Shown one piece after another: positions 1-64,000 of a DNA stretch of 64,000 bases; the stretch's first letter is position 1, and every line of letters begins with the position of its first letter. This DNA comes from Pegea sp. RAD2-039 (Eukaryota > Chordata > Thaliacea > Salpida > Salpidae), in contig JAQGEQ010000174.1 of NCBI GenBank assembly GCA_034620365.1, positions 1-64,000 of the forward strand. Direction: 5' to 3'. The translations under genes and the position numbers were made by a program. The notes under the pieces were generated by a model. It was not told the DNA's origin and searched no databases. It saw only the letters and a program-made list of their open reading frames with translations.

Positions 1-2727
1 TGCTAACATAAGAAAAGTTTTACCAAAAACATAAATCTTCTTATTAAAGACAACAGCGCTTGGGAATTTTCTTTCATAGTTCATACTTGCTACCAATTTC
101 CAGTTATCATTGAAGACATCGTATCTTTCAACAGTCTGTAAAGTTCCTCCGTCATTCAAACCACCAATGGCGTATATATAGTTGCCAAGCGTGACTACAG
201 CTTTAATGATTTCAGAATTAGTTATCATTATAAGATTAGAACGTCATCGTGACGTCATCAGCAAGTACCTGGTCCACTTCGAGGTGTCAACATCGATTTT
301 ACAGAATTCCATTCGTCCCTCTGTGTATCATATCTATCCACAAGAGCAACTACATCAACGAAATCTTCACCACCGACAACATACAACATCCGGTTGAAGA
401 CAGTACAGTCGAAAAAGTAACGAAATCTATTTATTGAAGATCTTTGCATCCATTCATCAGTGATGGGATCGTATCTGGTAATAACATAATAGTTTTTGTC
501 AAACTAAGTTTTGGTTGAAATGTCATTTCATCACTCACTTCATCAATTTTCTGCCATGAAAAATTTCAACAAGATACAATTCATTATCTATGACTTCCAT
601 TGTCGGAAAACACAATTCATCGTCTAGACTTTTGCACTTCTGCCACTCATTTGAAATTGGGTCGTATCTAGAAATGTAATTACGTCATTTAAAATTTACA
701 ATAGTTTTGTCATCATTAGTTTCTTGCTTCTAACCTTTCCATATCGCCATTCGTCTTTAAAATATAAATGAAACCGTTGAGTACTACTGAATTTGAATGA
801 TTTGGAAGACACAGCTTTGGAATTTTAAACCAAACATCCGTTTCAGGTAAACAAAACTTTATACTTTTCAAAGATTTCACATCAGAACTGTTGGATCCAT
901 CAATAATGTAGATCACCTGTGACATCGTATGTCATTCATTAAAGTGAAAAGTATTTAATTAATAAATCTTACTTGCGGAATATCAAGTTGTCTTGGCATA
1001 CTCTCAATAGGAACATAAGCTTTGAGATCTTCCAGGACCTTGCTGAGATATTCATAGCAAGTATCTTTGATTATTTCACAATTTTCCAATTTCATAGAAA
1101 TAAATTTTGGTTTTATCAAATGGCAACGTACCTAAAGAAATCACAATTGTATACTCACAAGTCTGCAATTTTATATTTTTTAGATACTTACGTTCTTAAT
1201 TAACTTTTTTAAGCAATGTTGTCTTGAAGCTAAATCATGCTTGACCCACTCTAGAAGAGCTTTGAATACTTGAGATTCACAAATCACATGAAGCTCATCT
1301 TTAGAAATGATATTAGAAATTACAGAGTCTGGTTGTAATTTGAAATGTTCAGTTTGTGAAATCTGGTAAATATCATGAGGTCAATCAAAAATTTGTTCTT
1401 ATTAAATATGAAGAGAACAAAATCAGTAGAAATAACCAACCAAGTAAATATTTTAAAATTATTTAAGTTTGATGAAGTAGGAAAAATCTTTCTACTTAAA
1501 ATATTTTAGTCAAGAAAATAAACATTTCTCTCTTTTCTTACTTCTATAAAGTTTTTCCCAATAAATTTTTCAAACTTAGTTGACAGCTCTATGTATCCAT
1601 AATTCTTGGCAATGGTCACAAATTGGAAGCAGTTGGAAATCTCTATTTGACTTTCCAAAAAGCTGAAACAGTTAAAATATAGTTACAAAAACTATTAAAA
1701 TTAACTGACATATAAAACTAGCTTACTTGCTACATAACTGCTCTAAACCATTTATTTGATACATGGAATCTGCGTTCATGAGTTTCTTAACATTTTCTTC
1801 ATTGATTTGTATTTGTTTTGTGTAAATATAATCAAGAAGATCAGAAAATACATTTGGGTCAACTTCATTTAATGTAATTTCTCCAGAATGTGTTTCTGTA
1901 AATCCACCTTAAAAATTTCAAATAGTTTTTGTGTTCATATATTTAGTTATCTTACAACTGAAGTTGAATATTTTAATCTAACTTACGACAAAACATTGCT
2001 TCAAAATAAGGTGAAGCAGCTACTAATATGCATTTATGACAATTGAAAGTTCTTTCAAATCCATTTAGTTTCATTTTGATGCAAATATCAGGAGTTGCAT
2101 TAGCTTCAGAAGAGTTATTTAGCCCAAGATGCCGACGATTGGTACAATTATCAACTTCCGAAATTTCATCTCTACAAACATCAAAACTATAATTTACTTT
2201 AGTATCAAATTATAATTAAGGAATTAGAAGAAACAATTAAGTTAGATTAAAATACAAAACAGTGATTAATTAAAATCATAAATACTTATTTCAGTTCTAA
2301 AATTGATAAATAATTAAAACAATAAAATTAAAACTCTTCTAACTAAATGAGTAATAGTAAAATCACTCTAAAACAACTTAAATATAATAAATTCGATTTT
2401 AATTTATTAAACTTTAAAATATTTATATCTTACTAGATGCAATATAAATAACTTCCTAATATATTATTTAATATATACATATAACTTTAATAATAAATAA
2501 AGAATAAAAATAAATATATTACTCAATATATATATATATCTATATTTATATTATATATACTTGAAATATGTTTTTAATACGTTCTTACTTTAAATAAAAA
2601 TTTGTTTTAAAGTAACTTCACTTTAAAAACAATACTAATTCAAGATACAAAACTCTACTAACCTTTTATCATCTGTAGGTGCCATAATTGAATCGAAAAC
2701 AACTTTGTTGTTTGTTTTTGCTTCCAT
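1..2727 (-). CDS. BTB-BACK-Kelch (KLHL-type) protein, spliced, 3' end outside window
   Basis: Ten coding exons read on the minus strand, all joined in phase with GT-AG borders: 2727-2663, 2171-1987, 1907-1727, 1662-1542, 1362-1192, 1131-973, 916-735, 667-539, 474-269 and 200-1 (open at the edge). That gives at least 533 residues against about 550-650 for the family, so perhaps one blade is missing. BTB starts near residue 50 (PDICIKMKLNGFERTF, then SPYFEAMF). BACK spans about 145-290 (NCFQFVTIAKNYGY, VFKALLEWVKHDL). Kelch blades follow from 295 (RYDPI..EW, LYVVGGED, YIYAIGGLNDGG). KLHL proteins are substrate adaptors of Cullin-3 ubiquitin ligases; the substrate here is unknown. Start: MEAKTNNKVV at 2727 has AAAATGG context. 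An in-frame ATG at 2847 would add 40 residues but overlaps a CCAAT box, so I prefer 2727. Most introns are 60-80 bp; intron 1 is 491 bp and intron 4 is 179 bp. Confidence 0.9.
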
Positions 2728-2824
2728 TTTGATACAAGTAAGAACTTTAGAAACTCTACCACTGTTAATGTTGAATAAATGAATTAGTGTAATTTCATGT
2801 AGCTGTTTCAGGCGGAAAGCAATC

Positions 2825-3290
2825 TGATTGGCTAAGAGAGTTACCACTTACAAAACGTTCAACCCTCGTAAAGCAAAATTCCGTCAAAGACTTTAGTATC
2901 TGCAACTTTCAAATTGCTTAACATTTCAATGAGTTTAAATCTTTCTTAAAGATAGCAAACTTTCATATCTAAATGTTCATATCTGACAATAAATGAAAAC
3001 TTGCCAAAAATTTTTCAATTTTTTACTACTACTTTTTTGCACACGGTACTATGCTTTTTTGCACACGACACTAGTTGTTTTCTACATCGATTGATTTAAA
3101 AAGTTCTTTAAATCGATAACGAAATCGAACTTTAAGAGTTTAAAACGTAATTAACGTCACAAGCCTCACTTTTTCCTGGTTATTGATCAATAAATGACAA
3201 TATTTGTTTGTCGCTGAAGATATGTTTGCATTTTACTGACGTCACAATGTGATCATGTCACTGTCAGCTTTAGTTTAAAGCCGGAAGTCG
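2825..3290 (-). promoter_or_regulatory. Probable promoter region of the BTB-Kelch gene
   Basis: Upstream of the Kelch start there is a CCAAT box on the gene's strand (AGCCAATCA, 2825-2833), a full CRE palindrome TGACGTCA at 3237-3244 and an ETS-type CCGGAAGT at 3281-3288. Two copies of TTTTTTGCACACG lie at about 3034-3066. This is the most CpG-containing stretch outside coding DNA at this end. No ORF of note lies on the other side, so a divergent gene cannot be shown. The assignment rests on motif content and position only. Confidence 0.45.
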
Positions 3291-3299
3291 AGTTGGCCA

Positions 3300-5330
3300 A
3301 ATTTGTGCTTTTGCTGACATCATCAAAGCATCTTTTTAAAAGTAGGTCTTTTTAGTTAAAAAGTTAAAATTTATGTAAAGATGGATAATTGTTTGTAAAT
3401 TTTCGAAAATTTTAAAAAATCTGTTTAAATTTAGTTAAAAATGCTTTCAGACACATATTAAAAGCATTTACTCTTACAATCAAATTAAAAAATAATATTA
3501 TAAAAAGGCTAAACAATTGTTATCAATAAAGGAATAATGTTTTAACTCCAATTCCTACAAGACTTCTTCACTTTTGTAGAAATCAATACTAAGGATACGC
3601 AGAAACACGAAATAAGATTTTGTATGAAGTTCCTTTCATCTCTCTAGCTTTGTTTTCCGCTAGAGTGCGCTCAAAGATATAAAAACAAAACAATGATAAT
3701 TTTAAAGCATTAAACTAATAATTCAAACAATTTAGATTATTGCTGAAGAAGAAAGTTGAAAGAATTTAGACAAAAATATATTTTTGTTTAAAGCACACGC
3801 CAAATTTCTACAACATGCATAATTTGATAGTTTTAAGCAAATGTAATTTTTATTGCTTGAGTTGTGAATACAGTTTACCATAAATTTATTTTTGAAAGGT
3901 TGATCTAAATAGATAACAATTATGAACTTGTTTATTGTATACGCTACCAAGCATATAAAATATCTTGTCTAGGATAACAAATGAATAATTTCGGTATACA
4001 CTAAACCAACTATATTAAAGCAGAATTTTATATTATTGTTAATAAAATGTTTTATTTTTGAGTTCATTTTCTAAAAACAACAAAAAGTTTTATTTTTGTT
4101 GATTACTTTCCATAATTGTTTGCAGTTTAGAACGTCAAGTATATATAATTAAAATAAATAAAATTCAATCATTATCGATATTACATGTATAAAGTTTGCA
4201 TGTTGAGAGTTTAAGGCTAAGTATTAGAAATTTGTTCAAAAACTTTCTTTTATCTTTTTTTTTTAAAGATCCTTGCCAAAGGGGAAATTTACAAAAATGC
4301 CAATTAGGTATTATAATAAAAAATATTAAGATAAAATAAATTCTTTCAAACAACTTTCAAAAGGCGTCAATTTTAGTTACTATTAAGGTGGTACATTTTG
4401 AAAAGATTTTTCAAAGTTTACCTTAAGTAATAAATGTTAAAAACATAAAAAAAATGTCAATCGTATTTAAAAAAATTGTTTTTAAACCAACTTTAAGTTT
4501 TTAAATAGGACTACTTTTTTTCAACTATACTTTTGGTAGAACGTTTATTAATAAATATTAAATTAACTAATCAATATCGAAAATTTATCTCTTTGATCAA
4601 TTTATTTCTTAGTATTTTTCTAAGTATAACTATAACAAAAGTTCAGTAATTACATATTCTGTTACATGAATATAAAAATTACAATTTCACTGATATTTCT
4701 ATTTAATAGTTTTCAATTATTTTTTGGTTTTAAACAACGTGGAGATTATACAACTTATTAACTATTTCCAGAAAAAAAGATGAAGTTGAAGTTTTTATTC
4801 ATTTTAAACTAGAATATAAAAAATAATACAATCCATGAAAGAAAACATACGAAGAAGAATATTTTTTGTTTTCATTTGAAACTCACTACAAGAAAATTAT
4901 GCATCTGGGTGTTTTTCTCCTTAGATTAGTAAATGATTTTAGTAGAAATAAGCAATTTGTTGAGTAAAACATATGAGTATGTGATGTAATTTAGAATTTT
5001 TCATTACATTAAAAAAAATAGTAATCTTAACTTGTTGGTGTTGTTAAACCCTGTTTGGATAACAAATACAAAACATAGATAATATATTACTATTATATTA
5101 TTTATTATATTTTTATTTTTTATTTTATAATTTAATAATACATATTCAACGATAGGTTTTCTTGTCAATCAAAAGCACACTTTCATCAAGGTTCGAAAGT
5201 TTTCATCAAAATAAAAAAAGTTACTTTTTAAATTTCTATTATTTTTTAAAACATTTTTATGCTAATTATTGATGAATTTAAAAAGAATTTTATTATTCAC
5301 TACAAGTTTAAAATTAAATTTAAAAAATAA
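3300..5330. other. AT-rich intergenic DNA without recognised genes
   Basis: No supported coding region, hairpin unit or tRNA is seen. At 3590-3700 there is a box (TTCCGCTAGAGTGCGCTC at 3655-3672) with diverged relatives near 12280, 30940 and 58425, so the duplicated domain begins around here. Confidence 0.5.
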
Positions 5331-5501
5331 TCGTCAATTAATTCAGAATGGAATTATGTGAATTACGAACGTTTTTTAAATTACTAAAAAATAATATCTA
5401 AAATTGTTAGATAATATTTTTTCAAGCTGAAATTATTACCAAAAAACTATTAAGATTATGTTAAAATGGTGTATTTTTCACATGTTTTATTTTTATAAGT
5501 A

Positions 5502-5525
5502 ACCGTCTAGCGCACAAGTAGCAGA
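5502..5525 (+). promoter_or_regulatory. CTAGCGC box upstream of a class A unit
   Basis: ACCGTCTAGCGCACAAGTAG followed by CAGAAAATG. It lies about 380 bp upstream of the unit at 5881, and its duplicate (18369) sits at the same distance from the unit at 18759. Reverse-oriented versions lie 270-290 bp upstream of the minus-strand units at 16109 and 61765. The constant placement suggests a distal control or insulator site; this is inference. Confidence 0.4.
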
Positions 5526-5880
5526 AAATGAAATATTTGATTTATTTTTTGTAAATTTATCTTTTAGTCTTGATTTGTTTACATTATCTAAAATAATAAA
5601 GTTTTTAAAATAGTCAGACTGACCGACGTACTCTTATTTTCCATTTTATAAAATATTATTTATACTATAAATTTTTGTAAACATGCAGTGTTAATTAAAA
5701 TCTAATATTATATAACAATAAGTAAAAACAAGAATTAAATTTTTGAGAGAAATAAAGAAAAAAATAAATGTTTTGACTGAAGCTTAGTTTAATGATAATT
5801 TTTATTAAATTAAACTAATAATATCATTATATCATCAATAACATTATCGATTGATTAAAACAATCAAAAAATTTTACCGA

Positions 5881-6000
5881 CACCACAGACATAAGATTGA
5901 ATGAAGATAATATATAACCGTATAGATTACAAGAAAAGGGTAGCATAGCATTAGATAGTTGATGCGTAGTATCTTAATTTGGACGATGCACTTTTGCATC
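5881..6000 (+). ncRNA. Sm-class snRNA-like unit, class A (AGATGCA family), copy 1
   Basis: Layout: PSE-like CACCACAGACATAAGATTG at 5881, TATATAACC at 5911, a possible 5' stem (GCATTA.. with ..TTGATGC, one G-T pair) at 5948-5965, Sm-like AATTTGGA at 5976-5983, then stem-loop GATGCA-CTTT-TGCATC at 5985-6000. A palindrome (CTTGATATCAAG) and a run of six T at 6016-6021 follow, the latter a possible Pol III stop. An ATCGATTG...CAATC box lies at 5846-5865. With a start about 30 bp after the TATA the RNA would be about 60-80 nt. Function unknown; U7, SmY and SL RNAs share the Sm-site-plus-3'-hairpin plan. The span given runs from PSE to hairpin; the RNA would be its right-hand half. Confidence 0.6.
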
Positions 6001-6182
6001 TTGATATCAAGTAAATTTTTTCATGGAAAAAATAAGGTTTCGTGTTCTTTTGAGATTTCTTGACATTTATAAGCTCCTTGTACATGCGTATTTTATTTTT
6101 CTAATCTTTATTTTATTCATTTAACAAAAAATTTTTTTAGAACAAATTTTTTTAGAAAAAGAGTTTTTTTTTACAAAATTCA

Positions 6183-6324
6183 TCAATACCACAAACGAAA
6201 GTTGTTTTTCAATTCTTGCAGAAACATCAAGATTTTGCGTTTTCAGAAAAAAAATAAATTGTATTAATATGAAGTGATCAACAGGTTTTAACAATTTGGA
6301 TAATTTTCTAAATTTACAATTATC
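6183..6324 (+). ncRNA. snRNA-like unit, class F (GATAATT family), copy 1
   Basis: PSE-like ACCACAAACGAAAGTTG at about 6187, no clear TATA, Sm-like AATTTGGA at 6293-6300, and a perfect 7-bp stem GATAATT/AATTATC with a 12-nt loop at 6299-6324, partly overlapping the Sm string. The stem is fully kept in the duplicate at 19165-19190, although a loop base and the Sm string differ. Weaker than classes A-C because TATA is absent and the loop is larger. Confidence 0.4.
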
Positions 6325-6406
6325 ACTTGACGGCTTTACACATTAAAACTAACGATAACTAAGATATTGTAATAATATTTAAAAAAATCATAATAAAATT
6401 ATAGAG

Positions 6407-6446
6407 TTATAAATGAGCTGTACCAACTCCTATGTTTGTAGTTTCA
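6407..6446 (-). promoter_or_regulatory. Orphan PSE + TATA module
   Basis: On the minus strand ACTACAAACATAGGAGTTGG is followed by ATTTATAAC (6407-6414), the usual PSE-TATA spacing. The same module is intact in the duplicate near 19274-19312. No Sm string with hairpin is seen about 100 bp downstream, so either the RNA end differs or the unit is dead. Confidence 0.35.
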
Positions 6447-6890
6447 TCAAAGATTACTCATGCTTTATTTAATTGATATTGTAATTGAAATTGAAAGTAT
6501 AATTATTATAATTTTTATAATTTTTGCTTTAATTAAATATCTAACTATTCATATAATAATTACTTTTATTTCTCTATATTGAAACAAAAACCTTTTTTTT
6601 TCATTACATTAAAAAGAATCTATTAAATTAACTAGATCTTAATTAACAGTTGTAAGCTGAAATAGCTTTATTACATCAAATTCTGAAGTTGTTAAAGTTT
6701 ATCTGAAGATAAAAGAAATTTCTAACTTTTGTTTAATGATATACATTTTAACTAATAAACCATATTTGTAGGATTAAAAGTAAAAGTAATTTTAGAATTA
6801 TAGATAATGTATGCAGTTTAGAAAAAAATTAATTTTTATTGTTTGATTCATTTAAAAAATGCAAAAATTGTATTATTTTGTTTTGACTGT

Positions 6891-6910
6891 TTGCGCCATC
6901 TAGCGGATAG
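6891..6910 (+). promoter_or_regulatory. CTCF-like site
   Basis: TTGCGCCATCTAGCGGATAG. The reverse complement of the core, CCGCTAGATGGCGC, fits the vertebrate CTCF consensus CCASYAGRKGGCRS at all but one position. Its context (a TTGCTACAA..AATATCTGAAAC tail about 15 bp later) recurs with variations at 10664, 19741, 22340 and, inverted, 58088. Confidence 0.45.
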
Positions 6911-7149
6911 AACAATTTTGCTACAATAATAAATATCTGAAACTTATTTATTCTATTTAGTCAATTGCTTTAAACTAGCTTGAGGATTAAAAATAGACCT
7001 GTTTTTTAGTAAATAATCTTCAAAAAGTAGGTTAAGCACCAGAATCTTTCATAAACTGAAATTAAGAAAAAGTATTTGAGTAAATAGTTTACATAAACTA
7101 TTTACTAAAAATTAATAATTTAATTAATTAATTAATTTAATAAAAATTT

Positions 7150-7835
7150 ACTAAAAATCCATGGTTTTACGTGAACCTTTTCAAACTGTACATACGCCCT
7201 ATTCTTGAATACAATGTCAGTGCATGGATGCCATATCAAGTTGGTGATATCAGAAAAATCGAATCTGTTCAGGCAAAATTTACGAGAATGGTTTGCAGGA
7301 AACTTAATATCAAATACGAGAGTTATAAGCATCGTCTCAGCTTCTTCAATCTAGATACTTTGGAAATCCGAAGAATTAAATACGACCTTATTCTGATTTT
7401 TAAAATTATTTACAACCTAATTGATCTTCAGTTTGATGACTTTTTCTCCATTAGTCCCTCCCTCAAGTTATATCAACTTAGAAGACATAAATTACATCTT
7501 AATAAGCCCAGTCCACCAGCTACGTTAACCAGATTAAGTTTTTTCTCATACCGCACAATCAGTACATGGAACAATCTGCCATCAGAGATTGTCATGTCAA
7601 AATCACTTATGCTGTTCAAGAAAAAGCTGAATTGTTATAACATCGCCAACATTGCCATTTCTAAACTGTGAATTTTTCTATTTTACAATACTATGATTCT
7701 GTGCAATTCTTCATTGTCATATACTTTTTCGTTTACACGTCAAATAGATCTAATTTGTGAGAATGTGTGTTAGCGAGAGGTGCTCTCTTTAGGCACCCTC
7801 CTTCACATTTATTGTAATAAATAAATAAATACGAG
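7150..7835 (+). mobile_element. 5'-truncated CR1/Jockey-like LINE, 3' end
   Basis: The reading frame at 7171-7671 (166 aa) encodes the C-terminal end of a LINE reverse transcriptase and ends IANIAISKL, closely matching the C-terminus of the long copy at 43-47 kb. A shared 3' UTR follows (GCGAGAGGTGCTCTCTTTAG) and a TAAA-type tail, AATAAATAAATAAAT, at about 7818-7832. The empty counterpart of the insertion site is visible in the duplicate near 19930-19950, so the insertion postdates the duplication, or was lost exactly from the other copy. 5' truncation is normal for target-primed reverse transcription. No catalytic domain remains. Confidence 0.9.
7171..7671 (+). pseudogene. LINE reverse transcriptase C-terminal fragment
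   Basis: 166 uninterrupted residues covering the region after the RT palm (NLFKLYIRPILEYNVSAW onward). The palm, fingers and endonuclease are absent, so no enzyme can be made. Its stop codon and 3' flank match the element at 43-47 kb, with few differences, suggesting a fairly recent insertion. Confidence 0.85.
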
Positions 7836-9047
7836 TTGTTTACAGTAGATGTAAAAGATATTTCGCAAGGCAAACAATTAGGATAAATCTAATATAAAAA
7901 ACTTACTTTTAGGACTGGTGCAATTTTAATTATGTAATTTCATTTTAACTTTTTTTTATAATTTATAAATTCTGTATAAAAATGGATATTTATAATTTTA
8001 GTCAATTGTGTCAAATGCATAATAGTATGAAAATAATTTCTTATAAAAGATTGTCTAAACTTGTATTTAGATATTACCAGATACATAAAAATACAAAATT
8101 TAATGCTTAATATTTAAAAATCCAAATAAATTTTCTGCATGGTTTTCTTTTTTTTCAATTCTAAAATATAAATAGAAATATTAACTTTTATATAAATTTA
8201 ATTGTATCTTTTCAGCATTTAACTATTTGAAAAAAAAAACTTAATCGAAATTGTTTATTGTTGATATAGATGTATATTGAAATAAATATTTTTCTATAAA
8301 TTTTAGTTTTTATATTTTAAAGTAGATTCAAGAAACTTTTGTTTCAAAATATTATTCGATATCAGTGGTTAGGGAATTTGATCACTTTAAAATCTTTTTT
8401 TCTAGTTAGTAGTTAAATAATGATAACAGAATCACAATCTGATATATTTACTTTTTTGTTGAACCTGAAATCTCCTTAAGAAGTTTTTTTGTTACTTTTA
8501 TGCATTTCCTATATCTATTTCAAAGTGCTGTATGAACTTCAAAAAGATTTCTAATTTTAAAGTCTAGTTTATATATTGAAAATATTTTGTTTAAAAATAT
8601 TTCCGTTTTATTGTTAATATTCACTTAAATATAATACTTATTTAATATTTTCCGTTTTAAAACAAGTAATTTCTTAAACTTTTAGTTGAGAGCAAATAAT
8701 TTTTTAGTCAAATTATTGAAAATAATTTTATAAGTTTGTGTTGATTACTAAATATAGATTTGTAATTCTTATTACTTCGTATATACATTAGTATACTTCA
8801 TATTACATTAAAATTAGCTTTCTGCAAATTAAATTTATAACTTTAGAAATTTAGAATTTTTACAATCGAGAATAATATTTTAGATTTTTTATCTGATGAA
8901 AGAATATTTGTAACTTTCTTGATATTAGTCAGCTGTGTTTAGCTTTCCAGAGGATTAAAAATAGAATTGTCGAAATGATATTTAATGGTTTAATGATATA
9001 TAAAATAAGGATATTTATTAATGTTTTTTGTTTTCTTATTCTGAATT

Positions 9048-9160
9048 CTAAATAGAAATACAAAAATTTAATTTCTAGGAATCTTAAAATCTTTAAATAT
9101 AATCGAGATTTTTCTACTTTTCATTTCTCATAAGTTTAGTGCAATCTAGTGTTTGTAGGA
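9048..9160 (-). ncRNA. Probable decayed snRNA-like unit, class B-like
   Basis: PSE-like CCTACAAACACTAGATTGCA at 9141-9160 on the minus strand, with the TTTGTCAACAAA upstream box near 9210. About 95 bp downstream is an Sm-like AAATTTTTG (9061-9069) with only a weak 4-bp hairpin after it (TTCTATTTAGAA). Probably a relic. Confidence 0.25.
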
Positions 9161-9392
9161 TTAAATTTAAAAGCATTATTTTTTTGTTATTTTAAGTACA
9201 AACCTTTTGTTGACAAATAATTCACTTTTTATAAAGTTTCAAAAAAATTTTCATTTTGTAAACATTCTGTAACAATATTTACAATATGTTTATAACATCG
9301 AAATACATTTTTCACCTAAATTATTTTTATCTTATCTTTTGCATAAAACGGAAGCTCAAGTTACTGAACTTATTTACTAATTGATTATTTTT

Positions 9393-9510
9393 GTTGAAAA
9401 GTATTTCAACTCCAAAATGGTATATACAACAACAGTTGAGTACACATTATAGTTTTTATATTTAAATATCCTTATTTATTTCTATGTCGTAATTTAGAGT
9501 TTGTGACATC
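9393..9510 (-). ncRNA. Sm-class snRNA-like unit, class B (GTTGAAA family)
   Basis: PSE GATGTCACAAACTCTAAATT (9491-9510), AT-rich TATA position (AATAAATAAGG), Sm-like CATTTTGGA at 9411-9419, and perfect hairpin GTTGAAA-TACT-TTTCAAC at 9393-9410. An upstream TTTGTCAGCAATA-type box lies at about 9551-9563. The next strings downstream include another small hairpin, AAGTT-CAGT-AACTT. Confidence 0.5.
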
Positions 9511-10322
9511 AGTTTAAAACAAAAAATAATTCAAGTTTTAATTATAACTTATTGCTGACAAAAACAAATTTAAAGTAAAACTTTAAAAGTCATAAGAAAC
9601 TTATCTTTTATTTGTATAGTTAGACTTTATAATTTACAGTTAAGCGATGTTCTACATTTTTCTCAAAAGTGTACAATAAAAATCTCAACTTTTGGATAAC
9701 TTCACATTTTCTCTGTCATACTTTTCCAATAATCAAAACTAAATTTTTTTATTTAAAATATAAAGTTACTAATATATTATCAAATCCTTCTTTTCCTAAT
9801 TTTCAGATTATGTAAATATATAAATTGAGTTTTTATATGAGATAATAAATATGGAAATTTTATTGTGTAAGTTTGAAGGCTTAAAGAAAAAGTTATAAAA
9901 GTGATAGAAAACTAAAAATAAACTTTAAAATAATTGTTAAATAATGTTATAATAAATTTATTTGCATAATATAAATAAAGTTTCTAACAAAGATTTCTAA
10001 ATTTAAAGTTTAGAATAATTTTATTTGCAAACTATGAATAAGGTTTCTTAAAAAAGAATCTGAATCTTTTTGCATTAAACATTTTAATTGAAAAAAAGAC
10101 TTCATAAATGACGTCACAAAAGTTTGTACAAATTCATAACATCAAATATTTTAAAGGAAAGTTTGGTAGTACTTTAAAAAAGAATGTTATCATTAGAAAT
10201 TTTATTTTCATACTTTTTACGAATTTAAATTTTTATTACTTTAAAAAATTGTTGATTTAATTTATATTTTACTAAACAAATTTACAAAAGTATCAAATTA
10301 ATTTTTCAAGTTTTGAAAGATG

Positions 10323-10348
10323 GATTTGGAATCAACTAAATGTCGATG
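10323..10348 (+). ncRNA. Sm site + hairpin remnant, class D
   Basis: GATTTGGAATCAACTAAATG then TCGATGAC: the Sm-like string is intact but the stem TCAAC/GTCGA has one A-C mismatch. The paralogue at 21996 has an intact alternative stem. No PSE is seen at the expected distance, so this is probably a partial copy. Confidence 0.25.
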
Positions 10349-10663
10349 ACAACTTTTACTATTTTTTTGAATATCTAAGTATTAATGCATTTCACGTCTC
10401 AGAGACAACAGCTTTGATGTGTTTTCTAAAATGAATAATTTGTTTCTTAATTTGATGTGCTATGTTCTTTAATATAATTATATATTTTATTGCATGTACA
10501 AAAACTGTTTTCACTTTTTGGTGACATTTTGAATTCATATCCACAAAATCGAAGTTGCTTGTGAATAAGTAACTTTATTATTGTGAATAGCTTAGATATT
10601 TAAATAAAATTCATTGTTATTAAATTCTTAATCAAAAAATTATAATTTTTTCTTTGTACTCTT

Positions 10664-10683
10664 TGTGCCACCTAGCAGTTATC
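10664..10683 (+). promoter_or_regulatory. CTCF-like site, diverged
   Basis: TGTGCCACCTAGCAGTTATC, followed by TTGGTTACAACAACAAATAT. Same module as 6891; one CpG is lost. The inverted copy at 58088 keeps GATGGCGC. Confidence 0.35.
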
Positions 10684-11299
10684 GTATTTTGGTTACAACA
10701 ACAAATATTTGAAACTTGATTAGCATTTTATTGAACCAATTTAATGAATTGTACAATTTGTAGATTGGTTCATGTTTTATGCAGCAAAGCAATTTAATAC
10801 TTTATTTTACTTTATCTTTTTATTGTTAAGGATTAGTTGATTAAACTTTTTTCTGTAAATATTTTTCAATAGGGTTAAATCATTTAAAATCAAAATTTAA
10901 ATTAACTACTTATTTCATATAATTTAAAATTTTTTATAAAACATAGTTTCCATAATGAACAGAATTTTTTTTGCTCGGTGCTATAGAATTTTTGTGAAAT
11001 AATATAATTCTATTTGTAGATTACAACATTGCTTTAAATTTATTCTGATCAATAATTACAGAAACAAATTATATGGTTTTATAAACGTATAATTAGTAAT
11101 TTATTAATTATTAATTTTAAATTTGTTGCTTGATTCTTTATTTTAACTAGAATTCTGATCGGAAATACTTATTTTGCTCAAAGAAAAGTTTGTTTTCATA
11201 ATTATCAAACACAATCGTATTAAAAGGTTTACAACAATACAGTTTTTGTATGTCAACTTCAGTGAAGAATGAAAACTCAAGATATTCAACATACTTATT

Positions 11300-11427
11300 A
11301 AATAAACTTTTATTCATAAGTTATTTAACTTTAAATTTATAATCAGTTAAAAACCTTAAATACTGATTGAAATATTCTTTACTTTTCATTTCTTATCAGT
11401 TTGTTGCAATCTAGAGTTTTTGAATCA
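11300..11427 (-). ncRNA. Decayed class B unit
   Basis: PSE core is damaged (AAAAACTCTAGATTGCAACA, 11400-11420). The upstream CTTGTCAACAAA box at 11470 is kept. The 3' part retains only GTTAAATAAC after AAATTTAAA. The duplicate at 23935-24041 has the same damaged PSE, so decay preceded that duplication. Confidence 0.3.
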
Positions 11428-12430
11428 AGTTTGGGAGAATATTTTCCTATAATTTTGTTGAACAAACTTTTGTTGACAAGAAAATTATTTTGAAAAGTAC
11501 ATTTGAAAAATGTATTTATATATTTAACAACTCAACAAGTTTCTTGTACTCCGAAGAAAAATTTTAAATATTAAAAACACTATAAAAAAACATTTAAAAA
11601 TCTTTAATATCAGAAGAAGCACTCTTAAAAATTTTGTCTATTTTTTAAAAATCGAATTACTAACTCTCAAACAGTGTTTTTCTGATAATATTTTTACAAA
11701 TCAAATCTTGCTAGTAAATTTCCAAAATTTTATTTGGTCTTTTCTTTCTTATTAATTGTGCAAGAAAACAATTGTAGAAATATATTTATCTAGTTACTAA
11801 TTATGACTTTTTCTGTCTTCTTCACTTCAATTTGTTAAAATATTTTTGCAAATTTTATATTACCGTAAGTTTTAACGGGTAAGATTTAAGTAAGATTTCT
11901 AAATTAAAAAAAATCAAATTCAGTAAAATCCAAAAACTACTACTGAATTACTTCTCATAAATAAAAAACCAGAGTTTTCTGATAATCATTTTAAATATAG
12001 TAAATTAGTTCTTGAACGCTTTTTAAATTCTTCAATATTTTGATAAAACTATGTTTTTTGTCACTAAAAGGTCAGTTAGTTTTCGTATTTGTTCGCAAAA
12101 CTTTAAACAGTTAAAAAAAAGTTAAAAAATTAAATATAATATTTTGCTTTTAATAGAGGAAATGTATTTTGACTTCAATCTTTTCAAAACATTTAAAAAC
12201 TTTTGTTGAAGATCAATAATGAGAATATCTGAAAATACTAAATCATGCTCTTGTTTTCTTCGAAGATTTCATTTCTTTTTGAGTGCACTCTCGAATAAAA
12301 TAAAAAAACAAAACGATCTTTATTCTATAAAATAATTTCAAAGTATTATAATGTTGGCAATACTAGTAAACAAAGAAATTGATAAAAATTAGAAAAAAGA
12401 GATTTTTGCATACGCAAAGTTGAACAATAC

Positions 12431-12470
12431 TACAAAAATAAGATTGTATACAGATAGTATATAACCGCGT
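12431..12470 (+). promoter_or_regulatory. Class A PSE + TATA remnant
   Basis: TACAAAAATAAGATTGTATA followed by GTATATAACCGCGTAG. The promoter half of a class A unit is recognisable, but no AGATGCA hairpin follows; a lone AATTTTTAG occurs at 12498-12506. Probably a dead unit. Confidence 0.35.
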
Positions 12471-13639
12471 AGTTCTGTGCTTACCAGTCTTTGATGGAAT
12501 TTTTAGTTTAAAAGATTCATTTTCTTATTTGTTTATTTTTCAAAGGAAGAAAATTAGGTTTTGTGTTTTTTTCAGATTGCTTGTTTTTTACAAACTCCGT
12601 ATAAAAATGAGATTTCTTACTGAAGTTGCTATTTACTTTTAGTCAATTTTCCAAATATTCAACCGAAATTTTTCAACAAAATTGTTTTTTCTGCGTTGAA
12701 AATATTTTGTATTCTTGTCAAATAAATTGTAAAGTTTTAATAATTCTATGTCAAATGATTTTAAACCTAAAACTAATTGAATAAAATTAAGTGAGACATT
12801 ACTGATTTCAATACCATAATTTAAAATCTCTTTTAATTTTTAATCATTATTTTGAAATATTTATCATAAATTTTTTTCATTCAAAATATGTTTTTATTGA
12901 AATTCTTGAAACGTTTTTTTGTCAGTTGAATTGTAAATTTTCTATAATTCTAAGACTTTTTAAAATTGAACTTTGAATAAATGTTTTCTTTTAATTAGAA
13001 CTCCAAACTTTAGAAAGTTACATTTTCATATCATTTAAAAAATCTTTAAATAATCCTTTGAAAACTATTGTTAACTACTTCATAAATATTTGAAATTAAA
13101 ATATTTTTCCACAAAAAAGAATTAAACCAATAAAATTTGAATCTAAATTTTCTACAAATTATAGAAAAAACCATTTTCAAATCTAAATAGTTTTCAAAAT
13201 TAAAGGATTGCCGAGAAGACTTTAATTAAAAATGAAAATTTTGAGGTTAAAATTGGAAAAAAAATTTCAAAGATTCTATTTGTTTCTTCAACAAATTGAT
13301 ACAAAGCATTAAAAAAATATAATTTCTAAAAACATTTCAGCTGCTTTAAACTAACTAGAGGATTAAAGATAAATTTGTCGAGCTGATATTTATTGATTTC
13401 GATTAATTTATTTCAGAAGGAAATTAGGAAATACCAATTTTGCTACATAATTTTAATTTGTTTAATTGAATTCTATGTAAAAGTACTAATTTTTATGATA
13501 GAAAATTCTTCTATTCTCTACGGTATCTGTAACATATCTAAATTAATAAAAAAAACTTTTGGACGTAAAGTATGTTTACAGAATAGTTTTTAGAGAATTG
13601 AATATCGAGTTATTCAAGTTATTTAAAAATCAAGATTTC

Positions 13640-13755
13640 GTTGAAAAGCATTTCAACTACAAAATTCATTTATAAACTATCTTATTATTAATAACAAAAT
13701 CTAGAGGTACTTTTCCTTATTTATAAACTTTGCTGCAATCTAGAGTTTGTGGGAT
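13640..13755 (-). ncRNA. Sm-class snRNA-like unit, class B
   Basis: GATCCCACAAACTCTAGATT PSE (13736-13755), AGTTTATAA TATA (13721-13729), Sm-like AATTTTGTA (13658-13666; the G is followed by T rather than purine) and perfect GTTGAAA-TGCT-TTTCAAC hairpin (13640-13657). Upstream TTTGTCAACAAA box at about 13798-13810. All five promoter and RNA elements are present. Confidence 0.55.
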
Positions 13756-14172
13756 CATGCTAAAATACGATAATATTTCTAATTATAGTAATAAACTATT
13801 TGTTGACAAATAATTCTCAAATAAACAGAAAATCTTAAACAGAAAGTTTGACTTAAAGGTGAAAAACAATTTTTATTATAAATTAATTATTGGTAAGGAC
13901 AAAATTAGCATAACACTGTAATTAGTTCATAAAAAAAATTTCTTACGGAGTTTTGTTTATGTCAGTTTTACATTTATTTTTACTTTGATAATTAAATTGG
14001 AAATTGATTAGTCGTTTAACTAAAATATAGTCGACATAACTTTAAAATTAAATATTTAAACTAAATAAACTAACAGATAATACAATATAATAAATATTAT
14101 CTTTCACTTATTGTTTTTCTCTACGTAAAGTTTAACATATACAATTACGAAAATTTATTGGTTTAAACTTGT

Positions 14173-14200
14173 TCCCACAAACTCTAGATTGCAACAAGGT
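14173..14200 (+). promoter_or_regulatory. Orphan class B PSE
   Basis: TTCCCACAAACTCTAGATTG CAACAAGG: full PSE, but no TATA and no Sm-hairpin within 150 bp. It sits 162 bp upstream of an intact unit, suggesting a partial tandem duplication. Confidence 0.4.
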
Positions 14201-14334
14201 AATAATAAGTTAAAAATTTAATAAATTATACATATTATAATAAATATACAAATATTTGATATACATAGTTTTATTTTAACCTTGACAAAGAGAGTATTAT
14301 TTATAAACAAAAATTACCAGTAAAATTTGAATTT

Positions 14335-14468
14335 GATCCCACAAACTCTAGATTACCACAAAGTTATAAATAGTCAAAAGTAAATTAATAATTTCGACTA
14401 CTACTTCTAGTAGACTAGTCAAACAGCAAGCCTTGTTTGGAAATTTGGAGTTGAAATAATTTTTCAAC
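14335..14468 (+). ncRNA. Sm-class snRNA-like unit, class B
   Basis: PSE GATCCCACAAACTCTAGATT at 14335, TATA GTTATAAA at 14363-14370, Sm-like AAATTTGGA at 14441-14449, hairpin GTTGAAA-TAATT-TTTCAAC at 14450-14468. The body holds two candidate stems (CTACT/AGTAG near 14400 and CAAAC/GTTTG near 14420-14440). The unit at 28203 is its duplicate but has lost the perfect stem. Confidence 0.55.
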
Positions 14469-15079
14469 GAATCTGTTATTTAAAAAAAAGTTGAGTAACT
14501 GAGTTAAGTCACTTGATTTACCTTTTATACAGAAAATGAAGTAAAACTAATTTAGGTAAAAAGTTTATTTCATTTTTTTAAAACCTTACTGATAAATGAC
14601 ATATTATTTGAAAAAGTATCTAACTTTCAAATAATTAAGTAAAATTATTTACAGCATCACTAAAAACAAAGTTTCTTAATATAAGATTTACATTTCGATA
14701 ATTTTATAACAATTATTACTTGGGGTAAACTTTAAAAAATCTTTGTTGAAATGTTCTACTTGAGTGCACAGCAAATTTGACTTTATCGAAAGTTGTTTCA
14801 TTTTATTATTTTCTATCTTAATATATTTTTTATTTTATCTAAATGATATCTTTTTTTCTCCACTTTTTTTAACTTTGGAGTTATCATGAAGATTCAACTT
14901 TTTATAAAAATTAGTGAAATGCTTTTGGAGTTCTAACAGCAGTTTTTCGCTATTTAATAGAGATATGCAAGCATCTTAAAAATTATTTTTTACATTTAAT
15001 TCAAATTTTCTGTATTATTTGAAGTAGTATTTGTCAACAAATAGTTTATTATTAAAATTAGAAAAAATATCGTATTTTA

Positions 15080-15195
15080 GATCCCACAAACTCTAGATGG
15101 CAACAACGTTTTTAATTAATGAAAAGTAAATCTTTCAATCATTTCTTCATGACAACAAATCGTTTACATAGTTTTGAGTTGAAATACTTTTCAAC
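15080..15195 (+). ncRNA. Sm-class snRNA-like unit, class B
   Basis: PSE GATCCCACAAACTCTAGATG, weak TATA (TTTTTAATTAA; the duplicate has TTTATAATT), Sm-like AGTTTTGA at 15170-15177, perfect GTTGAAA-TACT-TTTCAAC hairpin at 15178-15195. Upstream box ATTTGTCAACAAAT at 15029-15042. The body is almost the same as in the copy at 60741. Confidence 0.55.
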
Positions 15196-16108
15196 GAAAC
15201 TTCATTCAGTGAATCAGTAGAAAATTTTAAGTTCCTATTTTCTAAAAAAAATTGACAAACAACTTGATTAGTTTAAAGTTATTTCTTTTTCATATCGTTT
15301 AATCAAAATAATTATATTTCTTTGACAAGCTTCATTTATCAAAGAGTTTAATATTTTCAGTATTCATTCCTTACAATAAGATTTGACTTATAAGATGGTA
15401 TCGTGAGATAACACATATATTGATATAAAAACATCTTCTGATCAAAAGATTAAGGAAATTAAAAGTCATTAAGGAACTAATTTTATATTTTTGAATTAAT
15501 TGGAAGAATATTTTGATTATTTTTGACCGACACGCAGTAGTTTTAATGCAGTTCACAGATTTAAGATCTATTTATTATTATAGAGAGATTTAAGAGTTGT
15601 TGAAATTATAACTCGCATTTTCAATTATTCATTTTTGATTCAAAGAAACGATTTATGATGAAACAGTCTTTAAAAACGTCAAATTAAAGTTTTAGATGTT
15701 TCTTAATGATCATGAAGAATTTAAACAATTTTATTTTTATAAAAATTGTTTAGATAACATAAAATACCCAAAGAAGAAAGTAAGGAATTTAATAAATGAT
15801 GAATCCTAATATATTTAAAAGAAATTAAAAAGAAAATTACTAACAGCAAACAGAATTTAAAAGCTTTCGAGCAATTTAGAGAAAACGCTCAATCCTGATG
15901 TTCTTATGAAAAACAATATTAGTTTGTGGCATCGATAGATTTTGGGCATAAAAAAACGCTTGTTTGTTAAAAAATGTTGATTTAAATGCATAAAAAAAAT
16001 TAGAAGAAAATTAACTTACACTTGTTTAGAAAAAATATGTAGACATCAAGCAATCTCAAAAAAACACAAAATCTTATTTTTACCTTGGAAAAAACTTTCT
16101 TGATAATC

Positions 16109-16230
16109 AAATGCAAAACTGCATCTTCCAAATTAATATTGTTATCCAGAGAAGTAATAAAATGATATAACTTCTTCGTAAGCCTTACGGTTATATAGTA
16201 TCTTCATTCATTCTTATGTTTGTGGTATCG
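16109..16230 (-). ncRNA. Sm-class snRNA-like unit, class A
   Basis: PSE GATACCACAAACATAAGAAT, TATATAACCG (16191-16197), body with a 6-bp stem AGAAGT/ACTTCT (16150-16155 with 16170-16175), Sm-like AATTTGGA (16127-16134) and hairpin AGATGCA-GTTT-TGCATTT (16109-16126, one G-T pair). Downstream TTTTTT lies at about 16092-16086. It forms a divergent pair with the unit at 16794; a CTAGACGG box (16510-16533) lies between them. Confidence 0.6.
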
Positions 16231-16509
16231 GTAAATTTTTCGATGGCTTTATTCAATCGATAAAGTTATTGTTGATATTAATGTTATAATGATACATTAG
16301 TTCAAATTAATTTTAAGTATCATTAAACAGAGCTTCTATCAAAAACAGTTATTTTATTTCTAGGTTTAACTCAATAATTAAGTATTTTATAAATTAAAAA
16401 TTAATAGTACGTTGGTTATTGTGACTATTTAAAATCTTTATTGTTTTAGATAATGTAAACAAATCAGGACTAAAAGATTAACCTACAAAATACAAGTCGA
16501 CTGTTTCCT

Positions 16510-16533
16510 TTTCCGCTACTTGCCTCTAGACGG
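16510..16533 (-). promoter_or_regulatory. CTAGCGC-type box between divergent class A units
   Basis: Reads ACCGTCTAGAGGCAAGTAGC then GGAAAAGG on the minus strand. It is 280 bp upstream of the minus-strand unit and about 260 bp upstream of the plus-strand one. Relatives: 5502, 18369, 24883 and 62170. Confidence 0.4.
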
Positions 16534-16793
16534 TTTGTTATCAAAAAACACTTTAAAAAATACATCATTTATTATAATTATAATATTTTTTAGTATTACT
16601 TTCAGTTTAAAGAAAATATTATATAACATATTTAACCATTTTTATTGTCTTGTGAATCTGGAAAAGGTTAAAAAAACTAAAAAAAGCTTTATATGATCAA
16701 ATTAATAAATTAAACAAAATTACGTTAGTAAAAATCGTAATCATTTTCTGAATATGATTTTAAATGATTAAAGTATACCTAATATTCGATGAA

Positions 16794-16908
16794 GCCACAA
16801 ACATAAGTTCTTATGCAGATTATATATAACATTTACAAATCCATTTTCCCTGAAATACCAAATCCAGTATTTATAAATGCAATATTTGGAAGATGCAATT
16901 TTGCATCT
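16794..16908 (+). ncRNA. Sm-class snRNA-like unit, class A
   Basis: PSE GCCACAAACATAAGTTCTTA, TATATATAA at 16821-16829, 5' stem AAATAC/GTATTT (16853-16858 with 16867-16872), Sm-like ATATTTGGA (16882-16890), perfect hairpin AGATGCA-ATTT-TGCATCT (16891-16908), then TTTTT at 16925-16929. Its body sequence is unrelated to those of the other class A units, although the layout is the same. Confidence 0.62.
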
Positions 16909-16919
16909 GTTTATCAACT

Positions 16920-17700
16920 AAGTATTTTTCATAATTATAAAATACAGAGATTATATTTTTTTAAAATAAAATTTAGTGAAATCTTTTAATCAAATAATCT
17001 ACATTTAATTTCACCATTAAATATCATGAAGTTTGTTAAAATTGTAAATTAATTCTGAGGAATACAAAAGTTTCTATTTCAGTGTAAACAGTTAATCGTA
17101 ATTAAATAAATCGTATTAAAGCAACTATAAACACAAACATAACAAATATAAATTGTAAATATAACATTCGAGCAAATGTTTAATAAAATAATTTTTAACT
17201 CTTAGAGAATATATTTTTCAAAAGTTAATTCCAAATGTAACTTTGATAATATAAATAGCGTAAACAAGTTAAATTAAATCTAATAGATTAATTAAAAACC
17301 CATTAACTTTTTATATAACTTTTTGCTTTTACTGTTTGCATTCTCTAGCAAATAGAATATCTTGGCTAATAACAAATATCTAATACTTTAGTAGCCGCTG
17401 ATGAAATTACTTTAATGGTTTGTATGATTTTTAAATTATTTTGAAGATCAAACGAAAATAATCTGTGAATCTTAAAAAAGTCTCATTTTTAAAAACAAAA
17501 AGTCACATGGTTTTGATTTAATTTTTGATCGTCAGTACGATTGATCATTTTTAATTTTAATCATCGAAGTAGAATAAATTTAAATCTGAATTAAATAAAA
17601 CTTGATCAAAAAAACTAAACTAATTTTATTTATATAATTGTAAACTTATAAAAATGTTCTTATCAACTTTAAAATCAAATTTTCAATTTGAACAATATTT
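16920..17700 (+). repeat. Repeat block (direct partner 36830-37560; inverted partner 63420-64000)
   Basis: Shared strings include AAGTTTGTTAAAATTGTAAA and the CGAAGTAGAATAA segment. It contains a degenerate CTAGC box at 17337 (GCATTCTCTAGCAAATAG) that is also present at 37200. No coding potential seen. Confidence 0.65.
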
Positions 17701-17751
17701 GTCAAGAAAATGCTTATCAAGAAAATTAGAAAATTAATTTCAGTTGAACTT

Positions 17752-17867
17752 GATCCCATACACTTCAGATTGCAACAACGTTTATAGGAAATGAGAAGTA
17801 AAATAAAACTCAAACTTTCGTAAAGTATTGCAAGGTTTTCAAATTTTGAGCTAAACTACTATACAAC
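17752..17867 (+). ncRNA. Class B unit with broken hairpin
   Basis: PSE variant GATCCCATACACTTCAGATT, TATA TTTATAGG (17781-17788), Sm-like AAATTTTGAG (17841-17850), but the stem is reduced to CTAAACTACTATACAAC. The ATACACTTCAGATT variant is shared with the minus-strand units at 62685 and 63232, which also lack the stem: a decayed sub-lineage, or one that folds differently. Confidence 0.35.
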
Positions 17868-18758
17868 GAAACTTTAAATAGTAAATAAGTTCAATAACTT
17901 GAGTTACTATTCATCACAAAATATATTTGTAAACATGTTATTGGTAATATGACAGATTTTTTACTAATTGAAAACTTTTCATTCAACAAAACTAGTATTT
18001 TGTTTTTTATTATCATTTAATCAAAATCATTAAATATCAGCTTGGCAATTCTGTTTTTAATCCAGAAGATAGTTTATTGCATTTGACAAATATCAAAAAG
18101 TTTACAAATTTTCTATCATGAGCTGAAATATCAAAGAATACTATTTTGATTCTAAAATTTCAAAAATTGTAAATTTTTGCCGTTGATATATCAAATTACA
18201 AAAAGTAAAAATAACTTTAATGAATGGAATTATGCGAATTTTTTAAATTACTTAAAATCAATATCTAAAATTGTTAGATAAAATTTTTTGTAAGCTGAAA
18301 GTACTACCAAAAAACTATTAAGATCATGATAAAATGGTTTATTTTTCACATGTTTTATTTTTATAGGTAACCGTCTAGCGCACAAGTAGTGGAAAAGAAA
18401 ATAGTTGATTTGTTTTTTGTAGATTTATCTTTTACTTTTGATTTGTTTACATTATCTAAGAAAATAAAGTTTTTAAAATTCTCAGACTTACCAATCTACT
18501 CTTAATTTCCATTTTATCAAATACTATTTATACTATAAATTTTTGTAAACATGCAGTGTTAATTAAAATCTAATATTATTCAACAATAAGTAAAAACAAG
18601 AAAATAAATTATTGAGAGATATAAAGAAACAAAATAAATGTTTTGATAAAAGTTGATTTGAATGATATTTAATTTTAAATTGAACTAATAATATCACTAT
18701 AACAACAATATCATCAATAACATTATCGATTGAATAAAGCAATCAAAAAATTTACCGA

Positions 18759-18878
18759 TACCACAAACATAAGATTGAATGAAGATAATATATAATCGTA
18801 TAGAATACGAGAAAACAGTGTTTTAGCATCAAATAATTGATGCGTAGTATCTGAATTTGAATGATGTAACTTGGCATC
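18759..18878 (+). ncRNA. Class A unit, hairpin weakened
   Basis: PSE TACCACAAACATAAGATTGA, TATATAATCG at 18789, a perfect 7-bp 5' stem GCATCAA-ATAA-TTGATGC (18826-18843), Sm-like AATTTGAA (18854-18861), 3' hairpin degraded to GATG..CATC (18863-18878). The upstream ATCGATTG..CAATC box is intact. The 5' stem is better here than in the duplicate at 5948 while the 3' stem is worse. Confidence 0.5.
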
Positions 18879-19050
18879 TTGATATCAAATAAATTTTTCC
18901 ATGAAAAAAATAAGGTTTCATGTTCTTTTAAGAATTCTTGACATTTATAGGCTGCTTGTACAAGCATAATTTGATTTTTCTTAATCTTTATTTTTTTCAT
19001 TTAAAACAACACTTTTTTGGAAAAAGAGTTTTTTTGTACAAAATTCATCA

Positions 19051-19190
19051 ATATCACAAACGAAAGTTGTTTTTCAATTCTTGCAGAAAAATCAAGATTT
19101 TGCGTTTTCAGAAATAAAAATAAATTGTATTAATATGAAATGATCGACAGGTTTTAACAATATGGATAATTTACTAAATTTACAATTATC
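19051..19190 (+). ncRNA. snRNA-like unit, class F, copy 2
   Basis: ATCACAAACGAAAGTTG at 19053, AATATGGA (19159-19166) in place of the Sm string, and perfect GATAATT/AATTATC stem (19165-19190). Only the stem is fully conserved with the copy at 6183. Confidence 0.35.
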
Positions 19191-19740
19191 ACTTGACGAC
19201 TATACACATTAAAACTAACGATAACTAAGATATTGTAATAATATTTATACAAATCATAATAAAATTATAGAGTTATAAATGAGCTGTACCAACTCCTATG
19301 TTTGTAGTTTCATCAAAGATTACTCATGCTTTATTTAATTGAAAATAAAAGTTTAATGATTATAATTTTTGCTTTAATTTAATATCTAACTATTCACAAA
19401 CTAATTACTTTCATTTCTTTAATCTAAAATAATTTTTTTTTCATTAAATTAAAAGGACTCAATTAAATTAACAAGATATTAATTAACAGTTATAAGATGA
19501 AATAGCTTTACTACATCAAATTCTGAAGTTGTTAAAGTTTATCTGAAGAAATAAAAAATTTCTAACTTATGTTTAATGGTATAAATTTTAAATAAAAAAT
19601 AAATCTTTTTAGGATTAAATGCAGAAGTAATTTAAAAATCATAGAAAATTATAGATAATGTATACAGTTTAGAATAAATTTAATTTTCATTGGTTGATTC
19701 ATTAAGAAAATCTAAAAATTGTAATATTTTGTTTTAACTG

Positions 19741-19760
19741 TTTGCGCCATCTAGCGGATA
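19741..19760 (+). promoter_or_regulatory. CTCF-like site
   Basis: TTTGCGCCATCTAGCGGATA: identical core to the duplicate at 6891, although flanks differ by several substitutions. Confidence 0.45.
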
Positions 19761-20376
19761 GATTAAGTTTGCTACAATAATAAATATCTGAAACTTAAAT
19801 AATCTTTTTAGTCAATTGTTTTAAACTAACTTGAGGAATAAAAATAGACCCTCTTTTTTTAGCAAATAATCTTCAAAAAGTAGGTTAAGCACCAGAAAGT
19901 TTCATAATCTGAAATTAAGAAAATGTATTAAACTAAATATATTACATACGAGTTGTTTACAGTAGATGTAAAAGATATTTCGCAAGGCGAACAATTAGGA
20001 TAAATCTAATATAAAAAACTTACTTCTAGGACTGGTGTAATTTTCATTACGTAATTTTTTATTTTAACTTTTTTTATAATTTATAAATTCTATATAAAAA
20101 CATATATCTATAAAATTAGTCAATTGTCTCAAATGCATAATAGTATAATAGTAATGTCTCATCAAAGATTATCTAAGCTTGTATTTAGATATTACCAGAT
20201 ACAAAAAATACAAATTTAGCTGCTTAATATTTAAAAATCGAAATAACTATTCTGCATGGTTTTCTTTTTTTTCATTAACTAAATTTTTACATTTTTCACC
20301 TAATTTATTTTTATCTTATCATTTGCATTAACCAGAAGCTCAAGTTACTGAACTTATTTACTAATTGAATATTTTC

Positions 20377-20493
20377 GTTGAAAAGTATTTCAACTCAAAA
20401 ATAATTCATCCAAATGGAGTTATGCCAAGACTAAGTTTGTTGTTCATATTTCCTTATTTATTTCTTTGTCGTAATCTACAGTTTGTGGCATCA
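20377..20493 (-). ncRNA. Sm-class snRNA-like unit, class B
   Basis: PSE GATGCCACAAACTGTAGATT (20473-20492), AAATAAATAAGG at the TATA position, Sm-like TTATTTTTGA (20395-20404) and perfect GTTGAAA-TACT-TTTCAAC hairpin (20377-20394). Upstream TTTTTGTCAACAATA box at 20533-20546. Duplicate of the unit at 9393, with the same stem. Confidence 0.55.
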
Positions 20494-21995
20494 GTTTAAA
20501 ACGAAAAATTGTTTTAGCTTTAATTATAACTTATTGTTGACAAAAATACATTTAAAGTAAAATTTTAAAAGTTATAAGAAATTGTAAAATTACTTTTAAT
20601 TTAATTCAAAAAAATATTTTTTTATTGTAAATAGATAATAAAAAAATTGTTTTAAAATTTGTATTACGTCAGTTTTAAAATTACTTTTAATTTGATGTTA
20701 CAAATGAAATTTGATTTTTTAGCTTATGATAAAGATGTTGATAAACTAAATATTATAACGATGTGAGTTTTTATTTCAAAAAATCTGAAAAATAAAAGAC
20801 TAACAAATAAAATATAATGCTAAATTGTTTATTAAGAAAACCTCTGTTTGTATTTTGACACACAGATTTTTCAATCCACTAAATATTTCTGTGTTTTGAA
20901 CTTTATACACTATGTCCTTATGATTTTACTTAAGTTTTTTTTGCTTTTTTTACATTAAAACACAACTATATCAGTTTGTTGAAGTTTTCTTTAGTATCTT
21001 TTATTTGTAAAGTTAGACTTTATTGTTTACAGCTGAGCGATGTTCTACATATTTTTAAAATGTTTACAATCAAAATTCAAAATATTTAATAATTTTGTAG
21101 AATATTATAAAATAATTCAAATTGGTTCTACATTAATATATTCTTACAATTTTAATTTTTAGTTATGTAATAAAAACAATAATTATTAAAATCATAAGCA
21201 AATTATTTATAATAATCAACTAAGCACTAGTAAAATTTAATGTAAAATTTTACATATTGATTAACTCAAAGAATTTGGTTGAATGAATATTTTTGTATAA
21301 TGATTATAAATGAAACAAAATTGAAAGTATATAAACATTCTAAGAATAAATAAAGCCTTGTAAGAACTTCGTTTCAACATGGTTTCAACCTCATACTTTA
21401 TATACAAAATGAGATATATACATTTTTCACCTTCAACTTTTTTCTGTCATACTTTTCCACTAATTAAAACAAAATTTTTTACTCAAGATATTTAATTACT
21501 AATATATTATCAAGTCCATTTTTTGCATATTTTCACATTATACAAATATACAATTTGACTTTTGATGTGAGATAATGAAAATGGAAATTACATTGTGTAA
21601 ACAGGAAGACTTAAGGAAAAAAGTTATAAAAGTGACAGAAAACTAAAAATAGACTTTTAAATAATTGCTATATTATATTAGAATAATTTCATTTGCAAAA
21701 TATAACTAAAGTCTCTAACAAAAGAATCTAAATCGTTTTACATTTAAACATTTTAATTGAAGAAAAAGACTTAATAACTGACGTCATAAATGTTTGTACA
21801 GATTCATAACATCAATAATTTTACATCAGGAAAGTTTGGTAGTACTTTTAAAAAGAACGTGGTTATTATAAATTTTTATTTCATAATTTTTAAGAATGTA
21901 AATTTTTAATACTTTAAAAAATTAATTTTAAATTACATTTTATTAAACAATTTTACAAAAGTAATAAATTAAAATATCAACTTTTGAAAGAAGAT

Positions 21996-22020
21996 AATTT
22001 TGAATCGAATAAATGTCGAT
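21996..22020 (+). ncRNA. Sm site + hairpin, class D, no promoter seen
   Basis: AATTTTGA (21996-22003) directly followed by ATCGA-ATAAATG-TCGAT (22004-22020). It is homologous to the remnant at 10323, but here the stem is intact through a different pairing register. No PSE about 100 bp upstream. Confidence 0.3.
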
Positions 22021-22339
22021 GACAACTTTTATTAATTTTTAAATATATAAATATTAATGCATCGCACTTCTCCAAGACAACAAATTTAATATGTTTTCTG
22101 AAAATAATAATTTGTTTCTTACTTTAATGTGGTATGTTGTTTAATGAAATTATTTATTTTATTGCATGTACAAAACTGTTTTCACTTTTTGGTGACATTT
22201 TTGAATTCATATCCACAAAATCAATGTTGCTTCTCAATTAGTAACTTTATTATTGTGAATAAATTAGATATATATTTACCAAAACCTCTTTATTATCAAT
22301 TTTCTAATCAAAAAATTATAATTTTAACTTTTTTCTCTT

Positions 22340-22356
22340 TGCGCCACTTAGCGGTT
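22340..22356 (+). promoter_or_regulatory. CTCF-like site
   Basis: TGCGCCACTTAGCGGTTAG followed by TTGGTTACAACACAAAT; it lies about 520 bp upstream of the plus-strand unit at 22866. Confidence 0.4.
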
Positions 22357-22865
22357 AGTGTACTTTGGTTACAACACAAATCATTGAAACTCATATATTT
22401 GAAACTTAATTTGTATTTTATAGAGCCACTTAAATGAATTATACAATTTGTAGATTAGTGCTTGTTTTTTGCTACAAAGCAAATTATTAGGTTTTTTTCA
22501 TTTTAATTGTTAAACAAAATTGATCAAACTTTTGTAGTAAATATTTTTTGTACAGAGCTAAATCGTTAAAAATGAAATGTCAAATTAACTAATTACTTCA
22601 AATAACATCAGAATTTATATAAGATTTAGTTAACCATAATAAACATACTTTCTAATCTTAGCTGCAAATTTTCTTTATTTAATTAACACGAATATCTTTA
22701 GTAACACTTTTTCAATTGGCATTGTTTGATATTTTAAACTAACTTAAAACAAATTGCTTTATTAAAAGCAAAAGAAGTTAACATGCTTTAGTATTACATG
22801 CAGTAATTTTGTACACCGATTACATTGTACTTTCTTAAAAAATATTAAATTCGTTTAAATTTCTA

Positions 22866-22980
22866 GCACCACAAACAACAGACTTAAACCATTTTTACAT
22901 ATTCCGATTTTATTATCGTAAAATACTTTTGTATCACAGGGCTGATAATACATATAATTTAGAAACTGCCAAAAGCAGTT
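22866..22980 (+). ncRNA. Sm-class snRNA-like unit, class C variant (AACTGC stem)
   Basis: PSE GCACCACAAACAACAGACTT, TATA-like TTTTTACATATT, Sm-like AATTTAGA (22956-22963) and perfect hairpin AACTGC-CAAAA-GCAGTT (22964-22980). Relative to the AACTGA/TCAGTT units at 35 and 40-42 kb, both sides of the last base pair have changed together (A-T to C-G), with a different loop. The body and flanks are otherwise unlike those units. Confidence 0.55.
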
Positions 22981-23934
22981 GACAATTTTCAAAACTAAAT
23001 TGATGATTAGTTGAACAATTGTTGTTATTCGAATTGTTATTTCATTTAGAAAATCTAATTTAAAGATTATATACAAGGAGCTTATTAATAACCAAATTGT
23101 AAAGCTAATTATTAAAACATTTCTTTTATCTAAACATTTTATTTTAGGGCCCTTAATTATTTTTGTATGAGTTATAATTATGATTGAAATTGTATATGAA
23201 ACTAATAAAAATTACTCCACACAAAAATGCAGATTTCCAGCATACTTTGTTTACAATAAATAACAACAACAACAACACATATTTTTAAAATTATTTATAT
23301 AGTCTTTCTTTGAATTTACCAAATCCTTATTTGAGTATAGAGGCCTTATAACTGACATCATTCTGATTTAAACAATTTATAGAATTGTTGAAACAAATGT
23401 TAAGAAAAAGCTTTGATGATTATATTTCAATTTATCTTCATATTTTTATTTTATGCAGTAAGTTTTTTAAAGTAGATCACAAGCAATTATTTTAAACCAA
23501 AAAAAGTAGAAAAAACTAAATCTAATACTTTTTGTATTTGAAAGTTTAATATCATTGAACATTTTTGTAATTACCATTTACAGCATCCTTCATTGGTTAA
23601 ATAACATAATTCTATTTGTTGATTAAGAGATTGCTTCAACTTTTTTCCGATTAGTATTTACACAAACGAAATTATATGGTATTATACACGTGTAATTAGT
23701 AATTTTTAATTATAAATGTCAAATTTGCTGCTTAACTCTCTATTTTAACTATAATTATTATTAGATTTACTTTAGTTGCTCAAATAAAAGTTTTTATTCG
23801 TAATTATCAAATACAATTATATTAAAAGATTCACAACAATGAAATAAACCTGTGAGCTAAGTTTTATGTCTGTCAACTTTAGTAAAGAACTTGAGATATT
23901 CAACTTATTTATTAAATAAAGTTTTATTGATAAG

Positions 23935-24041
23935 TAATTTAACTCCAAATTTATAATCCGCTAAAAACCTTAAATGCTGATTGAAATATTCTTTACTTTT
24001 CATTTCTTATCAGTTTGTTGCAATCTAGAGTTTTTGAATCA
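23935..24041 (-). ncRNA. Decayed class B unit
   Basis: Damaged PSE AAAAACTCTAGATTGCAACA, CTGATAAG at the TATA position, intact AAATTTGGA (23943-23951), stem lost (GTTAAATTACTTATC). Upstream TTTGTCAACAAA box kept near 24075. Confidence 0.3.
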
Positions 24042-24882
24042 AGTTTAGGAGAATATTTTTTTATAATTTTATTGGACCAACTTTTGTTGACAAATAATTT
24101 TCATTGTTTCAAATTTCAAATAAATTATGTATACAAAAATAACTAATGAAAAAGAAATAAAAAATCAAAATTTGCTTTAAAATGGAATATTATATTCAAT
24201 TTGAAATATAAGATAAACACTAATATTTTTAAAACAAAAAGTTTCTCTTTGCAAAAGAGGTTCTTAATGGTTCTCAATAGTTGAACACTTTTTCGACTTC
24301 AACAATATTTAGCAACTTTTTTTTGATAAAGTTAATCAGATATTCTCTACAAGTTTCAGAAGATTTAAAGTTATGCCTTTGTTTGAAAAATTGAACTATT
24401 TTACTCGTAGTAATCTGTTCGTTTTGTTTTCATTAATTTGTATATGCTTTTAGTTTGGAAAAGGCTTCTCATACAAATAACTCCTTTTTTAAAAAGACAA
24501 GAAATGGAACTTAATTCACAAAAAATAAACTTATGTCGTTAAACTATTTTCAAAATTAGTCTTGAGAACAATCTTCTAAAATTGCATCTAACAAATAAGA
24601 GAATAATAATATAACATAATGTTTTCAAATATAAAAACTTTTATCTAACACAATTAGTATTTCTACTTATATTTCAGATGAATAAAATTAAGCAGCAACA
24701 TTTTTATTTTTATTACTTTTTAATATCATTTAATCGAAATCATTAAACATCGGGTCAATAAAACTATTCTAAGATTTATAAAGACTGTTTTTGTTGACAT
24801 AAAACTATTATAGAAAGATATGAAAACTATAACAAATGAATCAACTATTTAATTGTTTGGTTAACTGTTAATTAAAAATTCT

Positions 24883-24904
24883 CATCTAGCGCCCAGTAGC
24901 GGAA
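24883..24904 (+). promoter_or_regulatory. CTAGCGC-type box
   Basis: CATCTAGCGCCCAGTAGCGG then AAAATG. It holds two CpG-containing half-sites, TAGCGC and GTAGCGG, and lies upstream of the unit pair at 25162/25644. Confidence 0.4.
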
Positions 24905-25161
24905 AATGAAAGTTTTGAATTATTGTTCTCTAAAGTTATTCTTAAAACTCTTTTTATTATTCAGACTAAGAAATGTATTAAAGTTTCTATTTTAAAAATA
25001 CTAAATTCACCACAACTTTTTTCTATTTGTAAACATTCTGTCAATTTATCAGTTACATGTTTCCATCAAAATAATAAATTTTCAACGTAAATCATTTTTA
25101 TGTTGCTACTTGCAGAGAATTGAAACTCAAGGTAGTCTTGTTAGTTACTTAATCGATTTCC

Positions 25162-25276
25162 GTTGAAAGTATTTCAACTTCGAATTTGGTTTGTAATTCA
25201 ATCTTTACAATCATCTGAGAACTTCTCAGATTTCTTCGGTTATATCAATTTTGTCACAATCTATAGTTTGTGGGAT
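25162..25276 (-). ncRNA. Sm-class snRNA-like unit, class B (3-nt loop)
   Basis: PSE GATCCCACAAACTATAGATT (25257-25276), GATATAACCG (25237-25246), hairpin GTTGAAA-TAC-TTTCAAC (25162-25178). The Sm position reads AAATTCGAA, so it is degenerate. The CTTGATCCCACAAAC start lies back-to-back with the class A unit at 25644. Confidence 0.45.
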
Positions 25277-25643
25277 CAAGTTTGAACGAATAAATATCCG
25301 TAATTTTAATTCTGTATTTTTTATGTTAAACTCTTTTTAGACAAAGAAAAGTACATGATAATAGTTATTGTTTTGTATTATCTATTAGTTTATTTAGTTC
25401 AAACATTTAATGTTAAAGTTTAGTTGACTATAAAAGTAATATTTTAGATCTATGATTCAATATCTTCTAATCTTGATTTTAATAAGTAATTCCATGAAAA
25501 AGTTTTAATCTTTTTCAAAACTACAAAAACCAAAGTAATTATTTTACTGATAATTGTTTTTAAATTGAGTCAATATTATCTTTATAACAATAATATTTTT
25601 AAAAAACATTTTCAATTGATTAAAGCACCCGTAAAACTTAAGG

Positions 25644-25758
25644 ATACCACAAACTTAAGATTGTATGCAAATTAATTATAACCCTTTGAATACTGAGGGC
25701 ATTCTTTCCGTAGCCCAATTTTTCATAATATAAATTAGCAAGATGCACTTTTGCATCT
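25644..25758 (+). ncRNA. Sm-class snRNA-like unit, class A
   Basis: PSE ATACCACAAACTTAAGATTG, TTATAACC (25676-25683), GGGC/GCCC body stem (25697-25700 with 25713-25716), weak Sm string AAATTAGCA, perfect hairpin AGATGCA-CTTT-TGCATCT (25741-25758), TTTTT at 25774-25778. The body also holds AATTTTTC at 25718, a possible alternative Sm string. Confidence 0.52.
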
Positions 25759-27019
25759 AACAATCAATACAGATTTTTCCAAAAAAAAAATCACACGTAA
25801 AACTTAATGATACAAAAATCCTAAGATAATAAGTAGAAGTTTTATAACCTTGTAGATAACGATAAAGCAAGCATTCATCTCTGAAATATTTTCTGATAAT
25901 AAATATATGTGATTTACAAGATGCATATTTCAATCTTACATTCATCTTATTTCAATCTTGGGTTATAATTTGCTTGAAGTTATAATTTGGAGTTGAAAGA
26001 CTTTTTATAAAAAATGCAATTAGTGGGTAAGTTAAATAAAGTGATTTTCTATTATTTACAGATAATACGATACAAATAATTTAGGTTAAAAGTTTATTTC
26101 ATTTTTGTAAACATGTCACTGATAATATAAAAAAAATTTGAAAAAGATTTCTAGTTTTCAAATAGTTACAAAAAAATTTTAAGGGTATCACTAAAATCTG
26201 TTTAATATGCAGTTTCATCTTTTTTAGTTTTAGTAAAATGTTGAACTTTCTATTACACAACAAAATTTTAATACTTTTTTATTTTAATCAATGTTTATTG
26301 TTCTGTTAGTAACAGTTTTTAAAAGTTCAGAAGTTTGTATTTTAAATCTTTAAGCTTAATAAATCTTAATCTACAATCGTAATACTAATAGTTTCTAATT
26401 TACACTTCAAACTGAGCTTTTATAGCAAAAAAATAAACATCAATTACTATTTTTTAAGAAAACCACCTTTAAATATAATTTGGATGATGTTTTTCATTTT
26501 TTAAAATGGTTTTATATATTTTGTGCAAGATAATACATTTTTGAAAAAGTTTATATTATAACATTTAAAATAATAATTTTAACCTAAAATAGCTTAATTA
26601 GATTTGTTTTTCTACTGTAGATTAAAAATGGAGTAAAAATTAAAAAATCTTAATTTTTTGTGTTAAAATTATTTTCTAATTTAAAATAATATTTTTAAAA
26701 TTTTTTTCATTGTTAAGAGCTAATAAGAAAATTTTAAGATTATTAATTATAAAAAAAAGATTTCCAATTTTTTATTTATTCTTAGCAAAGTAATTTTGGT
26801 AAATTTGAAAATTAAACTTCAAAATTTACTTTGCTCATCTTCTTATTCTAGTTTGTTTTATAAAATTTGATTTGATTTAGAATTGATTTTATTTTACTTT
26901 TAGAGTAGTTTTGTTCTTTCTAAAACAATTCCGAATTTTGATTTTTTTCTGTCATTCAAAGATACAATTAATTAATGAAATCAAAGACTGTTGTTGTGGA
27001 TAATAATAAAGTTTTAGCT

Positions 27020-27600
27020 TAATAAAATTACACTTTCAAATATCTAAAGTTAAAGATTATTAATAAATGAAACAGAATCTAGCAAAAGTTAATCTACGAT
27101 TTACAGACTACCATGTTTTTAAATACTTCAATATTTGTAAAGGTTTTATCGACACGTAGTCGACTTCAAATTAAGTTATATAGAATTTTATATTTACACG
27201 CAATGTTGTTAGAATAAAATTAGAATTGCTGTTAAAAATTGCTTGTTAAAAAATGATTTTTATTCTAGTGTTTGTGGGTTAAACACTGATTTATCGCTGT
27301 AAGAAGAAACCCACAAAGCCACGATTAAAATTATTTTTTTAGGTTAAAAAAAAAATTAAAAACTCTTTCTCTATGTATTGTATTTCTAAAAATTACCCCA
27401 AACTAAAAAGTTTCAAATTTTATATTAGTTTTGTCAAAAACTCGTACAAATCTCCACAGTGTTTAAAAAACAAATAACACTTATAGAACTAATAAGCTGG
27501 TAAATATAAAAATAATAAAAAAGTTTGTTTTTGTAATCTTATAACTCAATAAAATTTACTTAATTATTGAATCTAATTAAAATCAAAAATATTAAGAATA
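27020..27600 (+). repeat. Segmental duplication (direct partner 29880-30470; 37580-38250 is an inverted relative of 26460-27150)
   Basis: Shared strings include TTACAGACTACCA.GTTTTTAA, GTGTTTGTGGGTTAAACACT and CCCCAAACTAAAAA. The stretch from 26000 to 27000 carries no unit and no ORF. Confidence 0.65.
27149..27282 (-). ncRNA. snRNA-like unit, class D (TCGAC family)
   Basis: PSE AACCCACAAACACTAGAATA (27263-27282), TATA position only T-rich, Sm-like AATTTGAA (27165-27172), hairpin TCGAC-TACGT-GTCGA (27149-27163). The PSE core is itself the loop of a perfect dyad AGTGTTT...AAACACT (27267-27287). The whole unit is duplicated at 30019, where the loop differs (TAAAT). Confidence 0.45.
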
Positions 27601-28202
27601 AATTTATCAAAGATACATTAGTAATGTAATAATTATTAATAATAGCTCAACTAAAAATATATTTTCAGAAAAAAGATACTCGGAAATAAAAACTTAAAGT
27701 TGGTTCAAAAACAAAGTTTCTTAAAATAAAATTAGCATTTCGATAATTTTATAACAATTATTACTCGGGGTAGACTGTAAAAACTCTTTGTTGAGATGTT
27801 CCACTTGAGTGCAGATCAAATTTTACTTTTCGAAAGTTGTTTCAATTTATTTTTTTCTATCTTGATATATATCTTATTTTTAAACAAACGACATTTTTTT
27901 TCTTTGTAAAATGGTATTTTTAAAATTTATACAAAATTTAAAGGTTTTTATTTATAGAATAATATTGTAAAAATGGTTAAAGTCTGTTGTCTGTGGTGCT
28001 ACAAATCTAACCAGTTAAAAGTTTTTAAACTAATTAAAAAATTAATAAATAAAATAAAATTAAATATGATTATTAAACAATTATTAAACATTTTTTAACT
28101 TATAAATATAAGTAATCAAATATTTGATATACATAGTTTTATTTCAACCTTGGCAAAAAGAGAATTATTTATACACAAAAATTACCATTAATATTTTAAT
28201 TT

Positions 28203-28331
28203 GATTCCACAAACTCTAGATTACCACAAAGTTATAAAGATTCAAAAGTAAAGTAAATTTTCCCATCTCTACTAAATGTCTTTTTAAAACTTTTTAGATA
28301 ATCAAATTTGGAGTTGGAATACATTCTCAAC
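28203..28331 (+). ncRNA. Class B unit, hairpin imperfect
   Basis: PSE GATTCCACAAACTCTAGATT, TATA GTTATAAA (28231-28238), Sm-like AAATTTGGA (28304-28312), then GTTGGAATACATTCTCAAC with two mismatches. The duplicate at 14335 keeps a perfect stem. Confidence 0.4.
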
Positions 28332-28704
28332 GAAACTTTTATTTATAAAAAAATTGAATAACTTAGTCAAGTCACTTGAGTTACTTTTTATACTAAAAGT
28401 CAAGTAGTCTAGGTGAAAAGTTTATTTCATTTTTTTAAAACATTATTGATTAATGTGACACATTGTTTGAAAAACTTTCAAACTTTCAAATAATTGAATA
28501 AAATTATTTACGGCATCACTAAAAACAGCTTTTAATGCAGTTTCATCTAAAATTTAATTTCACATAAATAAAAATATACAATCTTTAAAATTATAATTAT
28601 TATGAACATTTTAATTAATAATTTTTAAAAGAAAATATATAAAAAAGTAGTTAGAAGAAAACATAATAGTATTAAATTGTTTAAACTAATATTATATTAA
28701 TAAT

Positions 28705-28730
28705 AAATTGGAAGATGCACATTTGCATCT
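28705..28730 (+). ncRNA. Sm site + perfect class A hairpin, promoter missing
   Basis: AAATTGGA (28705-28712) followed directly by AGATGCA-CATT-TGCATCT (28713-28730) and TTTTT at 28747-28751. No PSE or TATA is seen in the preceding 150 bp, so this 3' half may have moved or lost its promoter. Confidence 0.35.
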
Positions 28731-29059
28731 GTTGATCGAACAAGTATTTTTCCTAGAAAGTAATAATAACTTTTTACATTTCTTGAATAAATATTGTAAT
28801 TTTAATTTTATGACTTCTGTGAAAGTTTTTCAAAATTTAAATTAAAGTCAGATTAAATAAACATTTATTTTTGGTTACATAGCAACTAATCAGAAACAAA
28901 TTTATTTGAATTATCTGAACTAACAAAATTTAGCATTCGAGAACTTAGTATTAATTTCACTTGTTTGGATTTTTCGAATTATATTTATTGTACCTTAGTC
29001 AAACCCTTTTTACTAATCAATTTGTTTTCAACTCTTTACTTTTTTTTGGATTGAACTAA

Positions 29060-29175
29060 CTGATTGTGGTTCGCTCTTTAAATTCATTACAGCTTTTTGT
29101 AATCGGGCGGACTTCAGTTACCTTGTAGGCCACTGGTAAGTCGCTTGTGATAAGTTACAAGTGACTTTGCTAGTT
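29060..29175. other. GC-richer island with an 11-bp stem-loop
   Basis: AAGTCGCTTGT (29138-29148) pairs with ACAAGTGACTT (29157-29167) across an 8-nt loop, with one G-T pair. The surroundings (AATCGGGCGGACTTCAGTTA, GTAGGCCACTGG) are far richer in G+C than anything within several kb. It is not a tRNA by layout: no acceptor stem closes it. Function unknown. Confidence 0.35.
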
Positions 29176-30018
29176 TCTGAGAATCAAATATACTGAATTA
29201 TAAAAACCAAATGTTTAGAACATTTGAATAGTATTACTTAAAATATGATGATTGGGAAAATATATGATAACAATTTTGAACAAAGGTAGAAAAACTTGAT
29301 ATATTTATTTAAATGAAATGTTATTATTACCCTGATTTAATAATTTCTTCTTATGTTTGCAATTAGAAAACAGGAAACTAGTTTAGAAGCAAGTTTGATA
29401 ATGAGGAAGTTCATTTGACGTAGCGACGTTTCTCTCTAATTAAATTTAAAGATTAGGTGATGATGTCAAAAGCACAAAAATTATAAACAAATTTAAGTAG
29501 AAAAATATACCCAAAAGGTTATAAACTTACGCAGCATCAACAAAACAAAATACGACTTGAATTTTAAAAAATCTTTAAAAAATGATTAAATGGTGTAACT
29601 ATAATAAAACAACCTTTTACCAAGACACGAAGCAAAACTTTCAGTAAAAGTTTAAAAATCTCAAATTTATTTAACATATTATACAATATTAAACAACTTG
29701 CTTAATTTTATTGTTATACAGTTAGAATGCTAGGAGTTTTTAAAATATAGCTTCACTAATTAAATGTAGATAAAAATAAAGGTTAATATTTTCGATAATC
29801 ACAATAATAAGTAAAATATATTTAAGACGATGTTTCCTTCACAGATACATTTAATTGATTAAATCAAATAAGGTTACTGTGGATAATAATTATGTTTTAG
29901 ATAGAATTACACTTTTAAATAACTAAAGTAAAAGATTTAAAAAAAAAGCGAAACAGAATCTAGCAAAAGTTAGTTTACGATTACAGACTACCACGTTTTT
30001 AAATACTTTAAGGTTATA

Positions 30019-30136
30019 TCGACATTTAGTCGACTTCAAATTAAATTATTTTCCAAAATACAAAAACAAGAAAATTGGAATCAGCGCTAGAAATTGCTTA
30101 ATAAAAACTATTTGTATTCTAGTGTTTGTGGGTTAA
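30019..30136 (-). ncRNA. snRNA-like unit, class D, second copy
   Basis: PSE AACCCACAAACACTAGAATA, Sm-like AATTTGAA (30035-30042), hairpin TCGAC-TAAAT-GTCGA (30019-30033). The PSE dyad is intact (30121-30141). Confidence 0.45.
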
Positions 30137-30479
30137 ACACTGATTTATCACCTTAAGAGAAAAGCACTAAACCAGAGTTTAAATTAATTTTGTTTAGGTT
30201 AAAAAAACATAAAAAACTCTTTCTCTACGTATTGTTTTTATAATGATTACCCCAAACTAAAAATTGTTAAATCTTATATTAGTTTTGTCAAAAACTCGTA
30301 GAAATCTCCACAGTGTTTAAAAATCAAATAACAGTTTTAGAACTAAAAGCCGATAATTATAGAGAGAGTCATAAAGTTTTATTTTTTTAATCTTATAACT
30401 AGAAGAAGTTCACTGAACTATTGATCTAATTAAAATGATAAATAATAAAATTTAATGTTTTCATATTTTGCAAATACAA

Positions 30480-33090
30480 AAACTTGTATATTAATATCAA
30501 AGCAACTTTCAGATTATGGAACTAAAATTGGTTAAATGTTTTCCACGCAATAATTAAATTTGATTTCAAATAAACTGTTAAAACTGTATATTTAAGTTAT
30601 CTATTTCTTCGTTCAATTCTAAATATGATTGTCATTAAAAATCTAAGAATTTATATAAGTATACTACTTATCTAACAAGAATATTAAATGAAATTCAACA
30701 AAAAAACTATTTTGCATGCAACAAATTTGTATTAAATATTTGAAATGATGATTAAAAATTAAAAAAAATTAAGTCGGAAGATTTATCTTTACAAGGAATT
30801 TGTAAGCATCAAGCAATTTCAATAAAACACAAAACCTTATTTCCTCTAAAGAAAAATACTTGTTAGGTAAACATTAACAAGTAAGTCAAACCGTTTCAAG
30901 TTTTGAAATAAACATCGTTTTGTTTTTTATATTTGATAGCGCACTCTAACGGAAATAAAAGCTACAAAGATAAAATGAGAATTTAACAAAATTTTATTTA
31001 GTTTCTTTGGAGAATCTTACTTTTGAAGTTTAATAAGAATTTTTTAATTATGCAGAATAGATATGAATTATTTTATAATATCCTACGAAGTTATTAAAAA
31101 GTTAAAACTGTTATTGTAAATCTTTTAGAAAAATGTAGAACATCGCTTAACTGTAAACTATAAAGACTATCTTTACAAATTAAAAGATACTAAATAAAAC
31201 TTCAACAAACTGATATAGTTGTGTTTTAATGTCAAAAAAAGTAAACAACTTAAGTAAAATCATAAGAACAAAGTGTATAAAGTTCAAAACACAGAAATAT
31301 TTATTAGATTGAAAATTCTGTATGTCAACATACTAACAGAGGTTTACTGAATATAAAATTGAGCCAGTTTTATACTTTTATTAGTTTTTAATAACTTGAT
31401 CAAGCTTTAAAATTTAGTAATGGAGAATTGTCTTTAAGTATAAAAAAAGAAACCAAAATATTTTTATCTTAGAAGCTATAAGTTGAAACAAAAGAATTCA
31501 GTTTAAATTCAATTAAATTTATTCATTAGGAGAACATGCAATAATGAAATAATCAAGAAAATGTTTTTCAGTTCAATGACATGAAAAGTTGTTTCATTAT
31601 TTTTTAACAACAAATTTTGTTTATGTTTAATTAAGGACTCATTTGATCTTATTATTAGAAGGTTTTTTAATTTTTTCCGAACTGTAAACATACTTAAGAA
31701 ACTAATCTGAAACCAATTTCTATATTTTTTAAGGTTTTGTAATTCAGTGGAAAACATTATCCGCTAATTTTGATCAGTTTCAATTGTTTATCAGAACTGA
31801 AATAACTAAGCAGTGCAAATATCAAAGATACTGATGAAGTAATATTTATTAAAGAACTTTTATTTCTGCAAACATCTTAGATACAAATCTCATCTTAATA
31901 CTTTCTTTTTGAGTTTAGTAAATTTACTGAGTTAGAAAAGTTTACAAAAACATAGCCTGAAGCAATGTAAGGTTTTAAAAATCATTTGTCATCAGCGACG
32001 TCTAGCGTGAACTTTTTCGACTAAAATAGCAAAAAATCAAAAATTTTTAAATACATTTTTCTAATTTTATATAAAAACATTTTTAGTTACACAAAATAAT
32101 AATTTTGTTTTATAGTAAAGTTTATTTTATTTTAGATCAAGTTTAATATCTTCTCAAAACAACTTAACCTAAAAAGAAAACAATAAATGTTGTCGAAATG
32201 ACGAATTTCTATTTATAAAAGTTATGACAGTAATAGAAAACATTTTGTTGTCAACTAAGATTAGTAATCTGTGGAAAGTTGTTTAAACTGATATTTTAAG
32301 CAACAAAAAGTTCAGTTTTAAACTTGATTTTATAACCAATTGAATAAATGTTAATTAACAAAAATCAAATACTAATTATTACATTTATACTTTTGCAAAT
32401 TTATCTAAAAAAAATTATAATTTTTTTTTGATCTCTTGAAGCTTAAGTATTTTGAACATTTTTCTTTTGTACTTTAAAAGTATAATTTTGTTTCTTTGTT
32501 CTAAATTTAAACAAAAAATATTGAAAAATGAGAGGGATACTTATTCTACGAATTATTTATAAAAGAGATTAAAAAGGAATTTATAAACAACTTTTTAAAT
32601 ATTCCAGGATGCATTCCTTTAAATAAATAATAACTTCAGTAAAATTATATCTTTCGTTTAAAATTCAATATTCGTTTGTATAAAATTTAACAAAATTTCA
32701 TGAATTTGAAATGATTGATAATGAGAAAGTTGTAGTTACCGATTTCGCTAACACACAATCTCATAAATAATATCTGTTGAATCTGAAGAAAGTTATGCAG
32801 TCAGTCAGCGGGAATAATTTATTTTCTAACTATTTACATTTTATGCTTGGATCCTTTACAAACTATATTAAATTTACAACTTAACCAAAAAACAACACAA
32901 AAAATTAAATTTTAACATTCATGTAAAGTGTATAAAAAATGCATTTTCATAATAAATAGGCTCGGTCAAAGTGTTTCGAGTAGATCTATTTTTCTTAAAC
33001 TAATGAAGCCTCATAAATATTTCTTAACTAAACAGTTTTATGTGTCAAACCGAAATCAAAAGTAATTTGTTTTGATTTTTTTTTCATTAA
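30480..33090. other. AT-rich DNA with boxes but no unit or gene recognised
   Basis: Contains a GATAGCGCACTCTAACGG box at 30936-30953 and GACGTCTAGCGTGAAC at 31998-32013. 31130-31350 is an inverted copy of 20830-21060. The open frame at 31509-31757 has no recognisable domain and is treated as chance. Confidence 0.4.
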
Positions 33091-33142
33091 TAAATAAATG
33101 CCGGGCATTGTGGCATACGTTTGTAATTTGAACTTATTCTGT

Positions 33143-33260
33143 ACGCCACAAACTTAAGATTGAAACAACTTTATAAATACTGATGAAACCATTAGCATTT
33201 CGTGGTCCAATAAGTGATATATCTTTGTAGAATACATTTTGGAGTTGAATAAATTTCAAC
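33143..33260 (+). ncRNA. Sm-class snRNA-like unit, class B (GTTGAA stem, 5-nt loop)
   Basis: PSE CGCCACAAACTTAAGATTGA, TATA TTTATAAA (33170-33177), Sm-like ATTTTGGA (33236-33243), hairpin GTTGAA-TAAAT-TTCAAC (33244-33260). A GCC..GGC string (ATGCCGGGCATTGTGGCAT) lies about 45 bp upstream and recurs, degraded, before the copy at 36594. Confidence 0.55.
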
Positions 33261-33699
33261 AAATAATACACTAATATTAAAGTAGACGTGGGCATTTTTG
33301 ACTTTCATTTTTGTCGTCAATTTAAATCTCTTATTCCGAAGCTACTTGTATTTTACTAATGAAGTCTATAATTTTGTAGCTTAAATCTGGAATTCAGTTT
33401 ACAAATTTATATTCAATTTTCAATGAAAGGTTATATATTCAACAGAAGAAGTTTTGAAATCTTTCAATTTTTGAGCTTCTATATTTCGTAATGTTATTAC
33501 TTAATAAAATTATTTATTCATGTTTTGAAAAAGCAAAATAAGTTGTCAAAACTTTTTAGAACTTGATGATTTTATATTTATATTTATTCTTATTCATAGT
33601 TTTACATTAAAGATTTTTTGATTTTCTTTTTATTGTTATTTAAGAAAAAATTTTTTTTTAATTTTATTTCCGGTAGAACTCTTCACAATGTTTTAAGAA

Positions 33700-34780
33700 A
33701 CTTGCAGAAGCATTTTAACAATCTTTTTCAAACAATTATTTTATAATTTGGTTTTAGTTTAATGTTGAAACTATTTAATTATTTAAGAAACTACTGTGTC
33801 ATTCTTTTGCTTTTTAAATTCTAAATAACGCTGTCGAGTTTATATCTCATTTGTTTTCACTTAATGCTACTATGACAACATTTATGATATATAAAGCTTT
33901 TTATAAAAGTTTTGTTAAAAATAAACTAATTTATTTTTCTTTGAACATTTTAATTGTAAACAATTTAGTTACATTAAAAATTGTAAAAAATCTAGCATTT
34001 CTTCTGTTAAAATGTCATTCATTCTATTAAGCATTCACATTTGAAACTAACCTCAAGTTTAAATTTAATTTTCTTTAATGTTTTTCATTTTGCTTATTAG
34101 ATATAACTTTTATTTTACTTCAAATTCGAAGGACTTTAATAAAAATTATTTGTTTAAAGTGATTGTATATACAGAAAATTATATATTTTGGGTGAAATAA
34201 TATTTAAAAAGTGCTAATGTATTAAATAAACAAATATGTAGAATGATTCATTTACATATTTTCACATTTTTTCTATTTTCTTTGTGTTTATGTCATCATG
34301 CTACTTTAAAGTAGTAAGTAATATTATTTGTTTTCACTTAACGATGCTATAATAACTTTTATAATATAAATAGCTTTTTATAAAAGTGTTATTAAAAATA
34401 AATTAAATTGTTTTTGTTTGAACGTCAACATTTCAATCGTAAATAATTTAGTCATTTTTAAAATTTTAAATAATGTAGTATTTTTTCTGTAATAATTTCA
34501 ATTTAAATTATACCTCAGTTATTTTTAGTTCTTCATTCGAGCATCTGAAAATGCTAATCTTTTAATTAGAATTAGTTTGAGTTTACTTAATTTTTTTTTA
34601 TTTATATTAATGTTTTTGTTTCCAAAAGATTTGTAAAATTTTAAAAACGTTTTTTTGCAAATAAAATTATTTAATCTAGTGCTACTAATAAATGCAATTC
34701 AAGAAAAAATTGAAAAGTATACCAACTGCTCTAAGTTAGCAGTTGATTCTGAAAACAATTTTTTGCTAATGTAAACAGCT
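33700..34780. repeat. Repeat block with copies near 36000-36340 and inverted near 39650-39980 and 42050-42180
   Basis: Shared strings: TTTGTTTTCACTTAA, ATGATTCATTTACATATTT, GTCATCATACTACTTTAAA. The minus-strand frame at 39665-39889 is one copy of this block and is not a gene. Confidence 0.6.
34723..34745. repeat. Perfect CAACTGC/GCAGTTG stem-loop
   Basis: CAACTGC-TCTAAGTTA-GCAGTTG. The inverted homologue at 39500-39522 has the same 7-bp stem with a different 9-nt loop (TACCGTATA). It lies about 35 bp beyond the class E hairpin in both copies. Confidence 0.45.
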
Positions 34781-34902
34781 TGTTGAGAAATGTTGAACAC
34801 TCCAAATTGTAAATGCCTTTCGGCGGTATTTCTGGTGTGGAAGGTCGAACAGAATCATCATACTAATCATGAATGTTTACTCTAATGTTTGTGGGTTGTA
34901 AA
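34781..34902 (-). ncRNA. snRNA-like unit, class E, stem imperfect
   Basis: PSE AACCCACAAACATTAGAGTA (34880-34899 area), GCCGAAAGGC mini-hairpin in the body, Sm-like AATTTGGA (34801-34808), then TGTTCAACATTTCTCAACA with broken stem. The inverted copy at 39348 keeps a pairable stem. Confidence 0.4.
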
Positions 34903-35812
34903 CATTTTGCAAACATCTTGTTTTGATTTCGTTAAAATTTAAATTTAATTTCCTATTTGATCAAAAGCGTTATCGTACGAAAATTTTTAACTAAAGCATA
35001 AATTTGTTGAAACATATTTTTTCGACAGTTAATCTCTGTGATTAAATTATTTTATTTTTGTTGATTTAAACTTACTTGAAAATATGAACTAGACGACATA
35101 AAGCGCAGCAGGAAAATAGACTTGTTAATAAAATTGTTCTAATTAAATTGTTATCTAGCTTATAATTAAGTGTAATTTTAAAGTAAAACTAATTCTAGAG
35201 ATAATTAACAAAATTTCAAAATTTTGTTTTGTAATCTATCAAACAATTTTTATAAACTTAACAATTTAAAGTAAAATATTCCTAATCAAAACATAATGTT
35301 ATTAATTTGCTTTTAATATAGTTAAAAAAACAATTTAAAAAAATGAAACAAAATCAGAGTAAAAACATTCAATTTGTTATGGTATCTAAATATTTAGTTA
35401 AAGATTTTTCTAAATCTGTAAGCATTTTAAAGTTTTTAATTTTATCAATTTAAATATAATAAATTTATTAAGAATTAAAATCAGTTAAGTTTCAAGATTT
35501 TAAAAATGCTTTAAAAAATAAAATTAAGATGTTATATTATGAATATTTAACAAAAGTGAGAAAATCAATCAGTTAAAAATCACTGATTCAAAGTTATTGA
35601 ACTTTTGAAACGATAAAAAATCTTACATTCAGAAACATAAAACTATTTTTGAAACAAAAAACAAAATAAATCTGAAAAAAACAAAAGAAACACTAAAACA
35701 TAAATTCATGAATTATTATATTTACTTTCAAAGCATCAAGTTTGAGTGAGCATGGTTTTGAACCTTATTATAATTTAATATTTTCGTTAAAAGCATGAAA
35801 ATTTATTTTATG

Positions 35813-35933
35813 AGCTCACAAACACAAGGCAAACACGTTGTTATATAGACCATTTAATTTACTACGATCTTATCTCTTTTTTTTGTATGAAAGGTTTTAC
35901 TGTTTAGAATTTTGAAAACTGATACGGTCAGTT
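35813..35933 (+). ncRNA. Sm-class snRNA-like unit, class C (AACTGA family)
   Basis: PSE GCTCACAAACACAAGGCAAA, TATA TTATATAG (35841-35848), Sm-like AATTTTGA (35908-35915), perfect hairpin AACTGA-TACGG-TCAGTT (35917-35933). The minus-strand copies at 40111 and 42260 have the same stem with different loops. Confidence 0.58.
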
Positions 35934-36593
35934 GCATTTAACAAAAAGATTTATTGTATTCAATGATATAAAGAATCCGGTGAGCTTGTTGTTTTCTTTC
36001 ATATGTTCTGTAATTCTTTTGTTAATTAATATCTAAATGACACTGTCTTCAGTAAACAAATATTTACAATGATTCATTTACATATTTCAACTTTTTAAAT
36101 TTTTTGTTGTGTTGATGTCATCATACTACTTTAAAAGAGTACGTAATCTGATTTGTTTTCACTTAACAATACCATGACGACATTTTTGACATAAAAAGCT
36201 ATTTATAAAAATAAAGTTAACAATAAATTAAATTGTTTTTGCTTGAACGTTGACATTTTAGTCAGAAACATTTTATTTGCATTTATCACTTTAAGAATAT
36301 TCCTTTACTAAACTTTTTTTTAAACTTACATTTGAAACTAACCACAATTTAAATTTTATTTTTTGTAAATTTGTTTATAAATTGTATAAAAAAGGTTATT
36401 TTTTATAATAAATAGGCTTGGTCAAAGTGCTTCGGGTAAATCTATTTTTCTTAAACTAAGGAAGCCCCTTAAATACTTCTTAACTAAGAATTTTTTGCGT
36501 CAAACCAAAAACAAAACTAAATTGTTTTTATTTTTTTTCATTAATAAAAAATTCCGGGCATATTGTCATATGTTTGTAATTTAAATTTATTCG

Positions 36594-36717
36594 GTACGCC
36601 TTAAACTTTATACTGAAACAACTTTACAAATAATGATTAAATCATTTAAAATTTTTATTTCGATACAAATAGAATCAGTATGATTAGAATACTTTTTGGA
36701 GTTGAATAAATTTCAAC
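36594..36717 (+). ncRNA. Class B unit, degraded PSE
   Basis: PSE CGCCTTAAACTTTATACTGA, TATA-like TTTACAAA, near-consensus Sm string ACTTTTTGGA (36691-36700), hairpin GTTGAA-TAAAT-TTCAAC (36701-36717). The Sm and hairpin are better kept than the promoter, compared with the copy at 33143. Confidence 0.45.
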
Positions 36718-36829
36718 AAATAATAAAATAATATTAATGTTGAGGTGGGCAGTTTTGACATTCAATTTTGTCATCAATTTAAATGTCCTATTCCGAAGCT
36801 AAAGTAAGAAATACAGAGAATGTATTTTC

Positions 36830-37560
36830 TTTAAAATAAAATTTAGTTAGATCTCATCATCAAATAATCTACATTTAATTTCACCATTAAATATCATGAA
36901 GTTTGTTAAAATTGTAAATTAACTCTGAGGAATACAAAAGTTCCTAGTTCAGTGTAAACAGTTAATCGTAATTAAATAAATCGTAATACAGCAACTATAA
37001 ACATAAATTTAACAAATATAAATTGTATATATAACATTCGGGCTAATTTTTACTAAAATGAATTTTAACTGTTAAAGAATATATTTTTCAATAGTTAAAT
37101 CCAAATGTAGTTTTGATAATATGAATAGTGTATGCAGGTTAAATTAATTCTATAAAATTAGTTAAAAACATATTAAATTTTACTTTTGCTTTTATCGTTT
37201 GCGTTCTCTAGCAAATAGAATATCTTGGCTTAGAACAAATATCTAGAACATTAATAGTCTCTGGATAGATTACTTCACAGATTTGTTTGATATGCAAATT
37301 ATTTTGAAGATCAAACGAAAATCATTTTTGAGTTTTATAGTAATCTCATTTTTAAAAACAAAAAGTCACATAGCTTTTGATTTAATTTTTTATTGTCAGT
37401 ACGATTGATCATTTTTAATTTTAATCATCGAAGTAGAATAAACCAAATTCTAAATTAAATAAAACTTGGTAAGAAAAATTGAACTAATTTTGTTTGTATT
37501 ATAATAAATTTATAAGAACTTTTCTTATCAACTTTAAATTCAAACTTTCTATTTGAAACT
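36830..37560 (+). repeat. Repeat block (direct partner 16920-17700)
   Basis: Collinear with the block at 17 kb, including the GCGTTCTCTAGCAAATAG site at 37200. It ends shortly before the class D hairpin at 37585. Confidence 0.65.
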
Positions 37561-37584
37561 CAAATTCTATTGTGCTAGATCTTT

Positions 37585-37608
37585 AATTTGAAGTCGACTA
37601 AATGTCGA
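37585..37608 (+). ncRNA. Sm site + class D hairpin, promoter missing
   Basis: AATTTGAA (37585-37592) then TCGAC-TAAAT-GTCGA (37594-37608). It joins a 17-kb-type block on its left to an inverted 27-kb-type block on its right, so recombination probably removed its promoter. Confidence 0.35.
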
Positions 37609-38416
37609 TATAACCATTACTAATGTATCTAAAAATGTTAGTCTGTAATTCATAAATTTGTATCTGATAGATTCTCTTTTGTTTTATAATAATCTTTAAC
37701 TTTAGTTATTTGAAAGTGTAATTTTATCAAGCTAAAACTTCATTATTATCAACAACAATCTTATTTGATATAACCAATTAAGTGTATCTGTGAATGACAG
37801 AAAGAAATCAAAATTAAGATTTATTAAAGAAAGAATAGAACTACTTTAAAAGTAAAAGTATAATACAATCAATTCTAAATCAAATCAAATTTTATAAAAC
37901 AAACTTGAATAAGAAGATGAGCAAAGTGAATTTAGAAGTTTAATTTTCAAATTTATCAAAATTACTTTGCTAAGAATGAATAAAAAATTAAAATATTTAT
38001 TTTATAAATAATAATCTTAAAATTTTCTTATTAATTTGTAATAATATAAAAAAAATTAAAATATTATTTTAATTTACAAAATAATTTTAACAAAAACGAA
38101 TAAAAAATTTTTAATTTTTACTCTTTTTCTAATCTACAGTAGAAAAACAAATTTAAATAAGCTATTTTAGGTTAAAATTATTATTTATATGGTTTTGATA
38201 AAATCCTTTTCCAAAATTTATTATCCTGCGCAAAATTAAACTAATAAATAATAAAACTAATTAAATAAATGGAAAACATCATTCAGTTTATATTTATATT
38301 TTGTATAAATTTACAAATTTATAAATTTATATTATTTATCCAAATTATAAAAATATTAATATTAAAAATATTGTTTTATTTGAAGAAAGCATGGTATTTA
38401 ATACCATCAAAGAGAA

Positions 38417-39120
38417 ATGATGCTGCGTCAACAAGAAGAAGAAAATCTTCGATTACAAGAAGAAAAACGCCTTCAACAAGAAGAAAAGCGTCGTCAACAA
38501 GAAGAAAAACGTTGTCAAAAAGAAGAAAAACGCCATCAACAAGAAGAAAAACGTTGTCAACAAGAAGAAAAACGTTGTCAACATGAAGAAAATAGACTTC
38601 GTAAGCAGGAACAGCAAGAAAGACTTCAACGAGAAAGAGAAGAACAGGAGAGAATAAAGCGTCTAGCTGAATATCAGCGAATGCAACAAGCGTCAGCAAA
38701 TTACCACCAAAGAGAAATTATGCTTCGTCAACAAGAACAAGAAAATCTTCGATTACAAGAAGAAAACGCCTTCAGCAAGAAGAAAAACGTGGCCAACAGG
38801 AAGAAAAACGCCTTCAGCAAGAAGAAAAACGCCGTCAACAAGAAGAAAATAGACTTCGTAAGCAGGAACAGCAAGAAAGACTTCAACGAGAAAGAGAAGA
38901 ACAGGAGAGAATAAAGCGTCTAGCTGAATATCAGCGAATGCAACAAGTGTCAGCAAATTACCACCAAAGAGAAATTATGCTTCGTCAACAAGAACAAGAA
39001 AATCTTCGATTACAAGAAGAAAAACGCCTTCAACAAGAAGAAAAACGTGGCCAACAGGAAGAAAAACGCCTTCAGCAAGAAGAAAAACGTCGTCAACAAG
39101 AAGAAAATAGACTTGATTAA
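38417..39120 (+). pseudogene. Tandem-repeat coiled-coil ORF (Q/E/K/R-rich), frame broken
   Basis: Short units reading QQEEKR and LQQEEKR build a single charged helix. Three longer units of about 260 bp start near 38417, 38709 and 38970 (REIMLRQQEQENLRLQEE). Unit 2 has lost one A (GAAGAAAACGCC instead of GAAGAAAAACGCC, about 38765), which breaks the frame at that point; the third unit returns to a good frame and ends NRLD-stop at 39120. Without that deletion the frame would give roughly 230 residues. Lack of a clear exon structure, of other domains and of a promoter suggests a captured or decayed exon; an unrecognised gene with exons outside the repeats remains possible. Confidence 0.5.
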
Positions 39121-39347
39121 CAAATCTAATTTTCTGCTGCGTTTTTTGTCGTTTAGTTCATATTTCAACGTAAGTTTAAATCAACAAAAACAAAATAGTT
39201 TAATCACAGAAAATAACTGTTGAAAAATTCTGTTTCAACAAATTTATTTTTTAGTTAGAATTCTTCTTACGATAACACTTTTGATTAAATACGAAAATAA
39301 GTTTAGATTTTAACGAAATCAAAACAAGTTGTTTGCGAAATGTTTAC

Positions 39348-39464
39348 AACCCACAAACATTAGAGTAAATATTCATGATTAGTATGATGATTCTGTTCGA
39401 CCTTCCACACAAGAAATACCGCCGAAAGGCATTTACAATTTGGAGTGTTGAACATTTTTCGACA
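39348..39464 (+). ncRNA. Sm-class snRNA-like unit, class E (TGTTGAA family)
   Basis: PSE AACCCACAAACATTAGAGTA, TATA position ATTCATGATTAG, body mini-hairpin GCC-GAAA-GGC (39421-39430), Sm-like AATTTGGA (39437-39444), hairpin TGTTGAA-CATTT-TTCGACA (39446-39464, one T-G pair). The PSE sits in a dyad AATGTTT...AAACATT (39339-39361). Confidence 0.5.
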
Positions 39465-39499
39465 TGCTGTTTACATTAGCAAAAAATTGTTATGAAAAG

Positions 39500-39522
39500 C
39501 AACTGCTACCGTATAGCAGTTG
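39500..39522. repeat. Perfect CAACTGC/GCAGTTG stem-loop
   Basis: CAACTGC-TACCGTATA-GCAGTTG, the inverted homologue of 34723-34745. Directly after it comes a partial class B string, GTTGAAATACTTTTCA. Confidence 0.45.
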
Positions 39523-40110
39523 AAATACTTTTCAGTTATTGTTTCAATTGCATTTATTATTAGCACTAGATTTATTAATTTTATTTGCAGTAATACGTTT
39601 TTAAAATTTTACATTTCTTTTTTATACACAAACAGTTAATATAGATCCAAAACGTTTTGTAAATTTAATCTAAATCTATTAAAACTTTTAAGTAAACTAA
39701 TTCTATTAAAAAAAGTAAAAGTTTCGAATGCTTGAATACTACATTATTTAAAATCTTAAATGTGACTAAAATATTTATGATTAAAATGTCGACGTTCAAA
39801 TAAAAACAATTAACTTTATTTTTGACAAGACTTTTGGAAAAATCTTTGTATATCATAAAAGTTATTATGGTAGCGTTAAGTGAAAACAAAAAGGATTACT
39901 TCTTTATACTACTAGTAGCATGATGGCATCAATACAACGAAAAAAGTAACAATTTGTAAATATTTAAAATCTCAGTCTACATATTTGCTTACTTACGACA
40001 GAATTATTCAGAGTTTAACAAGCAAAAGAAAGACACAAAATATGAAAGAAATATACAAGTCCACAGCATTCTTCATATCGTTATATATCGGAGATCTTTT
40101 CGTTAAATGC

Positions 40111-40233
40111 AACTGACAGCATCAGTTTTCAAATTTAAAGTAAAATTAAAAGCTATACAAGCAACAGTTTGTTAATCTGGTATAAAATTGAATGCCTTAT
40201 ATGACAACATACTTTCTTTTTGTTTGTGAGCTC
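40111..40233 (-). ncRNA. Sm-class snRNA-like unit, class C
   Basis: PSE GCTCACAAACAAAAAGAAAG, TATA CATATAAGG (40196-40204), Sm-like AAATTTGAA (40128-40136), perfect hairpin AACTGA-TGCTG-TCAGTT (40111-40127). Confidence 0.52.
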
Positions 40234-40619
40234 ATTTCAAACACTTTTTAAAGCTTTTTACACAAGTGTTAAACTATAAACATGTGTAAGACATCTTAAT
40301 AAAAGATTATTTCTTGTTTGAAATTAATTGTTTACTTTATATGTTTAAATTAAAACTTTGAAAATAGTAAAAACAAACTTCTTGAAACAATTAACTTTAT
40401 TTAAACTACATTTAATCCTGATCTTGCTTCAAAAACATATCTGCTATTGTCAGATTACCTATGAAGGCCAACTACAAATACTCAAAGGAAATGACTTCAT
40501 ATCTTCTGAATATTATGCTGAGCTAAAATTGTTATTGATTACTATAAGTCTAATTCATAAAGATGATGTCATCAGCCTTTTATAGATAACCATGTCTTTT
40601 TGATTTATACATGAAATCG

Positions 40620-40800
40620 TTTATACCGTGTCAGCTTTACTGAGAACCAAATCAAGAATGTTGGATTAAATATTAAATCAAGAGAGTTTAATAATATCCC
40701 TATTATCATCTATAAGTGAAGAATAATTTGTATCATTGATATATAGTAGCGTTAGCTTATCAATACAAGCTTCATACATTCATCAAAAGTAAAATGACGA
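40620..40800 (-). mobile_element. Possible decayed LINE endonuclease segment
   Basis: The minus strand reads, with stops, YINDTNYSSLIDD and NILDLVLSK, like the end of an AP-type LINE endonuclease (typically ..NILDLV..). It lies on the same strand as the LINE fragment at 41.74-42.02 kb, but the spacing is not that of an intact element. Weak. Confidence 0.3.
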
Positions 40801-41224
40801 CAATTACACAACAAACCATTAGATTTATAAAAAATAAGTATGTTAGTTATGATTTATTTAAACCAGTGTCGTTTAAAAGTGATAAGCAACTGAATAATGA
40901 GGCCAATAAACTGGGATAACATTAATTGTTGTTATTAAAGATTGCAAACAGTTTGTAATTCATCAGTGTTAATACAATTATTCATAATATACTACGATAT
41001 TATATAAATTAGCTGTTTCTCTAAATAAAGATAATGACATCAACATAACAAAAGCACAAAAGTTTAGAATTTGCAAATGATTCAATGAAGATTAAGATTA
41101 TAGATGCTTGTTTACTTTTGATATTGTCTTTTAGAATTAAACAAATTTAAATGAAAAATTCTAGAAAAAATTTTATGACATTGGTACATTCTATTAAATA
41201 GAAGATAGTTTTAGGATTAAACGC

Positions 41225-41251
41225 AACTGAAAATATCAGTTTTCAAATTTT
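41225..41251 (-). ncRNA. Sm site + class C hairpin, promoter missing
   Basis: AAATTTGAA (41243-41251) then AACTGA-TATTT-TCAGTT (41225-41241) on the minus strand. No CACAAAC element within 150 bp upstream. Confidence 0.35.
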
Positions 41252-41739
41252 CATGTTATCTTTTTTGTTTAATGATTCAATAAAATTTTAAAATAAGGAT
41301 TTGAATTATATCATTAGTACTATATTAATCACTTGTCTAATTTGTACTAAAACAGTTGAACATTTTTTTGTTTTCTATAGACGAAAACAAATTAAGGTTA
41401 GTTTTTTTGATCTCATAGAAATGATTTTTACAAGTGAATTTTTATCTTAGTTTATTGCTGTTTTTAAATTACTTATCAAGTTGTTTGCTGCAGTAATTAT
41501 TTTCTATATTTAAGAACAGTAGTTTTGATTTCTTTTGAAAGTATTTAGTTATACTTCAATGGTCTATTAGTTTTTCCAAGCAGTGATGATACCTGCCTAG
41601 CAAGCAAGGGGGCGTTGTTGCGGTTGCAAATAAACACATATTATTTACTAAGAAAACTCAAAATATACAAACAGGTAAAGGGTTATTAATTCCTGCAAAA
41701 TGACAAAATTCCTACGTTATATGTTTGTAGAGAGATTTG

Positions 41740-42017
41740 GTGGATGGGTCTGCTTTAGTTTGTTTGTATAGGAGACTTTTTAAATGTCGTTAATTCTTCA
41801 AATATTTGGGCAAATGCTGTCTTTTGTTGAGTTTATAAAAAGATATGAAATGTTTGATTAGCTGTGTAAATGATAATAAACCTTGACTAAATAGTATCGA
41901 TGTCTTCGAAGAGTTGAAAACAGAAAACCAGTCAAGACCTGATAGAAACTTGTTTATACAATTATAATTTTCACAGTAACAATTCCCTTTGCTTAAAGCT
42001 TTAAAACTTTTTTTCAT
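41740..42017 (-). mobile_element. LINE internal fragment
   Basis: The 75-residue frame contains NKFLSGLDWFSVFNSS and NKRQHLPKYLKN, matching MFLSGVDWISVFNST and NKKPHLPRYLRN of the long LINE (45.06-45.25 kb). It is diverged and interrupted, so it is older than the copies at 7 and 43 kb. Confidence 0.75.
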
Positions 42018-42049
42018 AAAAATCTTTGCTAAGTCAAATAAGATTAAGT

Positions 42050-42970
42050 ACTTCTTTAAAGTAGTATGATGGCATCAACACAACGAAAACAGAAAAAATT
42101 ATGAAAATTTTTAAATGAATCATTCTACATATTTGTTTACTGAAGACAGTGTCATTTAGAATTTACGTAACAAAAGAATGACACAAAATATGAAAGAAAA
42201 GATCAAGCTCACTGCATTCTTTTATATCATTGAATACAATAAATCTTGTTGTTAAGTGCAACTGACAGTATCAGTTTTCAAAATTCTCAATATTATTTCT
42301 ACTGTTAAATTCATAGACGGATAAGATTGTAATAAATTTAATGCTTTTTATAACAACGTGCTTGCCTCGTGTTTGTGAGCTCATTTTATATAATTTTTTA
42401 TGGTTCCAACGCAAATCTTAAATTATAATAATGTTTAAGACCTTTTTCACTCAAACTTGATGCTTTGAAAGTAAATATAATTTTTCAGGGAATTTTGTTT
42501 TATTGTTTTTTTGAGTTTATGTCAGATTTATTTTGTTTTTTGTTTCAAAAATAGTTTTATTTTTCTGAATGTAAGTTTTTTTATCGTTTCAAAAGTTCAA
42601 TAGTTTTGAATCAGTGGTTTTTAACTGATTGATTTTCTCACATTTGTTAAACGTTTTTAATATAACATCTTAGCTTTATTTTTAAAACCATTTCAAAAAT
42701 CATGAAACTAAACTAATTTTATTTCTTAATAAAATAATTATATTTAAATTGATAAAATTAAAAACTATGAAATGCTTACAGATTTAAAAAAAATCTGCAA
42801 CTAAATATCTAGATACCATAACAAATTGAATGTTTTTACTCTGATTTTAATTTATTTTAATAATTTTTCTTTTTAACTTTATCATAAACAAGTTTAATAT
42901 TTATTAAACTTATTTATAAGCTGGATAACAATTTTATTAAAACATTTTTGTTAAGAAGTCTATTTTCTGC
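42050..42970 (-). repeat. Inverted partner of 34960-36140
   Basis: 42420-42860 reads as the reverse of 35340-35800 with small differences, and 42940-43003 as the reverse of 35090-35130. The LINE at 43-47 kb interrupts the continuation. Confidence 0.65.
42260..42382 (-). ncRNA. Sm-class snRNA-like unit, class C
   Basis: PSE GCTCACAAACACGAGGCAAG, TATA TTATAAAAAG (42344-42353), Sm-like AATTTTGA (42278-42285), perfect hairpin AACTGA-TACTG-TCAGTT (42260-42276). Part of an inverted duplication with 35.3-36.1 kb. Confidence 0.56.
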
Positions 42971-43169
42971 TGCATTTTATGTCGTTTATTAGTTCATAAC
43001 TTATTTATTTATTTATTTATTTATTACAATAAATGTGAAGGAGGGTGCCTAAAGAGAGCACCTCTCGCTAACACACATTCTCACAAATTAGATCTATTTG
43101 ACGTGTAAACGAAAAAGCATATGGCAATGACGAATTGCACAGAATCATAGTATTGTAAAAGAGAAAAAT

Positions 43170-45242
43170 TCACAGTTTAGAAATGGCAATGTTGGCGATA
43201 TTATAACAATTCAGCTTTTTCTTGAACAGCATAAGTGATTTTGACATGACAATCTCTGTTGGCAGATTGTTCCATGTACTGATTGTGCGGTATGAGAAAA
43301 AACTTAATCTGGTTAACGTAGCTGGTGGAGTGGGCTTATTAAGATGTAATTTATGTCTTCTAAGTTGATATAACTTGAGGGAGGGACTAATGGAGAATAA
43401 GTCATCAAACTGAAGATCAATTAGGTTGTGAATAATTTTAAAAATCAGAATAAGGTAGTATTTTATTCTTCGGATTTCCAAAGTATCTAGATTGAAGAAG
43501 CTGAGACTATGCTTATAACTCTCGTATTTGATATTAAGTTTCCTGCAAACCAATCTCGTAAATGTTGCATGAACAGATTCGATTTTTCTGATATCACCAA
43601 CTTGATATGGGATCAATGCACTGACATTGTATTCAAGAATAGGGCGTATGTACAGTTTGAAAAGGTTGACGAAAAACCATGGATCTTTAGAATTAAAAGT
43701 TTTTATGATGAGGTGAACAAGCTTGATAGATTTTCCAAAGATTCTGGAAACATAACTGTGCCATTTGAAGTCAGATGTCAGAGTAATGCCGAGGTCTATG
43801 ACTGAGGATACTCGTTCAAGAATAGATCCATTGATGTAGTATTGGTTGCTGAAGTTGGCAGCTGGCTTACCGGAGAATGTTATAACTTCAGACTTTGTTG
43901 GCTGGATTTTAAGTTGCCAATTTGCAGACCAGTTTTCTACAAAATTTAGTGCAGTTTGGAGTTTTGAGTGAGAACCAGATAATAGCTTGATGTCGTTTGC
44001 ATACACAAACACACTGACATTGTCTACTGTTATTAGTCTTCTGATGAGGTCTTCAATGAAAATCAAAAAGAGAAGTGGACCCAGGACGGAACCTCGAGGA
44101 ACGCCACTGGTGACTTTACTAGGAGTACATAAAGATCTTTCTACACAGGTTCGTTGGGTTCTACTTGAGAAGAAATCTTTAATCCATTTTAAGATAGAGT
44201 TGCTGATTTTTATGTTTTTCAATACAGTAATGAGCCTGTTGTGTGGAACAGAATCAAAAGCTTTAGCAGAATCAAGGTATATGATGTCACATGGAGTATT
44301 ACTTTAGTAATGAGCTGTAAGCTCATTGAAAAAAGTGAGATGTTGAGTCTAAGAAGATCTTTGCTTAACAAAACCATGCTGGACATCAGATATTAGATGA
44401 TGCTCCGTCAAATGGCTAGATATATGGTTGTGAATGATATGTTCTTGAGTTCTGCAGATGACCAAAGTCAACAAAACTGGTCTGTAGTTAAGTGCAGTGT
44501 TTCTGGGACCCTTCTTATAAATTGGAGTAATAATAGCATTCTTCCAAATTAGTGGAAGTCTTCCCCGCTTAAGAGTCATGTTAAAGAGTAACGATAAGGG
44601 TAGCGCTAAAGAAGAAGTGCTTTTTCTTAAAAATAAAGCTGGGATTTGATCTGGGGTGTTGGAAACTGTTGATTTTAGAGAAGAAATAGCCTTAGATACT
44701 ATATCAACTGTTATGTCTAGATCTACCATCTCAGAGATATTTGAAAGGATGTTGGAGTAGGAAATAGTAGGAGTATTGCCATCATTGGTTATAAAAACCT
44801 TTTCAAATTGTTTGTTTAGCAATTCAGCTTTATTCTTTGGTTCCATCACCAGCTGATTAGCGTTATCAAGCAAGGGAGGTAGATGAGATCTCGCCTTAAG
44901 CTTGTGATTAATGAAGCCAAAAAACGTTTTCTTGCTAGGTGAAGATAAGATTGCACTTTCTTTTCCTAAAAAGAAGCTATAAACTGATTTCTTGTAGACT
45001 AGACAACGATCTTTGTATAGAGGTTTGATGGAAGGATCTGCTTTAGTTTGTTTGTATAAGAGGTTTTTCAAATGCTGTAAATTCCTTAAATATCTTGGTA
45101 AGTGTGGTTTTTTGTTGACTCTATATAAAGGTATAAACTTTATGATTGACTCATTAACAGTGTTAGTAAACCTCGAGTAGATATCATTGATGTCTTCGGT
45201 AGAGTTGAAAACAGAAATCCAGTCAACACCTGATAAAAACAA
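43170..45242 (-). pseudogene. LINE ORF2 reverse transcriptase
   Basis: Reads NYRPV..HGFVKQRSS (fingers), YLDSAKAFDSVPH, SGVPRGSVLGPLLF and FVYANDIKLL (palm) down to IANIAISKL. Two in-frame stops interrupt it, TAG at 44349-44351 and TAA at 44304-44306; the frame is otherwise continuous. The usual YADD box reads YAND (about 43990-44005), which changes a metal-binding Asp to Asn, so the enzyme would be inactive even if stops were read through. Confidence 0.88.
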
Positions 45243-45249
45243 ATGTTTA

Positions 45250-45970
45250 TACTGTTATAATTGCCATGATAAAAGTTCCGTATGCTTGGAGTTCTAACGT
45301 TCGAGGAAGTTTACAAAGACATGACTCAGATTGGCTAAATTAGTTTTGTCTCCATTCAAATTAAACATTTTTCCATTGAATGCTAAATTTGGGTTATTCC
45401 AATCAATTCTACTAAAATTAAAATCCCCGAGAATATACATCTCAGGACAAACAAGGCTTTTCAGAACCTTCAATAAGGCCTTAATAGTAACCTCAACTTT
45501 AGACGGTGGTAGGTAGGTACATATAAAGCGGGAAAACTTAGACTTTGTGTAATGAAAATTGAAAGCAATAATCTCAAATCCTGGGCAATCAATGGTGAAT
45601 ATCTTAATTCTTTAAATCATGGGTGCCAGTGATGTTTTATAGATTACACAAACACCGCCGCCTCTATCAAACAGTCTATCACAGCGCAAAGCACGAAAAA
45701 GATCACTGTCGTCCTGAAAGGAGTCAGGATAAAAGGGTTTCAACTAAGTTTCGGTAATGAAAACAAATGTAAAATCTTGAGAAAGGAAAAGAGCTTTCAA
45801 TTCGAAAATTTTGTTAACGATTGACCGTGCGTTGAAAAACATACCTAATATAATAGAAAAATTGTCTTTTTGACACTTGTAAGATTTGGTGGTAGGCTTC
45901 TATGTACTGGTATCTTGGGCTGGAAGCATAGTATTAATAATTTTGTGCGAAGAGAGGTTGAATAAGGATG
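45250..45970 (-). pseudogene. LINE AP-type endonuclease remnant
   Basis: Minus-strand reading includes FFNARSIVNKIFELKALL, FVFITET, DRGGGVCVIYK and MYILGDFNFSRIDW in the order expected of LINE endonucleases (target nicking). Several stops and at least one small indel break it. Confidence 0.75.
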
Positions 45971-45985
45971 ATGTGGGTCCAGTGG

Positions 45986-46980
45986 TTATTTTGCACTTCC
46001 GTTTTTTGAAAAGACCTTCACAATCTTTAAAGCCCATGGTGAACCTCGAACTTTGTATTTGAAATCAGTTGGTTGCTCTTTCTGATTTCGGCTGTACGCC
46101 TCGTTTAGAAGACGCTTATTTTCTAAGCGATCATCTTCACACATATCATATGCTACTCTGACGCCCTGGAACTTTTCTTCCTGCTTAAGCTTATACAGCT
46201 TAGCAAGAAACTTACGTTTGTCCCATCTTTCCTGAAAGGAGACTTTTAACGGTCTTTTATGATTTGATCTTTTTGCCCCGAGTCTGGTTATTGAAACTTT
46301 TGAAGCGTCCACAAAACCAAGGCTTTGAGTGCACATTTGATTAAAAGTCTTGATGTCATCGTCTCTATCAGTCTCAGAGACACCAAAGATGATGACATTG
46401 TTTTCTCTATCCTCCCGGTCCAGAGTAAGTTTTTTGTGCGTGTCAGTAACCTTCTTGGCAAGAAGTTGCACCACGCTAGTATTTTTTAGGATCCAGAATT
46501 ACCAACAACTGAGGCCCATGTGAGAGGCTTCTTTGTGGAGGCATCCAGTTCATCCATAGATTTGGATAAGATAGAAATCTTTTCATTGTTTTTGGCAACA
46601 TCGTTGCCAATTTCGGATTTAAATTTGGCCAATTCAGTGGATATGGTGTTGCTGATGTTGGACAATAGGCTTTTATTAGTGTTAGACGAGGTAGTTGTTT
46701 TGTCCATAGATCTACATTTAATGCAGGACCAACAAAATCCCACTTGCTGCATTTTATTATTTTCAAATATATAATAAATTTTTTTACTCACATCACTACA
46801 AGTAAGGTGAAACCTAGAGAGGCATTTGATGCAATCTATTGCCAGATCTTCACCAAAGCAAATTTTGTTACAAGCTTGGCAATTGCCATTGCAAGCTTGT
46901 TATGAAGAACTTGGTTTGCTTGGGTTTTTTGGAGCTTTTGACCACAAGGTCCTGCCATTTGTATCTACTATAGTTTCCAT
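45986..46980 (-). pseudogene. LINE ORF1 (PHD-like finger, coiled coil, RNA-binding C-terminus)
   Basis: Starts at METIVDTNGR (46980). A Cys/His cluster, CNGNCQACNKIC..CIKCLSRFHLTC..CWSC, resembles a PHD finger, followed by a helical segment (46.5-46.7 kb) and the ENNVIIFGVSET domain (46.47-45.99). A stop near 46910 and a frameshift near 46480 separate the parts. ORF1 proteins of this type bind the element's RNA. Confidence 0.75.
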
Positions 46981-47416
46981 GATAGATTTTTAGTAACACC
47001 CACCAAAGTATAAAATTTATAAGTCAGATAAATGTATGTGATATGTATGTAAATAAATATATAAATAAATATACCAAGTTAACTATATACAATAAATAAT
47101 AATAAGTAAATATATAAATAAATACACCACAAAAGTTAATCACAACTTATTAGCAGTTATTCAAATAGAGTATATAGAAATTGAAGATGATAAAAAGTCC
47201 AAATTGATTTCTAATCCAGATATAATCGCAAAAAATATACAAATCATTTACTGAAAACAGTTTTATCAAAGCTTAAAAGTAATATCAGAATAAATTTGTT
47301 ATTCTGATAACCTATAACCTTATTCAGAAACCTTATTCAAAAATATTAGCATAATGTTTCGAAACAAGTTTTCGAATTTCTAATCAAAGATTAATTGCTC
47401 TAATCTAGCATTGCAG

Positions 47417-47486
47417 AAGCTACCAGAATGACACTGAATACAATGATGAACAGCCTATTCCGGCTCCAATTCCATCTTCAAATTAG
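47417..47486 (+). CDS. Possible last exon of an unknown gene
   Basis: TCTAGCATTGCAG is a good acceptor, followed by a phase-1 frame reading SYQNDTEYNDEQPIPAPIPS to a TAG at 47484. The composition is unlike shadow ORFs. A LINE 3' end follows directly in what would be the 3' UTR. No upstream exon was found, so this is a guess. Confidence 0.2.
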
Positions 47487-47499
47487 GAGTTTTGGATCT

Positions 47500-47615
47500 A
47501 CAAATCTCGTATAAAAATGTTATTTTTCAGAATGTAGTTTAAGGAGAGGTGCTCTTTTTATGAAGCCTCCTTTGCGTTTATTGCAATAAATATAGAAATA
47601 AATATAATTAAAGCA
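47500..47615 (+). mobile_element. LINE 3'-end fragment
   Basis: GGAGAGGTGCTCTTTTTATG and CCTCCTTTGCGTTTATTGCA then AATAAATATAGAAATAAAT correspond to the 3' UTR and tail at 7.77-7.83 kb, with clear divergence. A related, older subfamily copy. Confidence 0.7.
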
Positions 47616-48361
47616 TCAGTTAACTTGTGTAATTAAAAATAAAAATAATAACAAAGTTTCCACTCTTTTTTGTTACATCATTTTTCTGCATGTTTTGTTA
47701 ACTAATTTTATTTCAAAAATCAATTCTTAACCATGATTTTGTTGCTACTAAATAGAGCATTTTTGACTTTATAATATTAAGAACATAATTACTTATACAC
47801 CTGAACAAAATATTTCTTATCTTGTTAAGCTTTCCATCTATTTTACAAAACTACTTCTTAAACATGTCTTTAATATTTCTTTATCCATTAGTTATGCATA
47901 TTCTTATTAAAAAAAATTTTTTAGGTCCTAATACAGCAAATGAAAAAACTCTCCTAAGCTGACGACGAACTCTTCCTATTTATAGCTTCTGTTTTATTTC
48001 AACAATAAACAATTTGAAAAAACTTTTAATTCCTCATTTACACAAAAATTTATTTTTCTAATGTAAATTAAACTTTTTAGTGCTTATTCAGCCAATCTAC
48101 AATATTCATTTGATTCAACTACTTAAGCTACAAACAAACTTTTAAGCTTGTTAATAAATAATATTAATAATATTATATATATATATTTCTAGAATAGTCT
48201 AGAAATAAATATTTCTATAAGCTTTTCTCTAGTAAAATTGTACTAATAAGAATATTTATTCGAATATAAATACAATTTTCAATAAAAAAAACTTATTTAT
48301 TCACAATTTTTAAAAAAAGTTCCATTTTGATGTTTAACAATAAAAGTTACAATCAAAAGCT

Positions 48362-48890
48362 CTAACCAAAACAAAGTCTTTCTTCATAATATTTGATGAC
48401 TAAATCAGGAAAAAACAACTTTGCTTCTTTGATTGGAACTATATACAAACCATTTGATTCATTGCTGAAGATTATGTAAAAAAATTAAATTTAAAATTTA
48501 TAAAAACAATAACAAACCAAGAAAATAGCATATCAGTGATTGTATTCTTATCCCCAACCATAGATTCAATCTGTTTAACTGAAAGATTTTCAGGAAAAAC
48601 TCTCCCATTTTCACCTGGTTCATAAACTATAAACTCAGCTTCATCAAGGACAGATTTTAGAGATCTGTAACAAGTTTAGTAAATATGATTTTTTTTTATA
48701 AAAAGGAACAATGGTAGATGCATCATTTATAATCTAGAATATATTAATTATTTATAATATATTCTCAATTTTTACTTTTTATTTATCTTTTTTGTTTTTT
48801 CAGAAAGTTTGCCAGAATTAGATTCTGAGAATTTTCCTTTTTTAGCTTCTTTCAACTTCTTAGATGAATGTTCTTTTTTTGAAGTGTTAG
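48362..48890 (-). CDS. HP1-like protein, hinge and chromoshadow domain exons
   Basis: Three minus-strand exons join in phase: 48890-48776 (Lys/Ser-rich hinge, KKEHSSKKLKEAKKGKF), 48664-48518 and 48464-48362 (stop TAG). The last two give a C-terminal chromoshadow-type domain: IESMVGDKNTITDMLFS, GLYIVPIKEAKLFFPDLVIK and YYEERLCFG, matching the HP1 pattern ..IIGA..LMFLMKW..A..ANVKCPQ.VI.FYEERL. Chromoshadow domains dimerise and recruit partners to heterochromatin. The conserved Trp of the LMFLMKW strand is replaced (FSC at the exon junction). The first exon starts in phase 2 of a split codon, so at least one exon lies upstream; I could not find a chromodomain exon in 48.9-54 kb. It may be an incomplete copy or have a long intron. 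Confidence 0.72.
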
Positions 48891-48999
48891 CTGCAAACTA
48901 AATTTAAAATATTTAAATAATAACAATTATATACAAAGTAAAATAAGAAACATTTAAAATTATATTTTGAAAAATTTAATTCTAATACTTATGATTTAT

Positions 49000-51060
49000 G
49001 AATATTTTAAAATCTATTAAAAAGAATCAAATATTATTGTTCATCTTAAAAATAAGTAGACTAGAAAAATTAAAAAACTACGTTAAAATAAAAGATACCT
49101 TCAAAAATAAAGTCCTTGGCCTTAAATTTCTCATAATAAATAGTTAAATTTGTAGAAAGTAACCAAATATTAAAAGCTTTATTAAAATTGTATAGAACAC
49201 TAGTTGTGACATAAATATTAAATAAACTTAACCAACTAATACTATTTGTACAAATATGGCTTTTTATTATAAAAACAAAATGCATAAAAATGTTTTTTAC
49301 AAGTTTAAATTATATGTTTATGAATGTTTATATAAACATATCAAATTTTCACTTTACTATTTTTTTGCGAATGAAAATACTTAATTGTTAATATAGAAAA
49401 AAAAAAACTAATCGAATGTCAAAATTCAGAATATTTCTTCTCTTTAAAATTTTTAAACAAAACTTTAAGTTTTTTATTAAGGTAGCGAATGAATATTCTT
49501 TATTCCTAAATTACAAAAATATATTTTTAGGATAATTTTGTTCTGCTGAATTTAGTATTTTCACTGCCATTCACAACATCATGAGTAAATTAAACAGTAA
49601 GCTTGAAACATCTTCTCCTTATTCCATTAAAAGATCTTTCAATTATATGATAGAATCTGTTTTGCAAATCATTAAATCCACATTATCTTCTAGTTACATG
49701 TCTTCTGTTATCCCTCAGGGACATACTTTTTTGTTTTTAGTTAAGTGGAATTACTAATAATGATTATAATGATGTTATGATTGTCTAATATATTTCTATA
49801 ATGCCATGACTGAAAATGGAAAGTACCTTGGCAATAATTATTTTTAGTCTTAATTTTCTCATGGCTGAATTTAATTAAGTAAAAATTAACTAAAAAGGAA
49901 GATAATAACGTTCCACTTTAAATATATTTCAGAACTAAATTTGAAAATCTAAATCAAAGAAATTTATATAATACAATACTTTTATAAAGAGTTAACACAA
50001 TGTTTAAATAGTAAGTAATTATACATTATTTTGGTAAAACAATTTATAATTTAATAATAGTTTTATCCCAAAAAAATTTCTTTCAAATTTAAAAAAAATG
50101 ATCGATAATTTTGTTTGATCTTTCGTAATCAAAAATTAATTATTTAATCTTTTCATTACTAAAGGTTTTAAGAAATAAACAACTTTCTGTTTATTTTCCT
50201 TTTTACTGTTCAAAATATCCCCTAAACAAAAATCTTCATAAGTTTTCAACATACTTGGTTTTTTTACTTTCATGTTATAATTTATCTTATAGAAAATTAT
50301 TTGTTTTGATTTTTAATTGTAAAGATTTTACTTTAAGAAAGTTTTTATAAGATTTTTTTTTATAATATGAGAAGATTAGAAAATAAAAGTTCATATATAA
50401 ATGTATTTAAAATTTTTTTCATATTTTTCTATAGTTTGAGTTGTTTTTGTCATTTTTGTTTCAGAAATAAATTTTTGTAAACTTTGAATGATCACTTAGA
50501 TGATCTATGCGTTGTTAAAAAAATAATGTTATTTATTATTTTTTTAGTATAAACCAGAAGCTACACTAACACAAAAGCATTTCTATCGTAAATTGTCTAT
50601 AATTATTTTTTTCCGTCAAAGTATGTTTTGGATTTCAATGTAAAACCAATTAATTATAAAAAGAAAACTTTGAAAAGCTATTTATGATATTAAAATATTG
50701 AAATATAAGCAATCATAACAAAACTGTCATACAACTACTTATAATGAGTAAAAATCAATTTTTAAGAAGTCTATTACACAACTCTTTTTCAGAAAACTTT
50801 GATTTTTAACTTTATTCGATATATTTTGATAAAGTAAGTCTTATATTGTTGAAAATTCTCATTTTTATAAGAATTGCTCTTAGGTTTAAAATAAAATAAT
50901 GTTTAATTTTTTTTGTTAAATTACAAACACACTTTTTAACATATCAATAATTACATTGTTATAAACAAAATTATCTGATATAGCTGTCGCCAATTTTTGA
51001 CAAAACTAGTTAGATTAGAATAAAAATATCTCGTTTCGAAAACAAATGATTGTTTTATTT
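49000..51060. other. AT-rich DNA without recognised gene
   Basis: Only a faint LINE-like reading near 49560-49740 (SSYMSSVIPQGH, compare SGVPQGS) is noted; it is too short and damaged to call. The open frame at 49070-49285 has no recognisable domain. Confidence 0.35.
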
Positions 51061-51074
51061 GGGGAAAGTTTAGT

Positions 51075-51285
51075 CTATTTGAAAGAAATCATACTGGTGA
51101 GAAGACATATAAATTTACTATGTGGAAGAATATTCACTAATAATTTAATTATGAAAAATTTTAAACTTTGACTTTTAACTCATGAAAGAACACTTAAAGA
51201 CAACTAACTTTTCAAATGTTTGTGGAAAATATTTATTTTAAATTTCAGTCTTATTTCTCATGAAAGAACTCATACAGACGATAAT
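51075..51285 (+). pseudogene. C2H2 zinc-finger fragment
   Basis: Plus-strand pieces read HTGEKTYKFTMCGRIF, LLTHERTLKDN, FKCLWKIF and SLISHERTHTDD, with frame changes and lost cysteines. They match the spacing and wording (SHERTHTGEKP) of the intact gene at 54.2-54.9 kb, so this is an old partial copy of that family in the opposite orientation. Confidence 0.7.
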
Positions 51286-52125
51286 TAGGAATATTTAAAG
51301 AAGGTTATTACAAAAGAGATAAAAAGCTTAGTTTAAAAGATTGCAAAAATTTGTAATGTAATACCTAATAAAGTAGGAAACATAAACGAGACCGAAAGAA
51401 AGAATTATGTCATCGAAAGATGTCATCAATTTGTTGTTGCTTTTCAAAAAATCATTGGCTGGAAAAGCTGTAAAAAGGATTAAGACAAATATTTTCGGGA
51501 TCTTAAAGAATATCAGGCGTTCGTTAGCTTTAAAATGTAAACGTTTATCATTTTAGTAACTAAAATTATCTGTTTAAACTTTTATCTTATGATAGTTTCT
51601 GCTTACTTATATACTTCTTCATATTTAATAATGTTTGAAAACTAACAAAAAATGAAATTATGTATTATTTAATAACAATTTGAAAAAACATAAAAATTTA
51701 TTTTTTACTTTAATTGTAATTTTTCAACTAAACTTGTAATATATTTTATTCCTGTTGTAAGCTTTTGAATCTGTCATTTTTACTTCAGTATTTTTTTTTC
51801 AATCTCTAAGATAATAAATTCTTACTTTTTCAAAAGTGTTATAATTTTTTATGGTGCTCTTATGCAGGAAATTCTGCAGATCTTTTTAATCTGCTAAAGT
51901 TTAACAGATAATAGACAATTTATCAAATTCTGTGGAAAAATTAATCTGTGTGACTACTTGTGTCATTACAGAATGCGTGTTTGCATCAGATGATCAGATT
52001 ATGTAACATAACAATATTTTATTTGATTAAGTACTTATACTTTGAGATAAAGTTATTTCTAGTAAGTGATTTCTATATTATATATTTATTATATATTGTG
52101 GTCGGTGAAAGTAAAAATCATCTAT

Positions 52126-52330
52126 AAAACTATGGTGGATCCACATAAAACTACCAAGAACTTACGATCGAATATAAAGAAAAATTCTGACAAACAAACT
52201 TCATCAAAGCAAGATTGCAATGGCAGTTGCCAATCTTGCAATAAAATTTTCTCTGGTGAAGATCCGGTAATAGAATACTCTAAATATATCTCCTGCTTTC
52301 ATCTCAACTTTCCTGCTTTGACCATTAAAT
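52126..52330 (+). mobile_element. LINE ORF1 5' fragment
   Basis: The frame MVDPHKTTKNLRSN.. contains CNGSCQSCNKIFSGEDPVIE, matching CNGNCQACNKICFGEDLAID of the ORF1 at 46.8-46.98 kb. It keeps the start and the first part of the PHD-like finger, then diverges. Found alone, without the rest of the element, which is unusual because LINE copies normally lose the 5' end. Confidence 0.65.
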
Positions 52331-52412
52331 TGTTTGTAATTTGGTGTTGTCACAAAACCACTGGTTGCATCATCATCAATATAAAATCATAAAAGTCCAA
52401 CTCACAAACTTA

Positions 52413-52880
52413 TCATGACGTCATCAGCATCATGTAGTTAAACAACTTTGAAAGCAATAATGAAGTCGCCAGTGGAAGAGTTGATGACGTCACTAAATTT
52501 GATTATACAATGACGTCATATGATCGTTGTTTTCTGAGAAAGTCATTTATGGTAGTGAAGTCCTTCGATCTGGTGGTATTGTTACTTGTAGTGACGTCAT
52601 CAATTAGTAGTTTAGAGAAGCTAAAGAAAGAAAAATATTAAACGATTTTCGGATTATAAATAATGCTGTTAACAAATTTTACGTCGTCAGCTTTGATAGA
52701 AAAGAAGTAAAAGCCAATTTTGAATCAACAACTGATACACTGATAAACGGGTAGGATTGAGTGACGTCATCATTATCTATGTGATGATAAAGTTGATTAG
52801 GACATTCAGATAATAATAATGACGTCATCAGTTTATCTTCATATAACATTTGAAGTGATGATAGCAACGATGACGTCATT
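52413..52880. promoter_or_regulatory. Cluster of TGACGTCA (CRE/ATF-type) sites
   Basis: Perfect TGACGTCA palindromes occur near 52416, 52484, 52513, 52592, 52761, 52821 and 52870, seven in about 460 bp, in otherwise AT-rich DNA. Between them the sequence is not a simple tandem repeat. bZIP factors of the CREB/ATF type bind such sites; an enhancer or promoter is inferred, target unknown. The same octamer occurs at 242 and 251 (Kelch intron) and at 3237. Confidence 0.5.
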
Positions 52881-53080
52881 AATAACTAGTCATAAGTGAG
52901 TGAGTTCACTTTGAAAACTACTGGAATAAGTCTTAGTGAATTCTAATTTTCGTTATCAGTTAAACCACAACTCATTATATTTATTCTGCTTATGATAGAA
53001 TCTGAAACTTTTTTATTTTAAACTAATTCTAAAAAAACATCGAATAAGTTTTTTAATTTTTCATAAAAATCTTTTTATTT

Positions 53081-53096
53081 CCTGCCACCAGGCAGG
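53081..53096. terminator. GC-rich stem-loop CCTGCC-ACCA-GGCAGG
   Basis: A perfect 6-bp G+C stem with a 4-nt loop, standing out in a sequence with few G+C runs. No known gene end adjoins it: the zinc-finger stop is 1.1 kb away. It is not the histone 3' stem-loop, whose stem sequence differs. The terminator label is only the nearest category. Confidence 0.2.
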
Positions 53097-54176
53097 ACAA
53101 TTCCGTCATAATAAGACTTAAATAAGATGTTATTATCTGGCTTAAATGTTGTATAATACCAGTATCTATTTAGATTTATTTAAACACATTTATCTAACTA
53201 TAGTGTGATTAAAAATACTGTTCTTTTATGTTATTTGAAAATTTATATTTATAAACAGTATGAAGTTATTATAAATTTTCTTATTCTCACAATTGAGATC
53301 TTTAGAGGTTAAGCTGAATCAGATGAATCTCATTAATTTTTGGATGATATTTCTTGTGCTTCCACAACTTCTAAAAATTGTTCGTTTGCTTCTTGGTTTG
53401 AATGTTAGTTATCTTATTAAAAGGTTGCATATTTTATGCATTCTTGTTCAAAATCAAGCAACTCAAAATTTTATAAAGTATAAATGATTAATAAATTATC
53501 AATTAATTAAACCTAAGATCTTTTCTCGACTTGTTCACTACGTAAAAATTTGTTACATTTCTTAAAATGTGATAGAAAATACAAGTTTAGTAATTTTGTT
53601 TTAAAATAATGTTTATTGCTGCCAGTTACATCAAAATACTCGCTTATTTGGTTTTTTAATTTTATTTTAATATAAGCCAAACTTGCAGAATCCCTTTTCT
53701 TAAAAAGAAAAACATTGCTTCATTGTAATATTTAACACTTTTTAACATTTATCTAAATTCTGCTCTGTAAATTCATTATTTAACCAAACTTTGTCTATCT
53801 ATTAAAGAGATTGAAAATTGATTTACACCAATTAACTGTTTGCAAATTAAAAGTTAAAAAATTAAGAGATAAAAGCTTTTAAGTATATAGTCAATAACAC
53901 AAAAGAGTTACTATAACCATAAATAACCGTTTAAATAAACATAAACGTTTTTTGCTGAAATTACAAGAAAAAATCAGAAATAATTAAAACCAACGAAACT
54001 CTAAAATGTTGTTAGAAAAATAATAAAAATAAAACAAGAAATACCAAAAAGTAGGATGAGACAATATTTATCTTTATATGATCTTTTTTCTGATTACTTT
54101 GAATCTAATTAATGTAAGTGGTTTGATGGTATGAAAGACTTGCATGATGGCGAAATTGATTTCCACACACTATTCA

Positions 54177-54899
54177 TTAAATTTGTTTTTCACCAGTATG
54201 AGTTCTTTTATGTTGTAAAAGAAGGTCATTTCGACTAAACTTTTTTCCACAAACAAAGCATTCATATGGTTCCTCACCAGTATGAGTTCTTTGATGTCTT
54301 ATGAGATCTGAATTTTGTCTAAACTTTTTTCCACAAACAATACATTCAAATGGTTTCCCACCAGTATGAGTTCTTTCATGTGATAAGAGGTTTGAATTTT
54401 GACTAAACTTCTTTCCACAAACAAAACATTCAAATGGTTTCTCACCAGTATGTGTTCTTTCATGTGATAAGAGGTTTGAATTTTGACTAAACTTTTTTCC
54501 ACAAACAAAACATTCATATGGTTTCTCACCAGTATGAATTCTTTCGTGAACAATAAACTGAGATCTGTAACTAAAGCGTCTACAACAAATCAAACATTCA
54601 TATTTGTCTTTGCCATTTGAAATTTTCTTAAACATAAGTTTGTTTTCTTCTTTTCCACTATTTTCTGCTGAAGCACTTATTTGGGTAGAAACGCTTTTCT
54701 TAGTTGTTGCATTTTCTATTTCATTGTTTGAACTGACTTCATCAAAGTTAATTCCGTGCCAGCTATCAAATTCACTAACACATTCATTATCATTTTTCTT
54801 GTTAGGTGTTTCACCTCTAATGTTACTTTCGTTTGATAACAACTTATGTCTACAATCAGATTCTTTGTCATCCATTAAATTCAGTTTCAACTTGTTGAG
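54177..54899 (-). CDS. C2H2 zinc-finger protein with five fingers
   Basis: 237 residues from MKLNLMDDKE (54890) to the stop at 54177. Residues 1-95 are acidic/Ser-rich and unstructured. Then five tandem fingers follow (YECLICCRRF, YECFVCGKKF, FECFVCGKKF, FECIVCGKKF, YECFVCGKKF), each ending in H-x3-H with the HTGEKP linker, so all Cys2His2 ligands are present. Fingers 2 and 3 carry the same recognition helix (SQNSNLLSHER), a recent internal duplication. A sequence-specific DNA-binding nuclear protein is expected; the target is unknown. A good acceptor (CATGTAG, 54900-54906) lies in frame just before the first Met, so this may be the last exon of a longer gene; the upstream exon was not identified. 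Confidence 0.85.
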   Translation of the reverse strand, partial: LNKLKLNLMDDKESDCRHKLLSNESNIRGETPNKKNDNECVSEFDSWHGINFDEVSSNNEIENATTKKSVSTQISASAENSGKEENKLMFKKISNGKDKYECLICCRRFSYRSQFIVHERIHTGEKPYECFVCGKKFSQNSNLLSHERTHTGEKPFECFVCGKKFSQNSNLLSHERTHTGGKPFECIVCGKKFRQNSDLIRHQRTHTGEEPYECFVCGKKFSRNDLLLQHKRTHTGEKQI

Positions 54900-54959
54900 C
54901 TACATGTAAACAAAACGTTTGTTTTTAGTTTAGTAAAAAGTTAAAAAAAAATATATTAT

Positions 54960-56800
54960 ATACAAATCAATTCGATTGTAATCTGAATTAACTTTTTGTT
55001 AATTTCTGTGCAAAGTAAAATTATAGTTTAGTTAGAAAAAGAATTAAAATTGAATCAAAAACAGTTATTCACAGTTTCTTAAAAAATAAATATATATTTT
55101 ACAAGAAAATATCTTAAGTAAATTATAAAATGGTTTGTTGTCATAGTCAATACTTCAACAGAAATTTAATGAAAGTAAACAATTCAAAATAGCCTGACAA
55201 AGGCTTTCTAATTGACAACATTTCACAAAAAGTCTTTAGCATTTAACGTTATCTTTAGATTTTTCTATTAAACGTTTTTTAACATCTTTTAATGCTGAGT
55301 TTTTCTGCTATTTTCTTCGAATTTTTGATGATTTGAAATAAATGTTTACCTGAAAAATATATTATATATAAGCAGATATATAAATAAAAAAATAAGCAAA
55401 TACACTTTTATAATCACTAAGCATTGTTTTTAAATTGATCGGTTGAAGTTTGGTGTTTAACTTTTTTTGGAAAGAAAATTAAAATTGATTTTTAGATTGT
55501 TCTACCAGAAACCAATTTTCAGGAATATAAATCATAATTTTAAGAAAATAATTTTTTTTTTAACTTGGCTTTAAAAATCAAAATATATTTTTCTTCCAAA
55601 AAGTATTATTTATCTTAGATTGACTTCAGCAAGTATATATAAAGCTGTAAGGTACCACTGTCAGCAAAAAATAATCTGGAAAACAAAGAGACAAATTTGA
55701 TAAACGAAAGTAAATCTGATTCACAATTTTAAGTGGAATATATCTAGAGAAACTTAATTAGTTACCAGAAATATATTTTATAAATTTGCATAAAGTGATA
55801 CAAACTATTGATTCCAAATTATTTCCAAACCAAATTTTCAAATTATTTTTTATGTTAATATTGTTTATCTGTATGACTACGTCAATAGTAAACTGCTTAA
55901 CATAATCGTTTGGTTGCAATTGTTGTTACAAAACTGAAGTTTCTTGTGTTTACTATGAAGATACACAAACAACATTTTCTAACATTTTCTATTGTATACT
56001 TTAAAATATAAGTTTTCAATTTTTATAGACTTTATCTTATTTCTTCAGTATAAAGTTTGACACTTATAAGCCCACTAAAGTAGTGTGTAGCGAGAACATG
56101 TTATTAAACATTTATTAAAGATGTTTATTATTAGCTTGACCTTAAAATTTCAAACTTTTTTAAAAGCAGAAATAATATCAATAATTTAATTTTAGTAAAA
56201 TTAATATCAATATAAAATATTTTGTATTTAATAATTGGTAAAGCTTTTTTGTGTGAAAATGAGGTTGTTAGTAATATCTTTTATTTATTTTTATTTTAGA
56301 ATTATAACAGATGCGTTGTAAATACAATTTCTGCAATACTTTTTTAAGAGATATATTTATTTATAATTAATTATATTTCTCTATAATATAGAATTTATTT
56401 ATGCGAATAAATTTCGTACAAAACCAATAAATTGTAAGGTTGTTTTTTAGTTTCGCTAACTGGCGCTTAAAGTATTTTTAAAATTTGAAATTTTCTGCAA
56501 TTTAATTCAAATAATTTTCTACTGCATTAAAGTATTTACAGCATTAAAAGTAGATTTGGCGAAATTATATTCAATTAACTTATTTTAGCAATATTAAAAA
56601 CAAAATAGAAATGAAGAATTTCGTTTCTTAATTTCCTTTTAAGTTGAAGTTTAAGTACAAATACTATTTATACTGAAAGAAAAGTTTTCTTTTTGTAAAC
56701 TTTTATTTACATTATTAGTAACATGTTTCAAAACAAGTAAAATAAATTTGACATCAATTATTTTTACTTTATTTTTTGTACAAAATACAAACTAAATTTA
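54960..56800. other. AT-rich DNA, no gene recognised
   Basis: A donor-like GTAAAC at about 55348 (minus strand) could belong to an upstream exon of the zinc-finger gene, but no convincing coding stretch precedes it. A TCGCTAACTGGCGC string at 56452 resembles the CTAGCGC boxes and marks the return of the duplicated domain. Confidence 0.35.
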
Positions 56801-56822
56801 TTTAACTTTTAATTAAAGTTTT

Positions 56823-56936
56823 GTTGAAAAGTATTTCAACTCCAAAAATATCATCTGTTGAAACTAGAATAACCTTGATACTTTTCAGAATTTCTCAGTA
56901 TTTATTATTTTGTTTTAATCTAGAGTTTGTGGGGGT
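56823..56936 (-). ncRNA. Sm-class snRNA-like unit, class B, best Sm site
   Basis: PSE ACCCCCACAAACTCTAGATT (56917-56936), AATAATAAATA at the TATA position, Sm string ATATTTTTGGA (56841-56851; fits the canonical A-U4/6-G-purine form), perfect hairpin GTTGAAA-TACT-TTTCAAC (56823-56840). Five consecutive T inside the RNA argue against Pol III for this class. Confidence 0.6.
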
Positions 56937-58087
56937 CAAGTTTAAACGAATTACTTTTTGTACTTTTAAAGAAAATATTTGTTTATAAATAAATTCATAT
57001 TTTTCAAGTTTGAATTAAAATTGTTGTATATTAATAACATATTTGATAATTTAAAAAAGTTTGGTGGCGCTGATAAATGAAGACTTTTAGAATTTAAGTC
57101 AAAAGCCATTTAAATGTTTTGTTTTTAAATTGTGAGTACTAACAGACTGGAAAGCTTATTTATATTTATAAATAAAAATTTCTTGTTTTTTCAAAATTTT
57201 ATTAATATTATTTAATATTTACATAGTTAATAAATAAACACAATGTATATAAGATATTTTTCTTTATGATTTCAACACAGATGTTTTACCTCACCAAATA
57301 CATAAGTTAATCAATTATGGTAAAAAACTTAATTCAAGAAAATTAACGTTAAAAAAATTAAACATTATTCTACAAATATACAAATTATTAAACTAATCTA
57401 TCCCATGAATGTTGAAAGTTTATTTATTTGTTTTTGTAGCCGAATTATTTTATCCGTTTGGTGACGCAAACAGTAAGAAAGGTAATAAATTTGAACTTTT
57501 TAGACAATTTATTCAAATTTAATTTCCTGTATACCCTACACACTATTTAAATTCTAAAATAACTTTTACTTTTGAATATCAAAGAATAAATGTGGTAATA
57601 GTTAACCTTTATATGAGTAAATATCATCTCTGTATCATTAATACAGTTAAATGTAAAAGTTTAAAAATTTTATACTTTTCTTTAAGAATGAAACACTTTC
57701 TTATAATCCAAATAGAATAATTCAATGTTTGTCTTTCAAATCGAATAAAAAAGTCTAAGTTTCTTTTTAAAACAAAAAATGAAAATAATTATAATACTAA
57801 TAATTCAATTTAAAATCAGACCAAGAAAAGCATTTTATTATACTAATTCTAGGAATAATTAGTTAATCTGAAATTTGAATTTTAACGATTTAACTCTGTA
57901 TAAAAAATATTTACGAAAAAAAAATTTAACCAATTCTTTTTTAAAAATAAAAAAAAAGAAGAAAATATTAATTTGCTTTGTAGCAAGAAACATGCACCAA
58001 TCTGCAAATTGTACAATTCATTAAAGTGGTTCAATAAAATACTAATTAAGTTTCAGAATATTTGTTGTTGTAACCAAAACACGATAA

Positions 58088-58103
58088 CTGCTAGATGGCG
58101 CAA
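58088..58103 (-). promoter_or_regulatory. CTCF-like site (inverted copy)
   Basis: CTGCTAGATGGCGCAAAG on the plus strand. It belongs to an inverted copy (57900-58280) of the 10.6/22.3-kb module, and lies about 870 bp upstream of the unit at 58957. Confidence 0.4.
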
Positions 58104-58956
58104 AGAATGAAAAGGAAAAGTTTTTGATTAAAAATTGAAAATTTAGTAGTTTTTGTTTACTATCTAAGCTATTCATAATAAAAAAGTTACTTTTTTAGAA
58201 GCAACTTTGATTTTGTAGAATTGAATTCAAAAATGTCACCAAAAAGTGAAAACAGTTTTGTACATGCAATAAAATAAATAAATAACTTCAAATTTTCTAA
58301 AACTGTAAATATACTTTACAGTATACATAAAATTATTGCTAGAGATCAGCTTTAAACATTTTCAATAAAATCTGATGAACTTTTGTTAAAAATTGTAATT
58401 CTATTTGAAGTTTTCATTTCCACTATAGTGCGCTATCAAACATAAAAAATATTTCAATCTTAATATGATTTCGAAACATTATATTATTTATCTTGAAAAT
58501 AGATTAAACAACTGAAATTAGTTATTATTATAAAAACTAATTTACTTTTTAGTCTTTGATAAACTAAAAATATATCTTTGAAGAGTATGTAAACAAAGAT
58601 TATTTGGTCTAAAATTGTTATAAACAGGTTAAGAACAAAAAACTCACATGGCTTCTCACTTGAATTTCTTTTAATGTTTATTTGTCAGCACGACCACTAA
58701 GTTTCTATTGAAGCATCAATGTAGAAATCACTTTAAATGTGACTTAAATCAAACTTCGTAGAAAATAAATTTCTCAACTATATACAACCTTAGACTGATT
58801 TCGTTGGTATAACAAATAAGTTACTTCTATATTCTTTAATAACTTATGTGTTAGTTTTAATGTCAAAATTATTATTTGAACATTTCTTGTCAACAAAAAG
58901 ATTATTTTTATAGGAAGAAAAATTAAATTCTAAAATCTGGGTAATTGGTTTAAACT

Positions 58957-59081
58957 TGATCTCACAAACTCTAGGTTGTAATGAAGTTATATAAAATGAA
59001 AATTATATTTACATGACCAGACTTTATGTAAATTTAGTACTAAATCTTGGATACAATTTTGGAGTTGAAATACTTTTAAAC
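58957..59081 (+). ncRNA. Sm-class snRNA-like unit, class B, one stem mismatch
   Basis: PSE TGATCTCACAAACTCTAGGT, strong TATA TTATATAAAA (58987-58996), Sm-like AATTTTGGA (59055-59063), hairpin GTTGAAA-TACT-TTTAAAC (59064-59081; one G-A mismatch). Upstream box TCTTGTCAACAAAA at 58886-58899. Confidence 0.5.
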
Positions 59082-59099
59082 AAAAATATATTTAATAAA

Positions 59100-60650
59100 T
59101 AAGTTATCTGCAAAAAATTATAAAAAAAAAATTAGGTTAAAAGTTTATTCCATTATTACGAAGATGATACTGAAAATGTGACAGAATATTTTCTAATAGA
59201 AAACCATATTTTCAGTAAAATTAGTAGTTGTACTTTAAAACATCTTTATAAACTCGTTTGATAGAACTTCTTTAAAAATTTGAATCAAAAAAACTTGAAA
59301 CACATTATAAAATTATAATAAATATTATAAAAAAAAATTAATATATATACAAAAATATAAAAAGCTTATGCAAAAGAGTATTTAATTTAATTGTTTGTAA
59401 AGTATTTTGATATTTAGTTTTTATAAATAAAAAAAAATTGCTGGAGTAAAACACATTTTTTTGAAAATCATCTTATTTAGATAGTGAAAAGCCAGATTCA
59501 GCCACTTTTAATTTAGATTTTGTTATATTATCCGACTAAAAATGCTTTTTCTCTGTATTTATCTGCAATTAAATTGCAGATGAAACAAGGGAAGAAACAG
59601 TTCTTAGTAATCCAGAACTTAAATTTATTTACTAATTTACTTTATTATTTATAAATTATATTACTATAACTTAATTACTTTTATTTCACTAATTTTAACG
59701 TAAAAAAACATTAGTCACTCTAAAATGAGATAATAGCATAGAAAATAGTAATGAAATTTAACAATACGATATAAAATTTAAAAACAACTATTCAAAATTA
59801 CTTTTCGATACTGCAGACTACTTCTTACAAAATTAACATTTAAAAATATAATTCAATTTCAGTTGATTTTTCTTTAAGACATTTCAATCAATAAAAACTT
59901 TACAACTTTTACTTCAAAATAAAGATTCAATATCAAGATAAAATGATAAATAATGAAGCTGCATTAGTTTTTATAGTAAAATCCAAATTAAATTTAATTA
60001 AATTTTTTTCGGTTTACAAAAATTGTTAGATCAGAGATTAACTAAATTAAAATTTGACATTTAATTAAGATTTTAACTAACTTAATTTCAAACAAATCAT
60101 TAAATTTTTTCCACAAATCTCTACCGAAAATAAACAACTTTCAAATTTACTGCTATTAGTCAAACTATAAGTTAGTCTGTAAACAAAAATAGATTTATAA
60201 AATGTTTAAGAAAGCTTTGATAGTTATTGATTGCTGACTAACATCCATTAAGAAAAAAATTTGTCAACAATTTATTTTATATTCTAGAATAAAGTTTCAT
60301 AAAACTTGTTTTAATGAAGCATACAATTAAAAGAAAAATACAAATTTTTATCAAGAAGTAAGTTTAAACTAACAAGGGTTTCAAGTGAAATATTTTACAA
60401 ATTTGGATCGATTTATATCATAATGAAAATAACCTAGTAATTTAAAAATAAGTTTAATAATAATTTCAGTTGTTCAACAAAAAACTTTTATAAACATAAC
60501 AGTTTTACATAATTATTAAAGATTAGCAAAAAGCAAACCCGGCACTAATTTGACATCTTACAATTTTTAAGTAATCAGTTAAAGTTATTGGAATAACAAG
60601 CTTAAGTGAATTATAAAACTAACTATTTAAAGTTACAATAAAGATTGTTT
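59100..60650. other. AT-rich DNA without unit or gene recognised
   Basis: Apart from homopolymer runs and one ATCTGCAATTTAATTGCAGA-like palindrome near 59561-59582 (ATCTGCAATT..AATTGCAGAT), nothing stands out. Confidence 0.35.
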
Positions 60651-60740
60651 TTCACCTTTAAGTCAAATTTTCTGTGTAAGCAGTGTTTGTCAACAAATAG
60701 TATATTATTAAAATTAGAAAAAAATATCGTATTTTAGCTT

Positions 60741-60856
60741 GATCCCACAAACTCTAGATGGCAACAACGTTTATAATTAATGAAAAGTATATCTTTCAAA
60801 CGTTTCTTCACGACAACAAATCGTTTACATAATTTTGAGTTGAAATACTTTTCAAC
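60741..60856 (+). ncRNA. Sm-class snRNA-like unit, class B
   Basis: PSE GATCCCACAAACTCTAGATG, TATA TTTATAATT (60770-60778), 5' stem AAACG/CGTTT in the body, Sm-like AATTTTGA (60831-60838), perfect hairpin GTTGAAA-TACT-TTTCAAC (60839-60856). Upstream GTTTGTCAACAAAT at 60685-60698. A complete example of the class. Confidence 0.6.
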
Positions 60857-61764
60857 GAAACTTCATTCAGTGAATCAGTGGAAAATCATAACTTCTTATT
60901 TTCTAAAAAATTGACAAAACACTTGATTAGTTTAAAGTTATTTCCTTTTAATTTCGTTTAATCAAAATCATTATATTTCTTTAACAAGCTCCATTTATCA
61001 AAAAGTTTAATATCTTCAGTATTCATTCTTTACAATAAAATTTGACTTATAAGATGGTATCGTGAGATAACACTTATATTAATATAAAGACATCTTCTGA
61101 TCAAAAGATTAAGGAACTTACAAGTCATTAGGGAACTAATTTTATATTTTTGAAATAAATGGAAGAATATTTTGATTAATTTTGACCGACACGCAGTACT
61201 TTTGAAGTAGTTAACATATTTTTGATCTATTTATTATTATAGAGAGATTTAAGAGTTGTTGAAATTATAACTTGCATTTTCAATTTTTCATTTTTGATTC
61301 AAAGAAAAGATTTATGATGAAACAGTCTTTAAAAACGTCAAATTAAGGTTTTAGTTGTTTCTTACTGATTATGAAGAATTTAAAACATATTGTTTGTATT
61401 AAAATTGTTTAGATAGCATAAAATACTCAATGAAGAAAGTAAGAAATTTAATATGTGATGAATTTTAAAATATTTAAAAGAAATTAAAAAGAAAATTACT
61501 AACAGCAAACAGAATTTAGAAAACTTCGAGCAATTTAGAGAAAACGCTCAATCCTGATGTTGATATGAAAAACAATATTAGTTTGTTCGATAAAAATTTT
61601 GGGCATAAAAAAACTGTTGTTTGTTAAAAAATGTTGACTTAAATGCATAACAAAAGATTTAAAGAAAATTAGCTTACACTTTCTTAGAAAAAATATGTAA
61701 ACATCAAACAATATCCAAATACACAAAATCCTATTTTATCTTGGAAATAACTTACTTGATAACC

Positions 61765-61886
61765 AGATGCAAAACTGCATCTTCCAAATTAGCATATAAA
61801 GTTCAAATTACGTGATAAAACGATTTCATTTCTCCGTAAGCTTTATGGTTATATATTATTTTCATTCAATCTTATGTTTGTGGTAT
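61765..61886 (-). ncRNA. Sm-class snRNA-like unit, class A, divergent body
   Basis: PSE GATACCACAAACATAAGATT, TATATAACC (61849-61855), Sm-like AATTTGGA (61783-61790), perfect hairpin AGATGCA-GTTT-TGCATCT (61765-61782). Between AGCTTACGGAG and GCTAATTTGGA the body is unlike that of the otherwise near-identical duplicate at 16109. Confidence 0.6.
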
Positions 61887-62169
61887 CGGTAAATTTTTCG
61901 ATTGCTGTAATCAATCGATAAAGTTATTGTTCATATTATTTTTTCAAAGATACTATTAGTTCAAATTAAATTTAAGTATCATTAAACTGAGCTTCCATCA
62001 AAAACAGTTATTTTTTTTTCTTGGTTCAACTAAATAATTAAGTATTTTATAAATTAAAAATTAATAGTACATTGGTTACTAGGACTATTTAAAATCTTTA
62101 TTGTTTTAGATAATGTAAACAAATCAGGAAAAAAAGATAAACCTACAAAAAACAAGTCGCCTGTTTCCT

Positions 62170-62193
62170 TTTCCGCTACTTAGCGCTAGACGG
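62170..62193 (-). promoter_or_regulatory. CTAGCGC-type box
   Basis: Reads CCGTCTAGCGCTAAGTAGCG then GAAAAGG on the minus strand, 285 bp upstream of the class A unit at 61886. It has a cleaner CTAGCGCTA core than the duplicate at 16510. Confidence 0.4.
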
Positions 62194-62684
62194 TTTGTTT
62201 TCAAAAAACACTTAAAAATAAACGTCATTTATTATAATTATAATATTTTTTGGTATTACTTTCAGTTTAAAGAAAATATTATATAACATATTTAGACATA
62301 TTTGTTTTTTTTTGGAATCTGGAAAAGGTTAGTAAGTCATATAATTTCCATTCTTAAAAGTTAATTTTACCTTTTGTAAATTGATATATCAACGGCAAAA
62401 AATTACAATTTTTAAAACATTAGAATCAAAATTATATTATTTGATATTTTATCTCATGATAGTAAAAAGAACAGCATTGCCAAGCTGATATTTAATGATT
62501 TCGATTAAATGATAATAAAAAGCATAATACTAGTTTTTTTGAATGAAAAGTTTTCAATTAGTAAAAAATCTGTCATATTACTAATAACATGTTTACAAAA
62601 AAATTTTGTGATGAATAATAACTCAAGTTAATAGATTTATTGATTATTTAAAGTTTCCTTGTAAAGAAAAACTTTGAATTTAAC

Positions 62685-62783
62685 TCCAAATTTACAAACT
62701 TTGCAATCCTTTACGAAAGAATGAGCTTTATTTTACTTTTCATTTCTTATAAACGTTGTTGCAATCTGAAGTGTATGGGATCA
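62685..62783 (-). ncRNA. Class B unit without stem
   Basis: PSE variant GATCCCATACACTTCAGATT, TTATAAG TATA, Sm-like AAATTTGGA (62685-62693), followed by GTTAAATTCAAAG instead of a hairpin. Upstream TTTGTCAACAAA box at 62828. Confidence 0.3.
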
Positions 62784-62953
62784 AGTTCAAATGAAATTAA
62801 TTTTATAATTTTATTGATAAGCATTTTGTTGACAAAAATTGTTATAAAAGAAAATTTGATTTAAAGTTGATAAGAAAATTTATTTTAAGTTTACTATCAT
62901 ACAAACCAAATTAGTTTAAGTTTCTTATCCAGTTGTATTTCATTCAAATAATC

Positions 62954-63073
62954 AAATGCAAAACTGCATCTTCCAAATTAGTATTGTTATCCAGATAAGA
63001 AGTAAAATGATATAACTTCTTCATAAGCTTTACGGTTATATATTATCTTCATTCAATCTTATGTTTGTGGTAT
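62954..63073 (-). ncRNA. Sm-class snRNA-like unit, class A
   Basis: PSE GATACCACAAACATAAGATT, TATATAACCG (63036-63042), 7-bp body stem AAGAAGT/ACTTCTT (62997-63003 with 63015-63021), Sm-like AATTTGGA (62972-62979), hairpin AGATGCA-GTTT-TGCATTT (62954-62971). Compared with the unit at 16109, small indels changed the body loop but kept the stem. Confidence 0.58.
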
Positions 63074-63231
63074 CGGTAAATTTTTCGATGGCTTTATTAA
63101 ATCGATATAGTTATTGTTGATATTAATGTTATAAAGATGCTGTTATATATAACTTTAATATCGTGTTTTTAACTAATATTAACTATAATTAACTTATTTA
63201 TTATTTAAAGTTTAGTTGTAAAGTACGTTAG

Positions 63232-63330
63232 CTCCAAATTAAAAAACTTTGCAATCCTTTACGAATGATTGAGTTTTATTTTACTTTTCATTTCTTATAA
63301 ACGTTGTTGCAATCTGAAGTGTATGGGAAC
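63232..63330 (-). ncRNA. Class B unit without stem
   Basis: PSE variant GTTCCCATACACTTCAGATT, TTATAAG TATA, Sm-like AATTTGGAG (63232-63240), then CTAACGTACTTTACAAC, which does not pair well. Confidence 0.3.
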
Positions 63331-64000
63331 AAGTTCAAATGAAATTAATTTTATAATTTTATTGATAAGCATTTTGTTGACAAATATTTTTCAAATAGAA
63401 AATTTGATTTAAAGTTGATAAGAAAGTTTTTTATAAGTTTACTATTATACAAACCAAATTAGTTTAATTTTTCTTATCAAGTTTTATTTAATTTAGATTT
63501 AAAGTTATTTTTACTTCAATGATTAAAATTAAAAATGATCAATCGTACTGACGATAGAAAAATAAATCAAAGCCATATGACTTTTTGTTCTTAATAATGA
63601 GAGTACTATAAGACTCAAAAATCATTTTCCTTTGATCTTCAAAATAATTTAAAAATTATACAAATCATATAATGTTATCTATCCATAGACTATAACTATC
63701 AGATTTAAATTTATTTCTATTTCAATAATTAAGATTAAAATTAACCGTCGTTTTGACAAATTTAAATTAAGTCAAAAGCCATGTGACTTTTTGTTTTTAA
63801 AATAGTAAATTGAGAGTACTATAAGACTTAGAATTTTTTTCGTTTGAACTTCAAAATAATTTTCAAAAAGGTTTAACAACATTTTAATCTATCTTCTATG
63901 AGTTAAATCCTAATTTTTTGTCAAAATAAATATTTCTTGAAAATCCTTTTTTTGTTAAAGGATAATAAACTTTATGAACCAGGTTACTTTAAAATTAATA

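Follow-up and report, generated by a model that had tools for sequence, protein, structure and literature searches.

What kind of gene recurs on both strands of this 64,000-nt stretch of animal DNA (the window), and what might its short product do? The element CCACAAAC occurs 28 times in the window, counting both strands, whereas about 0.55 occurrences are expected from base composition. Four of the 28 sites (54247-54499) lie inside a C2H2 zinc-finger gene and were rejected as units, as was the site at 51225 on the minus strand, which resembles the same zinc-finger repeat.

Units in the window and their spacing

With a recognisable proximal sequence element (PSE) we count 27 units in the window (12 of class A, seven of class B, three of class C, two each of classes D and E, and one of class F). 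The 12 examples given in a sequence-only reading of this DNA all have the element, a TATA-like box, a body, an Sm-like string and a hairpin. That reading claimed about 35 units; the cluster stands, but the number does not, given that we count about 28-30, that is, the 27 plus one decayed unit (11423, minus strand) and two Sm-hairpins without a PSE (28712 and 37593, both plus strand). The segment from the predicted start to the Sm string, here called the guide, is 22-49 nt long. Outside the following list, units may be labelled by their PSE-end coordinate (e.g., 20488, 24037, 27277, 30131 and 56932).

5883..6000, plus strand: class B unit; PSE variant CCACAGAC, TATA, guide, AATTTGGA, hairpin GATGCA-CTTT-TGCATC
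9393..9506, minus strand: class A unit; PSE TCACAAAC; compared with 20488 and L101, the guide has been replaced
13640..13752, minus strand: class A unit; copies L007 and L008 differ chiefly in the guide
14339..14468, plus strand: class A unit; long guide, unlike the guides of L002/L005 and 28207
15084..15195, plus strand: class A unit; Sm-like GTTTTGA; closely duplicates 60745, guide included
16110..16225, minus strand: class B unit
16795..16907, plus strand: class B unit
18761..18878, plus strand: class B unit; weakened Sm string (AATTTGAA)
20377..20488, minus strand: class A unit; Sm-like ATTTTTGA
22869..22980, plus strand: class F unit; hairpin AACTGC-CAAAA-GCAGTT; Sm-like ATTTAGA
23926..24037, minus strand: class A unit; decayed PSE (TCAAAAAC)
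25162..25273, minus strand: class A unit; Sm-like AAATTCGA
25647..25757, plus strand: class B unit; decayed Sm string
27149..27277, minus strand: class D unit; DNA alignable with that of 30131 apart from a replaced guide
28207..28331, plus strand: class A unit; paralogue of 14339 with a different guide
30019..30131, minus strand: class D unit
33146..33260, plus strand: class A unit; guide unlike that of its paralogue L100
34781..34894, minus strand: class E unit; conserved guide, GCC-GAAA-GGC ahead of the Sm string
35816..35933, plus strand: class C unit; hairpin AACTGATACGGTCAGTT
39351..39464, plus strand: class E unit
40111..40229, minus strand: class C unit
42260..42378, minus strand: class C unit
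56823..56932, minus strand: class A unit; canonical Sm string ATTTTTGGA; copies L058, L115, L116 and L117
58962..59081, plus strand: class A unit
60745..60856, plus strand: class A unit; duplicate of 15084
61766..61883, minus strand: class B unit
62955..63070, minus strand: class B unit

Several units have a weakened Sm string or PSE (e.g., 18761, 25647 and 24037); in many Sm strings there are just three U, and some strings are decayed. Sites 6189 and 19054 (plus strand) lack a TATA box and were left out of the count; they have a possible hairpin with a long loop and, at about +104, AATTTGGA or AATATGGA. Good PSE matches without a module also occur (9158 and 27996 on the minus strand, 14175 on the plus strand). 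The window is heavily self-similar, and shared segmental duplication accounts for part of the likeness among units.

Under a loose Sm-plus-hairpin definition, the module is found 76-125 bp downstream of 20 of 39 [CT]CACARAC sites compared with 598 of 8000 random positions (7.5%); a stricter, earlier definition gave 12 of the 39 sites and 67 of 6000 random positions. Stem sequences differ between units, yet all of them are able to pair, at a constant position behind the Sm string; the filters for this stem comparison required a stem, and the unbiased test is that of the loose definition against random positions. In 50-bp bins downstream of the 39 sites, the module appears 16 times at 50-99 bp, four times at 100-149 bp and 0-4 times in each of the other 14, so that the 100-149 bp bin is unremarkable by itself.

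Genome-wide, the PSE and TTTGGA at unit spacing (CCACAAACN{74,104}TTTGGA) gave 571 matches versus 41 for the reversed control, a figure that is not a clean gene count because, among the matches listed, contig C46 contributes 13, of which 11 belong to a single coding-like repeat, and one PSE appears twice. At a wrong spacing, N{204,234}, the same pair gave 71 matches versus 41 for the reversed control. The modules are thus enriched at unit spacing across the genome, and do not occur at the same rate at random spacing, which the sequence-only reading had named as the outcome that would count against it. Its large, diversified family is likewise borne out, in hundreds of places and several clusters genome-wide. 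Clustering, spacing and module order are direct observations.

A promoter shared with snRNA genes

The element CCACAAAC is the PSE of this genome. The genome's own U1, U2, U5 and U6 genes have a CCACAAAC-like element 55-64 bp upstream (55-57 bp from element to start in U1 and U2). Among those of 49 U1, U2 and U6 loci with a placeable gene start, it was found ahead of 15/17 U2, 12/12 U6 and 15/15 U1 loci, and the U5 copies inspected have it too, which confirms the earlier proposal of an snRNA promoter element.

The units have the Pol II-type, not the Pol III-type, PSE-TATA geometry: TATA lies at PSE +25-27 in 50 of 55 units, compared with +23-27 in seven U1, U2 and U5 promoters and +31-33 in four of U6. 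Runs of T4 or longer ahead of the hairpin in 48 of the 55 units (T5 in 12) also argue against Pol III. A vertebrate-type 3' box consensus was matched slightly more closely in 55 non-independent units (mean of 1.45 mismatches) than in mononucleotide shuffles (1.95).

We suspect that every unit is a Pol II snRNA-type gene in its own right, in which SNAPc would bind the PSE CCACAAAC(ac)TaAA and TBP the TATA box at PSE+25-27, and transcription would begin near PSE+56. A capped transcript of about 50-80 nt is predicted, ordered as 5' guide (22-49 nt), Sm site (AATTTGGA to AATTTTTGGA) and 3' hairpin, as in U7. An Sm ring, together with the hairpin, would create a stable RNP whose exposed 5' segment may recognise targets, base-pairing being the simplest means.

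Promoter class and Sm-hairpin tail are also in common with spliced-leader (SL) RNA genes, and the units could be polymorphic SL genes with many leaders. SL RNAs can be very short (46 nt in Ciona), and trans-splicing occurs in rotifers and other small animals, according to the available part of one source (PMC7986045). We consider this reading very unlikely, however, given that 8/55 units (six of them related C72 units) have no GT anywhere between PSE+55 and the last base of the Sm string, and that GTRAG is present in only 2/55 guides. Some GTs are shared among close copies of one locus (e.g., in the 56932 and C22 families), with no position common to the classes. The functions suggested by the sequence-only reading are not equally likely, since the GT donor is missing in those eight units and trans-splicing and histone roles found no positive evidence here.

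Variation in the guide

In several families the guide is hypervariable and is the fastest-changing part of the locus, which exceeds the variable bodies that had been predicted. It was the least conserved of five regions in 15/16 close pairs of the C72 family and in 14/18 close pairs on window-type contigs, while in family alignments the Sm string and hairpin keep identities of 0.84-1.0 (0.98-1.0 in C72). For seven pairs chosen by hand, Fisher tests compared guide with untranscribed flank columns, gaps being counted as differences. In near-identical paralogues, 8/22 guide versus 6/213 flank columns differ (p=3e-6); the second to seventh pairs gave 4/31 versus 0/202 (p=3e-4), 4/27 versus 3/206 (p=4e-3), 23/47 versus 7/186 (p=4e-13), 18/32 versus 46/201 (p=2e-4), 29/49 versus 47/184 (p=2e-5) and 5/23 versus 6/210 (p=2e-3), with indels counted column by column supplying part of the contrast in 14339/L005 and 27277/30131. 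In the 20488 and B families, variation sets in 10-20 bp ahead of the predicted start, so that the position given for the start, or for the boundary of the variable part, is approximate.

Class E is reversed, with 0/30 guide versus 39/204 flank columns differing. Its guide, found in 21 places genome-wide with a GAAA-loop stem ahead of the Sm string, is the most conserved part of the locus, and hypervariability is therefore not a general property of that position. Guides are also fairly constant in the C22 family, where they are the least conserved region in only 14/78 pairs. Guides fold no better than shuffled sequences (mean z -0.12, 30 units), as would be the case for single-stranded guides.

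The rapid change of guides might have no function and reflect mutation at transcription starts. In this scenario, the units would be a decaying snRNA-like repeat family, spread by segmental duplication, with gene-converted promoters and tails and functionless 5' parts mutated by transcription-start effects. The strong self-similarity of the region and the decayed units 11423, 18761 and 25647 are consistent with this, as is an empty target search. Genome-wide, with up to three mismatches, GGATTGTCCCATAGGAGACCCC and TAGACTAGTCAAACAGCAAGCCTTG had no near-perfect targets and matched four and six places; all four of the former and four of the latter are units, and the other two lie, by position, at the matching place of a duplicated block. 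Three guides were searched genome-wide and, as far as inspected, their matches were confined to units. We nonetheless regard the decaying family as unlikely, because in the seven chosen pairs the untranscribed DNA on either side of the unit matches better than the guide does, class E has the opposite pattern on the same contigs, and guide change leaves the Sm string and hairpin intact (C72 is an example).

The units could also be SNAPc-driven piRNA-type genes, in which, as in nematodes, the snRNA promoter would have been co-opted to produce numerous short capped precursors. The first 20-30 nt of these would become Piwi-bound, the variable segment being the piRNA and the Sm-hairpin a remnant of processing or termination. 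The units are AT-rich and independent and, like the nematode SNAPc/Ruby-motif piRNA genes described in part of PMC6436959, they are many and clustered, with an snRNA-derived promoter and variable transcript starts. Guides of 22-38 nt in most units have the right order of length, and piRNA and SNAPc motifs are near-identical in Plectus sambesii and P. murrayi (same part of PMC6436959). The units differ, however, in having a TATA box, an Sm string and a hairpin, and a predicted RNA of 50-80 rather than 28 nt; the available text of that paper describes nematode Pol II snRNA and piRNA loci as lacking a TATA box, and notes no Sm-hairpin module at the piRNA loci. Given also that the Sm string and hairpin persist while guides change, that a single class E guide recurs in 21 places, and that 26 non-redundant units follow no clear first-U rule at the predicted start, a piRNA-type origin seems improbable.

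A proposed guide repertoire and its relation to known RNAs

The evidence is consistent with a repertoire of Sm-RNPs that have a U7-like layout and whose 5' guides diversify. Taken as a whole, the proposal of Pol II snRNA-type genes for U7-like Sm RNAs with changing 5' guides is, in our judgement, somewhat probable. In several families the guide would be under diversifying selection or local hypermutation, and the genome may maintain a set of guides that change while their chassis does not, with class E holding one guide constant. The guides would probably act against fast-changing RNA, whether selfish, viral or a fast-evolving mRNA. We suggest more tentatively, as a possibility that we rather doubt, that this animal has a germline-encoded, fast-diversifying repertoire in several families and clusters, in which snRNA promoter, Sm site and hairpin form the one chassis and the 5' guides are selected to diversify against changing RNA targets, surveillance being via snRNPs and not Argonautes.

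To our knowledge, the Sm-class RNAs of a genome are conserved and fairly few. If the proposal is true, we know of no earlier snRNP repertoire like it, in hundreds of places, with constant promoter and tail and, in several branches, a hypervariable 5' end; a non-exhaustive literature search aimed at such a family found none. Such a repertoire would suggest that an snRNP can be used as a programmable guide particle, bear on the origin of piRNA genes from snRNA genes, and offer a natural U7-like chassis with many guides.

The tests run do not make the units U7, SL, SmY or Class I RNAs. In U7, a single conserved sequence whose Sm site is of a special type, a 5' pairing segment is followed by that site and then by a 3' hairpin. 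The units resemble it as Pol II snRNA genes with a guide-Sm-hairpin order and similar size (U7 is about 60 nt according to part of PMC7026596), but they occupy hundreds of places, in several families with hypervariable 5' parts and mostly AATTTGGA/AATTTTTGGA strings. U7 with a single conserved 5' segment was rejected, given that 5' segments differ between and within families, class E alone being constant. An Rfam search of the window at Rfam cut-offs matched no family, U7 included, and the U7 model had no match across the genome, nor in the control genomes.

The HSURs of Herpesvirus saimiri are seven in number and are longer RNAs. According to parts of PMC6763288 and PMC13158664, they belong to the Sm class, vary in sequence and work by way of miRNAs and mRNAs; the units share the diversity, but form an animal genomic rather than a viral repertoire.

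The SmY genes, 12 of them in C. elegans, form a small family; their products are short Sm RNAs in which the Sm site lies between stem-loops, the first of them conserved (the available part of PMC11229312). The units are likewise a multigene family of short Sm RNAs, but their first part is variable except in class E and C22. SmY was rejected on the absence of conserved guide sequence and on the guide folding given above; class E does have its GAAA-loop stem. Conserved high-copy helpers of trans-splicing or histone processing, of SmY or U7 type, would fit the size and order of parts, and class E is conserved and high-copy. We consider them extremely unlikely, given the silent Rfam searches, of which the U7 control was silent too, and that a helper needs a constant 5' part, which is missing in classes A, B and D and in C72.

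The Class I RNAs of dictyostelids, as far as they are described in part of PMC7919456, are multi-copy RNAs of 42-65 nt with a DUSE (two or three C) about 60 nt from the start, a large variable part, and a stem kept by structure rather than sequence. The units share the short multi-copy RNAs, the snRNA-type upstream element, the variable part and the structurally conserved stem, but are in an animal genome and have an Sm string and a 3' hairpin. Class I RNAs, which are mainly cytoplasmic, share an 11-nt motif, and a stem connects their 5' and 3' ends; the same part of that source notes no Sm site; no motif is common to the 5' parts across units, and a Class I identity was rejected. When 12 predicted RNAs were folded, the hairpin was local to the 3' part in nearly all, and the model of 56932 pairs its ends.

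Unit architecture and promoter

The element CCACAAAC occurs 28 times in the window, against about 0.55 occurrences predicted from base composition. Many aligned copies, on both strands, are followed in order by a TATA-like box, a body, an Sm-like string and a hairpin. When modules are scored loosely, an Sm string with hairpin lies 76-125 bp 3' of 20 of 39 [CT]CACARAC sites versus 598 of 8000 random positions, and by module distance 16 of the 39 sites fall at 50-99 bp, with 0-4 in each remaining bin. The same loose scoring finds no module at about half of the 39 sites, good PSE (proximal sequence element) matches such as 14175 included, and some sites so scored (e.g., 28207, 34894 and 58962) are units by eye. 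The sequence-only reading had claimed about 35 units, a number that holds only in part, as 27 were counted with a recognisable PSE. Not counted as units are the CCACAAAC copies at 54247-54499, which derive from zinc-finger coding sequence, and 11 of 13 places on another contig (C46), for which a coding origin is likely. The hairpin classes differ in sequence and keep the same pairing; the 13752 and 18761 units fell out of their classes in the window pair comparison.

Hairpins of the unit classes
Class A: GTTGAAA...TTTCAAC
Class B: GATGCA...TGCATC
Class C: AACTGAT...GTCAGTT
Class D: GTCGAC...GTCGA
Class E: GTGTTGAAC...
Class F: AACTGC...GCAGTT

Matches to snRNAs in the genome number 19 for U2, 15 for U6 and 19 for U1, of which 2, 2 and 1, respectively, are weak and doubtful. 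Among 49 snRNA loci, 17 U2, 12 U6 and 15 U1 copies have a gene start that could be located (L026, L027, L038, L041 and L042 were not placed). An element like CCACAAAC lies upstream of 15 of the 17 placed U2 loci (L023 and L025 are without it), all 12 U6 and all 15 U1 loci, with the exact letters in 14, 5 and 9 of them. In 35 distinct promoters, all from snRNA genes where the element was found, the distance from its first base to the gene is 55-57 bp for U1 and U2 and 58-64 bp for U6. In U5 copies, CCCACAAATACCAAA occupies the corresponding position. The TATA box is offset from the element by +23-27 in seven Pol II snRNA promoters and by +31-33 in four U6 promoters, and it stands at +25-27 from the PSE in 50 of 55 units. 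These 55 are what is left of 60 units after removal of L004 (the same as the window) and of sequence duplicates; to pass the filter, a unit needed a PSE, one of a list of Sm strings and a stem. Units outside the set (missed, or duplicates of listed units; e.g., 20488, 28207, 58962, 60745, 34894, 16795, 18761 and 25647) were examined separately. T runs and the TATA spacing argue against transcription of the units by Pol III.

A weight matrix trained on snRNA genes only gives 28 window sites scoring at least 12, versus 0, 0, 1, 1 and 5 in five shuffles (first-order Markov samples). Of four 10-kb stretches outside the window, the two neighbouring ones on the same contig (C261) have 2 such sites each and the two on other contigs have none. 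CCACAAAC, the PSE of the units, is a real promoter element. From the element distances in snRNA genes and the TATA geometry, the start is predicted near PSE+56, and the predicted RNA would be about 50-80 nt long.

Several other sites were seen during these searches. A second type of U1 gene (L054, L055 and L057), with a PSE of its own, begins AAACTTACTTGGC rather than ATACTTACCTGAC; it may be a U1 variant in which the end that pairs with the 5' splice site is changed. Two related sites, which form a possible further unit class, stand outside the unit count, and a repeat combines a weak PSE score with a TATA-like string:

6189 (+) and 19054 (+): PSE CCACAAAC/TCACAAAC, then AATTTGGA/AATATGGA at about +104; possible long-loop stem GATAAT...ATTATC downstream, no TATA
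10521 (-), 22192 (-) and 58239 (+): repeat CCAAAAAGTGAAAACAGTTTT(T)GTACATGCAATAAAATA(A/T)ATAA

Variation of the putative guide

Segmental duplications are abundant in the window, so likeness between units is by itself little proof. Body identity is nonetheless at the level of shuffled sequences in window pairs whose flanks can be aligned. The pair 14339/28207 has identities of 0.88 upstream, 0.96 in the PSE, 0.54 in the body, 0.85 in the Sm string and hairpin, and 0.85 and 0.80 downstream; body identity is 0.49 in 9506/20488 and 0.50 in 27277/30131. Other window pairs keep the body (15084/60745, 0.91; the class E pair, 0.97). A transposable-element explanation was set aside, as the body is swapped between copies whose flanks persist on both sides.

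A comparison of five regions in 112 close pairs, drawn from the 55 distinct units, shows the guide as the least conserved one in 15 of 16 pairs on contig C72, in 14 of 18 of the window type and in 14 of 78 on contig C22. The family alignments, from which L103 and L104 (altered PSE) are absent, give the following means.

Mean identity upstream, in the promoter, in the guide, in the Sm string with hairpin, and downstream
C72a: 0.991, 0.993, 0.741, 0.979, 0.967
C72b: 0.960, 0.982, 0.823, 1.000, 0.962
13752 locus: 0.993, 0.988, 0.871, 1.000, 0.988
14339 locus: 0.925, 0.919, 0.533, 0.907, 0.790
56932 locus: 0.918, 0.937, 0.685, 0.929, 0.864
20488 locus: 0.706, 0.841, 0.569, 0.873, 0.670
Class B: 0.794, 0.881, 0.556, 0.844, 0.632

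Variation sets in near the predicted start in the C72, 13752 and 14339 families and in most 56932 copies; for the 20488 family and for B, the onset is 10-20 bp upstream of that start. The 3' edge of the variation is the Sm string. Compared with the untranscribed flank, the guide gives Fisher p values of 4e-13 to 4e-3 in seven pairs hand-picked from the close-pair set and the alignments (L110 was added for class E), with gapped columns counted as differences.

Constant members and genome-wide distribution

Two class E units lie in the window:

34781-34894: class E unit
39351-39464: class E unit

In eight aligned class E copies the guide has an identity of 0.983, and the flanks 0.931 and 0.872. 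One pair shows 0 of 30 changes in the guide versus 39 of 204 in the flank (p=0.004), and a second 1 of 30 versus 30 of 203 (p=0.14). The class E guide is found at 21 places in the genome with at most 3 mismatches; all 12 that were inspected are units, including four with an altered PSE (L109, L111, L112 and L114), which were left out of the eight-copy alignment. The 5' part contains GCC-GAAA-GGC; class E is a conserved, high-copy putative Sm RNA in which a GAAA-loop stem precedes the Sm string. Because the class E promoter has no clear TATA and shows almost no variation from +36 to +56, transcription may start earlier than in other units.

C22 guides are also fairly constant. Given these two groups, the guide position cannot in itself be a mutational hotspot; constant and diversifying members exist side by side in the system. 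We consider it unlikely that the units are a family that mutates and has no function.

The sequence CCACAAACTCTAGATTGCAACAA has 260 genome matches at up to 3 mismatches versus 0 for its reversed control, confined, among the matches listed, to a limited set of contigs. The PSE with TTTGGA at unit spacing occurs 571 times genome-wide versus 41 for the reversed control, and at the wrong spacing 71 times versus 41. Further clusters, with other hairpins, occupy at least 14 places on C72 and at least 17 on C22, with fewer on C23, C36, C91 and C12. On C72 the units carry AATTTTTGGA or AATCTTTGGA as their string and in most cases ACCGTCGAAATGGCGGT as hairpin; guides are 22-26 nt long in the nine units measured. 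A 17-mer of the motif in one IMG/VR viral contig (L102), where no Sm-hairpin was seen downstream, was taken as chance.

Possible function and genomic surroundings

With up to 3 mismatches allowed, two diversifying guides (22 and 25 nt) match the genome at 4 and 6 places. The four places of the first (L070, L096, L103 and L104) are all units, and the PSE is altered in two. Four of the six places of the second were seen as units (in the window, at L008 and two on C64); for the other two (C273 and C275), the fit to the duplicated block is one of position only. For three guides, the third being that of class E with 12 of its 21 places inspected, no targets or donors were recognised in the genome at that threshold, a search that would miss foreign targets and gapped pairing of the U7 type over 10-16 nt.

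The most economical reading, towards which we incline slightly, is that the units would be a set of Sm-RNP guides. Their layout is that of U7, with a short 5' segment, an Sm site and a hairpin; the Rfam U7 model found no match genome-wide, its control being equally silent. The guides fold no better than shuffled sequences. In SmY RNAs, according to the available part of the description, the first stem-loop is conserved, and C. elegans has 12 SmY genes (PMC11229312). Helpers of the SmY or U7 type are highly improbable here. Detection of SL RNAs, in the sections consulted of the source, depends on a GT donor with an Sm site and stem loops downstream of it; in Ciona the SL RNA measures 46 nt (PMC7986045). 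We think a polymorphic SL very improbable. Nematode piRNA genes have a promoter derived from that of snRNA genes, according to the portion of the account at hand, and the units have this in common with them (PMC6436959). No strong tendency to begin with U was seen at the predicted start, and we regard genes of piRNA type as quite unlikely. Dictyostelid Class I RNAs, as far as the available text describes them, resemble the units in size, in having a variable part and in an element that lies about 60 nt upstream (PMC7919456). Judged by these partial descriptions, the full feature set of the units is in none of the nematode piRNA genes, Class I, SmY or SL RNAs.

The window covers bases 1-64,000 of a 170.8-kb contig (C261) in an assembly of 105.7 Mb and 387 contigs, and its GC content is 20-36% in 2-kb steps. 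A BTB-Kelch gene stands at its left end; it also contains LINE reverse transcriptases and a C2H2 zinc-finger gene, with long stretches without long frames. Another locus of the assembly has a frame that we take to be Frizzled-like, so the DNA very probably comes from an animal. COX1 was absent from the assembly by search, and the top matches of the LINE, BTB-Kelch and PGAM5 sequences were mainly metagenome relatives. No tRNA genes were found in the window and no Rfam family reached its gathering score; two weak Rfam matches at E of at most 5 (mir-463 and snoMe18S-C1367) were put down to chance. The unit spacing of 13628-15700 is repeated on at least six further contigs (C64, C109, C267, C273, C286 and C287), with 94-95% identity on the two measured (C109 and C267); these copies are haplotypes or recent segmental copies. 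Other features of the window are as follows:

43010-46900 and 7140-7831: LINE with reverse transcriptase
54160-54900: C2H2 zinc-finger gene, with diverged copies on the same contig (L058 and L059), interspersed among snRNA-like units
38376-39120: glutamine/glutamate-rich coding tandem repeat (EEKRLQQEEKR)

The 697-bp LINE piece at 7140-7831 matches 43706-43010 with 96% identity, a level that points to recent activity of this LINE.
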